A DNA stretch of 64,000 nucleotides from Sabellastarte sp. h YS-2021 (Eukaryota > Annelida > Polychaeta > Sabellida > Sabellidae), in NCBI GenBank assembly GCA_964017235.1, contig OZ024933.1, positions 56,526,255-56,590,254 on the forward strand, given 5' to 3'. Below the pieces are notes generated by a model. The model did no database searches, was not told where the DNA came from, and saw nothing but the letters and a program-made list of their open reading frames with translations. Made by a program: the position numbers and the translations under genes. Positions within the stretch are counted from its first letter, which is position 1. Each line of letters starts with the position of its first letter. Of this stretch, positions 1 through 64,000 are shown one piece after another.

Positions 1-50
1 TTTAATGTCTGCGTGAGTATTGTTTTCATCCATGTTGTTTGGTTGGGTAG

Positions 51-191
51 GTGGCGGCGACAATAAACTTGTCTTGGACGTATTCCAGAAAGCATAAGGT
101 GTCGGATGTTGTTATTTGGTGGGGACATTGGTTAGGGGCTGCAGGTGTACAACGTCATGGTGTGACCCTTGCTTGGCCTTTGAAGTTTGAG
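51..191 (+). CDS. Possible exon edge of a neighbouring + strand gene
   Basis: A locally G/C-richer stretch follows a T-rich tract ending GGGTAG. Two readings are possible. One is an internal exon VAATINLSWTYSRKHKVSDV and on to PLKFE, then a donor-like GAG|GTAATG. The other is a terminal exon ending in GGDNKLVLDVFQKA and a TAA at about 106-108. Only one can be right and neither is recognised. It is listed because composition and splice-like edges differ from the AT-rich flank. Confidence 0.22.
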
Positions 192-3100
192 GTAATGCAA
201 ATAAGCATTTACTATGTACAATAATAAAAAGTCCAAAGTGAGCAATAAGGGTAATTTTAAGACTATAGAGAGAGACATTACTTCATTGTTTGAAGAATGT
301 AAACTGCTGAAATTTATTGGCATTGTACCATGATATAAGCATTTTAAATTTAACAATATGCTATATTTGCCAATATATTTTTTTTGTATAAGTACAATAA
401 AACAGCACAAAAAGGTACAAAATGTAACCATTGAAGGTTAATTCTAGTAAAATGTACATATAATTCTTTCTTGTTTCTGTTAAAACGGTTGTTTCAGAAA
501 AGATATAGGATACAATTATTTAGTTTGGATTAGTTTTAACCGGAAGTACGGAATAGCCTGTAAAAGCTTCTGATTCCGCTATTTCTTCTCTATTAAAGTA
601 AACTTGATATTTAATCTGTATTCTTAGTGAATAAATAATCAATCGATCAATCAATAACATTTATCCTATTTTGTATACTATGGTAATGTTCAATCTCCAA
701 GTATCATTATTTGTTGCAAACATTTAAGCCCAACTGTAGTTGTTTTTAACAAGATGAAACGGTGACAACATTTTGATATCTATTATATGTATCATTTTTT
801 GTCACCACTGGACACAGTTTGAATGTTGTAGATTGAAAAAAAATTAATTTCTTTCATTTTAAATTTTATTATATTCCCTTCCTGTTACAATTTCCATATG
901 GCAAATCATTGTAAGATTTAAACAAAATAATCGGTAATACAAAACAAAGTCCTGTGTTATTGTAAGATAAGTAAACCTATTTAAAATTGTTGATGACAAA
1001 CACATTGGTCTCATAATTAGGTATATATGCATGTAGTAGTTTTAATCGTATTTACATGTATATTTTTGTTTAAAGGCAAGTTTGTTCATACATACCCCAA
1101 AGGGCAAAATATATATCTACAATCATAGAAACTATTTTCTATTATTTTCATTAAAACGCTCTTTACAGTTTGGATAAATAGATTTTACCCATAGGAATAA
1201 GTTACATATTAAAGTGGGAAAAATCAGTTTAAAAGCATTTCAGTTATGGGTTTAGATATGTCCAGTTCTAGAACTTAAACAAAAACTTCCTTCGGATGAT
1301 ATTTCCCCAATGTGTCAACTGTTGTCAAATTTTTTGTCAAACACGATATTCATAAATTATCACATTCAGTATATTGTATCTTTCTAATTTCAGAGATGAC
1401 TCAATTATGAAGTAGTTAGAGAATGCTGAAATAAGAGGAAGTGGTCAGAAGATCTGTGCTTTAGATATGTAATTTTGTATAATATCTCTTTACAAAATAA
1501 TCACATCACTTTTTGAGATTTCATAGCCATTATTCTACGAATTATTTGCAACAAAAATGAAATGATTGTTTTCTAGTTTTTTAATCTATAAATTCACCAT
1601 AGCCATTTCGATTCACACAGTTAAAGAGTGAATACAAGCACTGTAGACAAGAGTCTACTGTTATCTATGGTATTCACTTTGGGTCAATAAAACATTATCA
1701 TTGGGGTGGATTTTGGAAACCTATTTGGCATGCAGGTTGAAGTTAGGTTGAACGTAATGTTTAAAAATAAGATAACAATACACATGATTTTCAGGTGGAT
1801 CCAACAAGTGAAATTAGATTGAATTCCAAAGGTAAAATCAGGGTCTCATTGAATGAAATTATGTTGAAGCTGCTTTTGGAAAATGCATATTTTGTGCTGT
1901 ACATATTTTAGGACAAGTAATGGCTTGTTCAGGTAGCAGTGTAGTAGCCAAACAAGTGGATGGGTACCTCCCTTGGAGCATCTCTGTCCGTCTGTGTGGA
2001 TAGCATATTCTGAAGGATGCTTCCCAGTCAGCTGACCTGTGCCCAAGGTGTCTTTGCGTCAACATATGTACTTACAAAATCTTAACATTCTGTCGCCTGT
2101 CACCAAGACATGTCAGGAGGTGGATCAAGACCAGATCAGATGTGCTACATCCTGTCATGAAGGCCCAACCATTCTTTCATTTTCCCAGTCCTGCCTTCCC
2201 AACACTAAAGTCAGTTAGGTTTGGTGGTGGTCAGCTAAAGTGGAACACTACCAGTGGAACACACCAATTACAGATGTTTATATGCAGTGATATTGGCTTT
2301 GTTCTTCAATTATGAAATGCATTTAGTGACTTTCAGTATTAATACTTCTTGATGTATTTTATATTGTATGTTTTACATTTTATGTTTTACATAATACCAC
2401 TGTTGATTCTGACCAGAGGAAGCCAGTACATACGAGTTGATCGAGATACTGCACTGTAAACTGCCATATAGTCCAGGGTTTGAACTGCTGAACTCAGAGG
2501 TGGGAGCAGAGTGTGTTACCCATCAACACCACCGATCACTCACGGAATGGGCGTACAAGGCAATAATTTATCAGCTTGATTAATGCCACACTAATTTTGT
2601 TTTGTTTGCAGTCTTCTTGGGAGAGGTACTTTCTATGATGTACAAATGTTTGATGGCAGCCTTGTATAATTATTTCTTAGTAGATAACTTCTTTTTGTAT
2701 GATGGTTAAAATGTGTGAATTACCCTCTGACTTTCTCTGATAAAACAGCCATGCACACAATATTGACTTTCATTGACCATGACCTGGTTAAACCTGGTAC
2801 AAAGTCCTTCCCTTGTGCACTGTCCTGAATATTTCCCTGTCGAAGCAAACTACTTTACTTCAAGTGAGAGTGTAGAAACCAGATAGTTATAAAATACAAT
2901 CATTCATTTCCTAAAAAAACATGAATAAAAAAAACTTATGAGCAAGTCTGTGGCCTGGTATGCAATGCCTAGACTAAATTTATCTGCAATAGCTATTAAT
3001 CTGTCAGCCCTTTGATACCTTACTGAGTCACCATCCTGCCTTGTTAACGTTTTCCCCCTTAACTGTTTTTTTTGTGTTGTTTTAATGTTTCGTGATTTTC

Positions 3101-3420
3101 ATATCTTAAGCTTACAACTTTATCAGTGATATTTAACAGTGTCAGAAGCTTAATCAATGTTAAAATTAATTTTTCCCATCTGTATGCTGTGTGAGATAGC
3201 CTAACTTATTTTGGTGACCACGTAAAATCTCAAGTAATGTTAACTTAGGTGTTGTAAAATGATGTACTTCTCAGTAACATCAATGTACAGTGATCTTATG
3301 TATTTAATTGTAAACTGTCACTTGATCTCAACAATTGTGTAGCATGCCAATAATCATATCATATAAAGGTTAATTATTTAATATTGGCAACTGATACCTC
3401 ATCTTCCGCAGACATGAATC
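192..3420. other. Intergenic AT-rich DNA, no gene recognised
   Basis: Short open frames near 1846-2065 and elsewhere lack motifs, splice sites or composition bias. The region separates the end of the mosaic gene from the window edge. Nothing else is supported. Confidence 0.5.
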
Positions 3421-3524
3421 TAAGTATTCAAAGAAAGAATAAAATTCATCTATTGAGGCCACTGGCGAAGGCCCCAGTGACAACCCCATACAGTTTCAGG
3501 GCTCAAAAATAATCTAATAAGCAT

Positions 3525-3541
3525 TTTATTTGACATTTATT
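3525..3541 (-). terminator. Two overlapping-range poly(A) signals for the mosaic gene
   Basis: TTTATT occurs on the + strand at 3525-3530 and 3536-3541, which is AATAAA twice on the minus strand. They lie 74-90 bp after the stop codon, a normal position for a short 3' UTR. Confidence 0.6.
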
Positions 3542-3614
3542 CCGTTGCCACAAGTGTTTTACTGGAGAACATTAAAAGATTATCACGTTTTGGGGTAAAG
3601 GTTCTTGATTTTCT

Positions 3615-3758
3615 TCAATTTGATACAGCATACAGCTCCACTTCACACAGATTCAGATAAGTCCGACTTGGGGAATACACCACCACAGTGGTACCTCTCA
3701 CTGGGAATACTTCACATTGAACATAGTTGATATCCCCCTCTCGTATTGTTTCATTAAG
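3615..3758 (-). CDS. Exon 14: terminal exon of fucolectin-type domain 2 with stop codon
   Basis: A 144-nt terminal exon after acceptor GTTTTTTTCCAG. It runs LNETIREGDINYVQCEVFPV to YLNLCEVELYAVSN and then TGA. CEVELYA is the typical last strand of this lectin fold, so the protein ends right at the domain boundary. Two AATAAA signals on the minus strand follow at about 3541-3536 and 3530-3525. Confidence 0.93.
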   Translation of the reverse strand, partial: LNETIREGDINYVQCEVFPVRGTTVVVYSPSRTYLNLCEVELYAVSN

Positions 3759-6700
3759 CTGGAAAAAAACACACACATCATCGTATTGAAATAATGCTGT
3801 TTTATGATACATTTATGTCAAAATCATTTCATGTTTACAGATAAGATTATGAGACAACTCCATTCAAACATAAAGCTCATCACCAAAAGTTTATCATAAG
3901 AAATTTGAAATTATCACTGTATTGGTAGCTTGGTAGGTAACTGTTGATTTACTTAGCTCACACTCCTTGCGAAGAAAGTCCAATTAAATTGTAGCTAAAA
4001 TACAAGTTTTGCAGTGCAATTACCATCCTTGGATTTTTGTAACAGTTGGGTAATACATCAAAGTAGGTACAAATAGTGCAGATATATTACGTTGCTGCAA
4101 AAACAATTTGATGTTTCAGATTTTGGGTTTTAAAAGCAATTGGATGACAGAAATTGCCAAAAAAAGCATGTTATCAGAGAAGCCTCAACAGCTTTTCACT
4201 TTAATCAAGTATGTTATTAAAGCTAATTTAATACTGATGACAGTATTGCAAGGGCAATTAATAAGACTATGTGTGGTTATTGTATCAGTTTTATCAGACT
4301 GAAAAGTTGCACTTTACTTACCGAACCACAGAGTTTGAAGTTCACCATTTCAGCAGCCATACCAACAGACGGAATATTGTTCAAGGTACCAACTTTTGCA
4401 TAGGCTGATCTTGAGGCTTTGTGAAATAAACAGTATTAATTGTATAATTATTTAACAAATGAAAGTATTTTTAAATAATGTGACGTTGATTTAATATTTA
4501 AATCATAAATATTTCTTTATGGAAAGTTTTAGTACTCCTGCTCAGTAGGTTGTTGTTTGGGCTATCATTTAATTGTTTGTTTGTCGTTACTAAAAAACGA
4601 AGGAACACATCTTTATGAATTTTGTTTTGATGTTGGCAGGGCCTGACCAAAGGAAGATGTGACTGAATTTTGGGAAAGATCTATATTATACTCTGGTTAT
4701 CCACAGTTTCAAGTGAATTGACAGTTTATTAACGCTCGACAAGAGGTCATTCTGTGTGTGCACCATTTTGCCCTAATAATTCAAAAACGGTAACACCAAT
4801 TGAGCTCAAATTTGGTGGACAGATATTTTTGGGGTACAACGGATTTCTCCAAATATCGTGTCATTTGATCAAAAATAAAAGTCAGGAGAGAGTTTTCTTA
4901 TTTTCAATTGGATATATACAGTGAAATCTGCTTCTTCATACAAACATAAAAAATCATTATAAAGACCGGAAGTGCGCAGACTACAAACAACAATGCAGTG
5001 CGCATAATTTTGTGTACAATTATCTGAGAATAAACTGGACGATCGCCGATATTACAGAATAAAACGATACAGACAAAATATAGTGCGACAACTGGGTGTG
5101 TACAGAAATATATTTACAATAATATTTATGGATTAATCAATGAAACCGGTCTTTATAATAGAAATAAAGTCCTCAGTTTTGTGACTTATAATCCCTGATA
5201 ATTCACAAATTTCCTGCGAATAACAGACTCTGGGGTTATGGACCTTTCCACGGTGTCAATCAAAATACCGCAAATCGGCATATATCCTATTTGCTACAAT
5301 GGCAACAACCAATCATTTCCTCCGATTTTCATTGGAACCATTTTGAATCACCAAAACGTGGCCATTTTTAGGGACATATTTGTAAATATTATTGCTTTCT
5401 GACAATGGAACAAAAAGAAACCACAGTGTAATTTCATAAAAAAATTATATCATCAATCCTACCTACTTTAAAATGTCTGAAATGTATATATATGTCCCCA
5501 AGCTTCCATTGTTTATATTTTACTGCAATGCACAAGGATTTGTTTTGATCAATAAATTGTTTATTTATTCATTTTATAATTTTTGTCACAATAAAGCAAA
5601 TATACTTTATTATATAATTTCTAATTATATGCTACATCCAATCATTTAAAATATGTGTTATTTCTCTTATATCTAGAAATACTCAATGTTTACATTTGAT
5701 TTCCCGCCATTTTCGCCATTTGTTTATCAGACAAGGCCTGACATGGAGTGAATTAGTGAATTGACAGTTTATTAACGCTCGACAAGAGGTCATTCTGTGT
5801 GTGCACCATTTTGCCCTAATAATTCAAAAACGGTAACACCAATTGAGCTCAAATTTGGTGGCCAGATATTTTTGGGGGTACAACGAATTTCTCCAAATAT
5901 CGTGTCATTTGATCAAAAATAAAAGTCAGGAGAGAGTTTTCTTATTTTCAATTGGACATATACAGTGAAATCTGCTTCTTCATACCAACATAAAAAATCA
6001 TTATAAAGACCGGAAGTGCGCAGACTACAAAAAACAATGCAGTGCACATAATTTTGTGTACAATTATCTGAGAATAAACTGGACGATCGCCGATATTACA
6101 GAACAAAACGATACAGACAAAATATAGTGCGACAACTGGGTGTGTACAGAAATATATTTACAATAATATTTATGGATTAATCAATGAAACCGGTCTTCAT
6201 AATAGAAATAAAGTCAATAAATTGTTTATTTATTTATTTTCTAATTTTTGTCATAATGAAACAAATGTACTTTATTATATTATTTCTTATTCCATGGTAC
6301 ATCCAATCATTTATAATGCATGTTATTTCTCTTAAAATACTAAATGTTTACGTTTGATTTCCCGCCATTTTCGTCATTTGTTTGTCAGACAAAACCTGAC
6401 ATGGAGACAACTAAAATACAGAAAACCAGGAAGTGGGCGTGGCCTATGGAACGGTCCAGTCCGAGGTTTTGTGATTTATGGACCGTTCCATAGGCCACGC
6501 CCACTTCCTGGTTTACGGTATTTTAGTTGTCTCCATGTCAGGCCTTGTCTGACAAACAAATGGCGAAAATGGCGGGAAATCAAATGTAAACATTGAGTAT
6601 TTCTAGATATAAGAGAAATAACACGTATTTTAAATGATTGGATGTAGCATATAATTAGAAATTATATAATAAAGTATATTTGCTTTATTGTGACAAAAAT

Positions 6701-9700
6701 TATAAAATAAATAAATAAACAATTTATTGATCAAAACAAATCCTCGTGCATTGCAGTAATATGTAAACAATGGCAGCTTGGGAACATATGTATGCATTGC
6801 GGACATTTTTAAGTAGGTAGGATTGATGATATAATATTTTTATAAAATTACACTGTGATTTCTTTTTGTTCCATTGTCAGAAAGCAATAATATTTACAAA
6901 TATGTCCCTAAAAATGGCCACGTTTTGGTGATTCAAAATGGGGCCGATGAAAATCGGAGGAAATGATTGGTTGTTGCTATTGTAGTAAATAGGATATATG
7001 CCGATTTGCAGTATTTTGATTGACACCGTGATTTCTTCCTCACAAATATTTGTCCAATCAGAATTGGACTCTGTGACGTAGGCAATGTAGCTGTAGTACA
7101 CCCTAATTACGTCACTTCATTCACTGGGTTGCGCACCTTTTTTATTTACCCGTTATGCTGGTGTTTCACTGGAGCCAACCCTGTAGCCGACCCTACAGCT
7201 CTTGGGTCGGTTGTGAAAGTCGTAGGATCGTATAAAAAAGGTTAAGAAATCTCCAACAGGACGGTACACTTACAGACCGGATGTGATGACTACCCCGACA
7301 AGACGTATGGTCGGGGACGTTTTTTACATGGCCAGTCATAGAAGTACTACAGCAAGTCCTAAACTCCTAACAGACAAGCTGGATCACAAGCATACGAGCG
7401 TTAGACAAACAGACAAACCAGGAGCATGTTCCTGACCCATGCCGACAGGACTAATTGATTTTGTGGGTCGGTATCTATAGCCAGGATCCAGAATTGGGAT
7501 CCATATCACACTATATAAACCCCTGTCACTAGGGATGTGACACTCATTTCCCACTTCAAAGATGACAGCAACACATCAAGAGGAACTGTTTGACAAGTTG
7601 AGGGTGCTTTGGTTTTTATTGAGTTGAGTATGTTATTATTCTTCATGATTTCAAGACACAGAAGACAGCAGAACCCAGCACCTGTCCAGCTAGCACCACC
7701 ATCACAGCCACAGCCCTCACCACGCAGAAGGAGGAAGCCACAGAATCCATGGGTTATGCCCAGCATACTGCAGAGAGAGGAGAGAGGGTGCTACAGAACA
7801 CTCTTGGATGAGCTAATTACAACTGCCATACCAGGCTACAGAAACTACTTTGGCTTTAGTTGATGCAGGGTACAAGTTCCTGTGGGTCAATGTGGGGGCC
7901 AGTGGGTCATCATCTGATGCTCAGATATTCAACCACAGCAAACTGAAAAGAAGAATTGAGAACGGAACCTTGGGACTACCACCACCTGAACCACTTTGAC
8001 TTGGGGGCCAGATCTACACTACTTTCTGCTGGGGGATGATGCCTTTGACCTTATGCCTTGGCTGGTCAAGTCATACAGCAGACGACAACTGACCAAAAAG
8101 GAGAGAATAGCTAACTACAGGACATCCAGGGGCAGGAGGGTGGTTGAGAACTCTTCTGGAATATGGGTGAGAAGATGCAGGGTGCTGACCACCATGGAGC
8201 AGAGATCAAAAGTTGTGAGAGACATTGTGTTAACATGTGTGGTGTTACATAACATGATGAGAAGCCATCGGGGGGGGGGGGGGGGGCAGACAGACCACCA
8301 ATACCAGCAGACAACATACAACCACCACAGAATAACCAGGGGGGAAGGGGCAGAATGAAAACGTCAGAAATCCATCCACGGAGGCCAGACATTAACGAGA
8401 CCTACTGAAAGACTACTTCAACAACCCTAGGGCACTGGCTGGGCAGGAATACAGAATTTAAGAAGACTGAGGGGAGAACAAGTTGTCATCAATCAGTGCT
8501 TTAAAGGACTACGCAAATAATCCAAGAACTTTTATTGCAAAAGTGTTACACAAACATTAAACTCAATTTTCAATCACTGTGAATCAAGACCAAATTATAT
8601 TTAAAAAAAAATGAAAAACAAATACTGTGGAAAATGTTATTGCAAAAATTTAACCCAGTCTCACACAGATTGAAACCCAAGTCCTCAAATGTCAAAATTC
8701 AAATGTCAAACCCACTTGAAATTCCCTTATTCCAAAAATAAATAATAATGATAATTTTATTCCTGTAAAAAAGACTGATTTTTAAGCATTTCCTGGTAGT
8801 TTCCTGTGTTGCTTCTGGAAGTTGAAATGTGGTGACCTGTTGAATTGCTGTGACCTGTTTCTTGCGTTCTTCAGTCTTGTACTGTATTTCACTGAGAAGT
8901 TTCACTGTCTCATTCCTGAAGGTACAAAAAGTCACACTCCTCCAGGTGTTCAATCTTGCAGAACGACTGTCTTGGACTTGGAGTAGGGTCCTGACATGCA
9001 CCCAGAAAACTGGAAATCATCGACCTCATCTGCTGGAAATGATCTAAAACTGGATCTGCAGGAGTGGTGGTGGCAACAGCGGATGGTCCTCGTGAAGGGC
9101 TTGTGCTCAATGGCTGATGAGTAACATCTGATGTCATGCTGATTTTCATCTCAGATTCAGACTCTCATGAAGTATCTAGAATGGAAGCTGTAGCTGCTGA
9201 AGGTCACACTGGTGACTTGAACACGGAAGACTTAGACACTCCCTTCCTTCTGATGTGACCTTGTAGAAAACTGAAACTGTCCTTCAACCAGGTCTGTCTT
9301 TTGGTGCTCTTCTCAGCGGCTTGTCCTGACTTTGTCTGAGTGAGCTTGCCATATGTGGTACTTTGAGTCATGAACCACTTTTTGACAGTGTTGACAGATA
9401 AGTTCCTGGAAGCTGGTAGTCTCTCCCAATGTCCTTCTTTCTTATGCTTGTCTTTGAACTTGCTTGTCTTTGAACTCTTTCTGTTAAACGAACTCCATGA
9501 TGGCTTCTTCGTCTGAATCACTCAGGAAAATGGACTTCATTTGACCCTTCTTCTGTCTGGATTGAGTTGATTCTAAATCAGTATCTGTGTCTGTTTGTGG
9601 TCGCTTTTCTCTCCTTTCCTGGCTCTCTTCCATCCTCTCTCTCTATCCTCTCTCTGTCCCTCTCATCCTGTTCCCTCATCTCTCCTCTCTCTCCCTTCTT

Positions 9701-12700
9701 CTCTCTATATCCTCAGCAGTATCTCCTAACTCAAACTGTGGTTGAGTATCTATGGGTACTTCAATCTTTTTACTGCCCCTTGACATGCTGATCAATTATA
9801 TGTACAGCTTTGGCATAAAAAAAACAAATAAAAAAAACAAACAAAACTTAAAAATAAAAGTGAAATCTCATAGAACAAATTTCACTCCCAGCCAAGCTCA
9901 AACTTAAACTAATTTGCAAAAAAAAATATGAAAAATTTAAAATCTAAAGCTGCACACCAGTTGTCTGTTGACAAGTCGAAGCTCAAATGAATGAAGTGTG
10001 TGTGCCAACTGGCCTTTTTGTAGAGACAGATTTGGATACTGACAGGCCGTAAGAAGCAAAAATATTGCCAGCCTGTTGGTTGCAGTTCCCAGCTTGTCTG
10101 TTACTGTTACAGGCCTGTTCGTTGTTGTTTACGGCTTGTCTGTTTCAGTTTAGGGCCTGTCAGTTATAAATATTCCTGATTCTAGGACCCACAGGGTAGT
10201 TCATTATCACATCATAGATCCTGTCCTCCTGCCCAGCCACTGTACCATGTGATTGACTGCTGATGTTTTGCCACTCTCAAGGGATTCCTGTGGTTTTCAT
10301 TAGGCGCTTTTACTGCAAGTACATTTGCTATGTCATCCACTGGGGTGGGTACCCTGACAACTCTGCCTTGGTGTGTCCTCAGCATGTTGTGCAACAAAAC
10401 ATATGTCAAAACAATGTCTTTGACACCTTTGGACTTTGCTCCACTGTGCCTAGTTGGACCCTGAATCTGCTTGCCAGGATTTCAAATGCATTCTCTGCGA
10501 CCCTTCTGCCTGGAGATTATGTAATTTGCTACTCTCTTCCTTTGTGAGTTGTATTCTGCTTTAGGCTTTCACTAGCTATGGCATCAGGGCAAACGCATCA
10601 TCACACAGCAAGAAGTAGTGCAAATCTGGCCCACCTTCCCCAGGGCTTCAGTGCTAGAAGCCCCAATGTGCTATCCTCGACCTTTTTCTTTAACCTGCTG
10701 TGGTTTAGTATTTGCGCATCTGTTGACGATCCACTTAACACAACATCTCCCCGCAGGAATCTGTAGTCTGTGCCGACCAAGGATAGCAGCATCAGGAATA
10801 AGAAACCCTTGTAGTTGTAATATTCACTCCCATGGCTTCCTCATGGTGACTTCCTTCTTAATGTGGTGGTGTATGGGTTCGCCAATGAAGTAAGAAAACA
10901 GCAGGATGCATCCTGACAAAATTCTGGTAAGTTTAAGCCAGGAGATTACTAAGCATACTTTTTCTTCTCTTTGAACAATCAGTGGAATAACCCAAGGTTT
11001 TTGTGGTTGTCCTCTTCTCCTGGGTGTTGGTGGGAGCTGTGGTGCAGGTACTGGCTGTATGGCAGGCAGTTGTCCTGGGTTATGATGAGTCCTTTTTGCC
11101 TGCAAATCAGAACAAAAATAATATTTATCTCAATAAAAATAACAGGGCCCAAACATTGAGTGTTTGAAGAAAGCCTCTCTGATGTGTAGCTAGCATCTTT
11201 GCAGTGATAAATGATGAGTTACAGCAGCCCGAAGGGGTTTATATAGCATTCATATAATCCCTGACTTCAGAAATTAATCAGTCCAATTTTGGTTGATTTG
11301 GACACTGCTCCAACCTTATCGGTTTGTCACCACAGCTTGTCCTGACCTGATATGACTTGCTGGTTAGGGGTATATGGCTTGTCCTGGTAGTTTTCCATCT
11401 AGTCTTGGAGAAAAGCACCCCTGTTCTATGCCAGCTCAGGAGTTGCTCCAGATAAGCTAGGCTGCACTACTTCCTGTTGGGGAGGTGAAAACGACTCAGA
11501 TTTTCCCTACGTGTTTTTTCTGGAATATGTCCCCGATCCCCATATCAGCTAACTGACTCTAGAGTTGTAGGGTTGGTTGTAGGGTGGGCTCCAGTGGAAC
11601 AGGCCCATAAATCTCATTTGACTGATTACTGTTGTGTTACATATATGGGCACTGTCTCTGTGCATTATTTGATCTAAGCTTTATATGTTTGTGTTAACAT
11701 CTAAAGTAAGGGAGTTATTGATTTTTGTGTTATAATGTTTATTGATCTATTTATAGACTGGAGGTAATCCCTCTAGGCAAACCTCAGTGATGTTATTTAT
11801 AGATTTGGGGGAAGCTTATAAGGTACCTGTAGGTTCTAGAACTTCCTCACTTGATCTAGTTACTGGTGTTAGTTTTATAAGACTCTAGATGCTTCTATGA
11901 ACATATATAAGGACTGTACACCTGACCACAAGATAACTTAGTATTCGCTGGCTATAACGAAGGCTATTGTGTCTTGGAATATACTATTCAAGCGGATATT
12001 TACATAAAGTGCTTGTGTTGCTGTGAACTTTTACTGGAGTAAACTGGATACATACTGGACATTACAGTTTTGCAAACTCTCTGAATATCTCTAGACAGAC
12101 ATTCTGTGTGATTGGATATAAAAAGGATAGCAGGATAAGGACATTTTGTGTTATTGAACATTGAACAGATCACAGGATACAGATATCTATGTGTGAGTGA
12201 ACATTGGACAGATCACAGGACAGCCCACAGGATGGTTTACAGGACAGATTGCTGGATACGGCGGATAAACTTAAAGGTCATAGGAAGCATTTTTCACAAA
12301 AATTGTAAATTTAACTTAATTCAATAGACAAACACCCTATAAGAATGAAAATGTGGTTTATTTTAAGAAATATATGGTACAAGAGCCATACATAGCATTA
12401 GAAAAGATATATATAATGAAGTGGAGTAAAAAGCCGACATATTGTTTTTCTTGTAGTAGATGATGACGTCACAGGTGCATATGGAAGTTCTGTTTAGTTG
12501 GAGATATAATGTATATATTTACAAACTGAAGAAAAAGAACATGTTTCTTTGAAGTTTTGCCAGAAAAAAAGCTCACTAGTCTTTACTTTTTCTATATGCT
12601 GTTTTTTCTCAAGTTTTACCTCATTTTTAACCAGTAACAGTTATAACAAACACAGGAGAAATACTTTAAGTACACTTGTCTTGGAAGGCACAAAGTGTAA

Positions 12701-15700
12701 ACATTTGTATGATATATATTGCCTCTTCCCATTTTTTTCAAGGTGTTTAAACTGTGATGGGATAGTAGCCTTTCCCAAGTTAGATATTTACATAAAACTA
12801 AAAATCTGTTGACAAATTCAAAAGTTGTCATTAAAATGTACTGGATACTGTTTTTTTGCCTTTAAGTACCAGTACTTCTATCAAGATAAGGTATGATGTA
12901 AAGTGAAATCAATATATGAAATTTGTTTTCATTTGCATAAATCATTTATAGAAAATCGTGCTGTTGTAGTCAAATTTATTGAATTCATTCTGAAAAAAAT
13001 CCTTCTAAAAAGTTCTAACTTTTATATTATCAGTTCATGAAATAAATCAGTATATAATGGGTTTTCCTTAAGATAGTAGTTCAGTACTTTTTGACCTTAA
13101 GTTTGGATAATTGTAAGTTTTGGAAATCAGTGGTAACATTTTCTTCTCAATTTAAGCCTTTGTTGAGACCAAGAAAAAGGAAATGTGTTTGTGGGAACTG
13201 TAATCAACAGCACACACTGTAGATGGCTAGACGCATTATGTATACTATGAAAGCTTTGTTTACATGTTTTGGTGGGAAAGTTCTGAACTAATTTGGGAAA
13301 CATATATGATTATTGTTACTTGGGGCCCAGTTCTAAAGACATTTATGGTGTATTTATTTAATCTCCTTGCAAAAATTAGTTTTCAAAATTGAAAAAATAA
13401 CAATCAAAATTCATCTTAGAGTTGAACCTGGTTGACTGCATGATTTGTGATTTTTATCCAACTTGCTTAATACCTATCAAAATAATTTTTTATCTGAAAC
13501 AAATATAAAAGATGTTCTCAAGGCTATTTCAGAAATTTAATGTGATAGACTTTTGTCTTATAAACAAATCAACTTCATAAAAAGAAAATGCAATCTTTTA
13601 AATATATATGTATGTGTTAAAAGGCTCACAAAAATGATAGTTTGTTTACATTGTCATGAACCTGTGACTTCAAGGCTAGTACTTTTTCCGGGAGTTGTTG
13701 AGTGAAAAATAATGGAGACAGTTGTAAAAATCTTGCAAAAACAGGCAGAAAGTGACTGAATATTCCATGTAATCTTGTCCAGACATATCTTATTTTTACA
13801 GAAATTGAAGTTTCATATGTGTATGTAATTATTAATGAATGATCTGAAAATGCTTCCTATGACCTTTGTAATATATGTGTTTTTTATTAGGATGTTGTAT
13901 CACTGTTATATAAATATTTGTTTGTTTTTTGTGATTGTTGTATGTAAAATAATGATTCAGTCTCTTGAAAGTTTATATTACTAGTTTACTGGAAGTTGTG
14001 GTTTCAAAATTTCCAGTTCCCCACTATGTGTCAGAATAATACACAGGGGAACTGCTGTAAAAGTAAAGGGAGGTAGTCCACCCTCACCTTTACACATTTG
14101 GAATATATTTGTAAAACTGAGATATAAATGGTTTATTGTGATTTATTAAGTCAATTAATGTAATGTTAAAACATAGCCACTGCAAAGGCTAAGATATTTT
14201 CTTTGTCATTTTCACTCCTAGAAACATTTACGTGTTTCTCCAGCTGCATGCAACTTATCACTTTGACAGTTTGACTATTATGTTCAACCCTTATGTTATT
14301 GTAGATCTTTCCCTTCCCACAGGGCAGATTTTGATTGTGTATTAGTTTGTTACTGCAATGTACACAGGAGACAGTTTTCTGAGTTATTTTGAGGCAGTAA
14401 GAAGTGTTTTCAGCCATAGAGCTAGATATATGTAGAAATATATTATTTAGGCAGACCTAAATAATTTTTATCTGAACAGTTTTGAAATTCTTAAAGAAGT
14501 ATTAATTAGGCAGACCTAATTAATTACCATAAAATATATGTATCAGGATTATTGATGTAATTTCACTGTAAATAAAAGTAGAACTAGCAAATTGGAACTT
14601 TATCACTGATTACCAGGCAACTGCTCATCTGTGTTTACACAACAACCTTTAACTGTTAGTCACAGTAGTCAGGTCAGATAGGTTTCATTATTGTTTCAAT
14701 GTGTGTATGGTTAAGAGCATACCAGTTGACTGTAATCATTATTTTAGTTGTTAAATCAATTTGTTAAGTTAAAGTTTTTGTCTTTTCCGGTTGCAACTTA
14801 AAAGCAACCGATAATTGCTTCCGTGCTTGCCCATGACCGTAACAGTTGTCAAAGTTAAAATAATGTATGCTGAATTGTTGTAGCTTGAGTGACGCCATGG
14901 GCTGGTCCATTAGCTTACTAAATATCTTTACAGTTCTACCAGTACTTTATTATAACACTGACAGTAACAACCATTTAAACTTCTGTAATAATTTACAAGT
15001 ATATTAGAACTCACCAGAAGGAGATCCCATCTGTAAAATCTTCGCCCCACAGAGTTCCACCGGATTATGGAATTCTATAGCCCACCAAGGCTGTTGAGAA
15101 AAAATGTGCATCAAATAGAAACATATAAGCCACACATAGATCATCACATGTAATATTTTTATCTTTGTCTTGTTTATGTCAAACATTATTGCATGGTGAT
15201 GTGTTGACTTCAAAGTGATGGAACTTAATAGCCCTGTTTACTTTTTCCAATTTCTCATAAATACCTGATGTCCATGAATGGGAGAGATAAGATTGCGACC
15301 CTGACAAAATGACTTCATTGGTCATAAAGCTGTTGCACAAATAGGCACTGTAGCAATGCATGATTTAATCAGAGAGGATATAGTGTGTGTGTGTTGCCAA
15401 ATAAGGTCATCGAGTTATTGATTTTTTGAAGTCTACAGAAATAGACAAGTTAGTGCCCACCTTTGTTACACTATGCTAGAGGGATCTATTTATAGATTTG
15501 GGGAAACTCCCAGGTTCCTAGAACATTCTCAGTAGTTCTTGTATCAGTATGTATCATAAGGTGATTTCAATAACCTTCTCGACATCTCCCAAGCATATAT
15601 AAGTGCTATAAGCCAGACCACATATATTATGGTTAATTGTCTCTCAAAGGTGCTATGCCACAGTAGCCTATGGACTGCTACATTTTACTTTTCAACTTCA

Positions 15701-18700
15701 AGTGGATAAATACCACTAGATATTTATGTTTTGATATTAACTATTATCGGAGTGAACTGCACAAAGTGTTTAGATCTACTGGATAGTGGATTTCTGCAGA
15801 CTCTCTGAACATCTGGGTATAGATATTTTTTGTTGGTGAACACTGAAAGGATCACAGAATACAGACATTTTGTGTTATTTGATGCTAAAAGGATGACAGC
15901 TTATAGACAATTCAATTTTAAAGGACGCCAAACTAACCTCAGGACAGATTGCTGGACACAGTCAAATGGACAAACTTGTCTTAAGGTTAATTACCCAGAC
16001 AGGACTTTGGTCAGGTCTGATTGATTTCATTATAATAATACCATATGAACTATTAAGAATATCTGAGTTGACTATAATTATTATTTTAATCATAAAATAA
16101 ATTTGTTAGGTTTTAATTTTTGTTTTTTTTTCCTGTTACAACCTGCAAGCTAACTGTTGCTACTGTTGCTACAAGGCTAATTCTTAATCGTAGAACAGAG
16201 GTGTTTAAAAATCAATGATCTTAAATGTTTACTTGTTTGATCAAAATTTACCTAAAGGGACTCTTTATGACACATTACTTTAGGTTATGAAAAACAAAAA
16301 TTGACAAAAAATAAAGGTAGGTATATATTATATGCTGTATGTTGTATGCGCTGTATGCTTTATGGTGATGGTATCTTGTCATTCTGATAAAACTGGAAAA
16401 TTTTTCAAAATAGCTATTGAATCTAACATATAAAAAGTGGATTTGGGTTATAAGATAAACAGAAACTAATTACAGCATCTTTGTTGGGTGGATAAGCTTG
16501 GCCTGATTTGGCAAAGGGCAGACATGTCCAATTGATCTGTTTCACCACAACAGTCACAACTATATTACTGGATTGGATGGGATTTTATTATATAATTCTG
16601 GGTTCATATTTCTTGATTTAAAATATCAGTGTGATCTCATTTCAGCCAGTCAACCTTACTGCAATAAGGGTATTGCAATAGCACACATGATGGAGTTACA
16701 TTCCATTAAATCCACCAATACTTACTTTATCTTCCAGTGCAGTATGAGTGCATTGACGCCAGTTGTCTGTAGTGTAGCGACCGTCCGTAGCCTCGCTAGC
16801 TAGACCATAACGTTCATCATTATCTGATGACTGTTAGAATAATTACAAGAACAACATTTTTAAAATGTATGTTAAAAGAATCCATGAGAATATTAGCAAA
16901 CAAATACAACATCCGAACATTTGTGAAATGTCCTGGGGCCCAATAAATGGAAGCATTCGTAAAATAGCAAACAAGCTAATTACTTATGAATATGCAACAC
17001 CATTTTTACAAAAGTATTAAGGGGGAAAATAGAAGCATTCTTTGGTGAGTCGTTACATTCATTTCAGAAATTCATGAAACTTTCGTTATAGATTTCCTCC
17101 AGATCATAAATGTAATTTGAAATGTCTCAATTATTGAAAAAATAAGGTAAATTACACATCTAATCACCTTGCTTACCACGCTTCAAATAACTGGTATAAT
17201 TATGATTACTTCAAATAGAGTTGGATGTAAAGAAATGAAGGTTTACATACCTAATACGTAACGATAGGATCTGAGCTAACTGAGGTTTTGATTTACATAA
17301 GAGTTTGTTAACTTAGGGTTAACTAAGAGCAAACAGATTGGTTAGAATAATAAAGGCTTTGATTTACAAGCCACTGGTATCTGGATTTACCTTTCAAGTT
17401 TGAATTTTGGGCAATACTTTCCTAGGAAGTATTTTTGTATTGTTTTTTTTTTTTTTTGTTTTTTTTTGGGGGGGGGGGGGGGGGGATTATTGTGGCCAAA
17501 CATTTTGCTTTTATTAATGCAATAAATAAAATCAGGTGTAAGTCAGAGATGACTAGTGGCTGCCTGATAATGCAGATGATTTTCTGAATTATTTCGAACC
17601 CAAGTGTGATTGGATCTCATCAGAGAGTTGGGGTTATGTTCTACTAACACTCTGAGGTTCAAATACTGTATTCGGTTTTAGGACAAGATAATAAAGATTT
17701 CGAGAACAGACCGAAGAAGTAGAGTCCTTTGGACTAAGAGGGGATGTGGTGTATCAGATGAGGTTCTCCAATTATGTAGCCATGGAGACCAAGAACTGTC
17801 AAGAATGTAAGATAACATTTTAGTATTGTATTGCATTCAAATTGTGGAGACTAATATGTACTGTAATAAGTTGCCGGCAGTTGAGCTGGAATAAAAAAGT
17901 GTGTGTGAATTGATCAAGCAAATGGATGTTGTCATGGTGACTAAAAGATGGTACAGGTGAAACACGGTAAATTTATCAAATATTTGTTTTAACATATATA
18001 CAATTAATGGATACCTGTTCAACAATGTAATATATATGAATAAACAATAAAATGTGGAATAACGTTATAACACATTACCTCAGTAAATGTCTATGTGCAT
18101 TTAAACTCTTGTATAAGTCTTGTGTCTATAGTAGATTTAACTCAAGTTAACTGATGGTTAAATGGAAAGTCGATCTTATGTAACTACGAACTGGAATACT
18201 AATGTTCTAGTTATTGTTCATGAGAACTAATATTTTGGCAGATGTTTCTGAGAATATTGAGAATGTTATTTTCCTTATTAGTGGAATAACTCTCTGTTTG
18301 GTCAGCCTAATTACTAGTCCATATGTTGTTAGATGCTATCCTCTGTGATTCATCATCTGGGTAGGTTTCCCCCATGGTTAATAACCTGGTTTGAAGCCAA
18401 CTCCAGGTCCAGATCTTCTAAGTCAACAGAAATGGGGCAAGTAAGGGAAGAATCTAGAGTGAGATTTTCTGGTAGCCGATCAATGGGTTCAACAGGGTTC
18501 AACAGTGGCTTGGGTAGAGAAGTGAACTGGGTTTGTGTCCAGGCCGTCACAAGGTGGAAAGCAATTGATGTGTTATCACCTTTACAATCATTCAGGAGTT
18601 GAAGGTGTTCTGGAATGGGATCTTCAGGAGAAGTTCCAGCACTAATGGGTTGCAGAAGACTACCATGAGTAGATAGGTATGCATCTCCACCATATTCACC

Positions 18701-21700
18701 CTCATAAATTTAAGGATGACATATATTTCGATTTTGTTTACCACCACATCATAAAGACCTTCACTTGATACATCTTTGATTATGTACAGACCAGAGTGTA
18801 TGCTCAATGTAGTCAATATGTCACATATGTCCTTACCTACCCGCTTACCCACCCTAGATTATCCCTAGTTTTTCATTTTGTCTCTCCGTGGTGTCGACCC
18901 CTGCAATGTCCCTGATTTAACGATTACGATCTCTGATTTTGGCTTTCTGCGTCTTAGAGTCTATCATTAGATAGAGATTAAGCGCTATAAAAGTACTATT
19001 AGAATTAGAATATGTCACTCAATATGTAAAAATATTTTAAGCCCAAAACCTCGTGTAAGTTCCAATCCATTATTAATAAGTCAATGGTATCAAGTGACTG
19101 CTATCAAAATAAAGGGGTGGACAGTCCCATGTAACAACTTATTTTGTATCAATGACTTACTTTGTATTACCTGACTTATTTTGTATCAATTTTTGACTTA
19201 TTTCGTATTACTGACTTATTTTGTAGTAAAATTGCCTTATTTTGTATTACTTACCTTATTTCGTACCAACAGCTGACTTAATATGTTAGTGCTGAAAATA
19301 AAAATTACTATCAGGCAAATGGTAAATTGTCTACAAGATTGAATCCAGTAAGGATTAAATTCCTTTGAGTCCATACTTTGATGGAGACAAGCCACTATAA
19401 AAGGTGAATTGAAATTACTACAAAATAAGTCAGTGATACAAAACAAGCTGTCTATAGAGCAGCTTATTTTGTATTATCGACTTATTTTGTATCACCCTGA
19501 AATCTTGCCAAAATTCTGCGCACCATTTTGTAACATATTAAGTCAGCTGTTGGTACAAAATAAGTTGGCCAAGTAATACAAAATAAGGCAATTTTAAACT
19601 ACAAAATAAGTCAGTAATACGAAATAAGTCAAAAACTGATACAAAATAAGTCAGGTAATACAAAATAAGTCGTTGATACAAAATAAGTTGTTACAGGCCC
19701 ATACCTCTGCAATGACAGAAAATCCTTTGAAAGATTATTGAATCCGGATTATTACCAAAATTAAATCATCTGTCCCCTGTGTCATTGTTAAAACCATTTC
19801 CTAAAAAAATTCATCAAAATCAGTCCACAACTTTTTGAGTTATTTTGCAAATAAATCCTTGCCACAAATTACATATACTTTGTCGTCAGAGGTTAATAAA
19901 ATTTAAATAATAAACCCCCATGAAGGTTTTCATTTTATCATCTACATCGACACCTTGCTTAAAAATACCCCCCAAAAATGTACCGTCATTGCACAGTTCC
20001 TTGGTAAGGGGCACAAAAAAATATGTATATATATTTTAAATTAAGATCCCTCTGCCAATTCTGGGTGGGTATTAATAAAACAAAGCAAACAGAACCTCTG
20101 TAAGAATACCTTTCCAATAATACATTAAACAGATATTGCTTAGTTTTATAGTTTCAGAAATGCTTTCAAAAGTCGGTTCTCGTTTACGCATCCGTAATGC
20201 TAATTATTCAAATTAAGGGGCACTTAATTATTTCCCATTCTTTATTTCTAGGTCAACTACTGTGTGTGTGGTGAATCCCAAACCCTGTTTTAAAATGTAG
20301 TGTTAATCCTTCTCTGAAAGTTTCCCTGGGCCAGTGCTAAGTCTACCTGTAGGCCATACCAGGGTGTCACCCAGTGAAGTTTGTCATCTGCCTTAAAAAT
20401 TTCAAGGACAGATAATGTTTCTATTTGAACACACGGGCTCACAACAGTGATAAGCACTTCTAGGTCATTGTAAAGTTGTTTTTATTCAACGTCATTGGCA
20501 GGAAAGTACAGGTCTATGTATGTTGTCTCTTAGTGTGAGAAATATTCTACCGATATATGTGTACATATGTTGACATCTGTGAAAGTCAAAGGTCAAATTT
20601 AGGGTTTACGTTCCTTTCAGCTGCAAAAGTCATACCCACATAGTATCGCCACTTTTGAGAGTTGAACACCCAAACAGAAGATAGCCTGTGATTAGATTCC
20701 AAAGCCCTGCTAACCAGTAGGCCACTGAGGACATTGAGATCCAATAGACATACTAGATATATTCATTTAATATTTAATAATGCTGCAATAAAAGTACACT
20801 GCCCTTGTGTGGAACCTGCTGGAAAATTTACAATTACATGGAGTTCCTCAAATGTCAGCAATACTATTAATGTAATATCTAGAGACCTTAACTAATCTCC
20901 TTTTTCATCCTATAAATTCCAAAAGTTAGCATACCAGTATTTATCATCCTGTGATAACGATGGAGACATAAAATGTGTGTGGTAATATACGTGACCTAAT
21001 TTACATAAGAAATAAATATTTTACAAGATTTTGTAATAATGACACATAGAGTTGTGTTAAATCAAACACAATAAACATAACGAATGCACTGTACAATAGA
21101 ATTACTTATGATTTTGTGACACCAAATTACCATATATTCAGCCAGAGAACAGTTGGCATAACTTTACACATTTTACTCTCTTTTTAACAAATGGGGTTTA
21201 AACTACTTTTGAACTTTTGAAGTGTATTTTAACTCATTATTTTGTAAGGCAATCTGTTCAATAGCACTGGTCCATAAAAACTAAATGTTCGACCGGCATA
21301 GATTTTCCTGAGAGAAAGTGGAACTAGTTAGAATGAAATAATCTTTATTTGATATCTGACCCTCTCTTCTGCGCTTTCTTTATGAGGTTGCTTGGGTACA
21401 AAGGTGCCTCATGTTTCAGGCATTTGTAGAATAGCATCAACACTTTGAATTCTACTCGGTATCTGGTAGCCAGTGTAACTCGTTCATACATTATGCGGAA
21501 CTGTCAAACTTGTTCTTATTCAGTATTAATTTGGTATCTTTTTAAATTTTTTTTTGAAACCTGCCAATTAAATATAATGGTAATCCAGCCAAAGTAGCAT
21601 TAGCATAATCAAGATGTGAGATGAAGAAATCTTGTACAAGTGTTTTGCATATTTCATTTTAAAAGTTTGACATTGCAATAAATCTACACTTATTTGCAAT

Positions 21701-24700
21701 GTGGGAATTCATTGAAAGACACTCATCTAGTTTGATTTGGAGATATTTAATTTTTCTTTCTGACTTATGTGATGTGGGTACCGCCTGACCATGAGATAAT
21801 AGATAGAAACGTGACCATAGTAATGAGATATCTTAGACTTTGTACTAATGAACTCTTTACATGTTTAAACTATCCTACTTGTATATATATGAAGTGAATA
21901 AACAAAAAACAACAACTGATTTTTCATCAATATTATGATCTGGATCTTTCCCAAAACTGTAATCACTTCCTTCTTTGGCTAAGCCATACCCACATAAAGA
22001 GTTCCATGAAGATCTGCTCATTACATTTGAAGTTGTATCAATCAAATTGCCCAAACCACTGGAATATATTGAAACTGGGACCTTTGAAGGATAAAGATTT
22101 TTTTTTCTATTTTCCATAGCATGATCTAGATTTTTTTTGCAAAAATGTAATCACTGCCTGCTTTGGTCAGACCCTACCCACATAACATAATTCAGAGAGA
22201 TCTGTGTCAAACAGCATGACTGTTGTGTCTTTGACGTAGGAACTTTGAGATTATGCTGAGTTATATTATCTGAATCTGCACATACAGATGGGTATTGCCT
22301 TCACTGAACAGTATTTTCTGCTGTTCCATTACGACTATAACCATACTCAGTTGTGACCTCATATGCTTGTGCCTGTAAGATATATTACAGCAGCCCATAA
22401 TTTTTTTTTTGTGTGTGTGTGTGTGTTTGTAAAATTATTACATTCAGTTCATTGATGGAAATGAATTTTGACTGACCTGTTTTATGGTTTTTATTAATCC
22501 ACTGTTCCTTGCAATGTTCGTCTCCCAGTCACAGACTTTCCACGAAGGTGGAGGGGTGGAAAAAGCTACAAAATACATATGGATAAGAAAGATAACAGAA
22601 TCCCCAAAAGTTCGAGTACCCATACATGTAGATGGAAATAGTAGGCCTTTTTCCATGTACAAAGGCTTGTTAATGTGATTTGCATATGAGGTTTGTAAGC
22701 TAATGTGAATTTCCAGTGATCAATTTTTAATGCACCCAATAGCTCCTTCTAGCAAGAAAGGACACAGACTCTGGAAGATGTTTAAAATCTGGTATCAATA
22801 TTTTTGTGAATTTACACAAACACTCAAATGACAGAGATTTTAAAATCTGGAAACAAATAAGATGATGTATAAGGAAGTTGTGGTCATATTAGACATGTGG
22901 ATTTACGTGAATTTATTCACATTTTTCTCCAATTTTTAACTATTTTTGTGATAATTAATTAATAATTACTTATGATAAATGTATAAGTGGAACAGCTGTA
23001 AAAATGCTGTGCTCTAATCAAGATCTAACCATTACCTGGACTTGTCGACCTTGTCGTAAAGGCTTCGAAGTTGCAGAAGTGTAGGAACTGTGTTCCTGGC
23101 AAGTAAATCGTCAAGAAACGCCCTTTGGATGCCGGGATGGGTTTTTCACATGTCAGGTTCATAACCTCTCCTGTAGTATACAAATTGTAATACCTAGACT
23201 ACGCCTTTCCCTGCTTGGGTCACGAGCTACAACTGAATTGGGTCACATACTTTCAGTTATTGTTCGGTCTGCTTCTATTTGGGTAGGAAGCATTAGGGGC
23301 TGATTCAACACAACTCAGAACATGTTTTGAATTTTTTTTCAATAGCTTTTACGTCCTCTCATGAACAGTATTAAACATACAAGCTGGAGGGATAAAGGGA
23401 TGGATGGGGCATGGACAAATTAGGGCAGCTTATTTGTATTGTACAATGGCAAGCTGCGAGGTCTTAGATGGGAGTAATAGGGATTAAGTCATCCAGGAGA
23501 TATCAAATACACACAGATACGACTGTAAGGGAATGTGTGACCCTGGCATAAGAAGTAACATATTTTTTTGCAAGTGAGTTAAATAATGATGTTGGTCCCC
23601 TATGGTGGCACAACATCCATGAGAATATATTTCACAAATGTTCAAGACTTGTTAATAATAGTAATAATAATAACCAAACCAGAAACAAATTTTAAAGTTG
23701 AGGATGTGGTACACCTATTGAATACACTAAAGATGCAATTTTATATAAGTTGTTGCACTTTCAAGATAAGCAGAATTGTGTTGTACTTTAAAACATTTAG
23801 ATTTGCATCAAAACAACATTACTAATGATAACATTTTACTGTCTGACAAAACGCAGGGAGTTTTTTTACCATTTTTTGGGAATATATTTGGGAATATACA
23901 TTTACCACAGTATGTAAAATCCGACACTGTTGGTGATGGCTGGGAGGGGGGAACCCTTTAAAAATAAGACATGATACTCCAAATCTGGCAGCAGGGGACA
24001 CATCCTTGGCTTAACATAGTGAGAGGTTCCCACAAATTAAGGAAATGATAAGAGGGGTGGTTCCTCACTAGCGAATTTCACCACCTACTTTAGGGAATTT
24101 CAGATTTCTTACTTGGCATGCGAGTTTGAAGGATTAATAACCATATCCAAGGAATCTAGGTGATTGTGTTTATTTTCTGTTTAGATTATTGCCATTCATT
24201 AACATGGAAATGAGTACCAACCATTCCCTGGGTTAGATTTCACAGTTGCACAATACGTCTCTATCCTATTTGGCAGGTCAGGCCTCCTGTCACTGATCAC
24301 GACTGTTGCATTTGCAATTCTCGAGGCAGCATCTGCACAACATATTTGAATGGGGATTATAAAAAAAAACCACCATAAAAAACACCCCCATTAAAACACC
24401 ACCTTTTTTTGGCCAGCCCATAAAGAAACCCACCCTCAAAATTTCAGGGGGCATGAAAAACCCACAAGTACGATTTTTGGCTCCATTTACATTGCTTAAA
24501 ATTAGGATTAAAATTCTATGGATTTTCTAAAATCTAAAATCAGTGGGGTTTTCAATGGTGGTGTTTTTATGGTGTTTTTTATGTAAATCTATTTGAATAT
24601 ATGTAGGATGGAAAATATACTGCTAATTTTCCACATTTCCAGATGACTTAGATGGATGAGACCCATCAAATGAATTGGTTGAGAATGTGACATCCTAAGT

Positions 24701-27700
24701 CCCAGTGGTTGGGGAACTCAACATAGATCTATATAAGTCTAATATACAGAGTACAACTTTTAAAAGGCACATCCTTTACACCCCACCCCCCCCCCCCCCA
24801 CAAAAAAAAACAAAAAAGAAAAAACAAAAAAAAACAAGAGTATGGCCAATCTGAAAACCTCTGTAAAACACTATAAATATCAGATATTCAAAATTTAAAT
24901 TCTTTCTTTTTAGTCAGTATACCACAGTGAAAAACACATTATCAGATACAACTATCCAAATTAAGGTTCCTCTGTCAACTGTTTATACTATCAAGTAGAC
25001 AGAAATCCTACAAACTTGTTTGTTCCAAAGTATCGCATACAGAGCTAGCCGTGATCAGTAATGTATAAGTTACAATTTCGACAGTTTGTAGCTAGATGGC
25101 CATGGTCTGTACATTCATGGAGTATGGAATTATTCTATCTGTGAGTTTTAAGGAACTTACTGTTTCTCATTATTTAAAAAAAACATACCTGCAGAATCTG
25201 CCCTGTTGGTTATTCTCACTGCACACACTTTATGTGTTAATGGAAGCTCCACATACCAGAAGGGCTAAAAATACATAGCAAAAAAGTAATAACTGTTCTA
25301 AAAACGGGCAAAGTTGGAAAAAAGTCTTTCCAGGTACAGTTATCATATATTGAGAACATACAATTTGGCTATACAAGGAGGTGCGGAGAAAGTTGTCAAA
25401 AATGATAAGTGCATGGTCAGCAAGGATTAGATGATAAACATCATCCATACAGTACATACGGAAACTGTTCATGGAGAGGAGTGAAAACTTATAGCTAGAT
25501 TTGTACTGTAATATTCCCCAAAGTTTTGTTCAGGAGTATATTCAGCATTTTGAAAAGTGTATTGAAAAACTAAAGAAAAGTGAAACTGCCTCTGGTGTTG
25601 TTGTTAGATCCCTATCAGCATAGGATTTAAATGAACGTGGACAGGTTTATCTCAATGACATAATGTTAAAAAAAATTTTTTTTACTGTGTATGGAAGATA
25701 AATTTCGTACATTTAGCTGTCGCATTTCATGAAATGGTCAAATGAATTCTTGGCTATTTCTTGAACAGCACAGCTATTTTGACCATTTCATGAAATGAAC
25801 AGTTGGGTTGGTTGTCCATTTCATGAAATGAGTTGTAACACAAATATATATATGTGTATATACAATGCAGGATGATTTTAATCCGGTGTAACAAGTAAGA
25901 ACATATAAATAAACCAATAATTCTGACAGTCAATACTTATTCACCCTATATTATACTTCTAACCGTCAATTTTTAACTTGATCTTTTCATAGTGATAGAC
26001 TCTACCCTCACTTTAACAGCCTTGAAATTTATATTCTATATATCAAACATTAACCGGACATAGTCGCATATGACAGACGATTATGGTCCAGTGGGTTAAA
26101 CTCAATGTGTAATCTATGCTGCTTGCAATGTTGTTCCCTCAATAGTGAGTTTCATTTTACTAGAAATATCACAGTATTTTTTAAAAAGGAAATTACAATA
26201 TTTCAATATATTCTGTTAGAAAGGTTTATTTCACTGTAGTCTAAATTTGGTTAAAAATATACTCATGCTGTCTAGTGAATGTTATGGTAGTCATAGTAAC
26301 TTTATCAGTGTATATTGTAATGGTACAGTATTCATAACAGGGTCAGCGCCACCTACCCCTTAATTCTCTACTACACCTTAAATATGTATCATGTAAAACA
26401 GCTGTTGGCGGTCAAAAAACAGTAATTCTATAATATATTTTAGTGTATTTTAATTGTACTACTATGCTACATCTTTCTGTGTATAGGTCATGACCTGTGA
26501 CATAACTGGCTTGTCTACTTTTGTTTATTGCTCAGTCGACTTGTTGTTAGGTCGGATGTCTTCAGTACAATTTGGTGGGATTCATATTTAGATAGTATAT
26601 CTTCGGGTGTTTGGACACAGCTTGGAAAGCGATTGCATGTGTGATGGCCTCTTTGAATGTTTGGTGTAACTGTACTTGCTGCAGTTGTTGGAGATGGTCC
26701 AATGGATACTTTGGGCATTTCGTTCTTCAGTTTGTACTGTCAAGATACGGGATACGGGGGTGGGTGGGGTGGGTGGTGGTTCTATTTATCGAGCCATAAC
26801 AATGCCATTGATCAAACAGCAAACGCATACAAATAAAACAGTAAGAAAAAGTAAGAGTGGGCCACAAAAAAGGGGGCCTTTTACATCCTTATATGTATTA
26901 ATTCACTATATTTTAACATATTGTAGACTTTGTATAATGTTTAACCAATTTTAACATGTCCTATAGTGTATATTGTACTCATTAAAAATGGCTCCTGTTC
27001 CCATTTTCTCCTTGTTTATTGAGTTGGTGTTAAAATAAAAATAACTGAAACAAAGTTTCTTAACTTTATGTGTTATCAACCTTTATGGACCTTGACCTTG
27101 GCCTTTGCCTTGACTGACGAAATCTCCTAAAATCTCATTATTCTCTTTTGTGAACATCGAGAGGAAATGACTCATACAAAATATCTCAGGGTATTCATGG
27201 GAGTAAGATTATGTATTTCAAAGAGGTTGATCTTATGAAGATTTCAACAGGAAAATCATACTAGATAGAAATATTCAGTTATAGTGCCCAAAGTTTGAAC
27301 TAGATTGGCTAAAATGAGATCCTGTAAACCTCTGAATAAACACAAAATTACTCTTAGGTTAAAACTGCATCACATTTGCAGTCTCCAACTCTTCTCACCA
27401 GGAGTATTTCACAGACCTAATTCATGGAATCTGGTTTCCTCGGATTAAAACTGATTCTCTTGTGATACGAACAGAATCTTTATCTGGATAATGTTGCTCT
27501 ACCTCAGAACATGGATTCAGGGATTCAGGCTTGCTGGATTAATGCTTTTCTAAATAATGGTTGCAAATTGTTGCAACTTATATTAAGAATAAGGTAATTT
27601 TAATTATATTTATAGCGCTTCATTATTTTTTTTTAAATTTTGATCTAGAGAATATGGGAAAATATGTAAGGAATTTAAATTCTTATTGGAAATACTGGCC

Positions 27701-30700
27701 GTTTCCTAACAGTAACTATTTGTTGGAACCACCCAACTCAATGGCCAACGCAGAGATTCGACTTTAAGGTTATATAACAAGGTTAATCAGGCCATTGAAT
27801 CACAGTAGTCTGTACTACTGCCAATTTCTCACATGACCATATTGTTTACGTCATTACTTTTGTTGCAAGTAGAAGGATGGCTTGCGGGGAGGTGGAAGGG
27901 TATCCATGTGTTAGGAAATGGTGAGTATTTCTGATTAAAATTTAAATTACTAATACATTTTCAAATTTCATAGAGAATTACCCTTACCATTTCCTAACAT
28001 GAGCTGAATTCAACCTTGTACAGAGGAGGGAATTCTTTTAGACAACCACTACCTAGCCTACAACTAACATTGAAATTTACATGCATTCAAGATCATATAA
28101 AGTTCCAACATTCACAAAATACCATAAAAAATCCCTGAATGACAGTATGTAGTTACAGTCCTCACAAATGCTGACAATGTTTTTTGATGCAGTTGTATGT
28201 TGTAAATAGATGAAGATAAGTCAACACATCTACACTATAAACATCCAACAAGAACACAAGGACAAACCAAATTTGGAAGTGTCATCATAATACGTAATTC
28301 TTCTCAAGTCAGAATCAAGCCTACACTGCTGTCTAATAAAACAACATACAGTGTATCAGACATACATGCAAATGCATACAAATGTACAAATACAAGTATC
28401 AAACATATACTATATACCTATAAAGTAACAAAATGCTGATCATAAAGTGTAGGACTGAATATTCAAAGTCTGACAACCAGCCCACAGAGGTCTTTGACAT
28501 AGAAATTGGTAAAAGTGCTATGGAATTTCTAGTAATATTCATCCAAAATCTTATGTAAGAAAACCCCACCTTAAAAGTTAAAGGTGAACTGATAGGACAT
28601 ACATCATGAGCTTTGAGGTGACACAATCGATGAGACAATTGTCCTTTGAGATATCTTTTGTAAATTCTTCCTTAATAGCAATAAACATGTTTATGTTCTT
28701 TCATAAATATTTTGACCTATCAAAGTAGCATTTTAAAGCCGTTACAGAACAGAGAGACCTAGCTTGAGTCAATCTGTTGCCTAAACGAGACTTGAGAGCT
28801 GGATGACCCGCATGGCTTAATAGCATTAGGCCCTCCCGAAGCTTACCGATTCTTGGTTAAAAAGCAGTTGATGGAGCAAGAATAACTTTTGATCAACTCT
28901 CTTAACTAAGGGAAGAGTAGGTCCAAGCATGAATCTCACTTTTAAGTGAAAGTAAAAAAAGGCCAAAAATGTCTTGAAAATTAACAATTTCAAAAAAGCT
29001 TTTCCTGAAGGCTCAAAAGGGGTTGTTTGGTTAGAGCAAATAAAGCCAAAGACAAAGCCCAAGGATACATGGATCTATAAAAATGTGCAAAAAGTCTAAG
29101 CAACTCAAGACTTTTAGATACTTATTTACCCTTCAAGTCCAGGTCATCTGCAATTGCTGTTCTGTAACCAGCAATTATACTCTTTCTCTAAACAAGTAGT
29201 TAAGCAAATTTTCTACATCTGGAAAAGTGGGGTCTGAGATGTCCACCTAGCTCCCTTCACAGCACTTCCCAATATGACCCACCTTTGATTTATGAATTCT
29301 CCTTGAGGATCCTTGTAGTGGTTCTGTAGCTCATTTTGCGACTTCTTCGGGGAATCTTCCTGAATCTTCATTCAGCTAAATTAGGTTGCTGTGAACTCTG
29401 TTGCTGAATGGTTGAGTCAACAAGCTCATCCACAAGGGAAACCTCGGTGAATAGGTCCACTAGATCCCAAAACCAAGAAATCCCTTACCACCCTGGTGCA
29501 AAAATGATGATTCCCTGTTACAATTAATAAATTATGATTCTGCAAATATATTTTGAATCACCTGGGAGATCAAGGCCACTGGACAAAACACATAGCCGTC
29601 CATACCCTCCCAAGAGATGTTCAAAGCATCTGTTTACCAATCCTGGCTGTCTGGGACAGGAGACACATACACTGAAAGCTTGTGATTCAACTTTTATTGC
29701 AAATCCACCACCAGTTGATGCCAGCCATGGGATATTTGATTGAAAATTTGACCATTCAAAGCTCATTTGAATCACCTGTTTTTTTCTTGATAAAGCATCT
29801 GCTAAAACATTGAGATTCCCTGGGATGTCTTTTACCCAAATCTAAATCTCCTGGCATGATTCTCCAGATTAGTGCACACATCTTCTTTGAGTGGATGCCT
29901 CCCTATTTGTTCAGATAGGCAACAAAAGAAAATCAGAAGATTCTGATTTAGGAACTGATTTTCAAATGATTTAAAGCTAGAAACACTGCTTTTAGATCTA
30001 TAATGTTTATAAGGAGATTTGATTCCTCCTGATTTCATAGACAACTGTCTGTTTGATGCTTCACGTGGGCACCCAACCCCTTAGGGAAACATCTGTAAAC
30101 ATCCTTCTGATGGAGTGGTGAGACCTTCGTCAAATTTATGATAACTCCACCGCTGAAGATGACACTTGAGAAGCTGAGGATATTCAGAAACTAAGGTTAG
30201 CGCCAGTGAGTTGTGACATATCATTAGATTGGTTTTATATATGAAAAACCCCATGGAATTGTCTCCATTGAAGGCACGCCGCAAATTAAGGACATGAACT
30301 TCCTTGGAGTTGTGTGAGATTCTTTTAACATGGAAATTATTTTCCCTGGAGGTAATTTTTCCTTTTTTATTATTTATTTTTCTTTGACTAGGGTAAACTA
30401 ACCACATAGTTAGGCAGAATTTTTAGCACAGAAATTTAATTTGTTAAGTTGGGATACAATTTAACTTTTCTAGTTTGTGATCCGACTCAAAGTTTTGACA
30501 AACTTAACTAACCTATGAGTGTTCGCTTGGCATTGCTGTCTTGCCTTTTCTCTCAACCAAGAAGAATGGCAAAGCAGTGAACTGGTAGGATCAGTCTCCT
30601 ACATTGAAGAAAAGACATTTTCGAAACCTTGGCTGCATTGGTTTAAGAAAATATGCATCTGTGAGATCGAGTGAGGCCACCCACTCGCCTTCTTGTAGCA

Positions 30701-33700
30701 AATTCTGAATATTTTTGGCAGTTCCCATCTGACAATTAGATACACACAAATGCCTGACTTAAAATTATCAATGGTCACCATTTCTTTCCTCGTTTGGGGA
30801 CAAGAGATTATACAAATAGACATTAAAACCACAGGGATTTAACCTTTTGAACTAGTAATATACCTTTTCGTTGATCATTTGATAAACAGCTTCTATCAGA
30901 AACTGCTGTTTCTCCCTATCTGAGTATATAGATATGACATGGAGATCAGGCTTTGAAGTATAGGTAATAACCTTCCTTAAAAAGGCTCCAACATTGGGAA
31001 GGGCATTTTAAAAGTCATGTACCTGCCAAAAACTGAAGCTTCGAGGACACAAGCAATCTTTTTTCCTGCCACCGTTTCCTGTGAAAGACCTGGATGAATA
31101 TAATCTTCCTCTGTTACTTGATGAGGAGGAGGATCCACTAGTAATTATGGAGGAAGTGCCCTAAAACAGACTGATTGAAGAATGAGGATTTTGCAAACAA
31201 TCCTGTACACCAAGCAAATCATAAGTGATCTGCAGAGTTGAACCAGACATATGATTCAAGGAATGTTCTATTTACTGGTTAACAGTTCTACTACACATAC
31301 ATTTTCCATGGAATGGAAATGGGAGATGGATGTTGCAGTGATGTTCTTAAAAGCATCCGACAAGTTAGGAACTTGGGAACAGCAACATAGTGTGACAGAA
31401 TTGAAAAGTCGAACCACTTCATATTGCTCATGTCTGATCTGTGAAAAAAGACAGAAATGAACTCTGTCTGAAGAAATGGTCCTGGAACCTTTTTCTTGAA
31501 GCCATCCTGATCAATAGAGATACTTGAAGGCTCTGACTTTCTTAATAACTAACATTTTGAAATGAAATTGTCAGTGTCAGTAATGCCAATATCAAATCAC
31601 ATCTTAGTAATGAACAAATTGTCAAAATAACAAGGGTCCAGCTGCTTGTACTCCTGAGATAAAACATATCCCGACAAAGTGAAAAACAAACTCATTGATA
31701 GTTTGGTGATGTCAAAGCATCGACTGGTGTTGACAGTGTATAATGTCATACTGGGGTTTTCCCCCATGGAACATTTTGACAGTGCTCTCCTGTGGTACTA
31801 TCCCGTATTTATTCAAGCTCTTCTTACATTCATATTCAAGCTCTTCCCTATTCATAATCGTCCATAGAAAGTAATATGGCTAAAGCCACAAGTGAATCCC
31901 TCTTTCCAAAAGCCGACAGCCTGTTTGACAATAGAATCGCTTACAATGCCTATCCAGACAAGTGACCAGTGACCCGGAACCTACAGTTTGTATTAATCGA
32001 ATTGTCGTCTTCTTGGTCGAAATACTTTATGACGTCATGTTGGGGTTCCCTTCCAAGGAAAGTTTGGTAGCCTCTTCACAGAAGCATTCACCCTGATAGC
32101 AAATGTCTTCTACTGTCGAAACTCCTCATCCATAGAAAGTATGATGGCAGCGACCACAGGTGAATTCCTCTTCTTGATAGGAATGTTCTTCATTAGAGAT
32201 GTATGCTGCAAAATTATAGTTACCCATGCCTGGATATATTTAAACTACACGAATGACTAGCTATTAAATTTAAAATGTGAAACTTCCAAAATGATTATTT
32301 ACCTGTTCAACCATAACAATCATAGCCGAACAAGCCTGGTTTATATGAAACGACAGACTGGCTAGCTGTTTGAGGTTGTAGACAATCAAATTGTTGATAT
32401 CAACATCCATGAGAAGTCCATCCTTGTCGATAAACATATCTTGGAAGATGTAAATATATCATGTTTATAACGTCTGTATCATAGATGCCTTGAAAGAAAT
32501 TAATCCTTATAAATACTCAGAGAATAAAGAAAACCCTGGCAAAACTTGATCCAGTTCCTAAAGACGTCCTCACTGTTGATGGCTAGAAAAAAAATAATGA
32601 AGTAAGGGAATGTGGTCATGTGACCAATTGGCAGGAGGACGGTCTACTATGACTAAGTGGCCTGGTTAAGGTTGTTACATAACCTTAAATTCGCATCTCC
32701 TTTTTGGCCATCGAGTAGGATGACCCCAACAAATAGCTACTGTTAGGAAATTGTAAGGGCATTTCGCTATAAAATTGCATTTTTTTTTACAAATCTAGCT
32801 AACCCAAAGTAACCTAGTCTGAATCTGGATTGCACAGATTATGTGGATTGTCGTCTGTGAATTACGCCTAATACATTTTCCATATCTAACGTTTTCTATT
32901 TGTTATTTGAAAACTAGAACTGACATAGCACCCAGTTCACACAGTTTTATCCTGGTATCTTTGGCTAAATATGAGCCAAATATATTTAATGTAGTATCCA
33001 TCTAGTTTAGTTTGTATAAGTTGGAATGTATGTTTGGGTAGTAGGCATTCAATACAACATTGCTTTTGCAGTATGTTGCAGTTTAAAAAATGTTTGAAAA
33101 CCTTCCACGTCCTCTCTTGAGCTGTATTTAACTGTGTACATCTGAGGGGTGATGAGGAGGATAGAATGGCTATACGGGGTGGTTCATTTATAAACATGAA
33201 CAACCAAGATACAAGGTCTCTCCATGGATTAATGAGAAGGTTGTAAAGCAAAATTCAAAAATGAGCTGTTGTTACTTAACACAACTGTATGAACAGGCCA
33301 TTAAATTATACACACACTTGTAAAAATCATGCAACACATGGACAGTGTTATTTGTAATTTTAAAATATCCAAATTTTCAACAAAGGCATATCATTCTTGG
33401 TGTTATTCAACAGGCTATAACGTAATACAATCTTCATGAGTGATATATTTCTTCTGTATATGTCTAATGAGGAATGTTTTACTTTTATTATCCACCATTT
33501 TGTATGAATTATGGGTTAAATAACAGAAAATTAAAAGAGAGAATGCGAAAAGGCTGACAAAAAGCACAGGCAACAGTGAATATAAAAACTTCAATCTTTA
33601 ACTTGCAATAGCTCCTTTATTTCTGCATGGATTTTTATGCAACACACATGAGCAGAAGCGCTGTACAACGACCTTTATAATGATATGTAATACATATTTG

Positions 33701-36700
33701 TAGGGAACAGAGTTTCCGAGATTTTAGTGGAAAAACAGGAAGTTAACTACACAAATTATCCATGGTACGGAGGCGCCGGTATATAAAAAAATATATATAT
33801 CCAGGTCTGTATTTCCCCGTATTTAGGGCAAATATGTCGCGTGGTGGATAATAAAAGGGTATACCCCAAGCATATCTGACATGTAGCCAAAAGTATACCT
33901 GATATTCCTGTTCTGTGTGGCTACACTGCTCTAAATTAGTACCAGTAGTTAGATCATTAGCAGCGGCAGCTCGGAGGTAGATATGCACCCCAAGAAAATA
34001 GTACAAAGAACTTTCCTGAGAGGGTCTGTTCAAGGCAATGTTTGTGGTCATGTCACAGGCATCAGGGCTGGAGCCTTCAAATCCGGATATTACTGAAGGA
34101 AAACACATTAAAGAAAATAACAAAAATTTCAATAAATACATGATGTAAAAGCCATAGTTTTGCACTACCCAAATTTTTTTGGACAATTTACACGATAAAA
34201 GGAAAATAATTAAAAAATAGCATCGGGAATGCCCATACCCCACAGCCCGGGGTAATTAGTTTTGACACTATGAGATATAGAATAAATGAAACAGTATAAC
34301 GATCAGGAGACTTCCACAGCAAATGATGTCAGTTATGTAAAAGGTCCAAATAAAGTAAATGGAGAAAAGAACTTTTAGTGTGAGACAATATCTGCAAATT
34401 TTGAAGCTTAAAAATGTATTAATTGAAGTAAAGCTACCAATAGAAATTAAGTGAAATTAAACATAATAATCAGTTACAGCTATCCATAGGCAATGGCAAT
34501 CCATTTATGGCGAGTGAACTCACTTTGGCATAGCCAAGGTTAAATATAACACATGTGACTTAGCATACCTGCACCTCCAAGCATTGCCCAATCTCAGAAT
34601 CAACTTTCTACACATTCCTACAACTTTTTTTTCTTTTTACAGTTTCTGAGATATGGCCCAGGTCAAGGTCATTACAATAAGGTTGAATTAAGATAATTGC
34701 TCACCTACACGTTCTAAAACATGTCCCTAACAAATATCAACTTTCTACACCTTACAGTTTCCGAGATACAACCCAGAAAAGATTTTTAAGCTGAAGGTCA
34801 CTATGGCGAAAGTCAAAGGTCTGATCAAATTCATACCATGACACTGCATATCCAAACCCCAAACTAATGTCCATACCAAATATCAATCTTTTACATAGTA
34901 GACCTTTTAAAACAGAAGAAAATTACAGCTGAGGAGATGAGGTCAAGGACAAAATGGAATATTATTAATATTTATTAATATATACTCACTGCTGGAAGCT
35001 ATTCCAAAACAGTTGAGATTTAAAATTAAGAATGAAATATACAAATATACTGCAAACAAAAGATTTAACATAACACTTAGGAATAACGGAAATCACCAGA
35101 ATTACAAGCAGGGTAGTATATTCGGAAATAATCAGAGATGTTGTTAAATGTCATAAGAAGCATTTTGAGAACTATTGTCAATAGACACAGATAGATGTGA
35201 AACTTCAATTTTTATAAAAATAAGATGCGTGTGGACAAGGTTACATGCTATATTCAACCATTCTCTGTCAGTTTTTTCAAGCTTTTTACAACTGTCGCCA
35301 TTACTTTTCACTCGATAACTTTCGTAGAAAATACTAGCCTTGACATCGCAGGTTCATTAGTTTGTAAACAAACTGCTGTAGTAAGCTATTTCATGTACAA
35401 ACATATTTAGTTTCTGTGTGTTGGAATGTTTTTTGTTGATATAATACATCAGTCTGGCACAGTAAATTACCAAAATTAGCCTTGATAAGATTGTTGGTAT
35501 TTTTCCAAATAAAATATATATGTTTGAAGGGGAAATATAGTCAAACTGTCTTTTCATGTATCAACATTTTCAAAAGTATGCATTTTTCAGTGCTTTGAAT
35601 GCAATTTATTTGTGATGCTATAATATGTCAGTGTGTAACAATGAAGTACACAAATAGCCTTTGGAGACCTTTATATTACTCTCATATTAAAAAGTTATAG
35701 TTTAGGGAAGTAGGAACAAGTTTCATAAATAACACATGTATATGTATAGTACATACATGCTGGACCATTTTTATGTATAATTTGAATAGATTTTTCCTTG
35801 TTTTAAAAACTTATCTTACCACAAAATAATAATTAAATAAACACTGAATCAATATATGAGAGATTGGGCCCATGCAAGGATATGTAATGTTCACACTGTA
35901 ACCAGACCCATTGCAAGACTTTCAACCACAAAACCTATAAATATATCTGACTGTGTAGATGTTGTTCCAACCTCGGGTATTTTTTTTTTGAGGCAATGTT
36001 TAAACTATATAAGAGGTTAGCCTTCATGCAAGATATCTACATAACTGAAATTTACTTACATATACTTGAAAAGGTGTAATTAAAGAGTACTGTTTGCTTC
36101 TGACACCAATATATGTCAAAATATGTTGCATTAAATCCAAATAAATTCAATTCAGTTCCATTTACAACAATGCTGAGTGCAGTATTGGCCAGATCTGTCA
36201 AAATTCTTTAAAACGTTTAGTTTTGACTTTAATATTGCTACAGCTCATAGAATATTCAATAAAGTGTTTCCTTATATTATAGAATTTTACTGGTTTGGTA
36301 CTTTCTGACAAAGCCAACTGTGAGCTTTTGAATTGATACATGTACATTTGTACCTCACTGTAGATACTGTACAATGATCCTGTTTATCACAGTACACAGC
36401 TCTACACTTATACAAATCCCCTTTCTTGTGTTTTAACAAACATTAAAGCTGATATACAAGTTTTATGTTTAAAGGATTTAACAAAAATTGAAAAAAACTT
36501 TTTGGGCCAATATAACTTTTGAGTCCTTTGGATTTAAAACTTAGTCTAATGATCTATGGCTACAAATATAATTTCTGATAAGGCATATAGTCAAAAGAAC
36601 TTAATTTTATGGAGGTTTAAAACTCTGTTGTTTTGAACCACAGAAATCTTCTGATACATTTGAAACATGTTTGGAAAGCAGTCAAGATAATAATCCCCAG

Positions 36701-39700
36701 CTGATTTATTTAGTTAGCTGATTTTTATAATCTGTTCACCTCTGGTGAAAAGAGAAGGAAGTAAAGTTTATATAAAGTAAAATTTAGTAAAATTCTTATT
36801 TCAGTAAACCTCACTTTTATGTGTACATTTACAAGCATTTAGGGACAAGGGTAACAATTTTATCCTTTATTGGTCTGATCATTTCTTGTTCAATAATAGT
36901 TATTATATATAAAAAATAATTGGGGCTGGCTGCACATGAAGTCACTAGTTCCCAAGTAGTTTATATCTGAAGGCAGCAGAGGTAGATAAGTAGGGTTTAA
37001 ATGGATGATAATTAAGAATCTATTTAATCATGGTAATTTGTTTTTTTCCTGTTTAACCTCACTTTAAATGGCTATAACTTCTTATTTCTGGTCCAATTTT
37101 TATAATCTGTTCACCACTGTGTTCAATTTAATGAGCTGAACTCAACCATAATATGGTTCTTTCATGATCTTTCAACCACAGATATGAACTGTTACTCAAA
37201 AACAAACTCTCACCTGTGTAAATGTATTGATATTAAAGTGGCAGAATTTTCATCTAATGATACTGCCAAATGTGACATTGTTGATGTAATAACATTACAC
37301 CAATATACAATTTCAATATCATAACAATATTTGGAAATTTTTTATTTCAAATTGACTACTTAACAAAAAAAAACTCTATTTATTGCTACCACGAACCAGA
37401 ATATATAGTTGTAAAGCCATCATTGACGGATACAACTATTTGATGGATTTACAACCCCAGCCACTTCCTAAATAATTATAATTTAGATATTCAAATAAAT
37501 ATCCCTTTGTAGTGCTTCAATAAAATTAATAAACTTGGTGCAAATAACATAAAATACTATCACAAGTATAAACTGAAGATGTCTGACCTGAATATGATAA
37601 TTTGCTCATATCTTTCATAAATAATAATTAGTTGCTCATTAATGGATACAGCCCTTTATGAGACCTAGAACTTACTAGTTCTGGAATTTCATTTAGAGGA
37701 TCAGGACTAGAATAGTCATAATAAAGCCTTAAATAGGTGTATTTTCAATATCCTTTTTCTCATATATTACAACTTGTTTTCAATTTATTTTTCAAAAACA
37801 GAACATCTTTCTTGATGAAGTTTGAATTATATTCAACATAGCTTTATAGACTAATTTTTAAATAGAATATAGAAAAGTTTAAAATCTGATTAAGACATTA
37901 CATATTTTCAAATGAGATATGTAACCTAAAAATGTGAAAAATGAGATATAACTATGAAACTATTGCCTTAAAATCTAAGTAACAGTGTATCTTTTCACAG
38001 CTAGTGTGTGAGAGGCTGTCAAAAGTGATGTCATTTCCCCCTTCTTGCCACTTGTGTGTAGAGAGAGGAATTGTTTATCAGAGTGGAGATAAAAAGCTGT
38101 GTATTGCACACAACACAGCCTGCTGGTAGGTGTTTTTATGTGCATTCATCACAACTCCCTGTATATTTTCAAATATATTCAAGTTAATTTCTTTGCTTAT
38201 CTCCTTTAAGCATTTATCCATTTAACAAATGTAAATTCACAGTTTTCATGAAAAATGCTTCCTATGACCTTTAAAGAATCAACATCAATAGGAACCTGGT
38301 TAAACTTAATTCCCTTTCTGGGACAAATAGAATGGAATTCTGTGTTCACACTTGTGTACAAAATAACCTAAGAGCCGAATTAACAATCATTCAAGTTTTC
38401 AATAGAACTATTAACTGTTGCTATAATCTCTATTAATGGAAGATATCTCCCTGCATTTATTGCACTCAGACTGATACCATAGAGCATCACCTTTACTATT
38501 GCAGTGAGACAATGAATTTTCTGGAAGCTCACTTTTATAGTGTGTGAAATAATATTTGGACTTTTTATAACTTCCTTCAATGATGGGTATATAGAGTTTT
38601 TGTTTAACTATATTATATTGTTACGAAAAAGGTATATTAACAAAAGCAGATCTCACAGTCAGATTTTCTCTAACTTTACTTTTCTAGTAAAAGAAAAGTT
38701 AGAAATTCTGAGAATGATCTATAATCTAAATGAAAATCTAGAAATCTTAGAAAAGCACATTGACACCCTGCATAGCTATTTTGATTAATGAATATTCAGT
38801 TAAATGTAGTCTTACTAATAATGATGCATTGCGCTATGATTGAAAAAAAAATAAATGGTACTCTATTTTTCATATTTAGAAGAACTACTTCTATCTTTTA
38901 CACTGAAAGCCGGGTATATATAATGTAACGGGTACACTAGAATAATGAAACTTTTAGTTTAGTGTTATGGTAATAGGAAAACATAATCAGGTTGTATTCA
39001 GACCACTTTTATATTGTATGTTATTGTTTGGCTATACGTTATGATACAAAAGAGGCAATGAAATATTAAAAACAAAAGAAAGACTTACAGATACGGAGAT
39101 CTAGTCTGGACAAGATGTTAAAGGTCAAGGTCACTACAGCTAGCTCAAAGGTCAAATCAAGGTCACACCATGATGTTACAAACCTACACTTGCTAAATAA
39201 TGTCTCTACAAAGTATCAACTTCCTATACTTAATTACCAGTTTTCGAGATACAGTTCAGACAAGATTGTAAAAATCAAGGTCACTACAGCAAGGTAAAAC
39301 GTCAAATCAAGGTCACACCATGACATTGTATATCTACACCCAGTAGCAAAAATGTCACTACCAACTATCAACTTCCTGAGATATATCCTGGACAAGATTT
39401 TCTAGCTCAAGGTCACCAAGGAAGGTCAAAAGTCAAGTAAAGACACCACGACCTCGCACACACACCCTCTAAGCAATGTCCTTGCCAAGTGCCTAAACCT
39501 TATAGTCTCTGAGCTATAAACTGGACAATATTTTAAAGGTCAAGGTCACCACAACAAGGTCAAATGTCAAATCAAGGTCACACCATGATGTTGCATACTT
39601 ACACTCCCAACCAATTTCCCTACCAAGCTTCAATTTCCTACACATTATGGTTTCTGAGATATAGCCTGACAAGACTTTAAAGGTCAAGGCCACTACAGAA

Positions 39701-42700
39701 AAGTCAAAGGTCACATCAAGGTCACACTATGATGCTGCACATTTACATCCCCAGCTAATGCTCCTACCAAGTTTCAACTTCCTACACCTTACAATTTCTG
39801 AGATATAGCCTGGTTAAGATTTTAAAGGTCAAGGTCACTACAGCAAGGTCAAAGGTCGAATTAAGGTGACTTGAAACAGTTGCACATTTACATCCTTAAA
39901 CCAATGTCCCTAAAATATCAAGTTCCTACACCTTATGGTTTCTGAGATATAGCCTAGATAAGATTTTAAAGGTCGTAGTCACTAAAGCAAGATCAAAGGC
40001 TTAATCAAGGCCGTACCATGATGTTGCACACCTACACCCAGCAAATGTTCCCACCGCCTGGTCACCCGACATCCAGATCAAAGGCCTAATGCAAAAGCAC
40101 ACAGAAAAAGATATTGGAATTGTATGAGGAATTCTTCAGAAGTCTAGGAATTAGAAGGGTGTTTCCTCTGGAAAAATTGTCACAGATTTCGCATTTCACA
40201 TTATTTACTCTACATGCCAAGAAAAATAGGTCTGGTGTGGTTGCAAAAACGAGTTACCTTCATTGCACACTTCCCCAGTCATAGGACTCCTGCAGTCACA
40301 GGTGAAATTCATAAGACCATCAATACATGTCCCTCCATACTGGCATGGTGGTGGCCAGCACTCATCAGTGGCTAAACAGAAAGAGAAATATCAAATCGTA
40401 GAGCAAGCCAAGTGGGCCAATAAATAGGTTTTATATAATGATATATAATGATATCGCACAATAGTTAAAAAGTTGTGTTTTATTAAAAAATGTGCATTAG
40501 TTTAAATGCTGTAATCTCTTATTATCACCCGAAAATGTTTTTGATTTTACAGAATATTGTTATAGCAAATATTACTATGTCTAATTTGAAATATTCTGTG
40601 TAAAAGGGCCATAATATATCATAAAAATATTTTGATTGCATACAGAATTCAAATAATTAGTAAAATTATTCAAAAATAAATCACGACTTCCCAAAGCCAG
40701 ACTGATTGATTCTCTTTCTGTTATTCACGGCTGGAGTTCACAGACTGTAAAAATCATAGTCCTCCCACCCACGGAAGTCAGTGACAGACACAATGGAGGA
40801 ATTAATTTGTTTATTACTATATATCAATACATCCATGATAACTATAACTAATAGTATGTACAGTTAGTTATCACATTAATCCATAAAACAGAATGGTGTT
40901 GAACCCAGGGCTGATGAATGACGATCTGAGGGATTCAAACCCAGGAGACCAGAAAACAAGTCAACCACTAATGCCAAGTAGTGAACCACTAGGCCAGAAT
41001 GTTGACTGATGTGCTAGATAATAGCCCTAAGGGGAGATTATTCACTGATGTAAAGGATCAGCCCTAGATAAGTATGCATTGAAATACAAATACCAGGAAA
41101 GCATCTTATGTTCTACCATTGTTCAGTACATGCACAACCTCTTGATTATCACACTTTACTAGGACACCAAAATCTCTGATGGCCACAAGTATGTTAACCA
41201 TTTCTAAGTGGGTTATGTGCAAGTTTTCATAATGTTGACAATGGGGAGGTGATGCACTTTGTTGTCACACCTACCACCTAGACTAACTAGGCATGCATCA
41301 AGCTCCAAAACTTCTTGAATTGGTTTGTGGTCATAAAATGCAGTGCCATTGAAATGACATAGAAACTATTTAAACCATCTGATATCTCTTCTAAAGTCAT
41401 GAGTCAGAGTGATGCTTTTTACATCATGATATTACCCCAGTCATCTACCATCTGGCATATGCGTCACAACTTGTCTTCAGGAACAGAAATAGTGCGTTGT
41501 ATGGTGTCAGTCTCGACACACAGATATACAGCCTTAGTGCTGGATGGACATAGCTTTTTCTGGCTGATGTCAAGTCCTAGACAACACAACAAGTCAGATA
41601 AACATTGAATTGGCACAGACGCGACACTGGGCATGTGCACACCAACAAAATCGTCGATGTAGTTTATGACGCTGTAACCCATCTGACCCATACCAAAATG
41701 TACGGTGTCACTGATATGCTGAAAAATCTGCGTGCCGTGCCCCGAATGGCAGACACATATCAACGTATGTGATGTCATTCCAGGACAACCCCAATAAGTC
41801 ATAATCTGACTGGTCAAGTTTGACGTGACAAAATGCACAGCTGACGTAAATCTTGTACAAGTGGGCAGCAGTGCCCAGTCTAGTCAATTCAGATGTTATC
41901 CTCAGAGGGAAAAATGAGGGCAAAGTCCGTGACTAGGTAAGAATTTTTATCTAAACCGTCATTAACTGAAAAACCATGAGGCCATGACAAGTCAATTATT
42001 ACCCGCCTCTTGTCGGATCTGGATTTTTCTCAGATGAGAAATGGTGAATAGTGACAATTGTCAATCGGATTATCTGTAAATGGGCCCAGCATAGCACCAA
42101 AACCCATCTCTACTCTCAAATATGCTTCAACATGGAGGGGTACTGAACTGCAGAAGAATGATTTTTTTCTTTCAGAACACAAGGTATAGTTTATAGTCAA
42201 GAGGAAAACCAAAATTCTGAAGTTCAATGAGTTGTACATCCCAGTACCCCAGCAACATGTCTCTCCATGCTTGTAAATTAAACTGAGAATTCACAGGAAT
42301 TCTACAACCCAAGTAATTCAGGCTTCTACTACCTTCAATTAGTTTATGCAATGTGAAGGGGTCAGTCACAGTCTCAGATACAAGATCATTCACATTTGGC
42401 ATAATAAAATCAGATAATGGCACAAATCCAAAGTCAAAATCAGATTGACTATGCCATTCATTTTATATCTGTCTCACCTTTGCAATGGAATAAATCCTCA
42501 AATTTCTTTTTCTCTGTCACATTCAAAAACTTTTCATCACCCACATTAAGTATAGGTTAATGGCCAAGTAAGTGTCCAATATTGGAAAATAATGGCCTGT
42601 TTACGAGGTCCCGAAGGGACCGAGTCAACAGTCCATTATTTTCCAATATTGGACACTTATGAGGCTATTAACCTATTTAAATTACACCTTTTCTTTAATT

Positions 42701-45700
42701 TATAATTTTTAAGATATTGTTTAACACCATTACTTTTCATTTCAATATTCCTGTTGTATACTTTTTTGGTTTTTATGATCATTTTAGTTGAAATACATGT
42801 GAAAGGGTTTCTTTGGAAATGTGCTAAAAAGACTTCTATATATGGTCAAAATCAGAAAGTGGCCAATAGTGAAAGATATTGGACACTTTTAACAAAAGAA
42901 AAACTCTCAGGTGTAATTTAATGTCATATAATAAAAGATTTTCAGACATTGGGGCGTCAATATCACACATATTGCCAGTAACACTAGTATTCAGATCATT
43001 GTCATGGACCTGACCCCATTTATTGGGTGTTACAGTAAGTGGGAAACTTTCAATCTGTTCAATTTCTACAAGTGCAACAGAGCTTTTGACCCCCCCTGTA
43101 CTGTTACCACCCACTTGTTGACATTCCAGGACAATGGGAGACATGACAGTGGTGCTAACAACATCCATGTTTCTGCACTTAACAGCACTTTTATCTGTGG
43201 TACTCTTTGCCCTGGTAATGTCATTTGTAGTCTTACTGTATTGACTGTGTCCCTGCCTCAATGATCTTTGCTTATTACCTCTGGCTAGCAAACTTTCAAT
43301 GTTTCTCTTACTCATCAGGGAGTTGTAGAACAATCTGGTACGCACCTTGGGAATAGCTAAGTTACCTGTCTGTCTACAAGATCCTTGTGCAGCCATTTTC
43401 TCAGTACCGACATGACCTACATATCTTCTGTGGGTGTAGAGATAACAGTACACATTGTGCTCTAGTTCTGCTGAGCAGCCATTTGGTCTTTTTTGACAAG
43501 CCTGATGTTTTGGCAAACAATCTTTCTCTGGGTGCGTCAGAATTCTGCCTTGGAGAATACAGTAAGCACATACATGCCTATGATTTTTACCATTATTCTC
43601 GTGGTCTTTGCTGTGATAACACATTACCCACCTGGAAAGCCTTACAAAACCATGGGTTTTTGGTTTGCTCAGTGGTTTTCTGCCTGTTCGATTTTTGTGG
43701 AGCACTATGATGCTGAGCATGGGCATGCCTTATGCAATCAATTCGATCAGTAAATCAATTTTATCAGTATTGAACCAATCTAGTGAACCCCGCTCCATTT
43801 CACATAGGAGGACTGCATGTGCTGATTTGGCACTTGACCAGCTAAATCAGTCGCATCCTCCATCAAATGCCCTAGATAATGAAGCATTTTATCTCTACAA
43901 TCCCTACCCTGTTCCTCAATGATACTTTTCACAAACTCTAAATAAGCTGAGTTAAGCTCAAGTGGTCATAAGTAATGTGCTGGCGGTTCAAACCCCCCAG
44001 TATATGTTCATGGGGCCAAGCTACTTTCTTGTTTACTACCACTTCCACAGGTCCCCCCTTTTTGATTTCATTTTTGTGTGTGGTCATTACCTTGTGGAAT
44101 GTGACTTGAGTCCAACATAGCAATCGAGCAGTCAACCTTCTTCTGAACAGCCTTTGAGGACCTTATATCACTCAAACTAGGGAAATCTGACTCGTCAGAT
44201 GATACATCTGAACACAACACTTGACTTTTAAACTTTAAACGGGTTTACAAACAGTACTTAACTTTTGCTTTTTCTTATTGTTCTTGAAGACTTCTTCCCC
44301 ACCTGTTGCTAAACCACCTCCAGGTGACTGTCCATTCTCTGTAACTCATACGGAATTCTTGCTTTCAAATTGGAACTGGAAGGGGCACAGAGGTCATCAT
44401 GACCAGGGGTACCAGGCCCAACTACAAACAAGCTGCACCCAGCTGAAGCCAGGCTCTTGGATACGGTTTGATCCAACAGACTTTTCCGTACATCAATGCC
44501 TTCCTCCACTGTAACATTCACAGCTGCCTTCTCTTGCTTCTGCTTTTCTATGTTTACAGGGCATTTTTACCAGTAGGTGGAAAGTGCTTCTTAGTGCAAG
44601 TTGTGCACCAGTTCTTATTTTTGCCCATTTTAAAATTAGTAAAAAATTACTGACACTACAACACAAGACGGGAGCGCACTTCCACTGAAATCTGGCCTCC
44701 ATGGATTCAGAACTAACTTGGCTATCAAATGCAAGGGTTAATAAAATAGGTTAGACCGTCCCTGCTAGTTAGCCAAGTCAAGCCTGACGCCATCAAGAAG
44801 ACAAATTCCTGCAAACTGCCACAGCTCGAGTCCACAGTTCAGATAATACACAGCATTTGCAAACAGTTCAATATCATGATGACATCAGTTAAAATTGGTA
44901 CAATTTACAGTCCAGCAATAAAAACACAACATAAAATAATTAAAATAAATCAAGTAAACAGTCAAATTTTTCGAATCATCCACCCAGTTCACAAATGTTT
45001 ACAAAACTGGAGGGAAAATGAAGTTTTGGAGGAAATAAAAAGGGGGGTAACCTCTGACCCCAAAGGTCAGCCAATCAGCGTGTACTACACATCATTGCTG
45101 CAATATCAGTGAACCCCACCATGACTTGTGAAAAGCTGTGTCTGTTAGTAAACACCACCTCACAACATGTCGCAAAAGCAGCATCAATGAACATCAAAAC
45201 TAGCTGCGTTGTTTATTGTTTCAATATTATTATACAGCTGTTCCAATGTCAAGAGAGAACAGTTGCAGTGCCGATTTAGCATATCCCAGACTGTCCTTTT
45301 TGGTACCGAAAGACTTTAGTGTACATCTGGCATCTATGGGGGTGTTTACTGGGCTGACCATACACTAAAATGGAGATAACCACCCCCCACCCCCACCCCC
45401 CGAAAAAAATCTGAATATATTTACTATATGTAACTTCCTGGGGGGGGGGACATTTTAAAAATTATTTTGAAATTCTTAAAATATATTGTATGCACATGAA
45501 GAAGATGGAGCATATCTACCCATTTTGCTATTGGTGTCAGATCTCTTGATACTGTTCTCAAATAGTTCAAATATATAATTATGTCGCTGATTTTATTCAA
45601 ATGAACTAGAAATCCTTGTATTCTTGGGTACACCTTGTTGTAAAGATTCACTATTGATGCTAAAATTTCAACCGTTTTGGAATTTTTGAATTAATTTAAT

Positions 45701-48700
45701 TAAGTGTGTAGTGTTTAAACATAAAGGTATTATTAATCCATTATTACAGTTTTCCAACTCAGTACAACTCCTTCTCTCCAAACATATATATTATCACAAT
45801 ATACAATTATATGAACCCATAATATGTAACTAATGATACCAAAACAAACAAATGGACAGATAAACGGTCATGGAAATAAAACCTCCTTGGTAAAGGTAAT
45901 AATTCGAAAATTTTCCTAATGACATTTACAAAAATATATCACAAATGAATATAACAATATTATACAAATGTATTTATAACACGAGGTATTTATGTTCAGA
46001 TACCTGGATCAATAAATTGTGGATAATAAATCACTATAATAGTTTGCAGTTTGTTGTTCTATAGCAAAAGAACAAGCAGCATAATCATATTGTGTCTTTG
46101 CCCAGGACCTAAAAATGTTGTTTTGAATAAGCAATAAAAGAATACATAGTTTCAAAGCCAAATGAAATTCACGTTATTTTGTTGAATTATTTAACAGATA
46201 TGTGCTACCTGCTTTGACCTCCACTTTTGTTAAGGACACAGTGATCATTGGCTCAAAGCCCAGATTTGGATCCCGCATCAGTGGACAGCTACCAGATACA
46301 AGTCGGATCTTCCAGGTTGTGAAAAGAGATGCATACCTCACGCTTTGACACTGGGAAACCTGGAGATTTGTAAAGTCAAAGTAAGTGTATTACATCTCTT
46401 TCAACAGCAAGGGTCATATTTAGTTATATCATGCCCTCGGCATTGGCACTTGTGAGAGTAGAAGGCATGCAGAGGTGACAGCATGTGATTACAAACTCGC
46501 TAACCACTACATCACCAAGGACCTCTGATATGAAGTGGTATGGGTCAAATAATTATGATACAATATTTGCAGATCCCCTAAGATAAATATAAAAACAAAT
46601 AGAAAAAAAAACAAAGAAAGAAATTGACACATAATATTAGAAGCTCAACATCTACAATTATTTCACTTTATAAGAGTCAGAGTATTTGGGGACAAAGTTG
46701 TACAAGACTGAATGTTTATAACATTCTTATTGCAACTAAACATTACTTTATACCATTGACATTTGAGTTTTCTGTGCTGTTGACATTATTTAGTTCAGAA
46801 GATTTGTAACTGTTATTTTGCTTCTGGCTTCAATAATTCAAAAACAGTTGTTTCATTACCATCGATTTTTAATATGTAATGAAGGGTAAATGACATACAC
46901 ACCATTATACTTAACTAGTCAGTATAAATTGATTGCAATTCCTCATATGAGCTAAGAAAATGTGAGAGTTTCTGGATAATATTTAGTTGCAATCGGTTCG
47001 TAATATTGGATTACAGTGTTTGAAAAGACGTGATAGCTTAGACTGTACTTGTGCAGTCATGATCGGTTAAATTGCACTTTGAGTCATGTAGTAGAAAGAG
47101 ATATCACACTGAGTATAACTATACCACCCAATAGTATTACATTTGTCTGGAAAAATTAGAAATATTCTTTGAGGGCATTGGATCAAATGAAAAAATCTAG
47201 TATTCTGTTTGCCGTCTCTAGTTTGGGAAAGCATAGATTTGAGCATATGAGAGCTATTAAATGTAAAATGTCTTTAAGAGATGTCATAAAGTTAATGGAC
47301 TCCATGTATATAACACCAGAAGTTAAAATAGCGAGTTATTTAACTGAAGTTACAGCTTTTATAGATTTTTGTATATCACAGCCATGCTAAAGATATAAAT
47401 GTGGACATGTATCAAGCAATAGCTTATTTTGGGTGCCTAAGGTCTAAGTATTTACTGGATATAAATTGCAAAGGGAAATACAAACATTCTAAGTAAAAAC
47501 CTGTAGGTACCAATAACAATACAAAATAAGGTGAAACATTACTATCTGACATTCTAACATGGTAGGGTCAAGCAGTAACCGTAGGAACGTCTTCACAGTT
47601 CTCAAAAATTGCAAGTATGCAACAGTTTATGAAATAACAATGCTGAAATCTATTTACTTTGTCCGTACGGGTTTAAATGCAGCGGATGGTTAAAAATCAT
47701 CATAAAGGTTGAGAATTTGTCATTTATTCCTAGAGATGTCAGCTGGGGTGACATATCTTGTCTAAAGACACTGGAAATTATACAATATAAAATATTTAAT
47801 ATTCTTTAATAATTCTTTAACCCTTTTTTCAGCTTGGTAGATGTCATCAGCATCTGCCACAAACCCGTTAGAATGGCAAGTACTTCCTTATTTCTGGACC
47901 AATATTGATTTTTTTTCACTATTGTATTCAGTTAAAAGAAGCCTGGTATCAAATATTGTATTGAATTGGTTCAGTCGGATACAGGCTTAATATCTTGTTC
48001 AGAGTTCTAATGATTGGAGTCACAACCTACAATCAAATGGACTGGTTTACCTCAGTTTTTGGTTCGATTCACTTCATATATGTGTAGCACATATTCATTG
48101 GAATTCAACATAATTTAGAAAGCATTTTGCGTTTTGGCCCTGTAACAACTTATTTTGTATCAACGACTTATTTTGTATTACCTGACTTATTTTGTATCAA
48201 TTTTTGACTTATTTCATATTATCGACTTATTTTGTAGTAAAATTGCCTAATTTTGTATTACTTGGCCAACTTATTTCGTATCAGCAGTTGACTTAATATG
48301 TTACAAAACGGTGCGCAGAATTTTGATAAGATTACAGGGTGATACAAAATAAGTCGATGTTACAAAATAAGCTGCTCTATAGACAACTTGTTTTGTATCA
48401 CTGACTTATTTTGTAGTAATTTCCAATCACCTTTTATAGTGCTTTGTCTCTATCAAAGGATCTACTCAAAGGAATTTAATCCTTACTTTATTCAACCTTG
48501 TAGTCCATTTACCATTTGCCTGATAGTGATTCTTATTTTTAGCACTGGCATTTCACAGAGATATAATTAATTAGACTAGTCAGCAGTATGATAAGCACGG
48601 CCTGTGCAGGGGCCTGATTCCTCAGTTTCTGTACGACCATAACTTTCAGATAAACAAAAATAATTATTCTTGTTAAAGGTTACACCCAATCAAAAATTGG

Positions 48701-51700
48701 GTCATGCTTCATTTGATTCTCTCCCACGATAGGGGTCTTTCATATTGATACATGAAGTCGAAGGACACACGGGGTTATTTTATTTTTTTTATTGAGAACA
48801 AAGTTGGAAGTTTATGTTTTAATTTTACATGGGGAAAATGCCTTCAACTAGGAAGAATCCAATAAGTACCAGTAAGAAGAAGAAACCAGCTTCTGATAAA
48901 CATAAAAACAAGAAGAGTTCAGCTAAAAGAACTGGTCGGAGTAAGGAAGTTAGTGGTGCTGACGACAGATCGTACTTACATGACGCGAGTCAAGTCACAT
49001 CAAAGGATGATGACCTGTTAGATGTACATTTACTGGAGGTGGGTTCTGAAGCTATACTGAACACTCTTAAGCATTTAGAAGAATCCAACCATCAATTGAC
49101 GGCGCGTATTGACAGAATCGAAGGTAACAGCACAGTTAGCTCCATGCCCAGACCTCCTGGGGCTGTTACAGGTCGTGAAAATGTCACCTTCAGGTTGCCC
49201 AAACCCAAGTCCTCATCGCCAGTCAAGACTACCATGGGGGAACTCACACCACGAACCAACCTGATTAATTCATATAAGTTTCCAGCCAGAGAAGAAGTGG
49301 TGAATCCAGGAGGTTACAGCACCGAAACAGGCACCCTGCAGGCGGTATGTAGCGGCAGTAGAGTAACTGAACAGCGACAGGGCTACCGTAGGGAAGCAAT
49401 TACACCAACTGTTGACAGACTGAGGTCCATCCCTGAGGTATCCAACGTAGTGGCCAACTTGTTGGCGGATTATGAGACCCGTGTGCAACAGGAAGTAATC
49501 CCACGTAAGCCCCTCTCTGCTAGACGTAAGTCTGGGAGATATAATATCACTGATACACCTAATGCCAGGCCTGAGGGGAGGTGGCCAAATAAGGGGTTTA
49601 AAAAACCGCAAACCTACATTTGACCTTCGATATCACCTCAGGATCTGACCTTTACTGGCATTGGTCTACCATGACCTTTTCAACTCTTGGTAAGAAACTG
49701 TATTGGAAATTATGCATCTATAAAATGAAGTGAACTCTTGTACTGGAATGTATTTGTGGAAGGATGAATGCCCTTGTTAAATCAGATAAAGTTTTTATAT
49801 AGAGAGCTCAGATTTAGTTTATTGGTAGAAACACTATCATAAAAAGGTTAAAATGCAGCAACTGGTAGCAACAAACATGTTGTGTTTCCAGATAAAAAAT
49901 AACATCAGAGATGCCCAGATCCCATAACCTTGGGAAAAATCTATGAACTCCATGAGATTAGATGTTAAAATATACACTCCGTACACTCAAGAAACATCTG
50001 CTTAAATATTATATTCATGTTCAACATTACAGAGTAAAAGTTATAGAGAGCATTGATGACTTGAAGTTGAACAATACACCTGTCCCCCAGCCAATGTTAA
50101 TGTGAAGTATCAACTTTCTAAAGACTATAAAGGTCAGTCAGCATTGCTATGACAAGGTCAAAGGTCAACATGTTACATTGCACATTGCTAACTGACACTT
50201 ACTAACCAATATCCCTACCAAGTATCAACATCCTACATCTTACAGTTTGAAAGATATGAACCAGATAAGATTTTAAAGATCAAAGTCACTACAGTAAGGT
50301 CAAAGGTCAAATCAAGGTCATACTATGATGTTGCACACCTACACCCCCTAACCAATGTCTCTCAATGTCTCTATCAAGGCTCAACATCCTACCCCTTATG
50401 GTTTATGAGATACAGCAGGGACAAGATATTATTGAAGCCAGCTCGCCCGCTTGGCCGAGAGACTGCCCAACTGCCCAGCCTGACACCATGGGTGACAACA
50501 ATACCTGCACAGCATAAAAACTACACATATCCCAAATTCTATTATGCAAAATGTCCAATTCTATAGACAACAGGCAAATGGTAATCACATGTCAGCTCAG
50601 CATTATTCAATAGAATATAGAGAAAGTGTTTATCCCTGAAAATTTTCCCTGAAATCCCTGAAAGCATTTTTTATGTATCAGAAAGAAAACAAGACTGAAT
50701 GTGTATCATTTTGATAACCCAAATCTTTACAAATACTAAAATTTCAGGGATAAATACAATTTTTTACCATTGTAAGAAGTCCTTGTTCCACAAGATTATC
50801 ATGAAAATTACATGAAAAGGATGAAAAAATAATGTCAACTTTGCCACATTTATTATCATTCCAAAAGATTGCTGTCTATTTTAACATGATGCACCCATTG
50901 CAGTTTTTGAGATGTCCAAGGATCTTCAATTTGCAATAGGAATGGCTATATATCCAAGGAAAATTGCATTGTCTTTTGTTCATGGAATGGCTAATAAGAG
51001 GCAAATATTTGAAAATTATAACAATTTGGATGTATTTTCTAACTTATGATCTATGTTTTACTGTAATCTATGCAAAAGTCTTAATGTAACATAAAAATAA
51101 AGAATAAACAAAGAGTTCCACAGTTTTAAAAACAAAATTCCTGATACAGTTTGGAGTTTTATAACCTGATAATACAAAATAAGTCAGTGATACAAAACAA
51201 GTTGTCTATAGAGCAGCTTATTTTGTATTATCGACTTATTTTATATCACTGTGAAATCTTGTCAAAATTCTGCACACCATTTTGTAGCATATTAAGTCAA
51301 CTGTTGGTATAAAATAAGTTGGCCAAGTAATACAAAATTAGGCAATTTTACTACAAAATAAGTTGATAATATGAAATAAGTCAAAAATTGATACAAAATA
51401 AGTCAGGTAATACAAAATAAGTTGTTGATATAAAATAAGTTGTTACAGGCCCACTTTTTAAATGTTTGAAATCCTTCTCGAGAGCTTTATGAGCTGTGCA
51501 GAAATATATACCACATGGGATGAGTTGGTATTTGGGATATCTTGTTCTTCAACATTTACTACCTAGATGTGAAGGGTGTCTGTTCATTGAAATAAGGGGA
51601 CAACAAGGGGACAGCAGAAACAGCCATAAGCAACTGTGTGACCTAGCCATTAAGTCCAGTGTTCTCAACTTCTTAATCAGTTTGAGATAAAATTCAATTT

Positions 51701-54700
51701 TAGCTATAAAATCAGTAAATACACTTAATACTTAAATTTCCAATAGTAATAGGTTTCAGTCTCATATCGAAGATGGTTCTGATAAATTAAAAATACGCAT
51801 GCTCTTAGAATTTGATCATTTGTATTCCATGTTCTTAACATTTATTGGATAATTCTTAATTATGTACTGAAAAGAGCAGCAATTGCATCCCCTTTTCAAA
51901 TTTATAGAATCCTCACAAATGTTTCATACTTATAAAAATTATTAAAGAATGTATAAGAATTATACCGCATTTATTTAATATCTTTAAACAACCTCTTTTT
52001 TACTGATAAGACAAACATTTATGAAACATAGAAATACTATTATGGTACCAGTTATACCTCGCATAACATAGATTTTGTGAAAATTATTACTTGTACAGGT
52101 TTTCTATACTTTAGCAGTACAAGCTATCACCTGTACCATTTGTCATACATTTGTATATGTTTATGCCAATGTGTCTTTTTTGAGCCAATGTCTCTTATTA
52201 AGGCGTATTCGAATGGGGTGAATATTGGTGATCTGAAAGGAAATTCACCAACAAAGTGATCCTGCAACATTGCATTATCACTTTGTAAGTGATCAGAATT
52301 ATTGCAGTCACTTCAAATGACAACTGTTTACTACATCCAAATACAGCCAAGGTGATATCTTCTGATTTTAAATATCACACAAAATAGTTATTTTTATTTT
52401 GTACAACATTTCTCTAGAAAGCACTGGTGTGTAATAATAAATGGTCACAAAAACCTTTTCCATCCTGTGACACTCTAAGTAGGTCAGTTCATTTTCGTTT
52501 GAACGACCTTTAATACACCTGAATAAGTCTAGTAATAATAAACAGTACCAAAAGAAGCCAATAAGAGCTGTGTGTGCCTTCTATCTTCTTATATATAAGT
52601 AGTCATATCATTTCTGTAGAATCTAATAAAGTGTAATAAAAAACATCGTGTTAAATCAAAGGTGGGAAGTTTTTCATTGTTGCTATTTTTAATTAGTTTT
52701 GTCCCTCTTTCAGTAGTTTCAATACCATTTGGAAATACCGGAATGAAAATTTACAACATAAAATTACTTACCAGTCCCTGTGATTTGACACATATATTGG
52801 TCTGGTTCCTTATAACTCCTGGGTTAGAATTTTCTTTGATTGGAAATAGAATCTACAAGTAAATATAACACTGTAAGTACATACTAGAAGATATCAGCTA
52901 TACCTTGAATGTTCTTTTTGCACATAATTACCACCCCCAAAGAAATTTTATTTTTGGGTCCAGCCCCTTGTTTGTCCATCTGTCTGTTTTCCAGTGTTCT
53001 TGATTACTGTAAAAACTAATGAATACATCAATATAAAATAATTTTATAGGGTCAATATCATGATGTGTTCAACATTACTCAAAAAGTAATAAACAGATCT
53101 TTATACAATAAATATTTCATGTACAGTAGGTATGGTCTGACTAAAAGAAGAAGTAATTCAGTTTTGATTTTAAACTTTCAATATACATATACTCTAAATT
53201 TATTCTCTATTCAATTTAAGTTTATTTTACCTTAACCTCAACTTTGTTAAAATCTTAACTTTAGGTGACCTTTGGTTCATCTTTTAAATTGATAAACTTA
53301 ATTTAAGGAGGCCTTAATTTCTCGTGTAATTAGTTATTAACTGTTTTTTGATTGTGCATACAAACTACTCTATTAGTGTAAATAAAATATATATATATAT
53401 CTTCCCGTTTGGGTTTACTTCACTCCTCACTCATAACTGAGGCAATCACAGTATTTGGGTGAACTTACAATATTCTCAGCTGACTTGGGGGAGGTAATCT
53501 CTGAAGGGGTGCTCTATAGATTGTATATTGATTTGCTAAAAGTTACAGTCCAAATATTATGACTAAACTTAGAGCTACTCTGACAAATCGTCTTACACTC
53601 TTCTGTGAAAATGGAGGTGAGTAACCTTGTCCCATGAAAAGATGGGTCATGCAAGGCGGTCAAGTATTATTCTCTGATTCTCAAGAATGACCAGGGCTTG
53701 ATGCTATGAGTTAAGAACCCTGTGAGTTGGGTGTCTTATGTCAAGTAGAGGATGGTTAGTATTTTTGTAGTGTTTGTTTTCTTCTTGGTTTTCCTGGGTT
53801 GTCTACTTGACAATTGGTTGAATTCAAATAAAATGTACAAGATGTAATTTTCAACAAATAATTCTTTATTTCAACAAAGTTATTTTTCAAAAAAAGTTAC
53901 AAAGTCTTTTGATGGTGCCTCAGTTATAATCCTGCTCTGTTCACTACTCTGGTCAAAAGTCTCTCTGATGAAAAATCCTGCTCTCTCTAGCTAAACTGGC
54001 CCTTTTTATAACAAACTGTGGAATGTAAGCCCTGAGTCAGAAACATTTCTCTCTCTGGAATGTTACAGGAACAAATGGTCACATGTTCATATAATTCAGT
54101 AAGATGTCCAAATACGGAAGTCACATGATCAAGGATTTTAGTAATTTAGTAAATTCTTATATACATTTTGGTCATGTGACCAAAACATTGCCTAAAAAGG
54201 ATCCGTAAGGGGTCATGTGACCTGTCTTCATAAGAAATGCAGGTAACCATGTGACCAAGAAATAAGAACTGGTGGTGGTCATGTGACCTATTATCTAAGA
54301 GTTTTGCAGATAACAGTACCTAATATGGAGGGTCATGTGACCAGCAGGGAATTATGGGAAAGACTGGTTCTTAAGCTTAAGAATGCCATGTGACCACATA
54401 TTTTGCCAAACTCATTTCTAAATATGGGAAGATGTTCCTGTGTCTGGATTCCTAAGCTATGAAGCAATGCTTCTCATTCCTTGTACTTGTATAACCTTCT
54501 AACTTATATAAAAATGATCAGAGTTCTATTTAGCATTGTAACAAAATGGAAACTTTAATTACTGGAACATAAGAATAAGTAATTACAATGCACCATATAA
54601 AACACTAATTGTTATAACATATGAACCCTTGATTAATAACTACATTTGTATTCAACTGTTTATATAGAACAACTTGTCATAATATTTCTGTATTAAATAT

Positions 54701-57700
54701 TGATCCTGGATTTTAGATGTACTGGCTTATTTCTTTAATTTCATTTACAAATTAATTATTCTTATTGCTTATGTTAATAGAAGTGATTTAGTTAACATCA
54801 ATCTATGACAAGTCTTATAAACACAGCATATTTAGGATGGCATGATATTTAACAACAATGAGTGTGTGCTGTGAATGACAGCAAGCAAATGAACTTCATG
54901 CTAACACTAACACACACTAAGCACAAACAGAAGAGAGATGTTTGTATAAATGGTAATGCATGCATCTTACATAAACATATAAACTATTTTGACATCTACT
55001 GTATATCATAAGTATACTTATGATGTTTGAAAGTATTTCAGATCTATGTTTTACTGATTAATTTTACTAAGATTAATTAAACAATTAATAGTAATTCAAA
55101 TGATTCTTCTTCTCCCTAATACTTAACACGTATGTTTTTTACTTGGAACAAATCAAATGGCGTTTCAGTTTTCCCTGCTGTTTTTAAACACATGTTTCCA
55201 TTGGTCATTTTTATGTTTATCCGACTGCAAAATCTACCCTATGCAGGTAGTCACTGTATATATACAATAATTTTTTCAGCAGATGCAAAATTTTCACAAC
55301 TGATCTTGTAGGGACAAAAGCTGACTTTTGACAATCATTTGTGCCCTGCAGTTTTGTCGCAAAAACCCATTATTTTCTGGTCACCTTTGAAGGAATTTGC
55401 CTATTCTTCAAAATTAGATGCAGATTAGCATTGCATGGGTGCAAGACAGGATGCAATGGGATGTGGCAAGTCCCTTTACATTGGTAAGCAATCTGTAGAA
55501 GTTGTGGACTGTAGAGGTGATTCAGCCACTTTGTAAACCAAGTTGCAAAAATTTCAAACACGTTTAAATTATTGATATGGAACAGCCCATGGATATTAAA
55601 CAGCCCATATAACCACTGTCACCCGTCACCCCCCCTCCCCCACAAAAATCTTGGCAATTGTCCTCATATGGATGACCATGTGGCATGTCAGGCCTATAAA
55701 TCAGCAATAATAGAACATAGGTATAAGCAAAATCGATCATAGCAGCCCCCAAAACTATAAAATGTGTGCGGAACTCTTCTTTTCCACCTTCTGAAGAGCC
55801 AGAGTTTGTCTTATTACAGATTGTGAGTATTTCCCACATTATGGCTTAGGTGAAAACCTATTAAAATAATTTAACTGTGCCTTCTGATTGAAAATCAGTT
55901 GCAAACATGACCTCATATATTGATGTACACAAGAAAGAATGAACAAAACAAATACCTTCTGTAAAATGTTAAAGGAATAATACTGACAAATCATGGCATA
56001 CCCACAATATTATTCTAGGTTGAGGTTATAAACCTTATTAACCATACAAGGCGAAGCCTTAGCAGTTTAATGCTTCTAACAATGGTAAAATACCCTATAT
56101 GCCATGGTTTGGAGGGTGTTATTCCTATTTTAGCATGACAATATATTTTATCATTATTAATAATTACAAATTTTACAACGGAACAAGGCATTATAGCCAA
56201 TAAGTATACAGGATATTTTACCATAGCTCTGGGTCAATCAGGTTTACCGACCCAGCCATTTCATGTTAGAATTTAAAATTAATTGGAATGTCCATGTAAG
56301 GAATACCATATTAGTTTGTACTTAAATATCAGCCAAAGAAGAAAAAAAAGAAAGTACTTACTTCAGAACAAGGTTGGCAGTAACCGCTATTATCCTCATA
56401 CATAAAGGATAAGGTCTTAACGGGTAGTAGGTAAGATGGAAGTAATGAGCTTGCATGCACCCGTACATTGTTCTGACTCGACACCTGTACAGAGACAGAT
56501 ACGGGTTGCTCAGAACCATCTGTACACTTGATCCCAGGGATATACATATCCAATCGTTGCACATAGAATCCAGTCTCCAGATCAAAGTCTTCTGGCACCC
56601 AATTATAGGTCTTCAGCCATTCTGTATCTTGATAAGGAGGTCGAAAGTAGACATACTCCCCACTGAGCAGTTTGTCAATATCAATGAAAGTCTTGCTTTC
56701 CTTGCATTGAGATGGTTTACTAGGTATGTATGCATAGTGGATAACTGTGGAAGAGGACAATAAGGGTTCATATGAAATCAGGAGCTGCAAGGCTCCATCG
56801 GTGAAAAACTTTGTTTTGCACAATGATGGTCGTGCACCTGCTGCTGCGTATTCATGTCCATTACAAATTATTCTGGCTGCATTCTGTATCTTAATCTCAT
56901 CCATTAAAAGGGCAATGACCATTGGTCTAACGTCAAGCTGTGTTGTTGAAGTAATTGCATTGCTGTGGGCAATGGCTATATCTGATCTCACGATCGCTGT
57001 GAAAGCATCGACCAGTTCAAACTGGAAGGTAAACATGTCTTCGTAAAAGGACTCTAATTGAGCTAGATGCATTCCCATCTCACCACAGTTCCCAAAAGCA
57101 TTGTCAAGCACTGTGCCGCCAATATTTCCTGAGACACCTCCTGCACCTGCGATGAGGTCACAGCCAGCTGTTGCTGTGTACTCTAAAGCTGCAGCTAACC
57201 TGGCCAAATCCTGGTCAGTGACCGCAGGTGTGTAAGCCCCATATTTTTGAATAAAGTTAGTTGCCATTGTTTTCTTTTCTTGATCTGAAGCATTAACAAA
57301 TGTGTTAATTAAATTTCTTATATCCCCCAGTTGGGCCTCATTTTTGGCAAATTTTGTTTGCATACTTTCTGCTTCTGCTTTCAGCTTTGACAGTCCAGCG
57401 AGTAATCTGCCTGCGTTTGCTAGATTCTGGATTGCAGTCATCAATTGCCTCATTCGGTCAATTATTTCAGTAAGATCACAGTTCCCAGCTGCTATTGATA
57501 ATGGGTTAAAGCAACCCATAACTGAAAATGCCACAGCTGCAACAAAAATATACTTTTCGGATAACTAATTCTCTAAATTTACAATAACAATTGACAATAC
57601 AAACACCTACAAACATGGTTTAAAAACAATTCTTACCCACTGGCTTTACTTAATGTGCTTCTCATCTTATAAATGGGTAAAGTATAAATGTGACAGTTGT

Positions 57701-58880
57701 CACAATATGTGACATTTGCCACAAGGGACAACCTTTAAAAGAAACAGAAGAAAGTTTGTTGCAATTTTGCATTAGGGGAAATTAGTAGTTTTCCTTACTG
57801 CCAGGACAAATAGTTGATCTGAAAGCTGCAGAAGAAAAATTTAACATTATCAGTGACCTTGAATGGCAAGATAGTCTCGGCTGGAAGTCCAAATTAAGAA
57901 CGTACACTAAATATAAGTTACATGTGGAATGTGAAAATTATTTGACTCTCAATATCAATAAATATGAACGATCAATGCTTGCTTAAATTAAGATCTGGAA
58001 CCCTGCCATTATATATTGAAAAGGGCAGATATGAAGTAAAAAAAATGGAAAGTAGGACTTGTCCCATTTGTAAGACTAATGAGGTTGAAGATGAAATACA
58101 TTTTGTTATTAACTGCAATGGTTATACTACAAAAAGAACTTATTTTTCTCTTATATTTGTAACAATGTGTCTAATATTTTTATGAATTTGGATGCTGAAG
58201 AAAAATTTATTCAACTGATGAATCTGGAAAATGCTAGCTTAAAAAGATTTGTAAAATTTTGGGTTGATATTTGGGAACAAAGAAAATATACTTCTTACCG
58301 AATAAACAAAATATATATGTATTTGTTTCCAATTCTGTAGTTTCTGTATTAATTAGTGACGTATTAATTAGAGAATCATATTATAATACTGTTCATTACA
58401 CATATGTGTATATTATAACTCTTAAAGAATGAAACTGACTTGTAAGCCTATCCAGGCTGGGTGTCTGTTTATGTCTCGTTAAAAAGTTACAATGTAAAAA
58501 AGACACACTGTCAGTATAATAAAAAAATTATCTCTCTATCCTTACTGGCAAATATGGCATACTATAGAACATTTGATATTTGTAAATTGACAAAAATGCA
58601 CAAGGAGAAATAAAATGACACAAAGTTCAGTTTTATTGGATTAAGTGATGGTTAACCTGAAGGATAGTTTTTAGGCATATTTCAATAGAGATTCTAAAAG
58701 AGAACAAATATTATTATATAACTTTACCTGCAGTTTTTTCTGCCACCTCAGCCGACAAAATAACCACAGCACCCTTCAGGATGGTATCAAAACTGATTGA
58801 GATTGTGTCCTCCCAAAGTCTTTTACTGCCCTTTTTAAGCTCCTCCAGTTTACCAGTAACATAAGCCATGTCAGCTACTC
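3615..58880 (-). CDS. Mosaic secreted protein gene: helical module + EGF + two fucolectin-type domains (14 exons, 5' end missing)
   Basis: I assembled this gene from 14 minus-strand exons: 58728-58880, 56362-57536, 52772-52852, 46209-46359, 40258-40371, 33899-34092, 25189-25264, 24222-24332, 23036-23170, 22477-22565, 16726-16830, 15015-15090, 4322-4416 and 3615-3758. All introns are GT/AG. The phases join without conflict (1,0,0,1,1,0,1,1,1,0,0,1,0 at successive exon ends), giving 2699 nt and 899 residues to a TGA stop. Approximate order: residues 1-443 helix-rich and Ala/Leu-rich with a hydrophobic stretch near 37-70; 444-520 a Cys-bearing linker; 521-558 EGF; 560-730 fucolectin-type domain 1; 731-899 fucolectin-type domain 2. 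Six N-x-S/T sequons and many paired cysteines fit an extracellular protein. Fucolectin-type domains typically bind fucosylated glycans, so recognition of glycans or microbes is a plausible role, but that is inference. No start codon or signal peptide was found, so upstream exons are missing. Confidence 0.88.
4322..4416 (-). CDS. Exon 13: fucolectin-type domain 2, fourth segment
   Basis: A 95-nt exon, phase 1 in and phase 0 out, acceptor TTTCACAAAG, donor TCG|GTAAGT. It encodes SRSAYAKVGTLNNIPSVGMA and AEMVNFKLCGS. It fills the position of exon 8 in domain 1 with weaker similarity; the Cys (KLCGS) is in the equivalent place. It is separated from exon 12 by about 10.6 kb of transposons. Confidence 0.8.
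4714..7060. mobile_element. Nested fold-back / MITE-like repeat complex
   Basis: A block of about 457 bp (start GAATTGACAGTTTATTAACG) occurs twice in direct orientation, at 4714-5171 and 5755-6211. Each copy is followed by part of a second sequence. The full version, 5221-5750, is an inverted copy of 6525-7045. A shorter version at 6216-6455 pairs with 6476-6722. The centre is a near-perfect hairpin: ACCAGGAAGTGGGCGTGGCC at about 6425 returns as its complement by about 6517. No transposase is visible. It looks like a fold-back element that received a duplication or insertion of its neighbour. It lies in the intron between exons 12 and 13. Confidence 0.75.
6424..6518. repeat. Perfect-looking hairpin at the core of the fold-back element
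   Basis: About 34 bp on each side are complementary (GGCGTGGCCTATGGAACGGT against its reverse complement) around a loop of about 20 bp. Outside this, complementarity continues with mismatches through the CTGACATGGAGACAACTAAAATAC region and beyond. Confidence 0.85.
7562..8358 (+). pseudogene. PIF/Harbinger DDE transposase remnant, left arm
   Basis: A basic, Pro-rich N-terminus (SPRRRRKPQNPWVMPSILQR) is followed after a deletion by LVDAGYKFLWVNVGASGSSS and DAQIFNHSKL, the second-Asp block of Harbinger transposases. Then come LLGDDAFDLMPWL and RGRRVVENSSGIWVRRCRVL, which holds the catalytic Glu in the family's N/R-RVVE pattern, and LTCVVLHNMM. Frames shift between blocks, at about 7861 and 7995. 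The region carrying the helix-turn-helix and first Asp is missing, and a poly-G tract interrupts the C-terminus. An intron acceptor-like TTTCAAG precedes the first block. Confidence 0.82.
8271..8286 (+). repeat. Poly-G tract
   Basis: A run of about 16 G within the transposase remnant. Such runs are prone to slippage in the genome and in sequencing, so the length is uncertain. Confidence 0.9.
8699..9521 (-). pseudogene. Harbinger accessory Myb/SANT-like protein remnant
   Basis: Minus-strand frames at 9204-9521, 8910-9149 and 8699-9001 can be read as one protein with frameshifts. The first has YGKLTQTKSGQAAEKSTKRQ and then TWLKDSFSFLQGHIRRKGVS, a motif I associate with the second ORF of bivalve and other animal Harbinger elements. 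The middle part holds PADPVLDHFQQMRSMISSFL, a likely dimerisation segment, and the end is a Glu/Lys-rich helix (FRNETVKLLSEIQYKTEERK). In Harbinger elements this partner helps target the transposase to DNA. No intact frame remains. Confidence 0.65.
10212..11105 (-). pseudogene. PIF/Harbinger DDE transposase remnant, right arm (inverted copy)
   Basis: Minus-strand pieces repeat the left arm: PTPRRRGQPQKPWVIPLIVQ at 10824-11105, YNYKGF then VGTDYRFLRGDVVLSGSSTD and AQILNHSRLKKKV at 10601-10830, and MTYVLLHNMLRTHQG near 10380. An intron acceptor-like TTTTGTTCTGATTTGCAG lies upstream at about 11100. Order and spacing match the plus-strand arm. It is therefore an inverted, independently decayed copy, with several frameshifts and stops. 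Confidence 0.8.
11700..12270 (+). repeat. LTR-like repeat, copy 1 (5' part)
   Basis: It shares long stretches with 15405-16000: GAGTTATTGATTTTT, GATCTATTTATAGA, a TATATAAG box before a CTGACCACA or CCAGACCACA start-like sequence, and repeats of GGATCACAG / GGACAGATTGCTGGA. TATA box, downstream initiator and position suggest a retrotransposon LTR. The 3' end is cut by the TTAA-flanked element at 12275. No internal coding region for it is seen. Confidence 0.45.
12275..13865. mobile_element. TTAA-flanked TIR element, copy A (non-autonomous)
   Basis: It starts AGGTCATAGGAAGCATTTTT directly after TTAA (12271-12274) and ends with the complement AAAATGCTTCCTATGACCT at 13865; the right flank is TTGT, a decayed TTAA. 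Copy B at 35148-38270 has the same ends. TTAA duplication is typical of piggyBac and Kolobok transposons. The AGG start fits Kolobok better than piggyBac's CCC, but this is inference. No transposase ORF is visible. Confidence 0.65.
14640..14840 (+). repeat. LTR-like repeat, 3' fragment
   Basis: It matches 15985-16150: CAGGTCAGATAGGTTTCATT, TTGACTGTAATCATTATTTTAG, and the TTTTGTCTTTTCCGGTTGCAAC end. It may be the displaced end of copy 1, separated by the copy A insertion and further sequence. Confidence 0.4.
15015..15090 (-). CDS. Exon 12: core strand of fucolectin-type domain 2
   Basis: A 76-nt exon, phase 0 in and phase 1 out, identical in length and phases to exon 7 of domain 1. It encodes PWWAIEFHNPVELCGAKILQ and MGSPS. 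The PWW...F motif is kept, but the Asn-Arg-x-Asp found in exon 7 is replaced by Gln-Met-Gly-Ser, so a key sugar-binding pair appears lost. Confidence 0.92.
15405..16150 (+). repeat. LTR-like repeat, copy 2 (most complete)
   Basis: This is the longest copy. It has GCATATATAAGTGCTATAAG as TATA region, GGATCACAGAATACAGACAT repeats in the transcribed part, and a T-rich end (TTTTTTTTTCCTGTTACAAC). No second LTR and no gag/pol lie next to it, so it may be a solo LTR. A short open frame at 15830-16024 lies inside and is not a gene. Confidence 0.42.
16160..16700. other. Intron DNA, nothing recognised
   Basis: AT-rich sequence just downstream of exon 11 on the minus strand. The 76-aa plus-strand frame at 16573-16803 is a shadow of exon 11 and its flank. 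Confidence 0.4.
16726..16830 (-). CDS. Exon 11: fucolectin-type domain 2, second segment
   Basis: A 105-nt phase 0-0 exon with acceptor ATTCTAACAG and donor AAA|GTAAGT. It encodes SSDNDERYGLASEATDGRYT and then TDNWRQCTHTALEDK. The pattern S-S...A-S-x-A-x-D-G...CTHT is diagnostic of the fucolectin family. The His is retained. Confidence 0.92.
17436..17487 (+). repeat. Poly-T / poly-G tract
   Basis: Long T runs followed by about 19 G in the intron upstream of exon 11. Length is unreliable in assemblies. The rest of 16.85-18.35 kb shows no gene. Confidence 0.9.
18353..18852 (-). pseudogene. Unrecognised coding-like fragment with a C-terminus
   Basis: Two overlapping minus-strand frames read as one protein if a single frameshift is placed near 18705. 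The upstream part (18852-18705) has GKDICDILTTLSIHSGLYII, KDVSSEGLYDVVVNKIEIYV. The downstream part runs stop-free for about 115 codons, with GEYGGDAYLSTHGSLLQPIS, an acidic Pro-rich stretch (PENLTLDSS), VDLEDLDLELASN and a TGA at 18353-18355. Base composition is richer in G/C than the surroundings. I do not recognise the family. It could be a retrocopy of a host gene or part of a transposon protein. It sits in the intron between exons 10 and 11, on the same strand as the host gene, but has no matching splice phases there. Confidence 0.45.
18860..18995 (+). repeat. Possible LINE 3' tail
   Basis: The segment with GATTAAGCGCTATAAAAGTA followed by short TTAGAAT-type repeats resembles the 3' ends of CR1-like LINEs in invertebrates. 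No coding part is attached, so this is a weak call. Confidence 0.25.
19125..19700. mobile_element. TIR element with ACTTATTTTGTA subrepeats, copy 1
   Basis: Both ends are arrays of ACTTATTTTGTA and its variants, in opposite orientation (about 19131-19270 and 19460-19695). The outer end reads GGGCCTGTAACAACTT (right end, minus strand). A middle segment of about 190 bp is shared with 48388-48552. Frames across it (19237-19446) are similar in two copies only because the DNA is. No protein family is recognised. Confidence 0.75.
20588..20735 (-). mobile_element. tRNA-derived SINE fragment
   Basis: On the minus strand it reads TCCTCAGTGGCCTACTGGTTAG (A-box-like), then AATCTAATCACAGGCTATC, and ends with GGAACGTAAACCCTAAATTTGACC. 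The same order is seen in the fuller copy at 60675-60835. The B box is damaged. Confidence 0.6.
21185..21775 (-). pseudogene. LINE (CR1/Jockey-like) reverse transcriptase C-terminal remnant
   Basis: On the minus strand, frames with shifts give YLQIKLDECLSMNSHIANKC, then LVQDFFISHLDYANATLAGL, then TKLILNKNKFDSS, then YRVEFKVLMLFYKCLKHEAP and LYPSNLIKKA. The I-S-x-L-D-Y-x-N-x-x-x-x-G-L-P and L-H-W-L-P-type order is characteristic of the region after the RT domain in CR1/Jockey LINEs. Stops and frameshifts make it inactive. Confidence 0.65.
21880..22200 (-). repeat. Dispersed repeat in two tandem copies
   Basis: ATGATCTGGATCTTTCCCAA...TAATCACTTCCTTCTTTGGC is repeated with changes about 200 bp later. 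An inverted relative (GGCCTGACCAAAGGAAGATG...GGGAAAGATCTA) lies at about 4638-4685. Confidence 0.5.
22409..22427 (+). repeat. GT microsatellite
   Basis: A short T run followed by about eight GT units, close to the donor side of exon 10. Confidence 0.85.
22477..22565 (-). CDS. Exon 10: linker and start of fucolectin-type domain 2
   Basis: An 89-nt exon, phase 1 in and phase 0 out, after acceptor TATTTTGTAG. It encodes FSTPPPSWKVCDWETNIARN plus SGLIKTIKQ. Cys-x-x-x-TNIA is the same domain start seen in exon 6, with a Pro-rich linker before it. Confidence 0.85.
23036..23170 (-). CDS. Exon 9: end of fucolectin-type domain 1 plus Ser/Thr linker
   Basis: A 135-nt phase 1-1 exon with acceptor TATACTACAG and donor CCAG|GTAATG. 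It begins EVMNLTCEKPIPASKGRFLT and runs to FLHFCNFEAF. This gives the last two cysteines of domain 1 and aligns with exon 14 (VQCEV...LNLCEVELYA). The last residues, TTRSTSP, start a short linker that continues in exon 10 (FSTPPPSW). Confidence 0.88.
24222..24332 (-). CDS. Exon 8: fucolectin-type domain 1, third segment
   Basis: A 111-nt exon, phase 1 in and out. It reads AASRIANATVVISDRRPDLP and then NRIETYCATVKSNPGN, matching the family segment R-x-x-NATVxV...YCA. It contains an NAT sequon. The donor AATG|GTTGGT is unusual but is the only one that gives an in-frame join to exon 9. A hairpin repeat lies just upstream in the intron at 24360-24590. Confidence 0.82.
24360..24590. repeat. Hairpin MITE-like repeat
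   Basis: AACCACCATAAAAAACACCC at the left is complementary to GGTGGTGTTTTTATGGTGTT at the right, with about 150 bp between. It begins about 30 bp before the exon 8 acceptor. Confidence 0.6.
25189..25264 (-). CDS. Exon 7: core strand of fucolectin-type domain 1
   Basis: A 76-nt exon, phase 0 in and phase 1 out, acceptor ATTTTTAG, donor GCAG|GTATGT. It encodes PFWYVELPLTHKVCAVRITN and then RADSA. This corresponds to the family pattern PWW-x-VDLG...ITNRxD, including the Arg-x-Asp of the fucose-binding motif. The acceptor of exon 8 restores the Asp that follows. Confidence 0.88.
25725..25830. repeat. Three copies of CATTTCATGAAATG palindrome
   Basis: The 14-bp palindrome occurs at about 25725, 25781 and 25816. 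The first two are mirror-arranged with GGTCAAA/TTTGACC beside them. No gene is near; the rest of 25.3-27.7 kb is AT-rich with nothing recognised. Confidence 0.8.
27905..28005. repeat. Candidate DIRS internal complementary region
   Basis: GTTAGGAAATGGTGAG and CTTACCATTTCCTAAC face each other and match the terminal motif TTTCCTAACAGT of the inverted ends. In DIRS elements such a region templates completion of the termini. Confidence 0.5.
29500..30407 (-). pseudogene. DIRS-like RNase H region remnant
   Basis: Minus-strand frames 30081-30407, 29832-30044 and 29524-29775 give SEGCLQMFP, then a YKHYRSKSSVSSFKSFENQF LNQNLLIF-type segment and EDVCTNLENHARRF. With frameshifts this matches the DIRS RNase H order N-x-x-E-L-K-A-V...F-S-D-N...N-R-Q-G-G. 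Many stops are present. Confidence 0.5.
30540..30860 (-). pseudogene. DIRS-like reverse transcriptase remnant
   Basis: The minus strand reads DLTDAYFLKPMQPRFRKCLF followed by a stop and YQFTALPFFLVERKGKTAMP. This is the DLTDAYFH...P-R-x-R-K-x-L-x-F...YQF-x-A-L-P-F-G-L block of DIRS and related RTs. The catalytic YxDD segment is not preserved here. Confidence 0.7.
31130..32452 (-). pseudogene. Probable DIRS-like ORF1 (gag-like) remnant
   Basis: Minus-strand pieces include an open segment at 32310-32441 (FIDKDGLLMDVDINNLIVYN and on to a donor-like CAG|GTAAAT), KLSMSLFFTLSG near 31700 and a Ser/Gly/Arg-rich end near 31070-31140. Two related stretches ending ACTTTCTATGGA at about 32140 and 31870 suggest an internal duplication. 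The assignment rests mainly on position in the DIRS element. Confidence 0.35.
32775..33890. other. Intron DNA, nothing recognised
   Basis: The 104-aa minus-strand frame at 32937-33251 has no motif and no splice sites that fit the host gene. Confidence 0.4.
33899..34092 (-). CDS. Exon 6: start of fucolectin-type domain 1
   Basis: A 194-nt exon, phase 1 in and phase 0 out, after acceptor TTTTCCTTCAG. It carries the hallmark fucolectin start CDMTTNIALNRPSQESS and the CSHT motif whose His contributes to fucose binding in eel-type lectins. Its length equals the sum of exons 10 and 11 (89 + 105 nt), which encode the same part of domain 2. Confidence 0.92.
34535..34960 (+). repeat. Degenerate AAGGTCA repeat array (about three units)
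   Basis: Units carry TTTC(T/C)GAGATA, CAAGGTCA and TATCAACTTTCTACA in the same order as the larger array at 39085-40075. Confidence 0.65.
35148..38270. mobile_element. TTAA-flanked TIR element, copy B
   Basis: It starts ATGTCATAAGAAGCATTTT after TTAA (35144-35147) and ends AAAAATGCTTCCTATGACCT before TTAA (38271-38274), so the target duplication is intact. Its left subterminal sequence TGTGAAACTTCAATTTTTAT matches the right end of copy A in reverse, so the two copies are inverted relative to each other. It is about twice as long as copy A. Inside is AT-rich with no recognised ORF. Confidence 0.72.
39085..40075 (+). repeat. Tandem array of AAGGTCA-rich units (about 145 bp, about seven units)
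   Basis: Each unit contains TTTCTGAGATATAGCCTGG, AAGATTTTAAAGGTCAAGGT, CACTACAGCAAGGTC, AATCAAGGTCACACCATGAT and a T/A-rich ATCAACTTCCTACAC link. By eye there are about 18 AGGTCA hexamers. Units differ by many substitutions, so the array is old. It ends about 180 bp before the EGF exon. Confidence 0.8.
40258..40371 (-). CDS. Exon 5: single EGF-like domain
   Basis: One symmetrical phase 1-1 exon of 114 nt encodes a complete EGF module. Its six cysteines are spaced C-x4-C-x5-C-x8-C-x-C-x8-C, reading DECWPPPCQYGGTC followed by IDGLMNFTCDC and a final C in GEVC. The spacing is canonical for EGF (pairing 1-3, 2-4, 5-6). The 1-1 phase is the usual arrangement for shuffled EGF exons in animals. The D-E-C start resembles calcium-binding EGFs, but the conserved Asn/Asp and Tyr positions are not complete, so calcium binding is uncertain. 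The NFT sequon lies inside the domain. Confidence 0.92.
40900..41001 (-). mobile_element. Possible tRNA-type SINE fragment
   Basis: On the minus strand CTGGCCTAGTGGTTCACTAC resembles an A box and CTGGGTTTGAATCCCT a B box, about 45 bp apart. Confidence 0.4.
41090..41310 (-). pseudogene. DIRS-like RNase H remnant
   Basis: The minus strand gives LELDACLVSLGGRCDNKVHH, then LEMVNILVAIRDFGV and KCDNQEVVHVLNNGRT with a stop. LEMVN-x-x-V-A-x-R and CDN-x-x-V-V-x-V-L-N-x-G-R-T are typical of this retrotransposon group. Confidence 0.65.
41464..42423 (-). pseudogene. DIRS-like reverse transcriptase remnant
   Basis: Pieces in order are LNYLGCRIPVNSQFNLQAWR, YWDVQLIELQNFGFPLDYK, a decayed middle, YVDMCLPFGARHADFSAYQ, and MGYSVINYIDDFVGVHMPSV with the catalytic YIDD. 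A later piece is LGLDISQKKLCPSSTKAVYL. At least three frameshifts and several stops separate the pieces. Confidence 0.82.
42555..42675. repeat. Palindromic hairpin inserted in DIRS-like remnant
   Basis: AAGTGTCCAATATTGGAAAA at about 42568 is complementary to TTTTCCAATATTGGACACTT at about 42640. GGTTAATGGCC/GGCTATTAACC extends the arms, and the loop holds a small hairpin GGTCCCGAAGGGACC. Confidence 0.8.
42836..44710 (-). pseudogene. DIRS-like ORF1 (gag-like) remnant
   Basis: The longest frame is 296 aa at 42836-43726. It includes HRHVCAYCILQGRILTHPEK DC, a Cys/His knuckle of the C-x-x-C...H-x-E-x-x-C type that ends this gag-like family. Upstream, with frameshifts, are LEFVKSIIEEQGRDCRDKML, KVAWPHEHILGGLNRQHITY DHLSL (the RWPNEG...ITYDDLSL block) near 44.0 kb, and a W-C-T-T-C-x-K-K-H-F-P-P-T-G start near 44.6 kb. 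The same protein family is seen intact over its first part at 48829-49623. Confidence 0.68.
45380..45450 (+). repeat. C-rich and G-rich homopolymer tracts
   Basis: Runs of C near 45382-45402 and of G near 45441-45449. The surrounding 44.9-46.2 kb is AT-rich intron with no gene recognised. Confidence 0.8.
46209..46359 (-). CDS. Exon 4: Cys-bearing linker before the EGF domain
   Basis: A 151-nt exon, phase 0 in and phase 1 out, with acceptor AATCTCCAG and donor GCAG|GTAGCA. It begins VSQCQSVRYASLFTTWKIRL and contains a second Cys (SGSCP). Together with YCQPC at the end of exon 2 this may form a small disulphide-bonded segment. A tRNA-type SINE lies in the upstream intron, about 50-170 bp from the acceptor. 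Confidence 0.8.
46410..46528 (-). mobile_element. tRNA-derived SINE fragment
   Basis: The minus strand reads CAGAGGTCCTTGGTGATGTAGTGGTTAG as an A-box region, then TAATCACATGCTGTCACCTC, the same middle as the copy at 60675-60835. Confidence 0.6.
46560..48130. other. Intron DNA, no gene recognised
   Basis: A 73-aa plus-strand frame at 47169-47390 is protein-like (MRALDQMKKSSILFAVSSLG) but matches nothing I know and has no splice context. It may be a LINE remnant. Confidence 0.35.
48136..48552. mobile_element. ACTTATTTTGTA TIR element, partial copy 2
   Basis: It begins GGCCCTGTAACAACTTATTTTG and matches the reverse complement of copy 1 from its right end through the middle; the other end is missing. 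Confidence 0.72.
48829..49623 (+). CDS. Gag-like ORF1 of a DIRS-like retrotransposon (5' part, intact frame)
   Basis: A 264-aa frame with an ATG start. It opens with a Lys/Ser-rich basic region (STSKKKKPASDKHKNKKSSA), then an acidic helix with a coiled-coil look (LEVGSEAILNTLKHLEESNH). The C-terminal part, VDRLRSIPEVSNVVANLLAD YETRVQQE, SARRKSGRYNITDT and RPEGRWPNKGF, is the diagnostic block of this family; related sequence lies near 44.0 kb on the other strand. It stops shortly after RWPNKGF, whereas the family continues into ITYDDLSL and a Cys/His knuckle, so it is truncated. No RT follows within 2 kb. Codon use and G/C content differ from the flanks, suggesting a younger insertion than the other DIRS pieces. 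Confidence 0.6.
   Translation: MGKMPSTRKNPISTSKKKKPASDKHKNKKSSAKRTGRSKEVSGADDRSYLHDASQVTSKDDDLLDVHLLEVGSEAILNTLKHLEESNHQLTARIDRIEGNSTVSSMPRPPGAVTGRENVTFRLPKPKSSSPVKTTMGELTPRTNLINSYKFPAREEVVNPGGYSTETGTLQAVCSGSRVTEQRQGYRREAITPTVDRLRSIPEVSNVVANLLADYETRVQQEVIPRKPLSARRKSGRYNITDTPNARPEGRWPNKGFKKPQTYI
50130..50440 (+). repeat. AAGGTCA repeat array (about two units)
   Basis: The same unit as at 39085-40075. Two perfect AGGTCAAAGGTCA direct repeats with 1-bp spacing are present, one at about 50155-50167 and one at 50297-50309. Confidence 0.75.
51165..51452. mobile_element. ACTTATTTTGTA TIR element, partial copy 3
   Basis: It matches copy 1 from about 19425 to its right end, finishing TTGTTACAGGCCC. 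It is inverted relative to copy 2. Confidence 0.72.
52772..52852 (-). CDS. Exon 3: small 27-codon linker exon
   Basis: An 81-nt exon, phase 0 at both ends, between acceptor TTTACTTGTAG and a consensus donor CTG|GTAAGT. It reads ILFPIKENSNPGVIRNQTNI followed by CVKSQGL, with one cysteine and an N-Q-T glycosylation site. Exons 2 and 4 would also join in frame without it, so it could be alternatively spliced. Its strong sites and open frame argue that it is real. Confidence 0.65.
52930..53780. other. Intron DNA with dispersed repeat, no gene recognised
   Basis: The start, TTTTTGGGTCCAGCCCCTTG TTTGTCCATCTGTCTG, looks like a common dispersed repeat. A short TA microsatellite lies at 53386-53400. 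Nothing coding is visible. Confidence 0.4.
53820..54400 (-). promoter_or_regulatory. Promoter- or LTR-like block with TCATGTGAC motif cluster
   Basis: Reading the minus strand from 54400: eight E-box-type motifs at about 54386, 54331, 54277, 54246, 54211, 54170, 54119 and 54077. Four of them are exact GGTCATGTGACC on the + strand (54170, 54211, 54277, 54331). Then comes TTATAAAAAGG at 54010-54001 and AATAAA at 53870-53865. The order enhancer, TATA, poly(A) signal resembles an LTR. No coding region follows before exon 3, so a solo LTR or a decayed promoter is most likely. Confidence 0.45.
54420..56340. other. Intron DNA, no gene recognised
   Basis: Short frames at 55370-55561, 55564-55839 and 56015-56224 show no motifs or bias. 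A C-run lies near 55629-55640. Confidence 0.45.
56362..57536 (-). CDS. Exon 2: large exon coding the helix-rich N-terminal module
   Basis: This 1175-nt exon is by far the largest and has no stop over 391 codons. It opens after a T-rich acceptor (TTTTTGTTGCAG) and closes at GAA|GTAAGT in phase 0. Its first 140 or so residues look strongly helical: heptad-like Leu/Ala/Lys runs such as MTAIQNLANAGRLLAGLSKL, then a Gly-rich turn (AGAGGVSGNIGG) and another helical stretch with FQFELVDAFTAIV. The last third has more beta-type and aromatic sequence and ends in a Cys-x-x-Cys pair (YCQPC). I recognise no named domain. Surrounding introns are AT-rich, and this exon stands out by composition and length. 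Reading on past the donor gives a meaningless poly-F tail, which supports the splice site. Confidence 0.9.
57800..58420 (+). pseudogene. 3' end of a non-LTR retrotransposon ORF2
   Basis: Three plus-strand frames join with frameshifts: LEWQDSLGWKSKLRTYTKYK, then LKLRSGTLPLYIEKGRYEVK and CPICKTNEVEDEIHFVINCN, then LMNLENASLKRFVKFWVDIW. The L-R-x-G-x-L-P-L-x-I-E-x-G-R-Y...C-x-x-C...E-D-E-x-H-F-x-x-x-C block is the typical zinc-knuckle tail of LINE ORF2 in aquatic invertebrates. An AT-rich 3' end follows. It is antisense to, and just upstream of, exon 2 of the host gene. Confidence 0.72.
58728..58880 (-). CDS. Exon 1 of visible mosaic gene (internal exon, helical region)
   Basis: The acceptor follows TTTAAACAG and the donor is GCAG|GTAAAG. 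The exon is 153 nt, entering and leaving in phase 1. It encodes 50 whole codons beginning VADMAYVTGKLEELKKGSKR: an amphipathic, lysine-rich helix that runs into a hydrophobic stretch around ILKGAVVILSAEVAEKTA. It joins exon 2 in frame. It enters in phase 1, so at least one more exon lies upstream. I searched 58.9-64 kb for minus-strand donors with an open phase-1 frame and found none convincing. Confidence 0.8.
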
Positions 58881-58899
58881 CTGTTTAAATATTTAATAC

Positions 58900-60660
58900 A
58901 GTATGAGAGTATTGTTCTGTGTATAAACTATGTTACTACATCAGTTAAAATTCAACCTTGAAGGTCTAAATCATTTTATGTGCAAGTTGCAACTTGTTTA
59001 TATTAACTTGTACAAGTTGCCAGCATCTACAAAGTTTAGACCTGTACAAGTTGCACCTTGTACTAGGTCTATATTTTATCAGATGATCAACGTATTTTAA
59101 TGAATTTATACTTTTAACTTCATTAACCCAATGTAAACTATATTCATAACTGTATGAGTTGCACTGACCTAACCGAAGCCTGGCTATGGTGGTGTGAATT
59201 TCAAAAACAGACTTTTAACTGTGGAATAACATCCAATTATTTTCTATTTTAAAATTTTTCAAAGTTTGTTCATTCATTATCAAAGGGATAAATGAAATTG
59301 ATTCTTTTGTAATGATAAAACCTCATATACTAAACTGAAAGAGTATGCAATAAATATCAGCCAGGGTTTAATTAATAAAAGCCACATATTAACTGTCATT
59401 AAACATAGTCATCTGTTCTCTGAATCTTTCATTTATTTTCAAGGAATTTATCTTGGAAACAGAGCAAGATACAACGATTTCCAAAACGTTTTCGACCCCA
59501 AGTGCCCTTAAACCCTTCAAGTGTGGACGTTAACTACTTATGATCCTTGAAGTAAATCACAAAATATCATCAGGATCTAAATTTTATGACAATGCAATAT
59601 AAATGTCATTTGTTAGGAGTTTATAAATGAAAGATTTGTGTCAATTGCAATTATCCATATACTGTCATCTGTCATGTGATTCTATCTGACTTGTGATTCT
59701 AGTTATTGACTTGAGGTAAATCATAAAATAACCCTGATGCCTACAGGAAGCCACACCAAGGCAATTGATGGCATTTAGAAGATTTTTATTGCTTATTATT
59801 TACTTTTGTAAATTTCATCTGTGAATTGTAATTGTCATTATAAAACCTTTTTTCGCTCGAAGATTGAAAAAAAGACAAAAAGAACCCAGTCCACAGTACC
59901 CTAACTTGGATGAGTACAATGTTTGCGTCTTTAAAGCATCAATAAGCCACAGCTCACATTCATGCTTAACTTAATAACTACACAAAATCTTCATTTTTTT
60001 CTGCATGATGAACAGTGTGAACAATCTTACTTTTGAATGATGAACTACCATATTAATATCTCAATATTTATCCCTATTAAATACTATAAATATTTTTTTT
60101 CTTGTTCTGTAAGTGTTACTGGCAAACACTTTCAAGGTTTTTCTGTGAATTCTGTTTTCATTTTCGAATGGAAAAACTGCATATATAGGACAATCTACCA
60201 TTAATTTGGATGTTCATATCGATAAAAAGGATAATATTTCAACACCTTGACCAGTACCCACAATGCATTACAGCTGACATTGTTGTATTGACTTATCCCC
60301 TGTTTCCACTGTACAGAGACAGCCTCCTAAAATCCAATGAACCAACTCAGTGGATTTTTCACTAGTGAAAGTCATCAGAACATTTGATGCGATTGGTGTA
60401 GCTCTGTTCATGTTAAAAATGCAAGTTATCTGCAAGTTATCTCTACTGTGACTAATCTATAGGGTGTTACACCAAACCCTGTCCATTTTTTCAGCAAAAT
60501 TAGAGCTTAGCGATTAGGCCTTAAAGAACCTGTAACACCCTCAAAACAACTTAACACAAACAGTTGAAAAACCACATAAACAGAGCACCTACATACAACA
60601 TTTTGAAAACTGCTATGTTATAAGGGATATATTTCAATTATGCAGCTCCCACCCCACAGC
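58900..60660. other. Upstream intron or 5' flank, no exon recognised
   Basis: I looked for a minus-strand exon ending in phase 1 that could join exon 1 and found none with an open frame and both splice sites. Confidence 0.4.
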
Positions 60661-60674
60661 TTTCAAACATAAAC

Positions 60675-60835
60675 AGAGGTCCTCAGTGGCCTAGTGGTTA
60701 GCAAGTTTGGCATCTAATCATAGGCTGTCACCTCTGTGGGTTCGAGTCCCACAAGTGGCAATTCTGAGGACCTGTCCCAATATGACCCTGGCTGTTGAAC
60801 GGGACGTAAAACCCCAACTTTGACCTTTGACCTTC
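60675..60835 (+). mobile_element. tRNA-derived SINE
   Basis: TGGCCTAGTGGTTAGC (A box) and GGGTTCGAGTCCC (B box) lie about 45 bp apart, as in a tRNA. A body follows with GAACGGGACGTAAAACCCCA and a tail of ACTTTGACCTTTGACC. Relatives occur at 20588-20735 and 46410-46528 in reverse orientation. The 5' part does not fold into a full cloverleaf by eye, so it is a SINE rather than a working tRNA gene. Confidence 0.8.
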
Positions 60836-60839
60836 AAAC

Positions 60840-63800
60840 ATAAACAGCCATGTTAGCAGAATGCTGTGACATATGAGAATGGATTGCTTTCTCATGGCCA
60901 CTGTGTATCCTAGTAATATTGCACTATAAACTGTACAGTAAAATTTTTGTCTGGTGACACAAAATGTTTTAATTTACATAAAAAAGTTATTCTACTTGAG
61001 TAAATGGCCAATAATTACTCAAAGATAGTATTTCTTGCACCTTTTATAAATTGGAAACCCATCTACAGGAAAAAAAATACAAGTACACAATAAAAGTTTT
61101 GTTTATAGTTTGTCTTTCTTGAAAAAAATAGTGACAATGGACATGAAATATTCCAGGAGTAACTTGATATTAATTTATTAAATAATACTTACTGTTCAGA
61201 AGAGAATTCAAAAAATTCAGTTTAATTATGGTGAGTCGATTAATTTATAAAAAAGTGATTATGATATTAAATATAATGAAAAAGTAATGAGTATAGTCAA
61301 TAAGATTTAAAGGCTTTTGTAGTTTTAAATTTAAGTATGTTTATATTTTCTGGAAACCCCTATAATCTATGGCAGATGTGTAGTTAATTGAGAGTGTGGA
61401 GAGAAATGATTAGAATGTACCTAATATCACCACATGCATTAGCTTTATGTGCTTGAGAAAGAGATAGCCAGTGGACATCTTGTAGTCTTGCACAAGACCT
61501 TTGATTCATTAGTTTTCTGTGTATTTCTTTAATACTATTAGGTTACACATAATTAGTTTCAGTTTTGTACAGGCTATGCTTCTGTATGCCATATGTAAGG
61601 ATTGATGTCTTTTTGTCAAATATCTAAAAGGTAGAGTTGCTACTGGATTTCAGTTGAGTTTCAAATAGGCTATAGATAGAAACAGTCAGATTTCCATGGA
61701 ATAGAATACATATAGTAAAGGACAGTAAATAATATACAGTGTAATATTAAATAAAATAGAGTTTCAAATAGGAAATAGATAGGAACAGTTGGATTATTGC
61801 CTTGAGTAGAAAGTATATATAGTAAAGACAAGCAAATAATATATAATGTGATTTTAAATAGTATACAGTGATAGTTTACATAATAGTTCAACTCATAAGT
61901 TAAAATATAGAATAGTAACATTGTGAAAGATTGTTAAAACTGTCAAGTTGTAACCTGGAATTAAAATATTAACAGTAATTAAAAATAGTACATGATTAAA
62001 GTGTGACATTTCAAATATTGACATTAATATCTGTTGGGTATATTTAACTAAATATATCCATGTGTACATATTTCATAACCATTAAACATTTTAATTAGTT
62101 AATGGTTGTTTTTTTTCATTCAAACGCTTCCACTGCATATAAAATAGACAGATATTTATTATAGACCTATTTTTGGACTCCTTGCCACTTCCATTAAAGT
62201 ATGTATATGGCTTTTCATTTGACATTCCACTCAAATATAGTCAATAATAACATATTTCAATATTTGATTATGTTTATGTTTTGTGAACAATTCTTATTAA
62301 ATGCTGTAATTACAAGAATATCAACACATTTGTATATCACATGAAAATGTCATAACAGAACTTTAATTCTTATGGCAAAATTTGAAATTCTTTTGACAGA
62401 ATTTCAAATCCTTGTTTTGCAGTGATTTAGAAGAATATCAAGTTCAGTCAGCAGAATTTAGACAGAATTCATAATTCTGTTGATAAAACTTAAATTTATA
62501 GTATTCAGAAAAATTTTGTCCACATGGATTATGAATAAGATTCATTCAAAATTTAAATTATGACAGAATAATCCTCAGCAAAATCAAATTGGAGGTCCAG
62601 ACTTTAAAGAATTATCATTATCACATCTTTTTTGTTTATCTAATACTACTTTTCTTTTTGTCAAGTCAACTATGATGGTTCAGCTAAAAATACCTAGCCA
62701 TGGTTTGAATTTTGATGCCAGAAATTCTCATTTTTCTGGTATAATATACACAAGTTTTATAAATAGAGTTTTTAAAACTTTACATGAAAAACCAGCAAAA
62801 CCAAGCTTTGAAGTGATGTTTCATAAAAAAACTAAGATATGTAAATTACAAGGATTATTTATAAGACTATATTTTGTTTTTTTTCATTATAAATAGCAAT
62901 GGTGCCATCTAAGTAATTATTATTATGCTAAACATTAAGGAAAGAAATTATATTGAGTAAAACAATACAATGTTAAAAACTGCCATATACAAACCCAGGT
63001 TTGAAATCGCTAGCCCTTATGACTTTGTATACGGATGGAATCCAAATTATCTTGCTAATTTTGAAATAAATTTATATTACATTCAGTATTTTGTAATCTA
63101 AATATTATTGACATAAGAACCATTGTTTTATTATTTATATTCATATCTTCATTTTCAGTAATACTGTCATCATCAGAGAGAAAGGGTTCAGATGTACAAA
63201 AGCACAATGCCTCCTTTATGATTACTACTGTTATCATCACTAAAATTTGAATTATTTTCACTAGTACCAACTTCTGAATCTGTGCATGATTAATGTATAC
63301 AATTTTCAACACCAGGAGACATAATTAGATTTTAAACACCAGGAAAGAAGTACAAGAATACTGTAGTCTTTATAGTGTGTTTTTGTGCAAGTGGAAATTT
63401 TTGCAATTGTGTGATGTAGTACACACAAGCTTTGGACTGTTGGCCTTGAGTGTTTTTTTCCAATAGGGAGGGAAATTTGAGTAATAAAAGTTAAAATAGT
63501 GGCATAAACATTCGTATGGTGCAACTGGGAGAAGTGTAAATGTCTTTGTTATGTACTTTATACAACTAAAAAAGTGGTATGTTAAATTTGGTGCTACAGG
63601 CTCTTTAAGGGAAGGCATACGGTACAAGTCTCCCTGGAGCTGTATAAGAGTTATCACATCTTATTGTTATTAATTATCTCCATGAGTCCAAGAGTGAGTA
63701 GAAGATAATATGACTTTGGTCACTTAAAAGATTTATCTTCTCAGTTATAAGACCCATCTTATATGTGCCTTTTAAATTTTTTCTACCTTTTACAAGAGTA

Positions 63801-64000
63801 CTAGCATCCACAACGCCCTCGGATGCTGCTTAATATATTGCTGATATGGTTTCATACTGCATGGGTCAATATACGTTGTATATAAAAATCATTTTTTAAA
63901 AGCCTGAGTTAGAAATTTTCTAGCATGCCAAAACCGGTGAGTAGATGTTCTAGATAAAGTATCAGGGAAAAATTCAGAAATCATTTGGAGGTATGTTTGC
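60840..64000. other. AT-rich DNA, no gene recognised
   Basis: Tandem-like duplicated sequence is visible at 61660-61870 (GAGTTTCAAATAGG(A/C) TATAGATAG twice). Frames at 62672-62896, 63055-63312 and 63370-63657 lack motifs or splice context. Confidence 0.4.

What the first reader, a model, noticed from the sequence alone, without database searches (positions are those of the whole stretch)
3615..58880. A single 55-kb mosaic gene: helical module, EGF and tandem fucolectin domains
Fourteen minus-strand exons join in frame into 899 residues. The combination of an unrecognised helix-rich N-terminal module, one EGF and two C-terminal fucolectin-type domains is not an architecture I can name. It could be a secreted glycan or microbe recognition protein. 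Seen directly: frames, splice sites, phases and the family motifs. Inferred: function.
Basis: partly seen in the sequence, partly recalled or inferred. Interest (0 to 1): 0.8.

Follow-up and report, generated by a model that had tools for sequence, protein, structure and literature searches.

The report
Animal gene fusing helical module to lectins
The stretch holds most of one animal gene for a probably secreted protein in which an uncharacterised helical module, found at about 16 places in this genome, is followed by an EGF domain and two sugar-binding lectin domains that elsewhere in the same genome occur without that module.

Summary
The gene is not complete in the window: a further N-terminal exon lies 476-676 bases past the right edge (E 7e-12), and no start or signal peptide could be assigned. 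The N-terminal module is a family: 30 matches, itself included, at about 16 loci, with no significant Pfam or PDB match. Module, two small exons and an EGF-like exon occur in the same order in a neighbouring copy and a C11 copy. Two C20 genes carry the same tandem F-type (fucolectin) pair, with no module or EGF found near them. So the window gene looks like a module gene joined to a C20-type lectin pair through a phase-compatible intron after the EGF. Lectin 1 keeps the His...Arg-x-Asp fucose core; lectin 2 has lost Arg and Asp. Best guess: a glycan-targeted effector; the membrane step is inferred only. 'Cephalotoxin-like' is a recalled lead that I could not test. Transcript proof of the EGF-lectin join is missing.

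The parts
58728..58880 (-). E1: exon, 50 aa, helix and hydrophobic stretch of the module; phase 2 in, 1 base left over
   Evidence: open, AG/GT sites; 45% identity over 49 aa to the neighbour copy, E 5.8e-7 in a local comparison
56362..57536 (-). E2: main exon of the module, 391 aa; helical first half, second half beta-rich by a poor model only
   Evidence: open frame; 30 genome matches itself included, best non-self E 4.1e-87
52772..52852 (-). E3: 27-aa exon of the module
   Evidence: match to neighbour E 1.3e-7 and to a C11 copy E 0.003, local comparison
46209..46359 (-). E4: 50-aa exon of the module
   Evidence: match to neighbour E 4.4e-13 and to a C11 copy E 2.8e-5, local comparison
40258..40371 (-). 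EGF exon with six cysteines
   Evidence: Pfam PF00008 22.6 bits, cut-off 21.5; homologous EGF-like exon in the neighbour E 1.2e-5, local comparison
33899..34092 (-). F1a: first exon of F-type lectin domain 1, with the CSHT histidine
   Evidence: 65% and 57% identity to two C20 loci, E 8.3e-15 and 1.6e-10 genome-wide
25189..25264 (-). F1b: second exon of lectin 1, with the Arg-Ala-Asp core
   Evidence: 66% identity to C20 gene X, E 2.7e-12, local comparison; donor read
24244..24332 (-). F1c: probable third exon of lectin 1
   Evidence: splice sites and phase only, weak donor; resembles F2d by eye
22477..22565 (-). F2a: probable exon carrying the end of lectin 1 and start of lectin 2
   Evidence: splice sites, phase and motif only
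16726..16830 (-). F2b: exon of lectin 2
   Evidence: weak C20 matches E 0.02 and 0.03 genome-wide, 3e-9 and 1e-8 in the local comparison
15015..15090 (-). F2c: exon of lectin 2 (PWWAIEF...)
   Evidence: 59% identity to C20 gene Y, E 5e-14, local comparison
4322..4416 (-). F2d: exon of lectin 2
   Evidence: C20 gene X match, 40% identity, E 1.6e-4, local comparison; donor GTAAGT
3615..3758 (-). F2e: last exon with stop codon, end of lectin 2
   Evidence: 62% and 60% identity to two C20 loci, E 1.6e-12 and 3.9e-11 genome-wide; three-row profile finds eel and bass fucolectins in the PDB

Best explanation
One minus-strand gene, cut by the right edge of the window, codes for a modular protein: N-terminal coiled region and module (helical half with hydrophobic stretches, then a half that a poor model makes beta-rich), EGF domain, two F-type lectin domains. 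Shown by sequence: the exons, their phases, the module family, the shared module-to-EGF exon order, and the separate existence of the tandem lectin pair on C20. Inferred: the two parts were joined by exon shuffling or fusion at the intron after the EGF; the protein is secreted; lectin 1 docks on fucosylated glycans; the helical part is the effector, most likely acting at membranes. I put about 0.85 on one gene, 0.6 on gain of lectins by joining, 0.3 on a membrane-acting effector.
For: Module E2 has 30 matches, itself included, at about 16 loci. E3, E4 and an EGF-like exon follow in this order in the neighbouring C7 copy and in a C11 copy; E4 and an EGF-like exon in a C6 and a C19 copy. Window and neighbour are sisters in both half-trees (99/99 and 99/98, with a long-branch warning). 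F1a, F2b, F2e occur in that order in two tandem C20 genes. F1a starts in the same phase in window and C20, and the window EGF leaves the one base that this phase needs. Two of 4 paralogues examined at the EGF-like exon stop by TGA right after the fourth cysteine and Gln; the window has no stop there, has six cysteines and runs to a donor. Third codon positions differ most in 3 of 4 window-to-C20 exon comparisons. Lectin 1 keeps His-26 residues-Arg-x-Asp (counted by eye).
Against: No transcript. About 6 kb separate EGF and F1a. In 1 of the 4 window-to-C20 comparisons (F1a to Y), and between the two C20 genes, first positions differ more than third (27 to 25; 16 to 15). Two signal-peptide-like exons with a fitting donor lie between EGF and F1a, though 1.1 are expected at the window's rate of 0.18 per kb, so a separate lectin gene is not excluded. 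One lectin 1 exon is missing. No start codon or signal peptide could be assigned; nine loose candidates upstream were not tied to the gene. The single-sequence structure model is useless for fold comparison (mean pLDDT 38.5). Lectin 2 lacks the sugar-binding Arg and Asp. Hydrophobic peaks lie at different places in the paralogues, so a conserved membrane hairpin is not shown. Nothing tests membrane action.
Confidence: 0.55

Rival explanations
1. Two adjacent genes on one strand: a module-EGF gene ending soon after the EGF exon, and a separate secreted tandem F-type lectin gene like the C20 pair, read as one by the first reader.
For: The lectin pair exists on C20 with no module or EGF match in 11.5 kb upstream of gene X or in 10 of the 11 kb held upstream of gene Y, and no module match there genome-wide. 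The frame after the EGF donor would stop 17 codons on. A signal-peptide-like ORF with a fitting donor lies at about 35.07 kb.
Against: Such ORFs occur at 0.18 per kb in the window, 1.1 expected, 2 seen. The EGF exon has a donor in the phase that F1a needs. No resemblance between the 34-40 kb stretch and the C20 upstream stretches beyond one E 0.013 match. The C20 genes' own start exon was not found either, so this comparison is weak.
Confidence: 0.15
2. One gene, but a structural or matrix protein (shell, mucus, extracellular matrix) in which EGF and lectins bind partners, with no attack function.
For: PMC4043741 (passage seen) lists a 'cephalotoxin-like protein' among coral skeletal matrix proteins; [quoted passage not shown] Coiled helices and EGF fit a matrix role (inference).
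Against: Those names are not linked to this gene by any test here. A cluster of similar copies on C19 and a lectin tail fit defence or recognition at least as well (inference).
Confidence: 0.25
3. The lectin tail is ancestral to the module family and was lost in the other copies, rather than gained here.
For: C6 and C19 copies run past the fourth cysteine to a possible donor, so tails may exist elsewhere.
Against: F1a, F2b and F2e find only the window and two C20 loci in the whole genome at E up to 1; C20 lectins have no module match.
Confidence: 0.2

Closest known systems
F-type lectins with one or two domains (eel fucolectin AAA, PDB 1k12; striped bass FBP32, PDB 3cqo)
   Same: End exon profile finds these two first in the PDB (E 0.0018 and 0.0033); tandem pair as in FBP32; His...Arg-x-Asp core in lectin 1. 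Mosaic F-type lectins with other domains are described (PMC5712786, passages).
   Different: Joined to the helical module and EGF; lectin 2 has Met and Ser in place of Arg and Asp; the third basic residue of the motif is not at its place in lectin 1; spacing 26, the review's formula gives 24.
Cephalotoxins and 'cephalotoxin-like' proteins (recalled lead)
   Same: [quoted passage not shown] an EGF domain is here too. The association of this module with that name is from memory.
   Different: Two F-type lectin domains, and no Sushi, TSP1 or LDL-A among the exons recognised. No cephalotoxin sequence was available, so no alignment was made.
The other module genes of this genome, about 15, closest C7:56626605
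   Same: Module, E3, E4 and an EGF-like exon in the same order in the two copies followed that far; E4 and EGF-like exon in two more.
   Different: 0 of 4 examined have a six-cysteine EGF in that exon. No lectin exon found downstream in the DNA held, which was about 8 kb (C7), 9 kb (C11), 1 kb (C6) and 4 kb (C19) past the exon.

Membership tests
F-type lectin (fucolectin) | Sequence similarity to solved F-type lectins | tested here: met
   F2e three-row profile: 1k12 E 0.0018, 3cqo E 0.0033, the top two of three listed. The F1a profile found no F-type lectin, only two chance-level hits; the four lectin exons tried singly (F1a, F2b, F2c, F2e) found no Pfam family.
F-type lectin (fucolectin) | Fucose motif H-X24-R-X-D-X4-(R/K) (PMC5712786) | tested here: inconclusive
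   Lectin 1: H-X26-R-A-D present, basic residue not at the stated distance. Lectin 2: H present, Arg and Asp are Met and Ser. Counted by eye.
F-type lectin (fucolectin) | Cation motif h2DGx | tested here: inconclusive
   Lectin 2 has ATDGR; lectin 1 has AANDL, read by eye.
F-type lectin (fucolectin) | Binds fucose | not testable with these tools
   needs protein
EGF-like domain | Six cysteines, Pfam score over cut-off | tested here: met
   PF00008 22.6 bits against 21.5; six cysteines
Cephalotoxin | Alignment to SE-cephalotoxin | not testable with these tools
Cephalotoxin | EGF plus Sushi, TSP1 and LDL-A domains | tested here: inconclusive
   EGF met; the others were not seen in the exons identified, but the window was not scanned with those Pfam models; a motif scan of the DNA held downstream of four paralogues showed none
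Known pore-forming protein families | Pfam or PDB match of the module | tested here: not met
   No significant match (in one search scattered hits of single paralogues, best 0.004, none for the window)

The most novel reading that the evidence does not exclude
A so far undescribed family of animal effector proteins, with a membrane-inserting helical part, has one member that gained its own targeting device by picking up a tandem lectin pair, making a natural lectin-guided membrane attacker of the innate immune system.
Probability: 0.25. Interest if true: 0.68.

Novelty: new variant of a known kind. Interest (0 to 1): 0.45.

Why it matters
Mosaic lectins are common in animals, but here both likely parents of the mosaic can be pointed to in the same genome: the module family at about 16 loci and the lectin pair on C20. 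That makes a gain-of-domain event testable with ordinary cDNA and comparative data, and gives a handle on a module family that Pfam and the PDB do not cover.

Tried and rejected
Structure: AlphaFold2 on E2 alone gave mean pLDDT 38.5, so no fold search was run. Paralogue rows were not added because the tool's stated sources do not include loci from the genome search.

Relatives of the module's first half in prokaryote and viral collections: none confirmed.

The PF22633 search of the genome did not list the window exons among its 95 matches, so split lectin exons are missed by that model. The EGF exon search is uninformative because EGF is abundant (150 of 926 candidates scored). A relaxed tblastn of lectin-region ORFs gave noise. 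An automatic exon chain over-predicted, putting transposon-like and noise exons between the real ones; only exons with homologues were kept, plus F1c and F2a.

A separate start exon for the lectins: two candidates, chance level. A common start exon of the two C20 genes: not found. Prior description: searches with 'cephalotoxin' alone or with other terms and on lectin architecture; listings and passages only. One search found 16 papers holding two of 'cephalotoxin', 'fucolectin', 'F-type lectin'; 12 were listed, all 12 with zero 'cephalotoxin'; four were not seen.

Full report
What was checked. The window is C7:56526255-56590254 of an unnamed 1.786 Gb genome in 647 contigs.

The module. The largest minus-strand frame, 57564-56329, is 411 codons. 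It has no Pfam match that counts and no PDB match; profiles of its two halves give no significant PDB match (13 hits up to E 1, best 0.038, a designed coiled coil; none). In the own genome it has 30 matches including itself. Counting neighbouring half-matches as one gene, by eye, these are about 16 loci: two on C7, eight on C19, three on C11, one each on C6, C8 and C20. In the others the two halves match apart, as two exons; the window and the neighbour at C7:56626605 have them in one. The two C7 genes are sisters in trees of both halves (99/99 and 99/98), although the tool warns that long branches meet there. A few matches (C19, C11, C20) hold stops; these may only be places where a match overruns the exon, and were not pursued.

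N-terminal end. The neighbour's exon runs about 120 residues further upstream in one frame. The window gene has this part in pieces: E1 at 58880-58728, joined in phase to E2, and an exon at C7:56590930-56590730, 476 to 676 bases beyond the window (E 7.1e-12; splice sites read). No signal peptide exon could be assigned; nine loose candidates in 10 kb were not tied to the gene.

Module to EGF. Comparing the DNA downstream of the neighbour and of C11 copies with the window gave ordered matches: E3 at 52852-52772, E4 at 46359-46209, and the EGF exon at 40371-40258. The C11 copy near 39.167 Mb shows E3, E4 and then an EGF-like exon, and a C6 and a C19 copy have E4 and an EGF-like exon. So the EGF exon belongs to the module gene. 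In the neighbour and the C11 copy the frame stops by TGA at the same place, after the fourth cysteine and a Gln; in C6 and C19 it runs on to a possible donor or a stop; of the five places looked at, only the window has a full six-cysteine EGF in this exon.

Lectins. F1a finds two further places in the genome, both on C20; F2e finds the same two genes, and F2b the same two weakly, E 0.02 and 0.03. The order is the same in all three. F1b and F2d are matched in C20 gene X, F2c in gene Y, as far as the DNA held there reaches. The F2e profile finds the eel and striped bass fucolectins in the PDB as its best matches; the F1a profile finds no lectin. Lectin 1 reads His, 26 residues, Arg-Ala-Asp across the F1a-F1b junction; lectin 2 has Met and Ser where Arg and Asp stand (by eye). 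PMC5712786 (passages seen) gives the motif as HX24RXDX4(R/K), so spacing and last residue deviate.

The join. The EGF exon leaves one base and F1a needs it; C20 F1a exons start in the same phase. No module or EGF match lies in 11.5 kb upstream of C20 gene X or in 10 of the 11 kb held upstream of gene Y, and the genome-wide module search gives nothing at C20:44.8-44.9 Mb. A separate lectin start exon between 40.2 and 34.1 kb cannot be ruled out, but the two candidates found are about what chance gives. Third codon positions differ most in 3 of 4 window-to-C20 comparisons of F1a and F2e; not in F1a to gene Y, nor between the two C20 genes in F1a.

How it may work. Inference: a secreted protein whose lectin 1 binds fucosylated surfaces while the helical part acts. 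The most hydrophobic 15-residue stretches are 1.69 in E1 and 1.55 at the start of E2, but the first-half pieces of the paralogues peak between 0.95 and 1.87 and at different places, so a conserved membrane hairpin is not shown. A structure model from one sequence failed.

Names. From memory, proteins with such a module are annotated as cephalotoxin-like in marine animals. What I could see in print: 'SE-cephalotoxin-like' genes in nemerteans (PMC4986456, passages) and stingray (PMC6315956, passages), 'cephalotoxin-like protein' in coral skeleton (PMC4043741, passage), and domain names for cephalotoxin (PMC9501996, passages). I saw no sequence in them, so membership is open.

Verdict. A real, mostly correctly read mosaic gene; a new combination of known kinds of domain with an uncharacterised module family; interesting for gene-fusion evolution, with function unproven.

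Noticed in passing
window 7990-8358 (+): PIF/Harbinger-type transposase fragment (name recalled), Pfam DDE_Tnp_4 E 4.4e-10, inside the intron between F2c and F2d.
   Followed up: partly
window 41467-41883 (-), 29527-29841 (-): Frames that look by eye like reverse transcriptase / RNase H fragments of a retroelement (YIDDFVG, LADALSR) in introns; no Pfam match at 0.01.
   Followed up: partly
window 48823-49623 (+): 266-codon open frame rich in Lys, Ser and Arg, opposite strand, in the intron between E3 and E4; no Pfam match at 0.01.
   Followed up: partly
window 42836-43729 (-): 297-codon open frame with no clear family; a sub-threshold Pfam match to a knottin model (18.0 bits, cut-off 26.8) is probably chance.
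   Followed up: partly
L071, about G000:C7:56592615 (-): Open frame of about 90 codons upstream of the N-terminal exon that reads like coding sequence by eye; could be a further 5' exon of the window gene.
   Followed up: no
G000:C18:19882927-19945810: Very long tandem array of EGF-bearing frames, period about 961 bases, dozens of matches with the same scores; a similar array at C21:27.54-27.57 Mb, period about 899.
   Followed up: no
G000:C1:79914711-79918430: A single 1844-codon open frame with many EGF repeats spaced 117 bases or multiples.
   Followed up: no
G000:C19:64.93-65.31 Mb: Cluster of seven module genes in 0.4 Mb, some matches with stops.
   Followed up: partly
L062:6984-7406: RIIa domain (E 4.9e-11) downstream of the neighbouring module gene, probably a different gene on the same strand.
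   Followed up: partly
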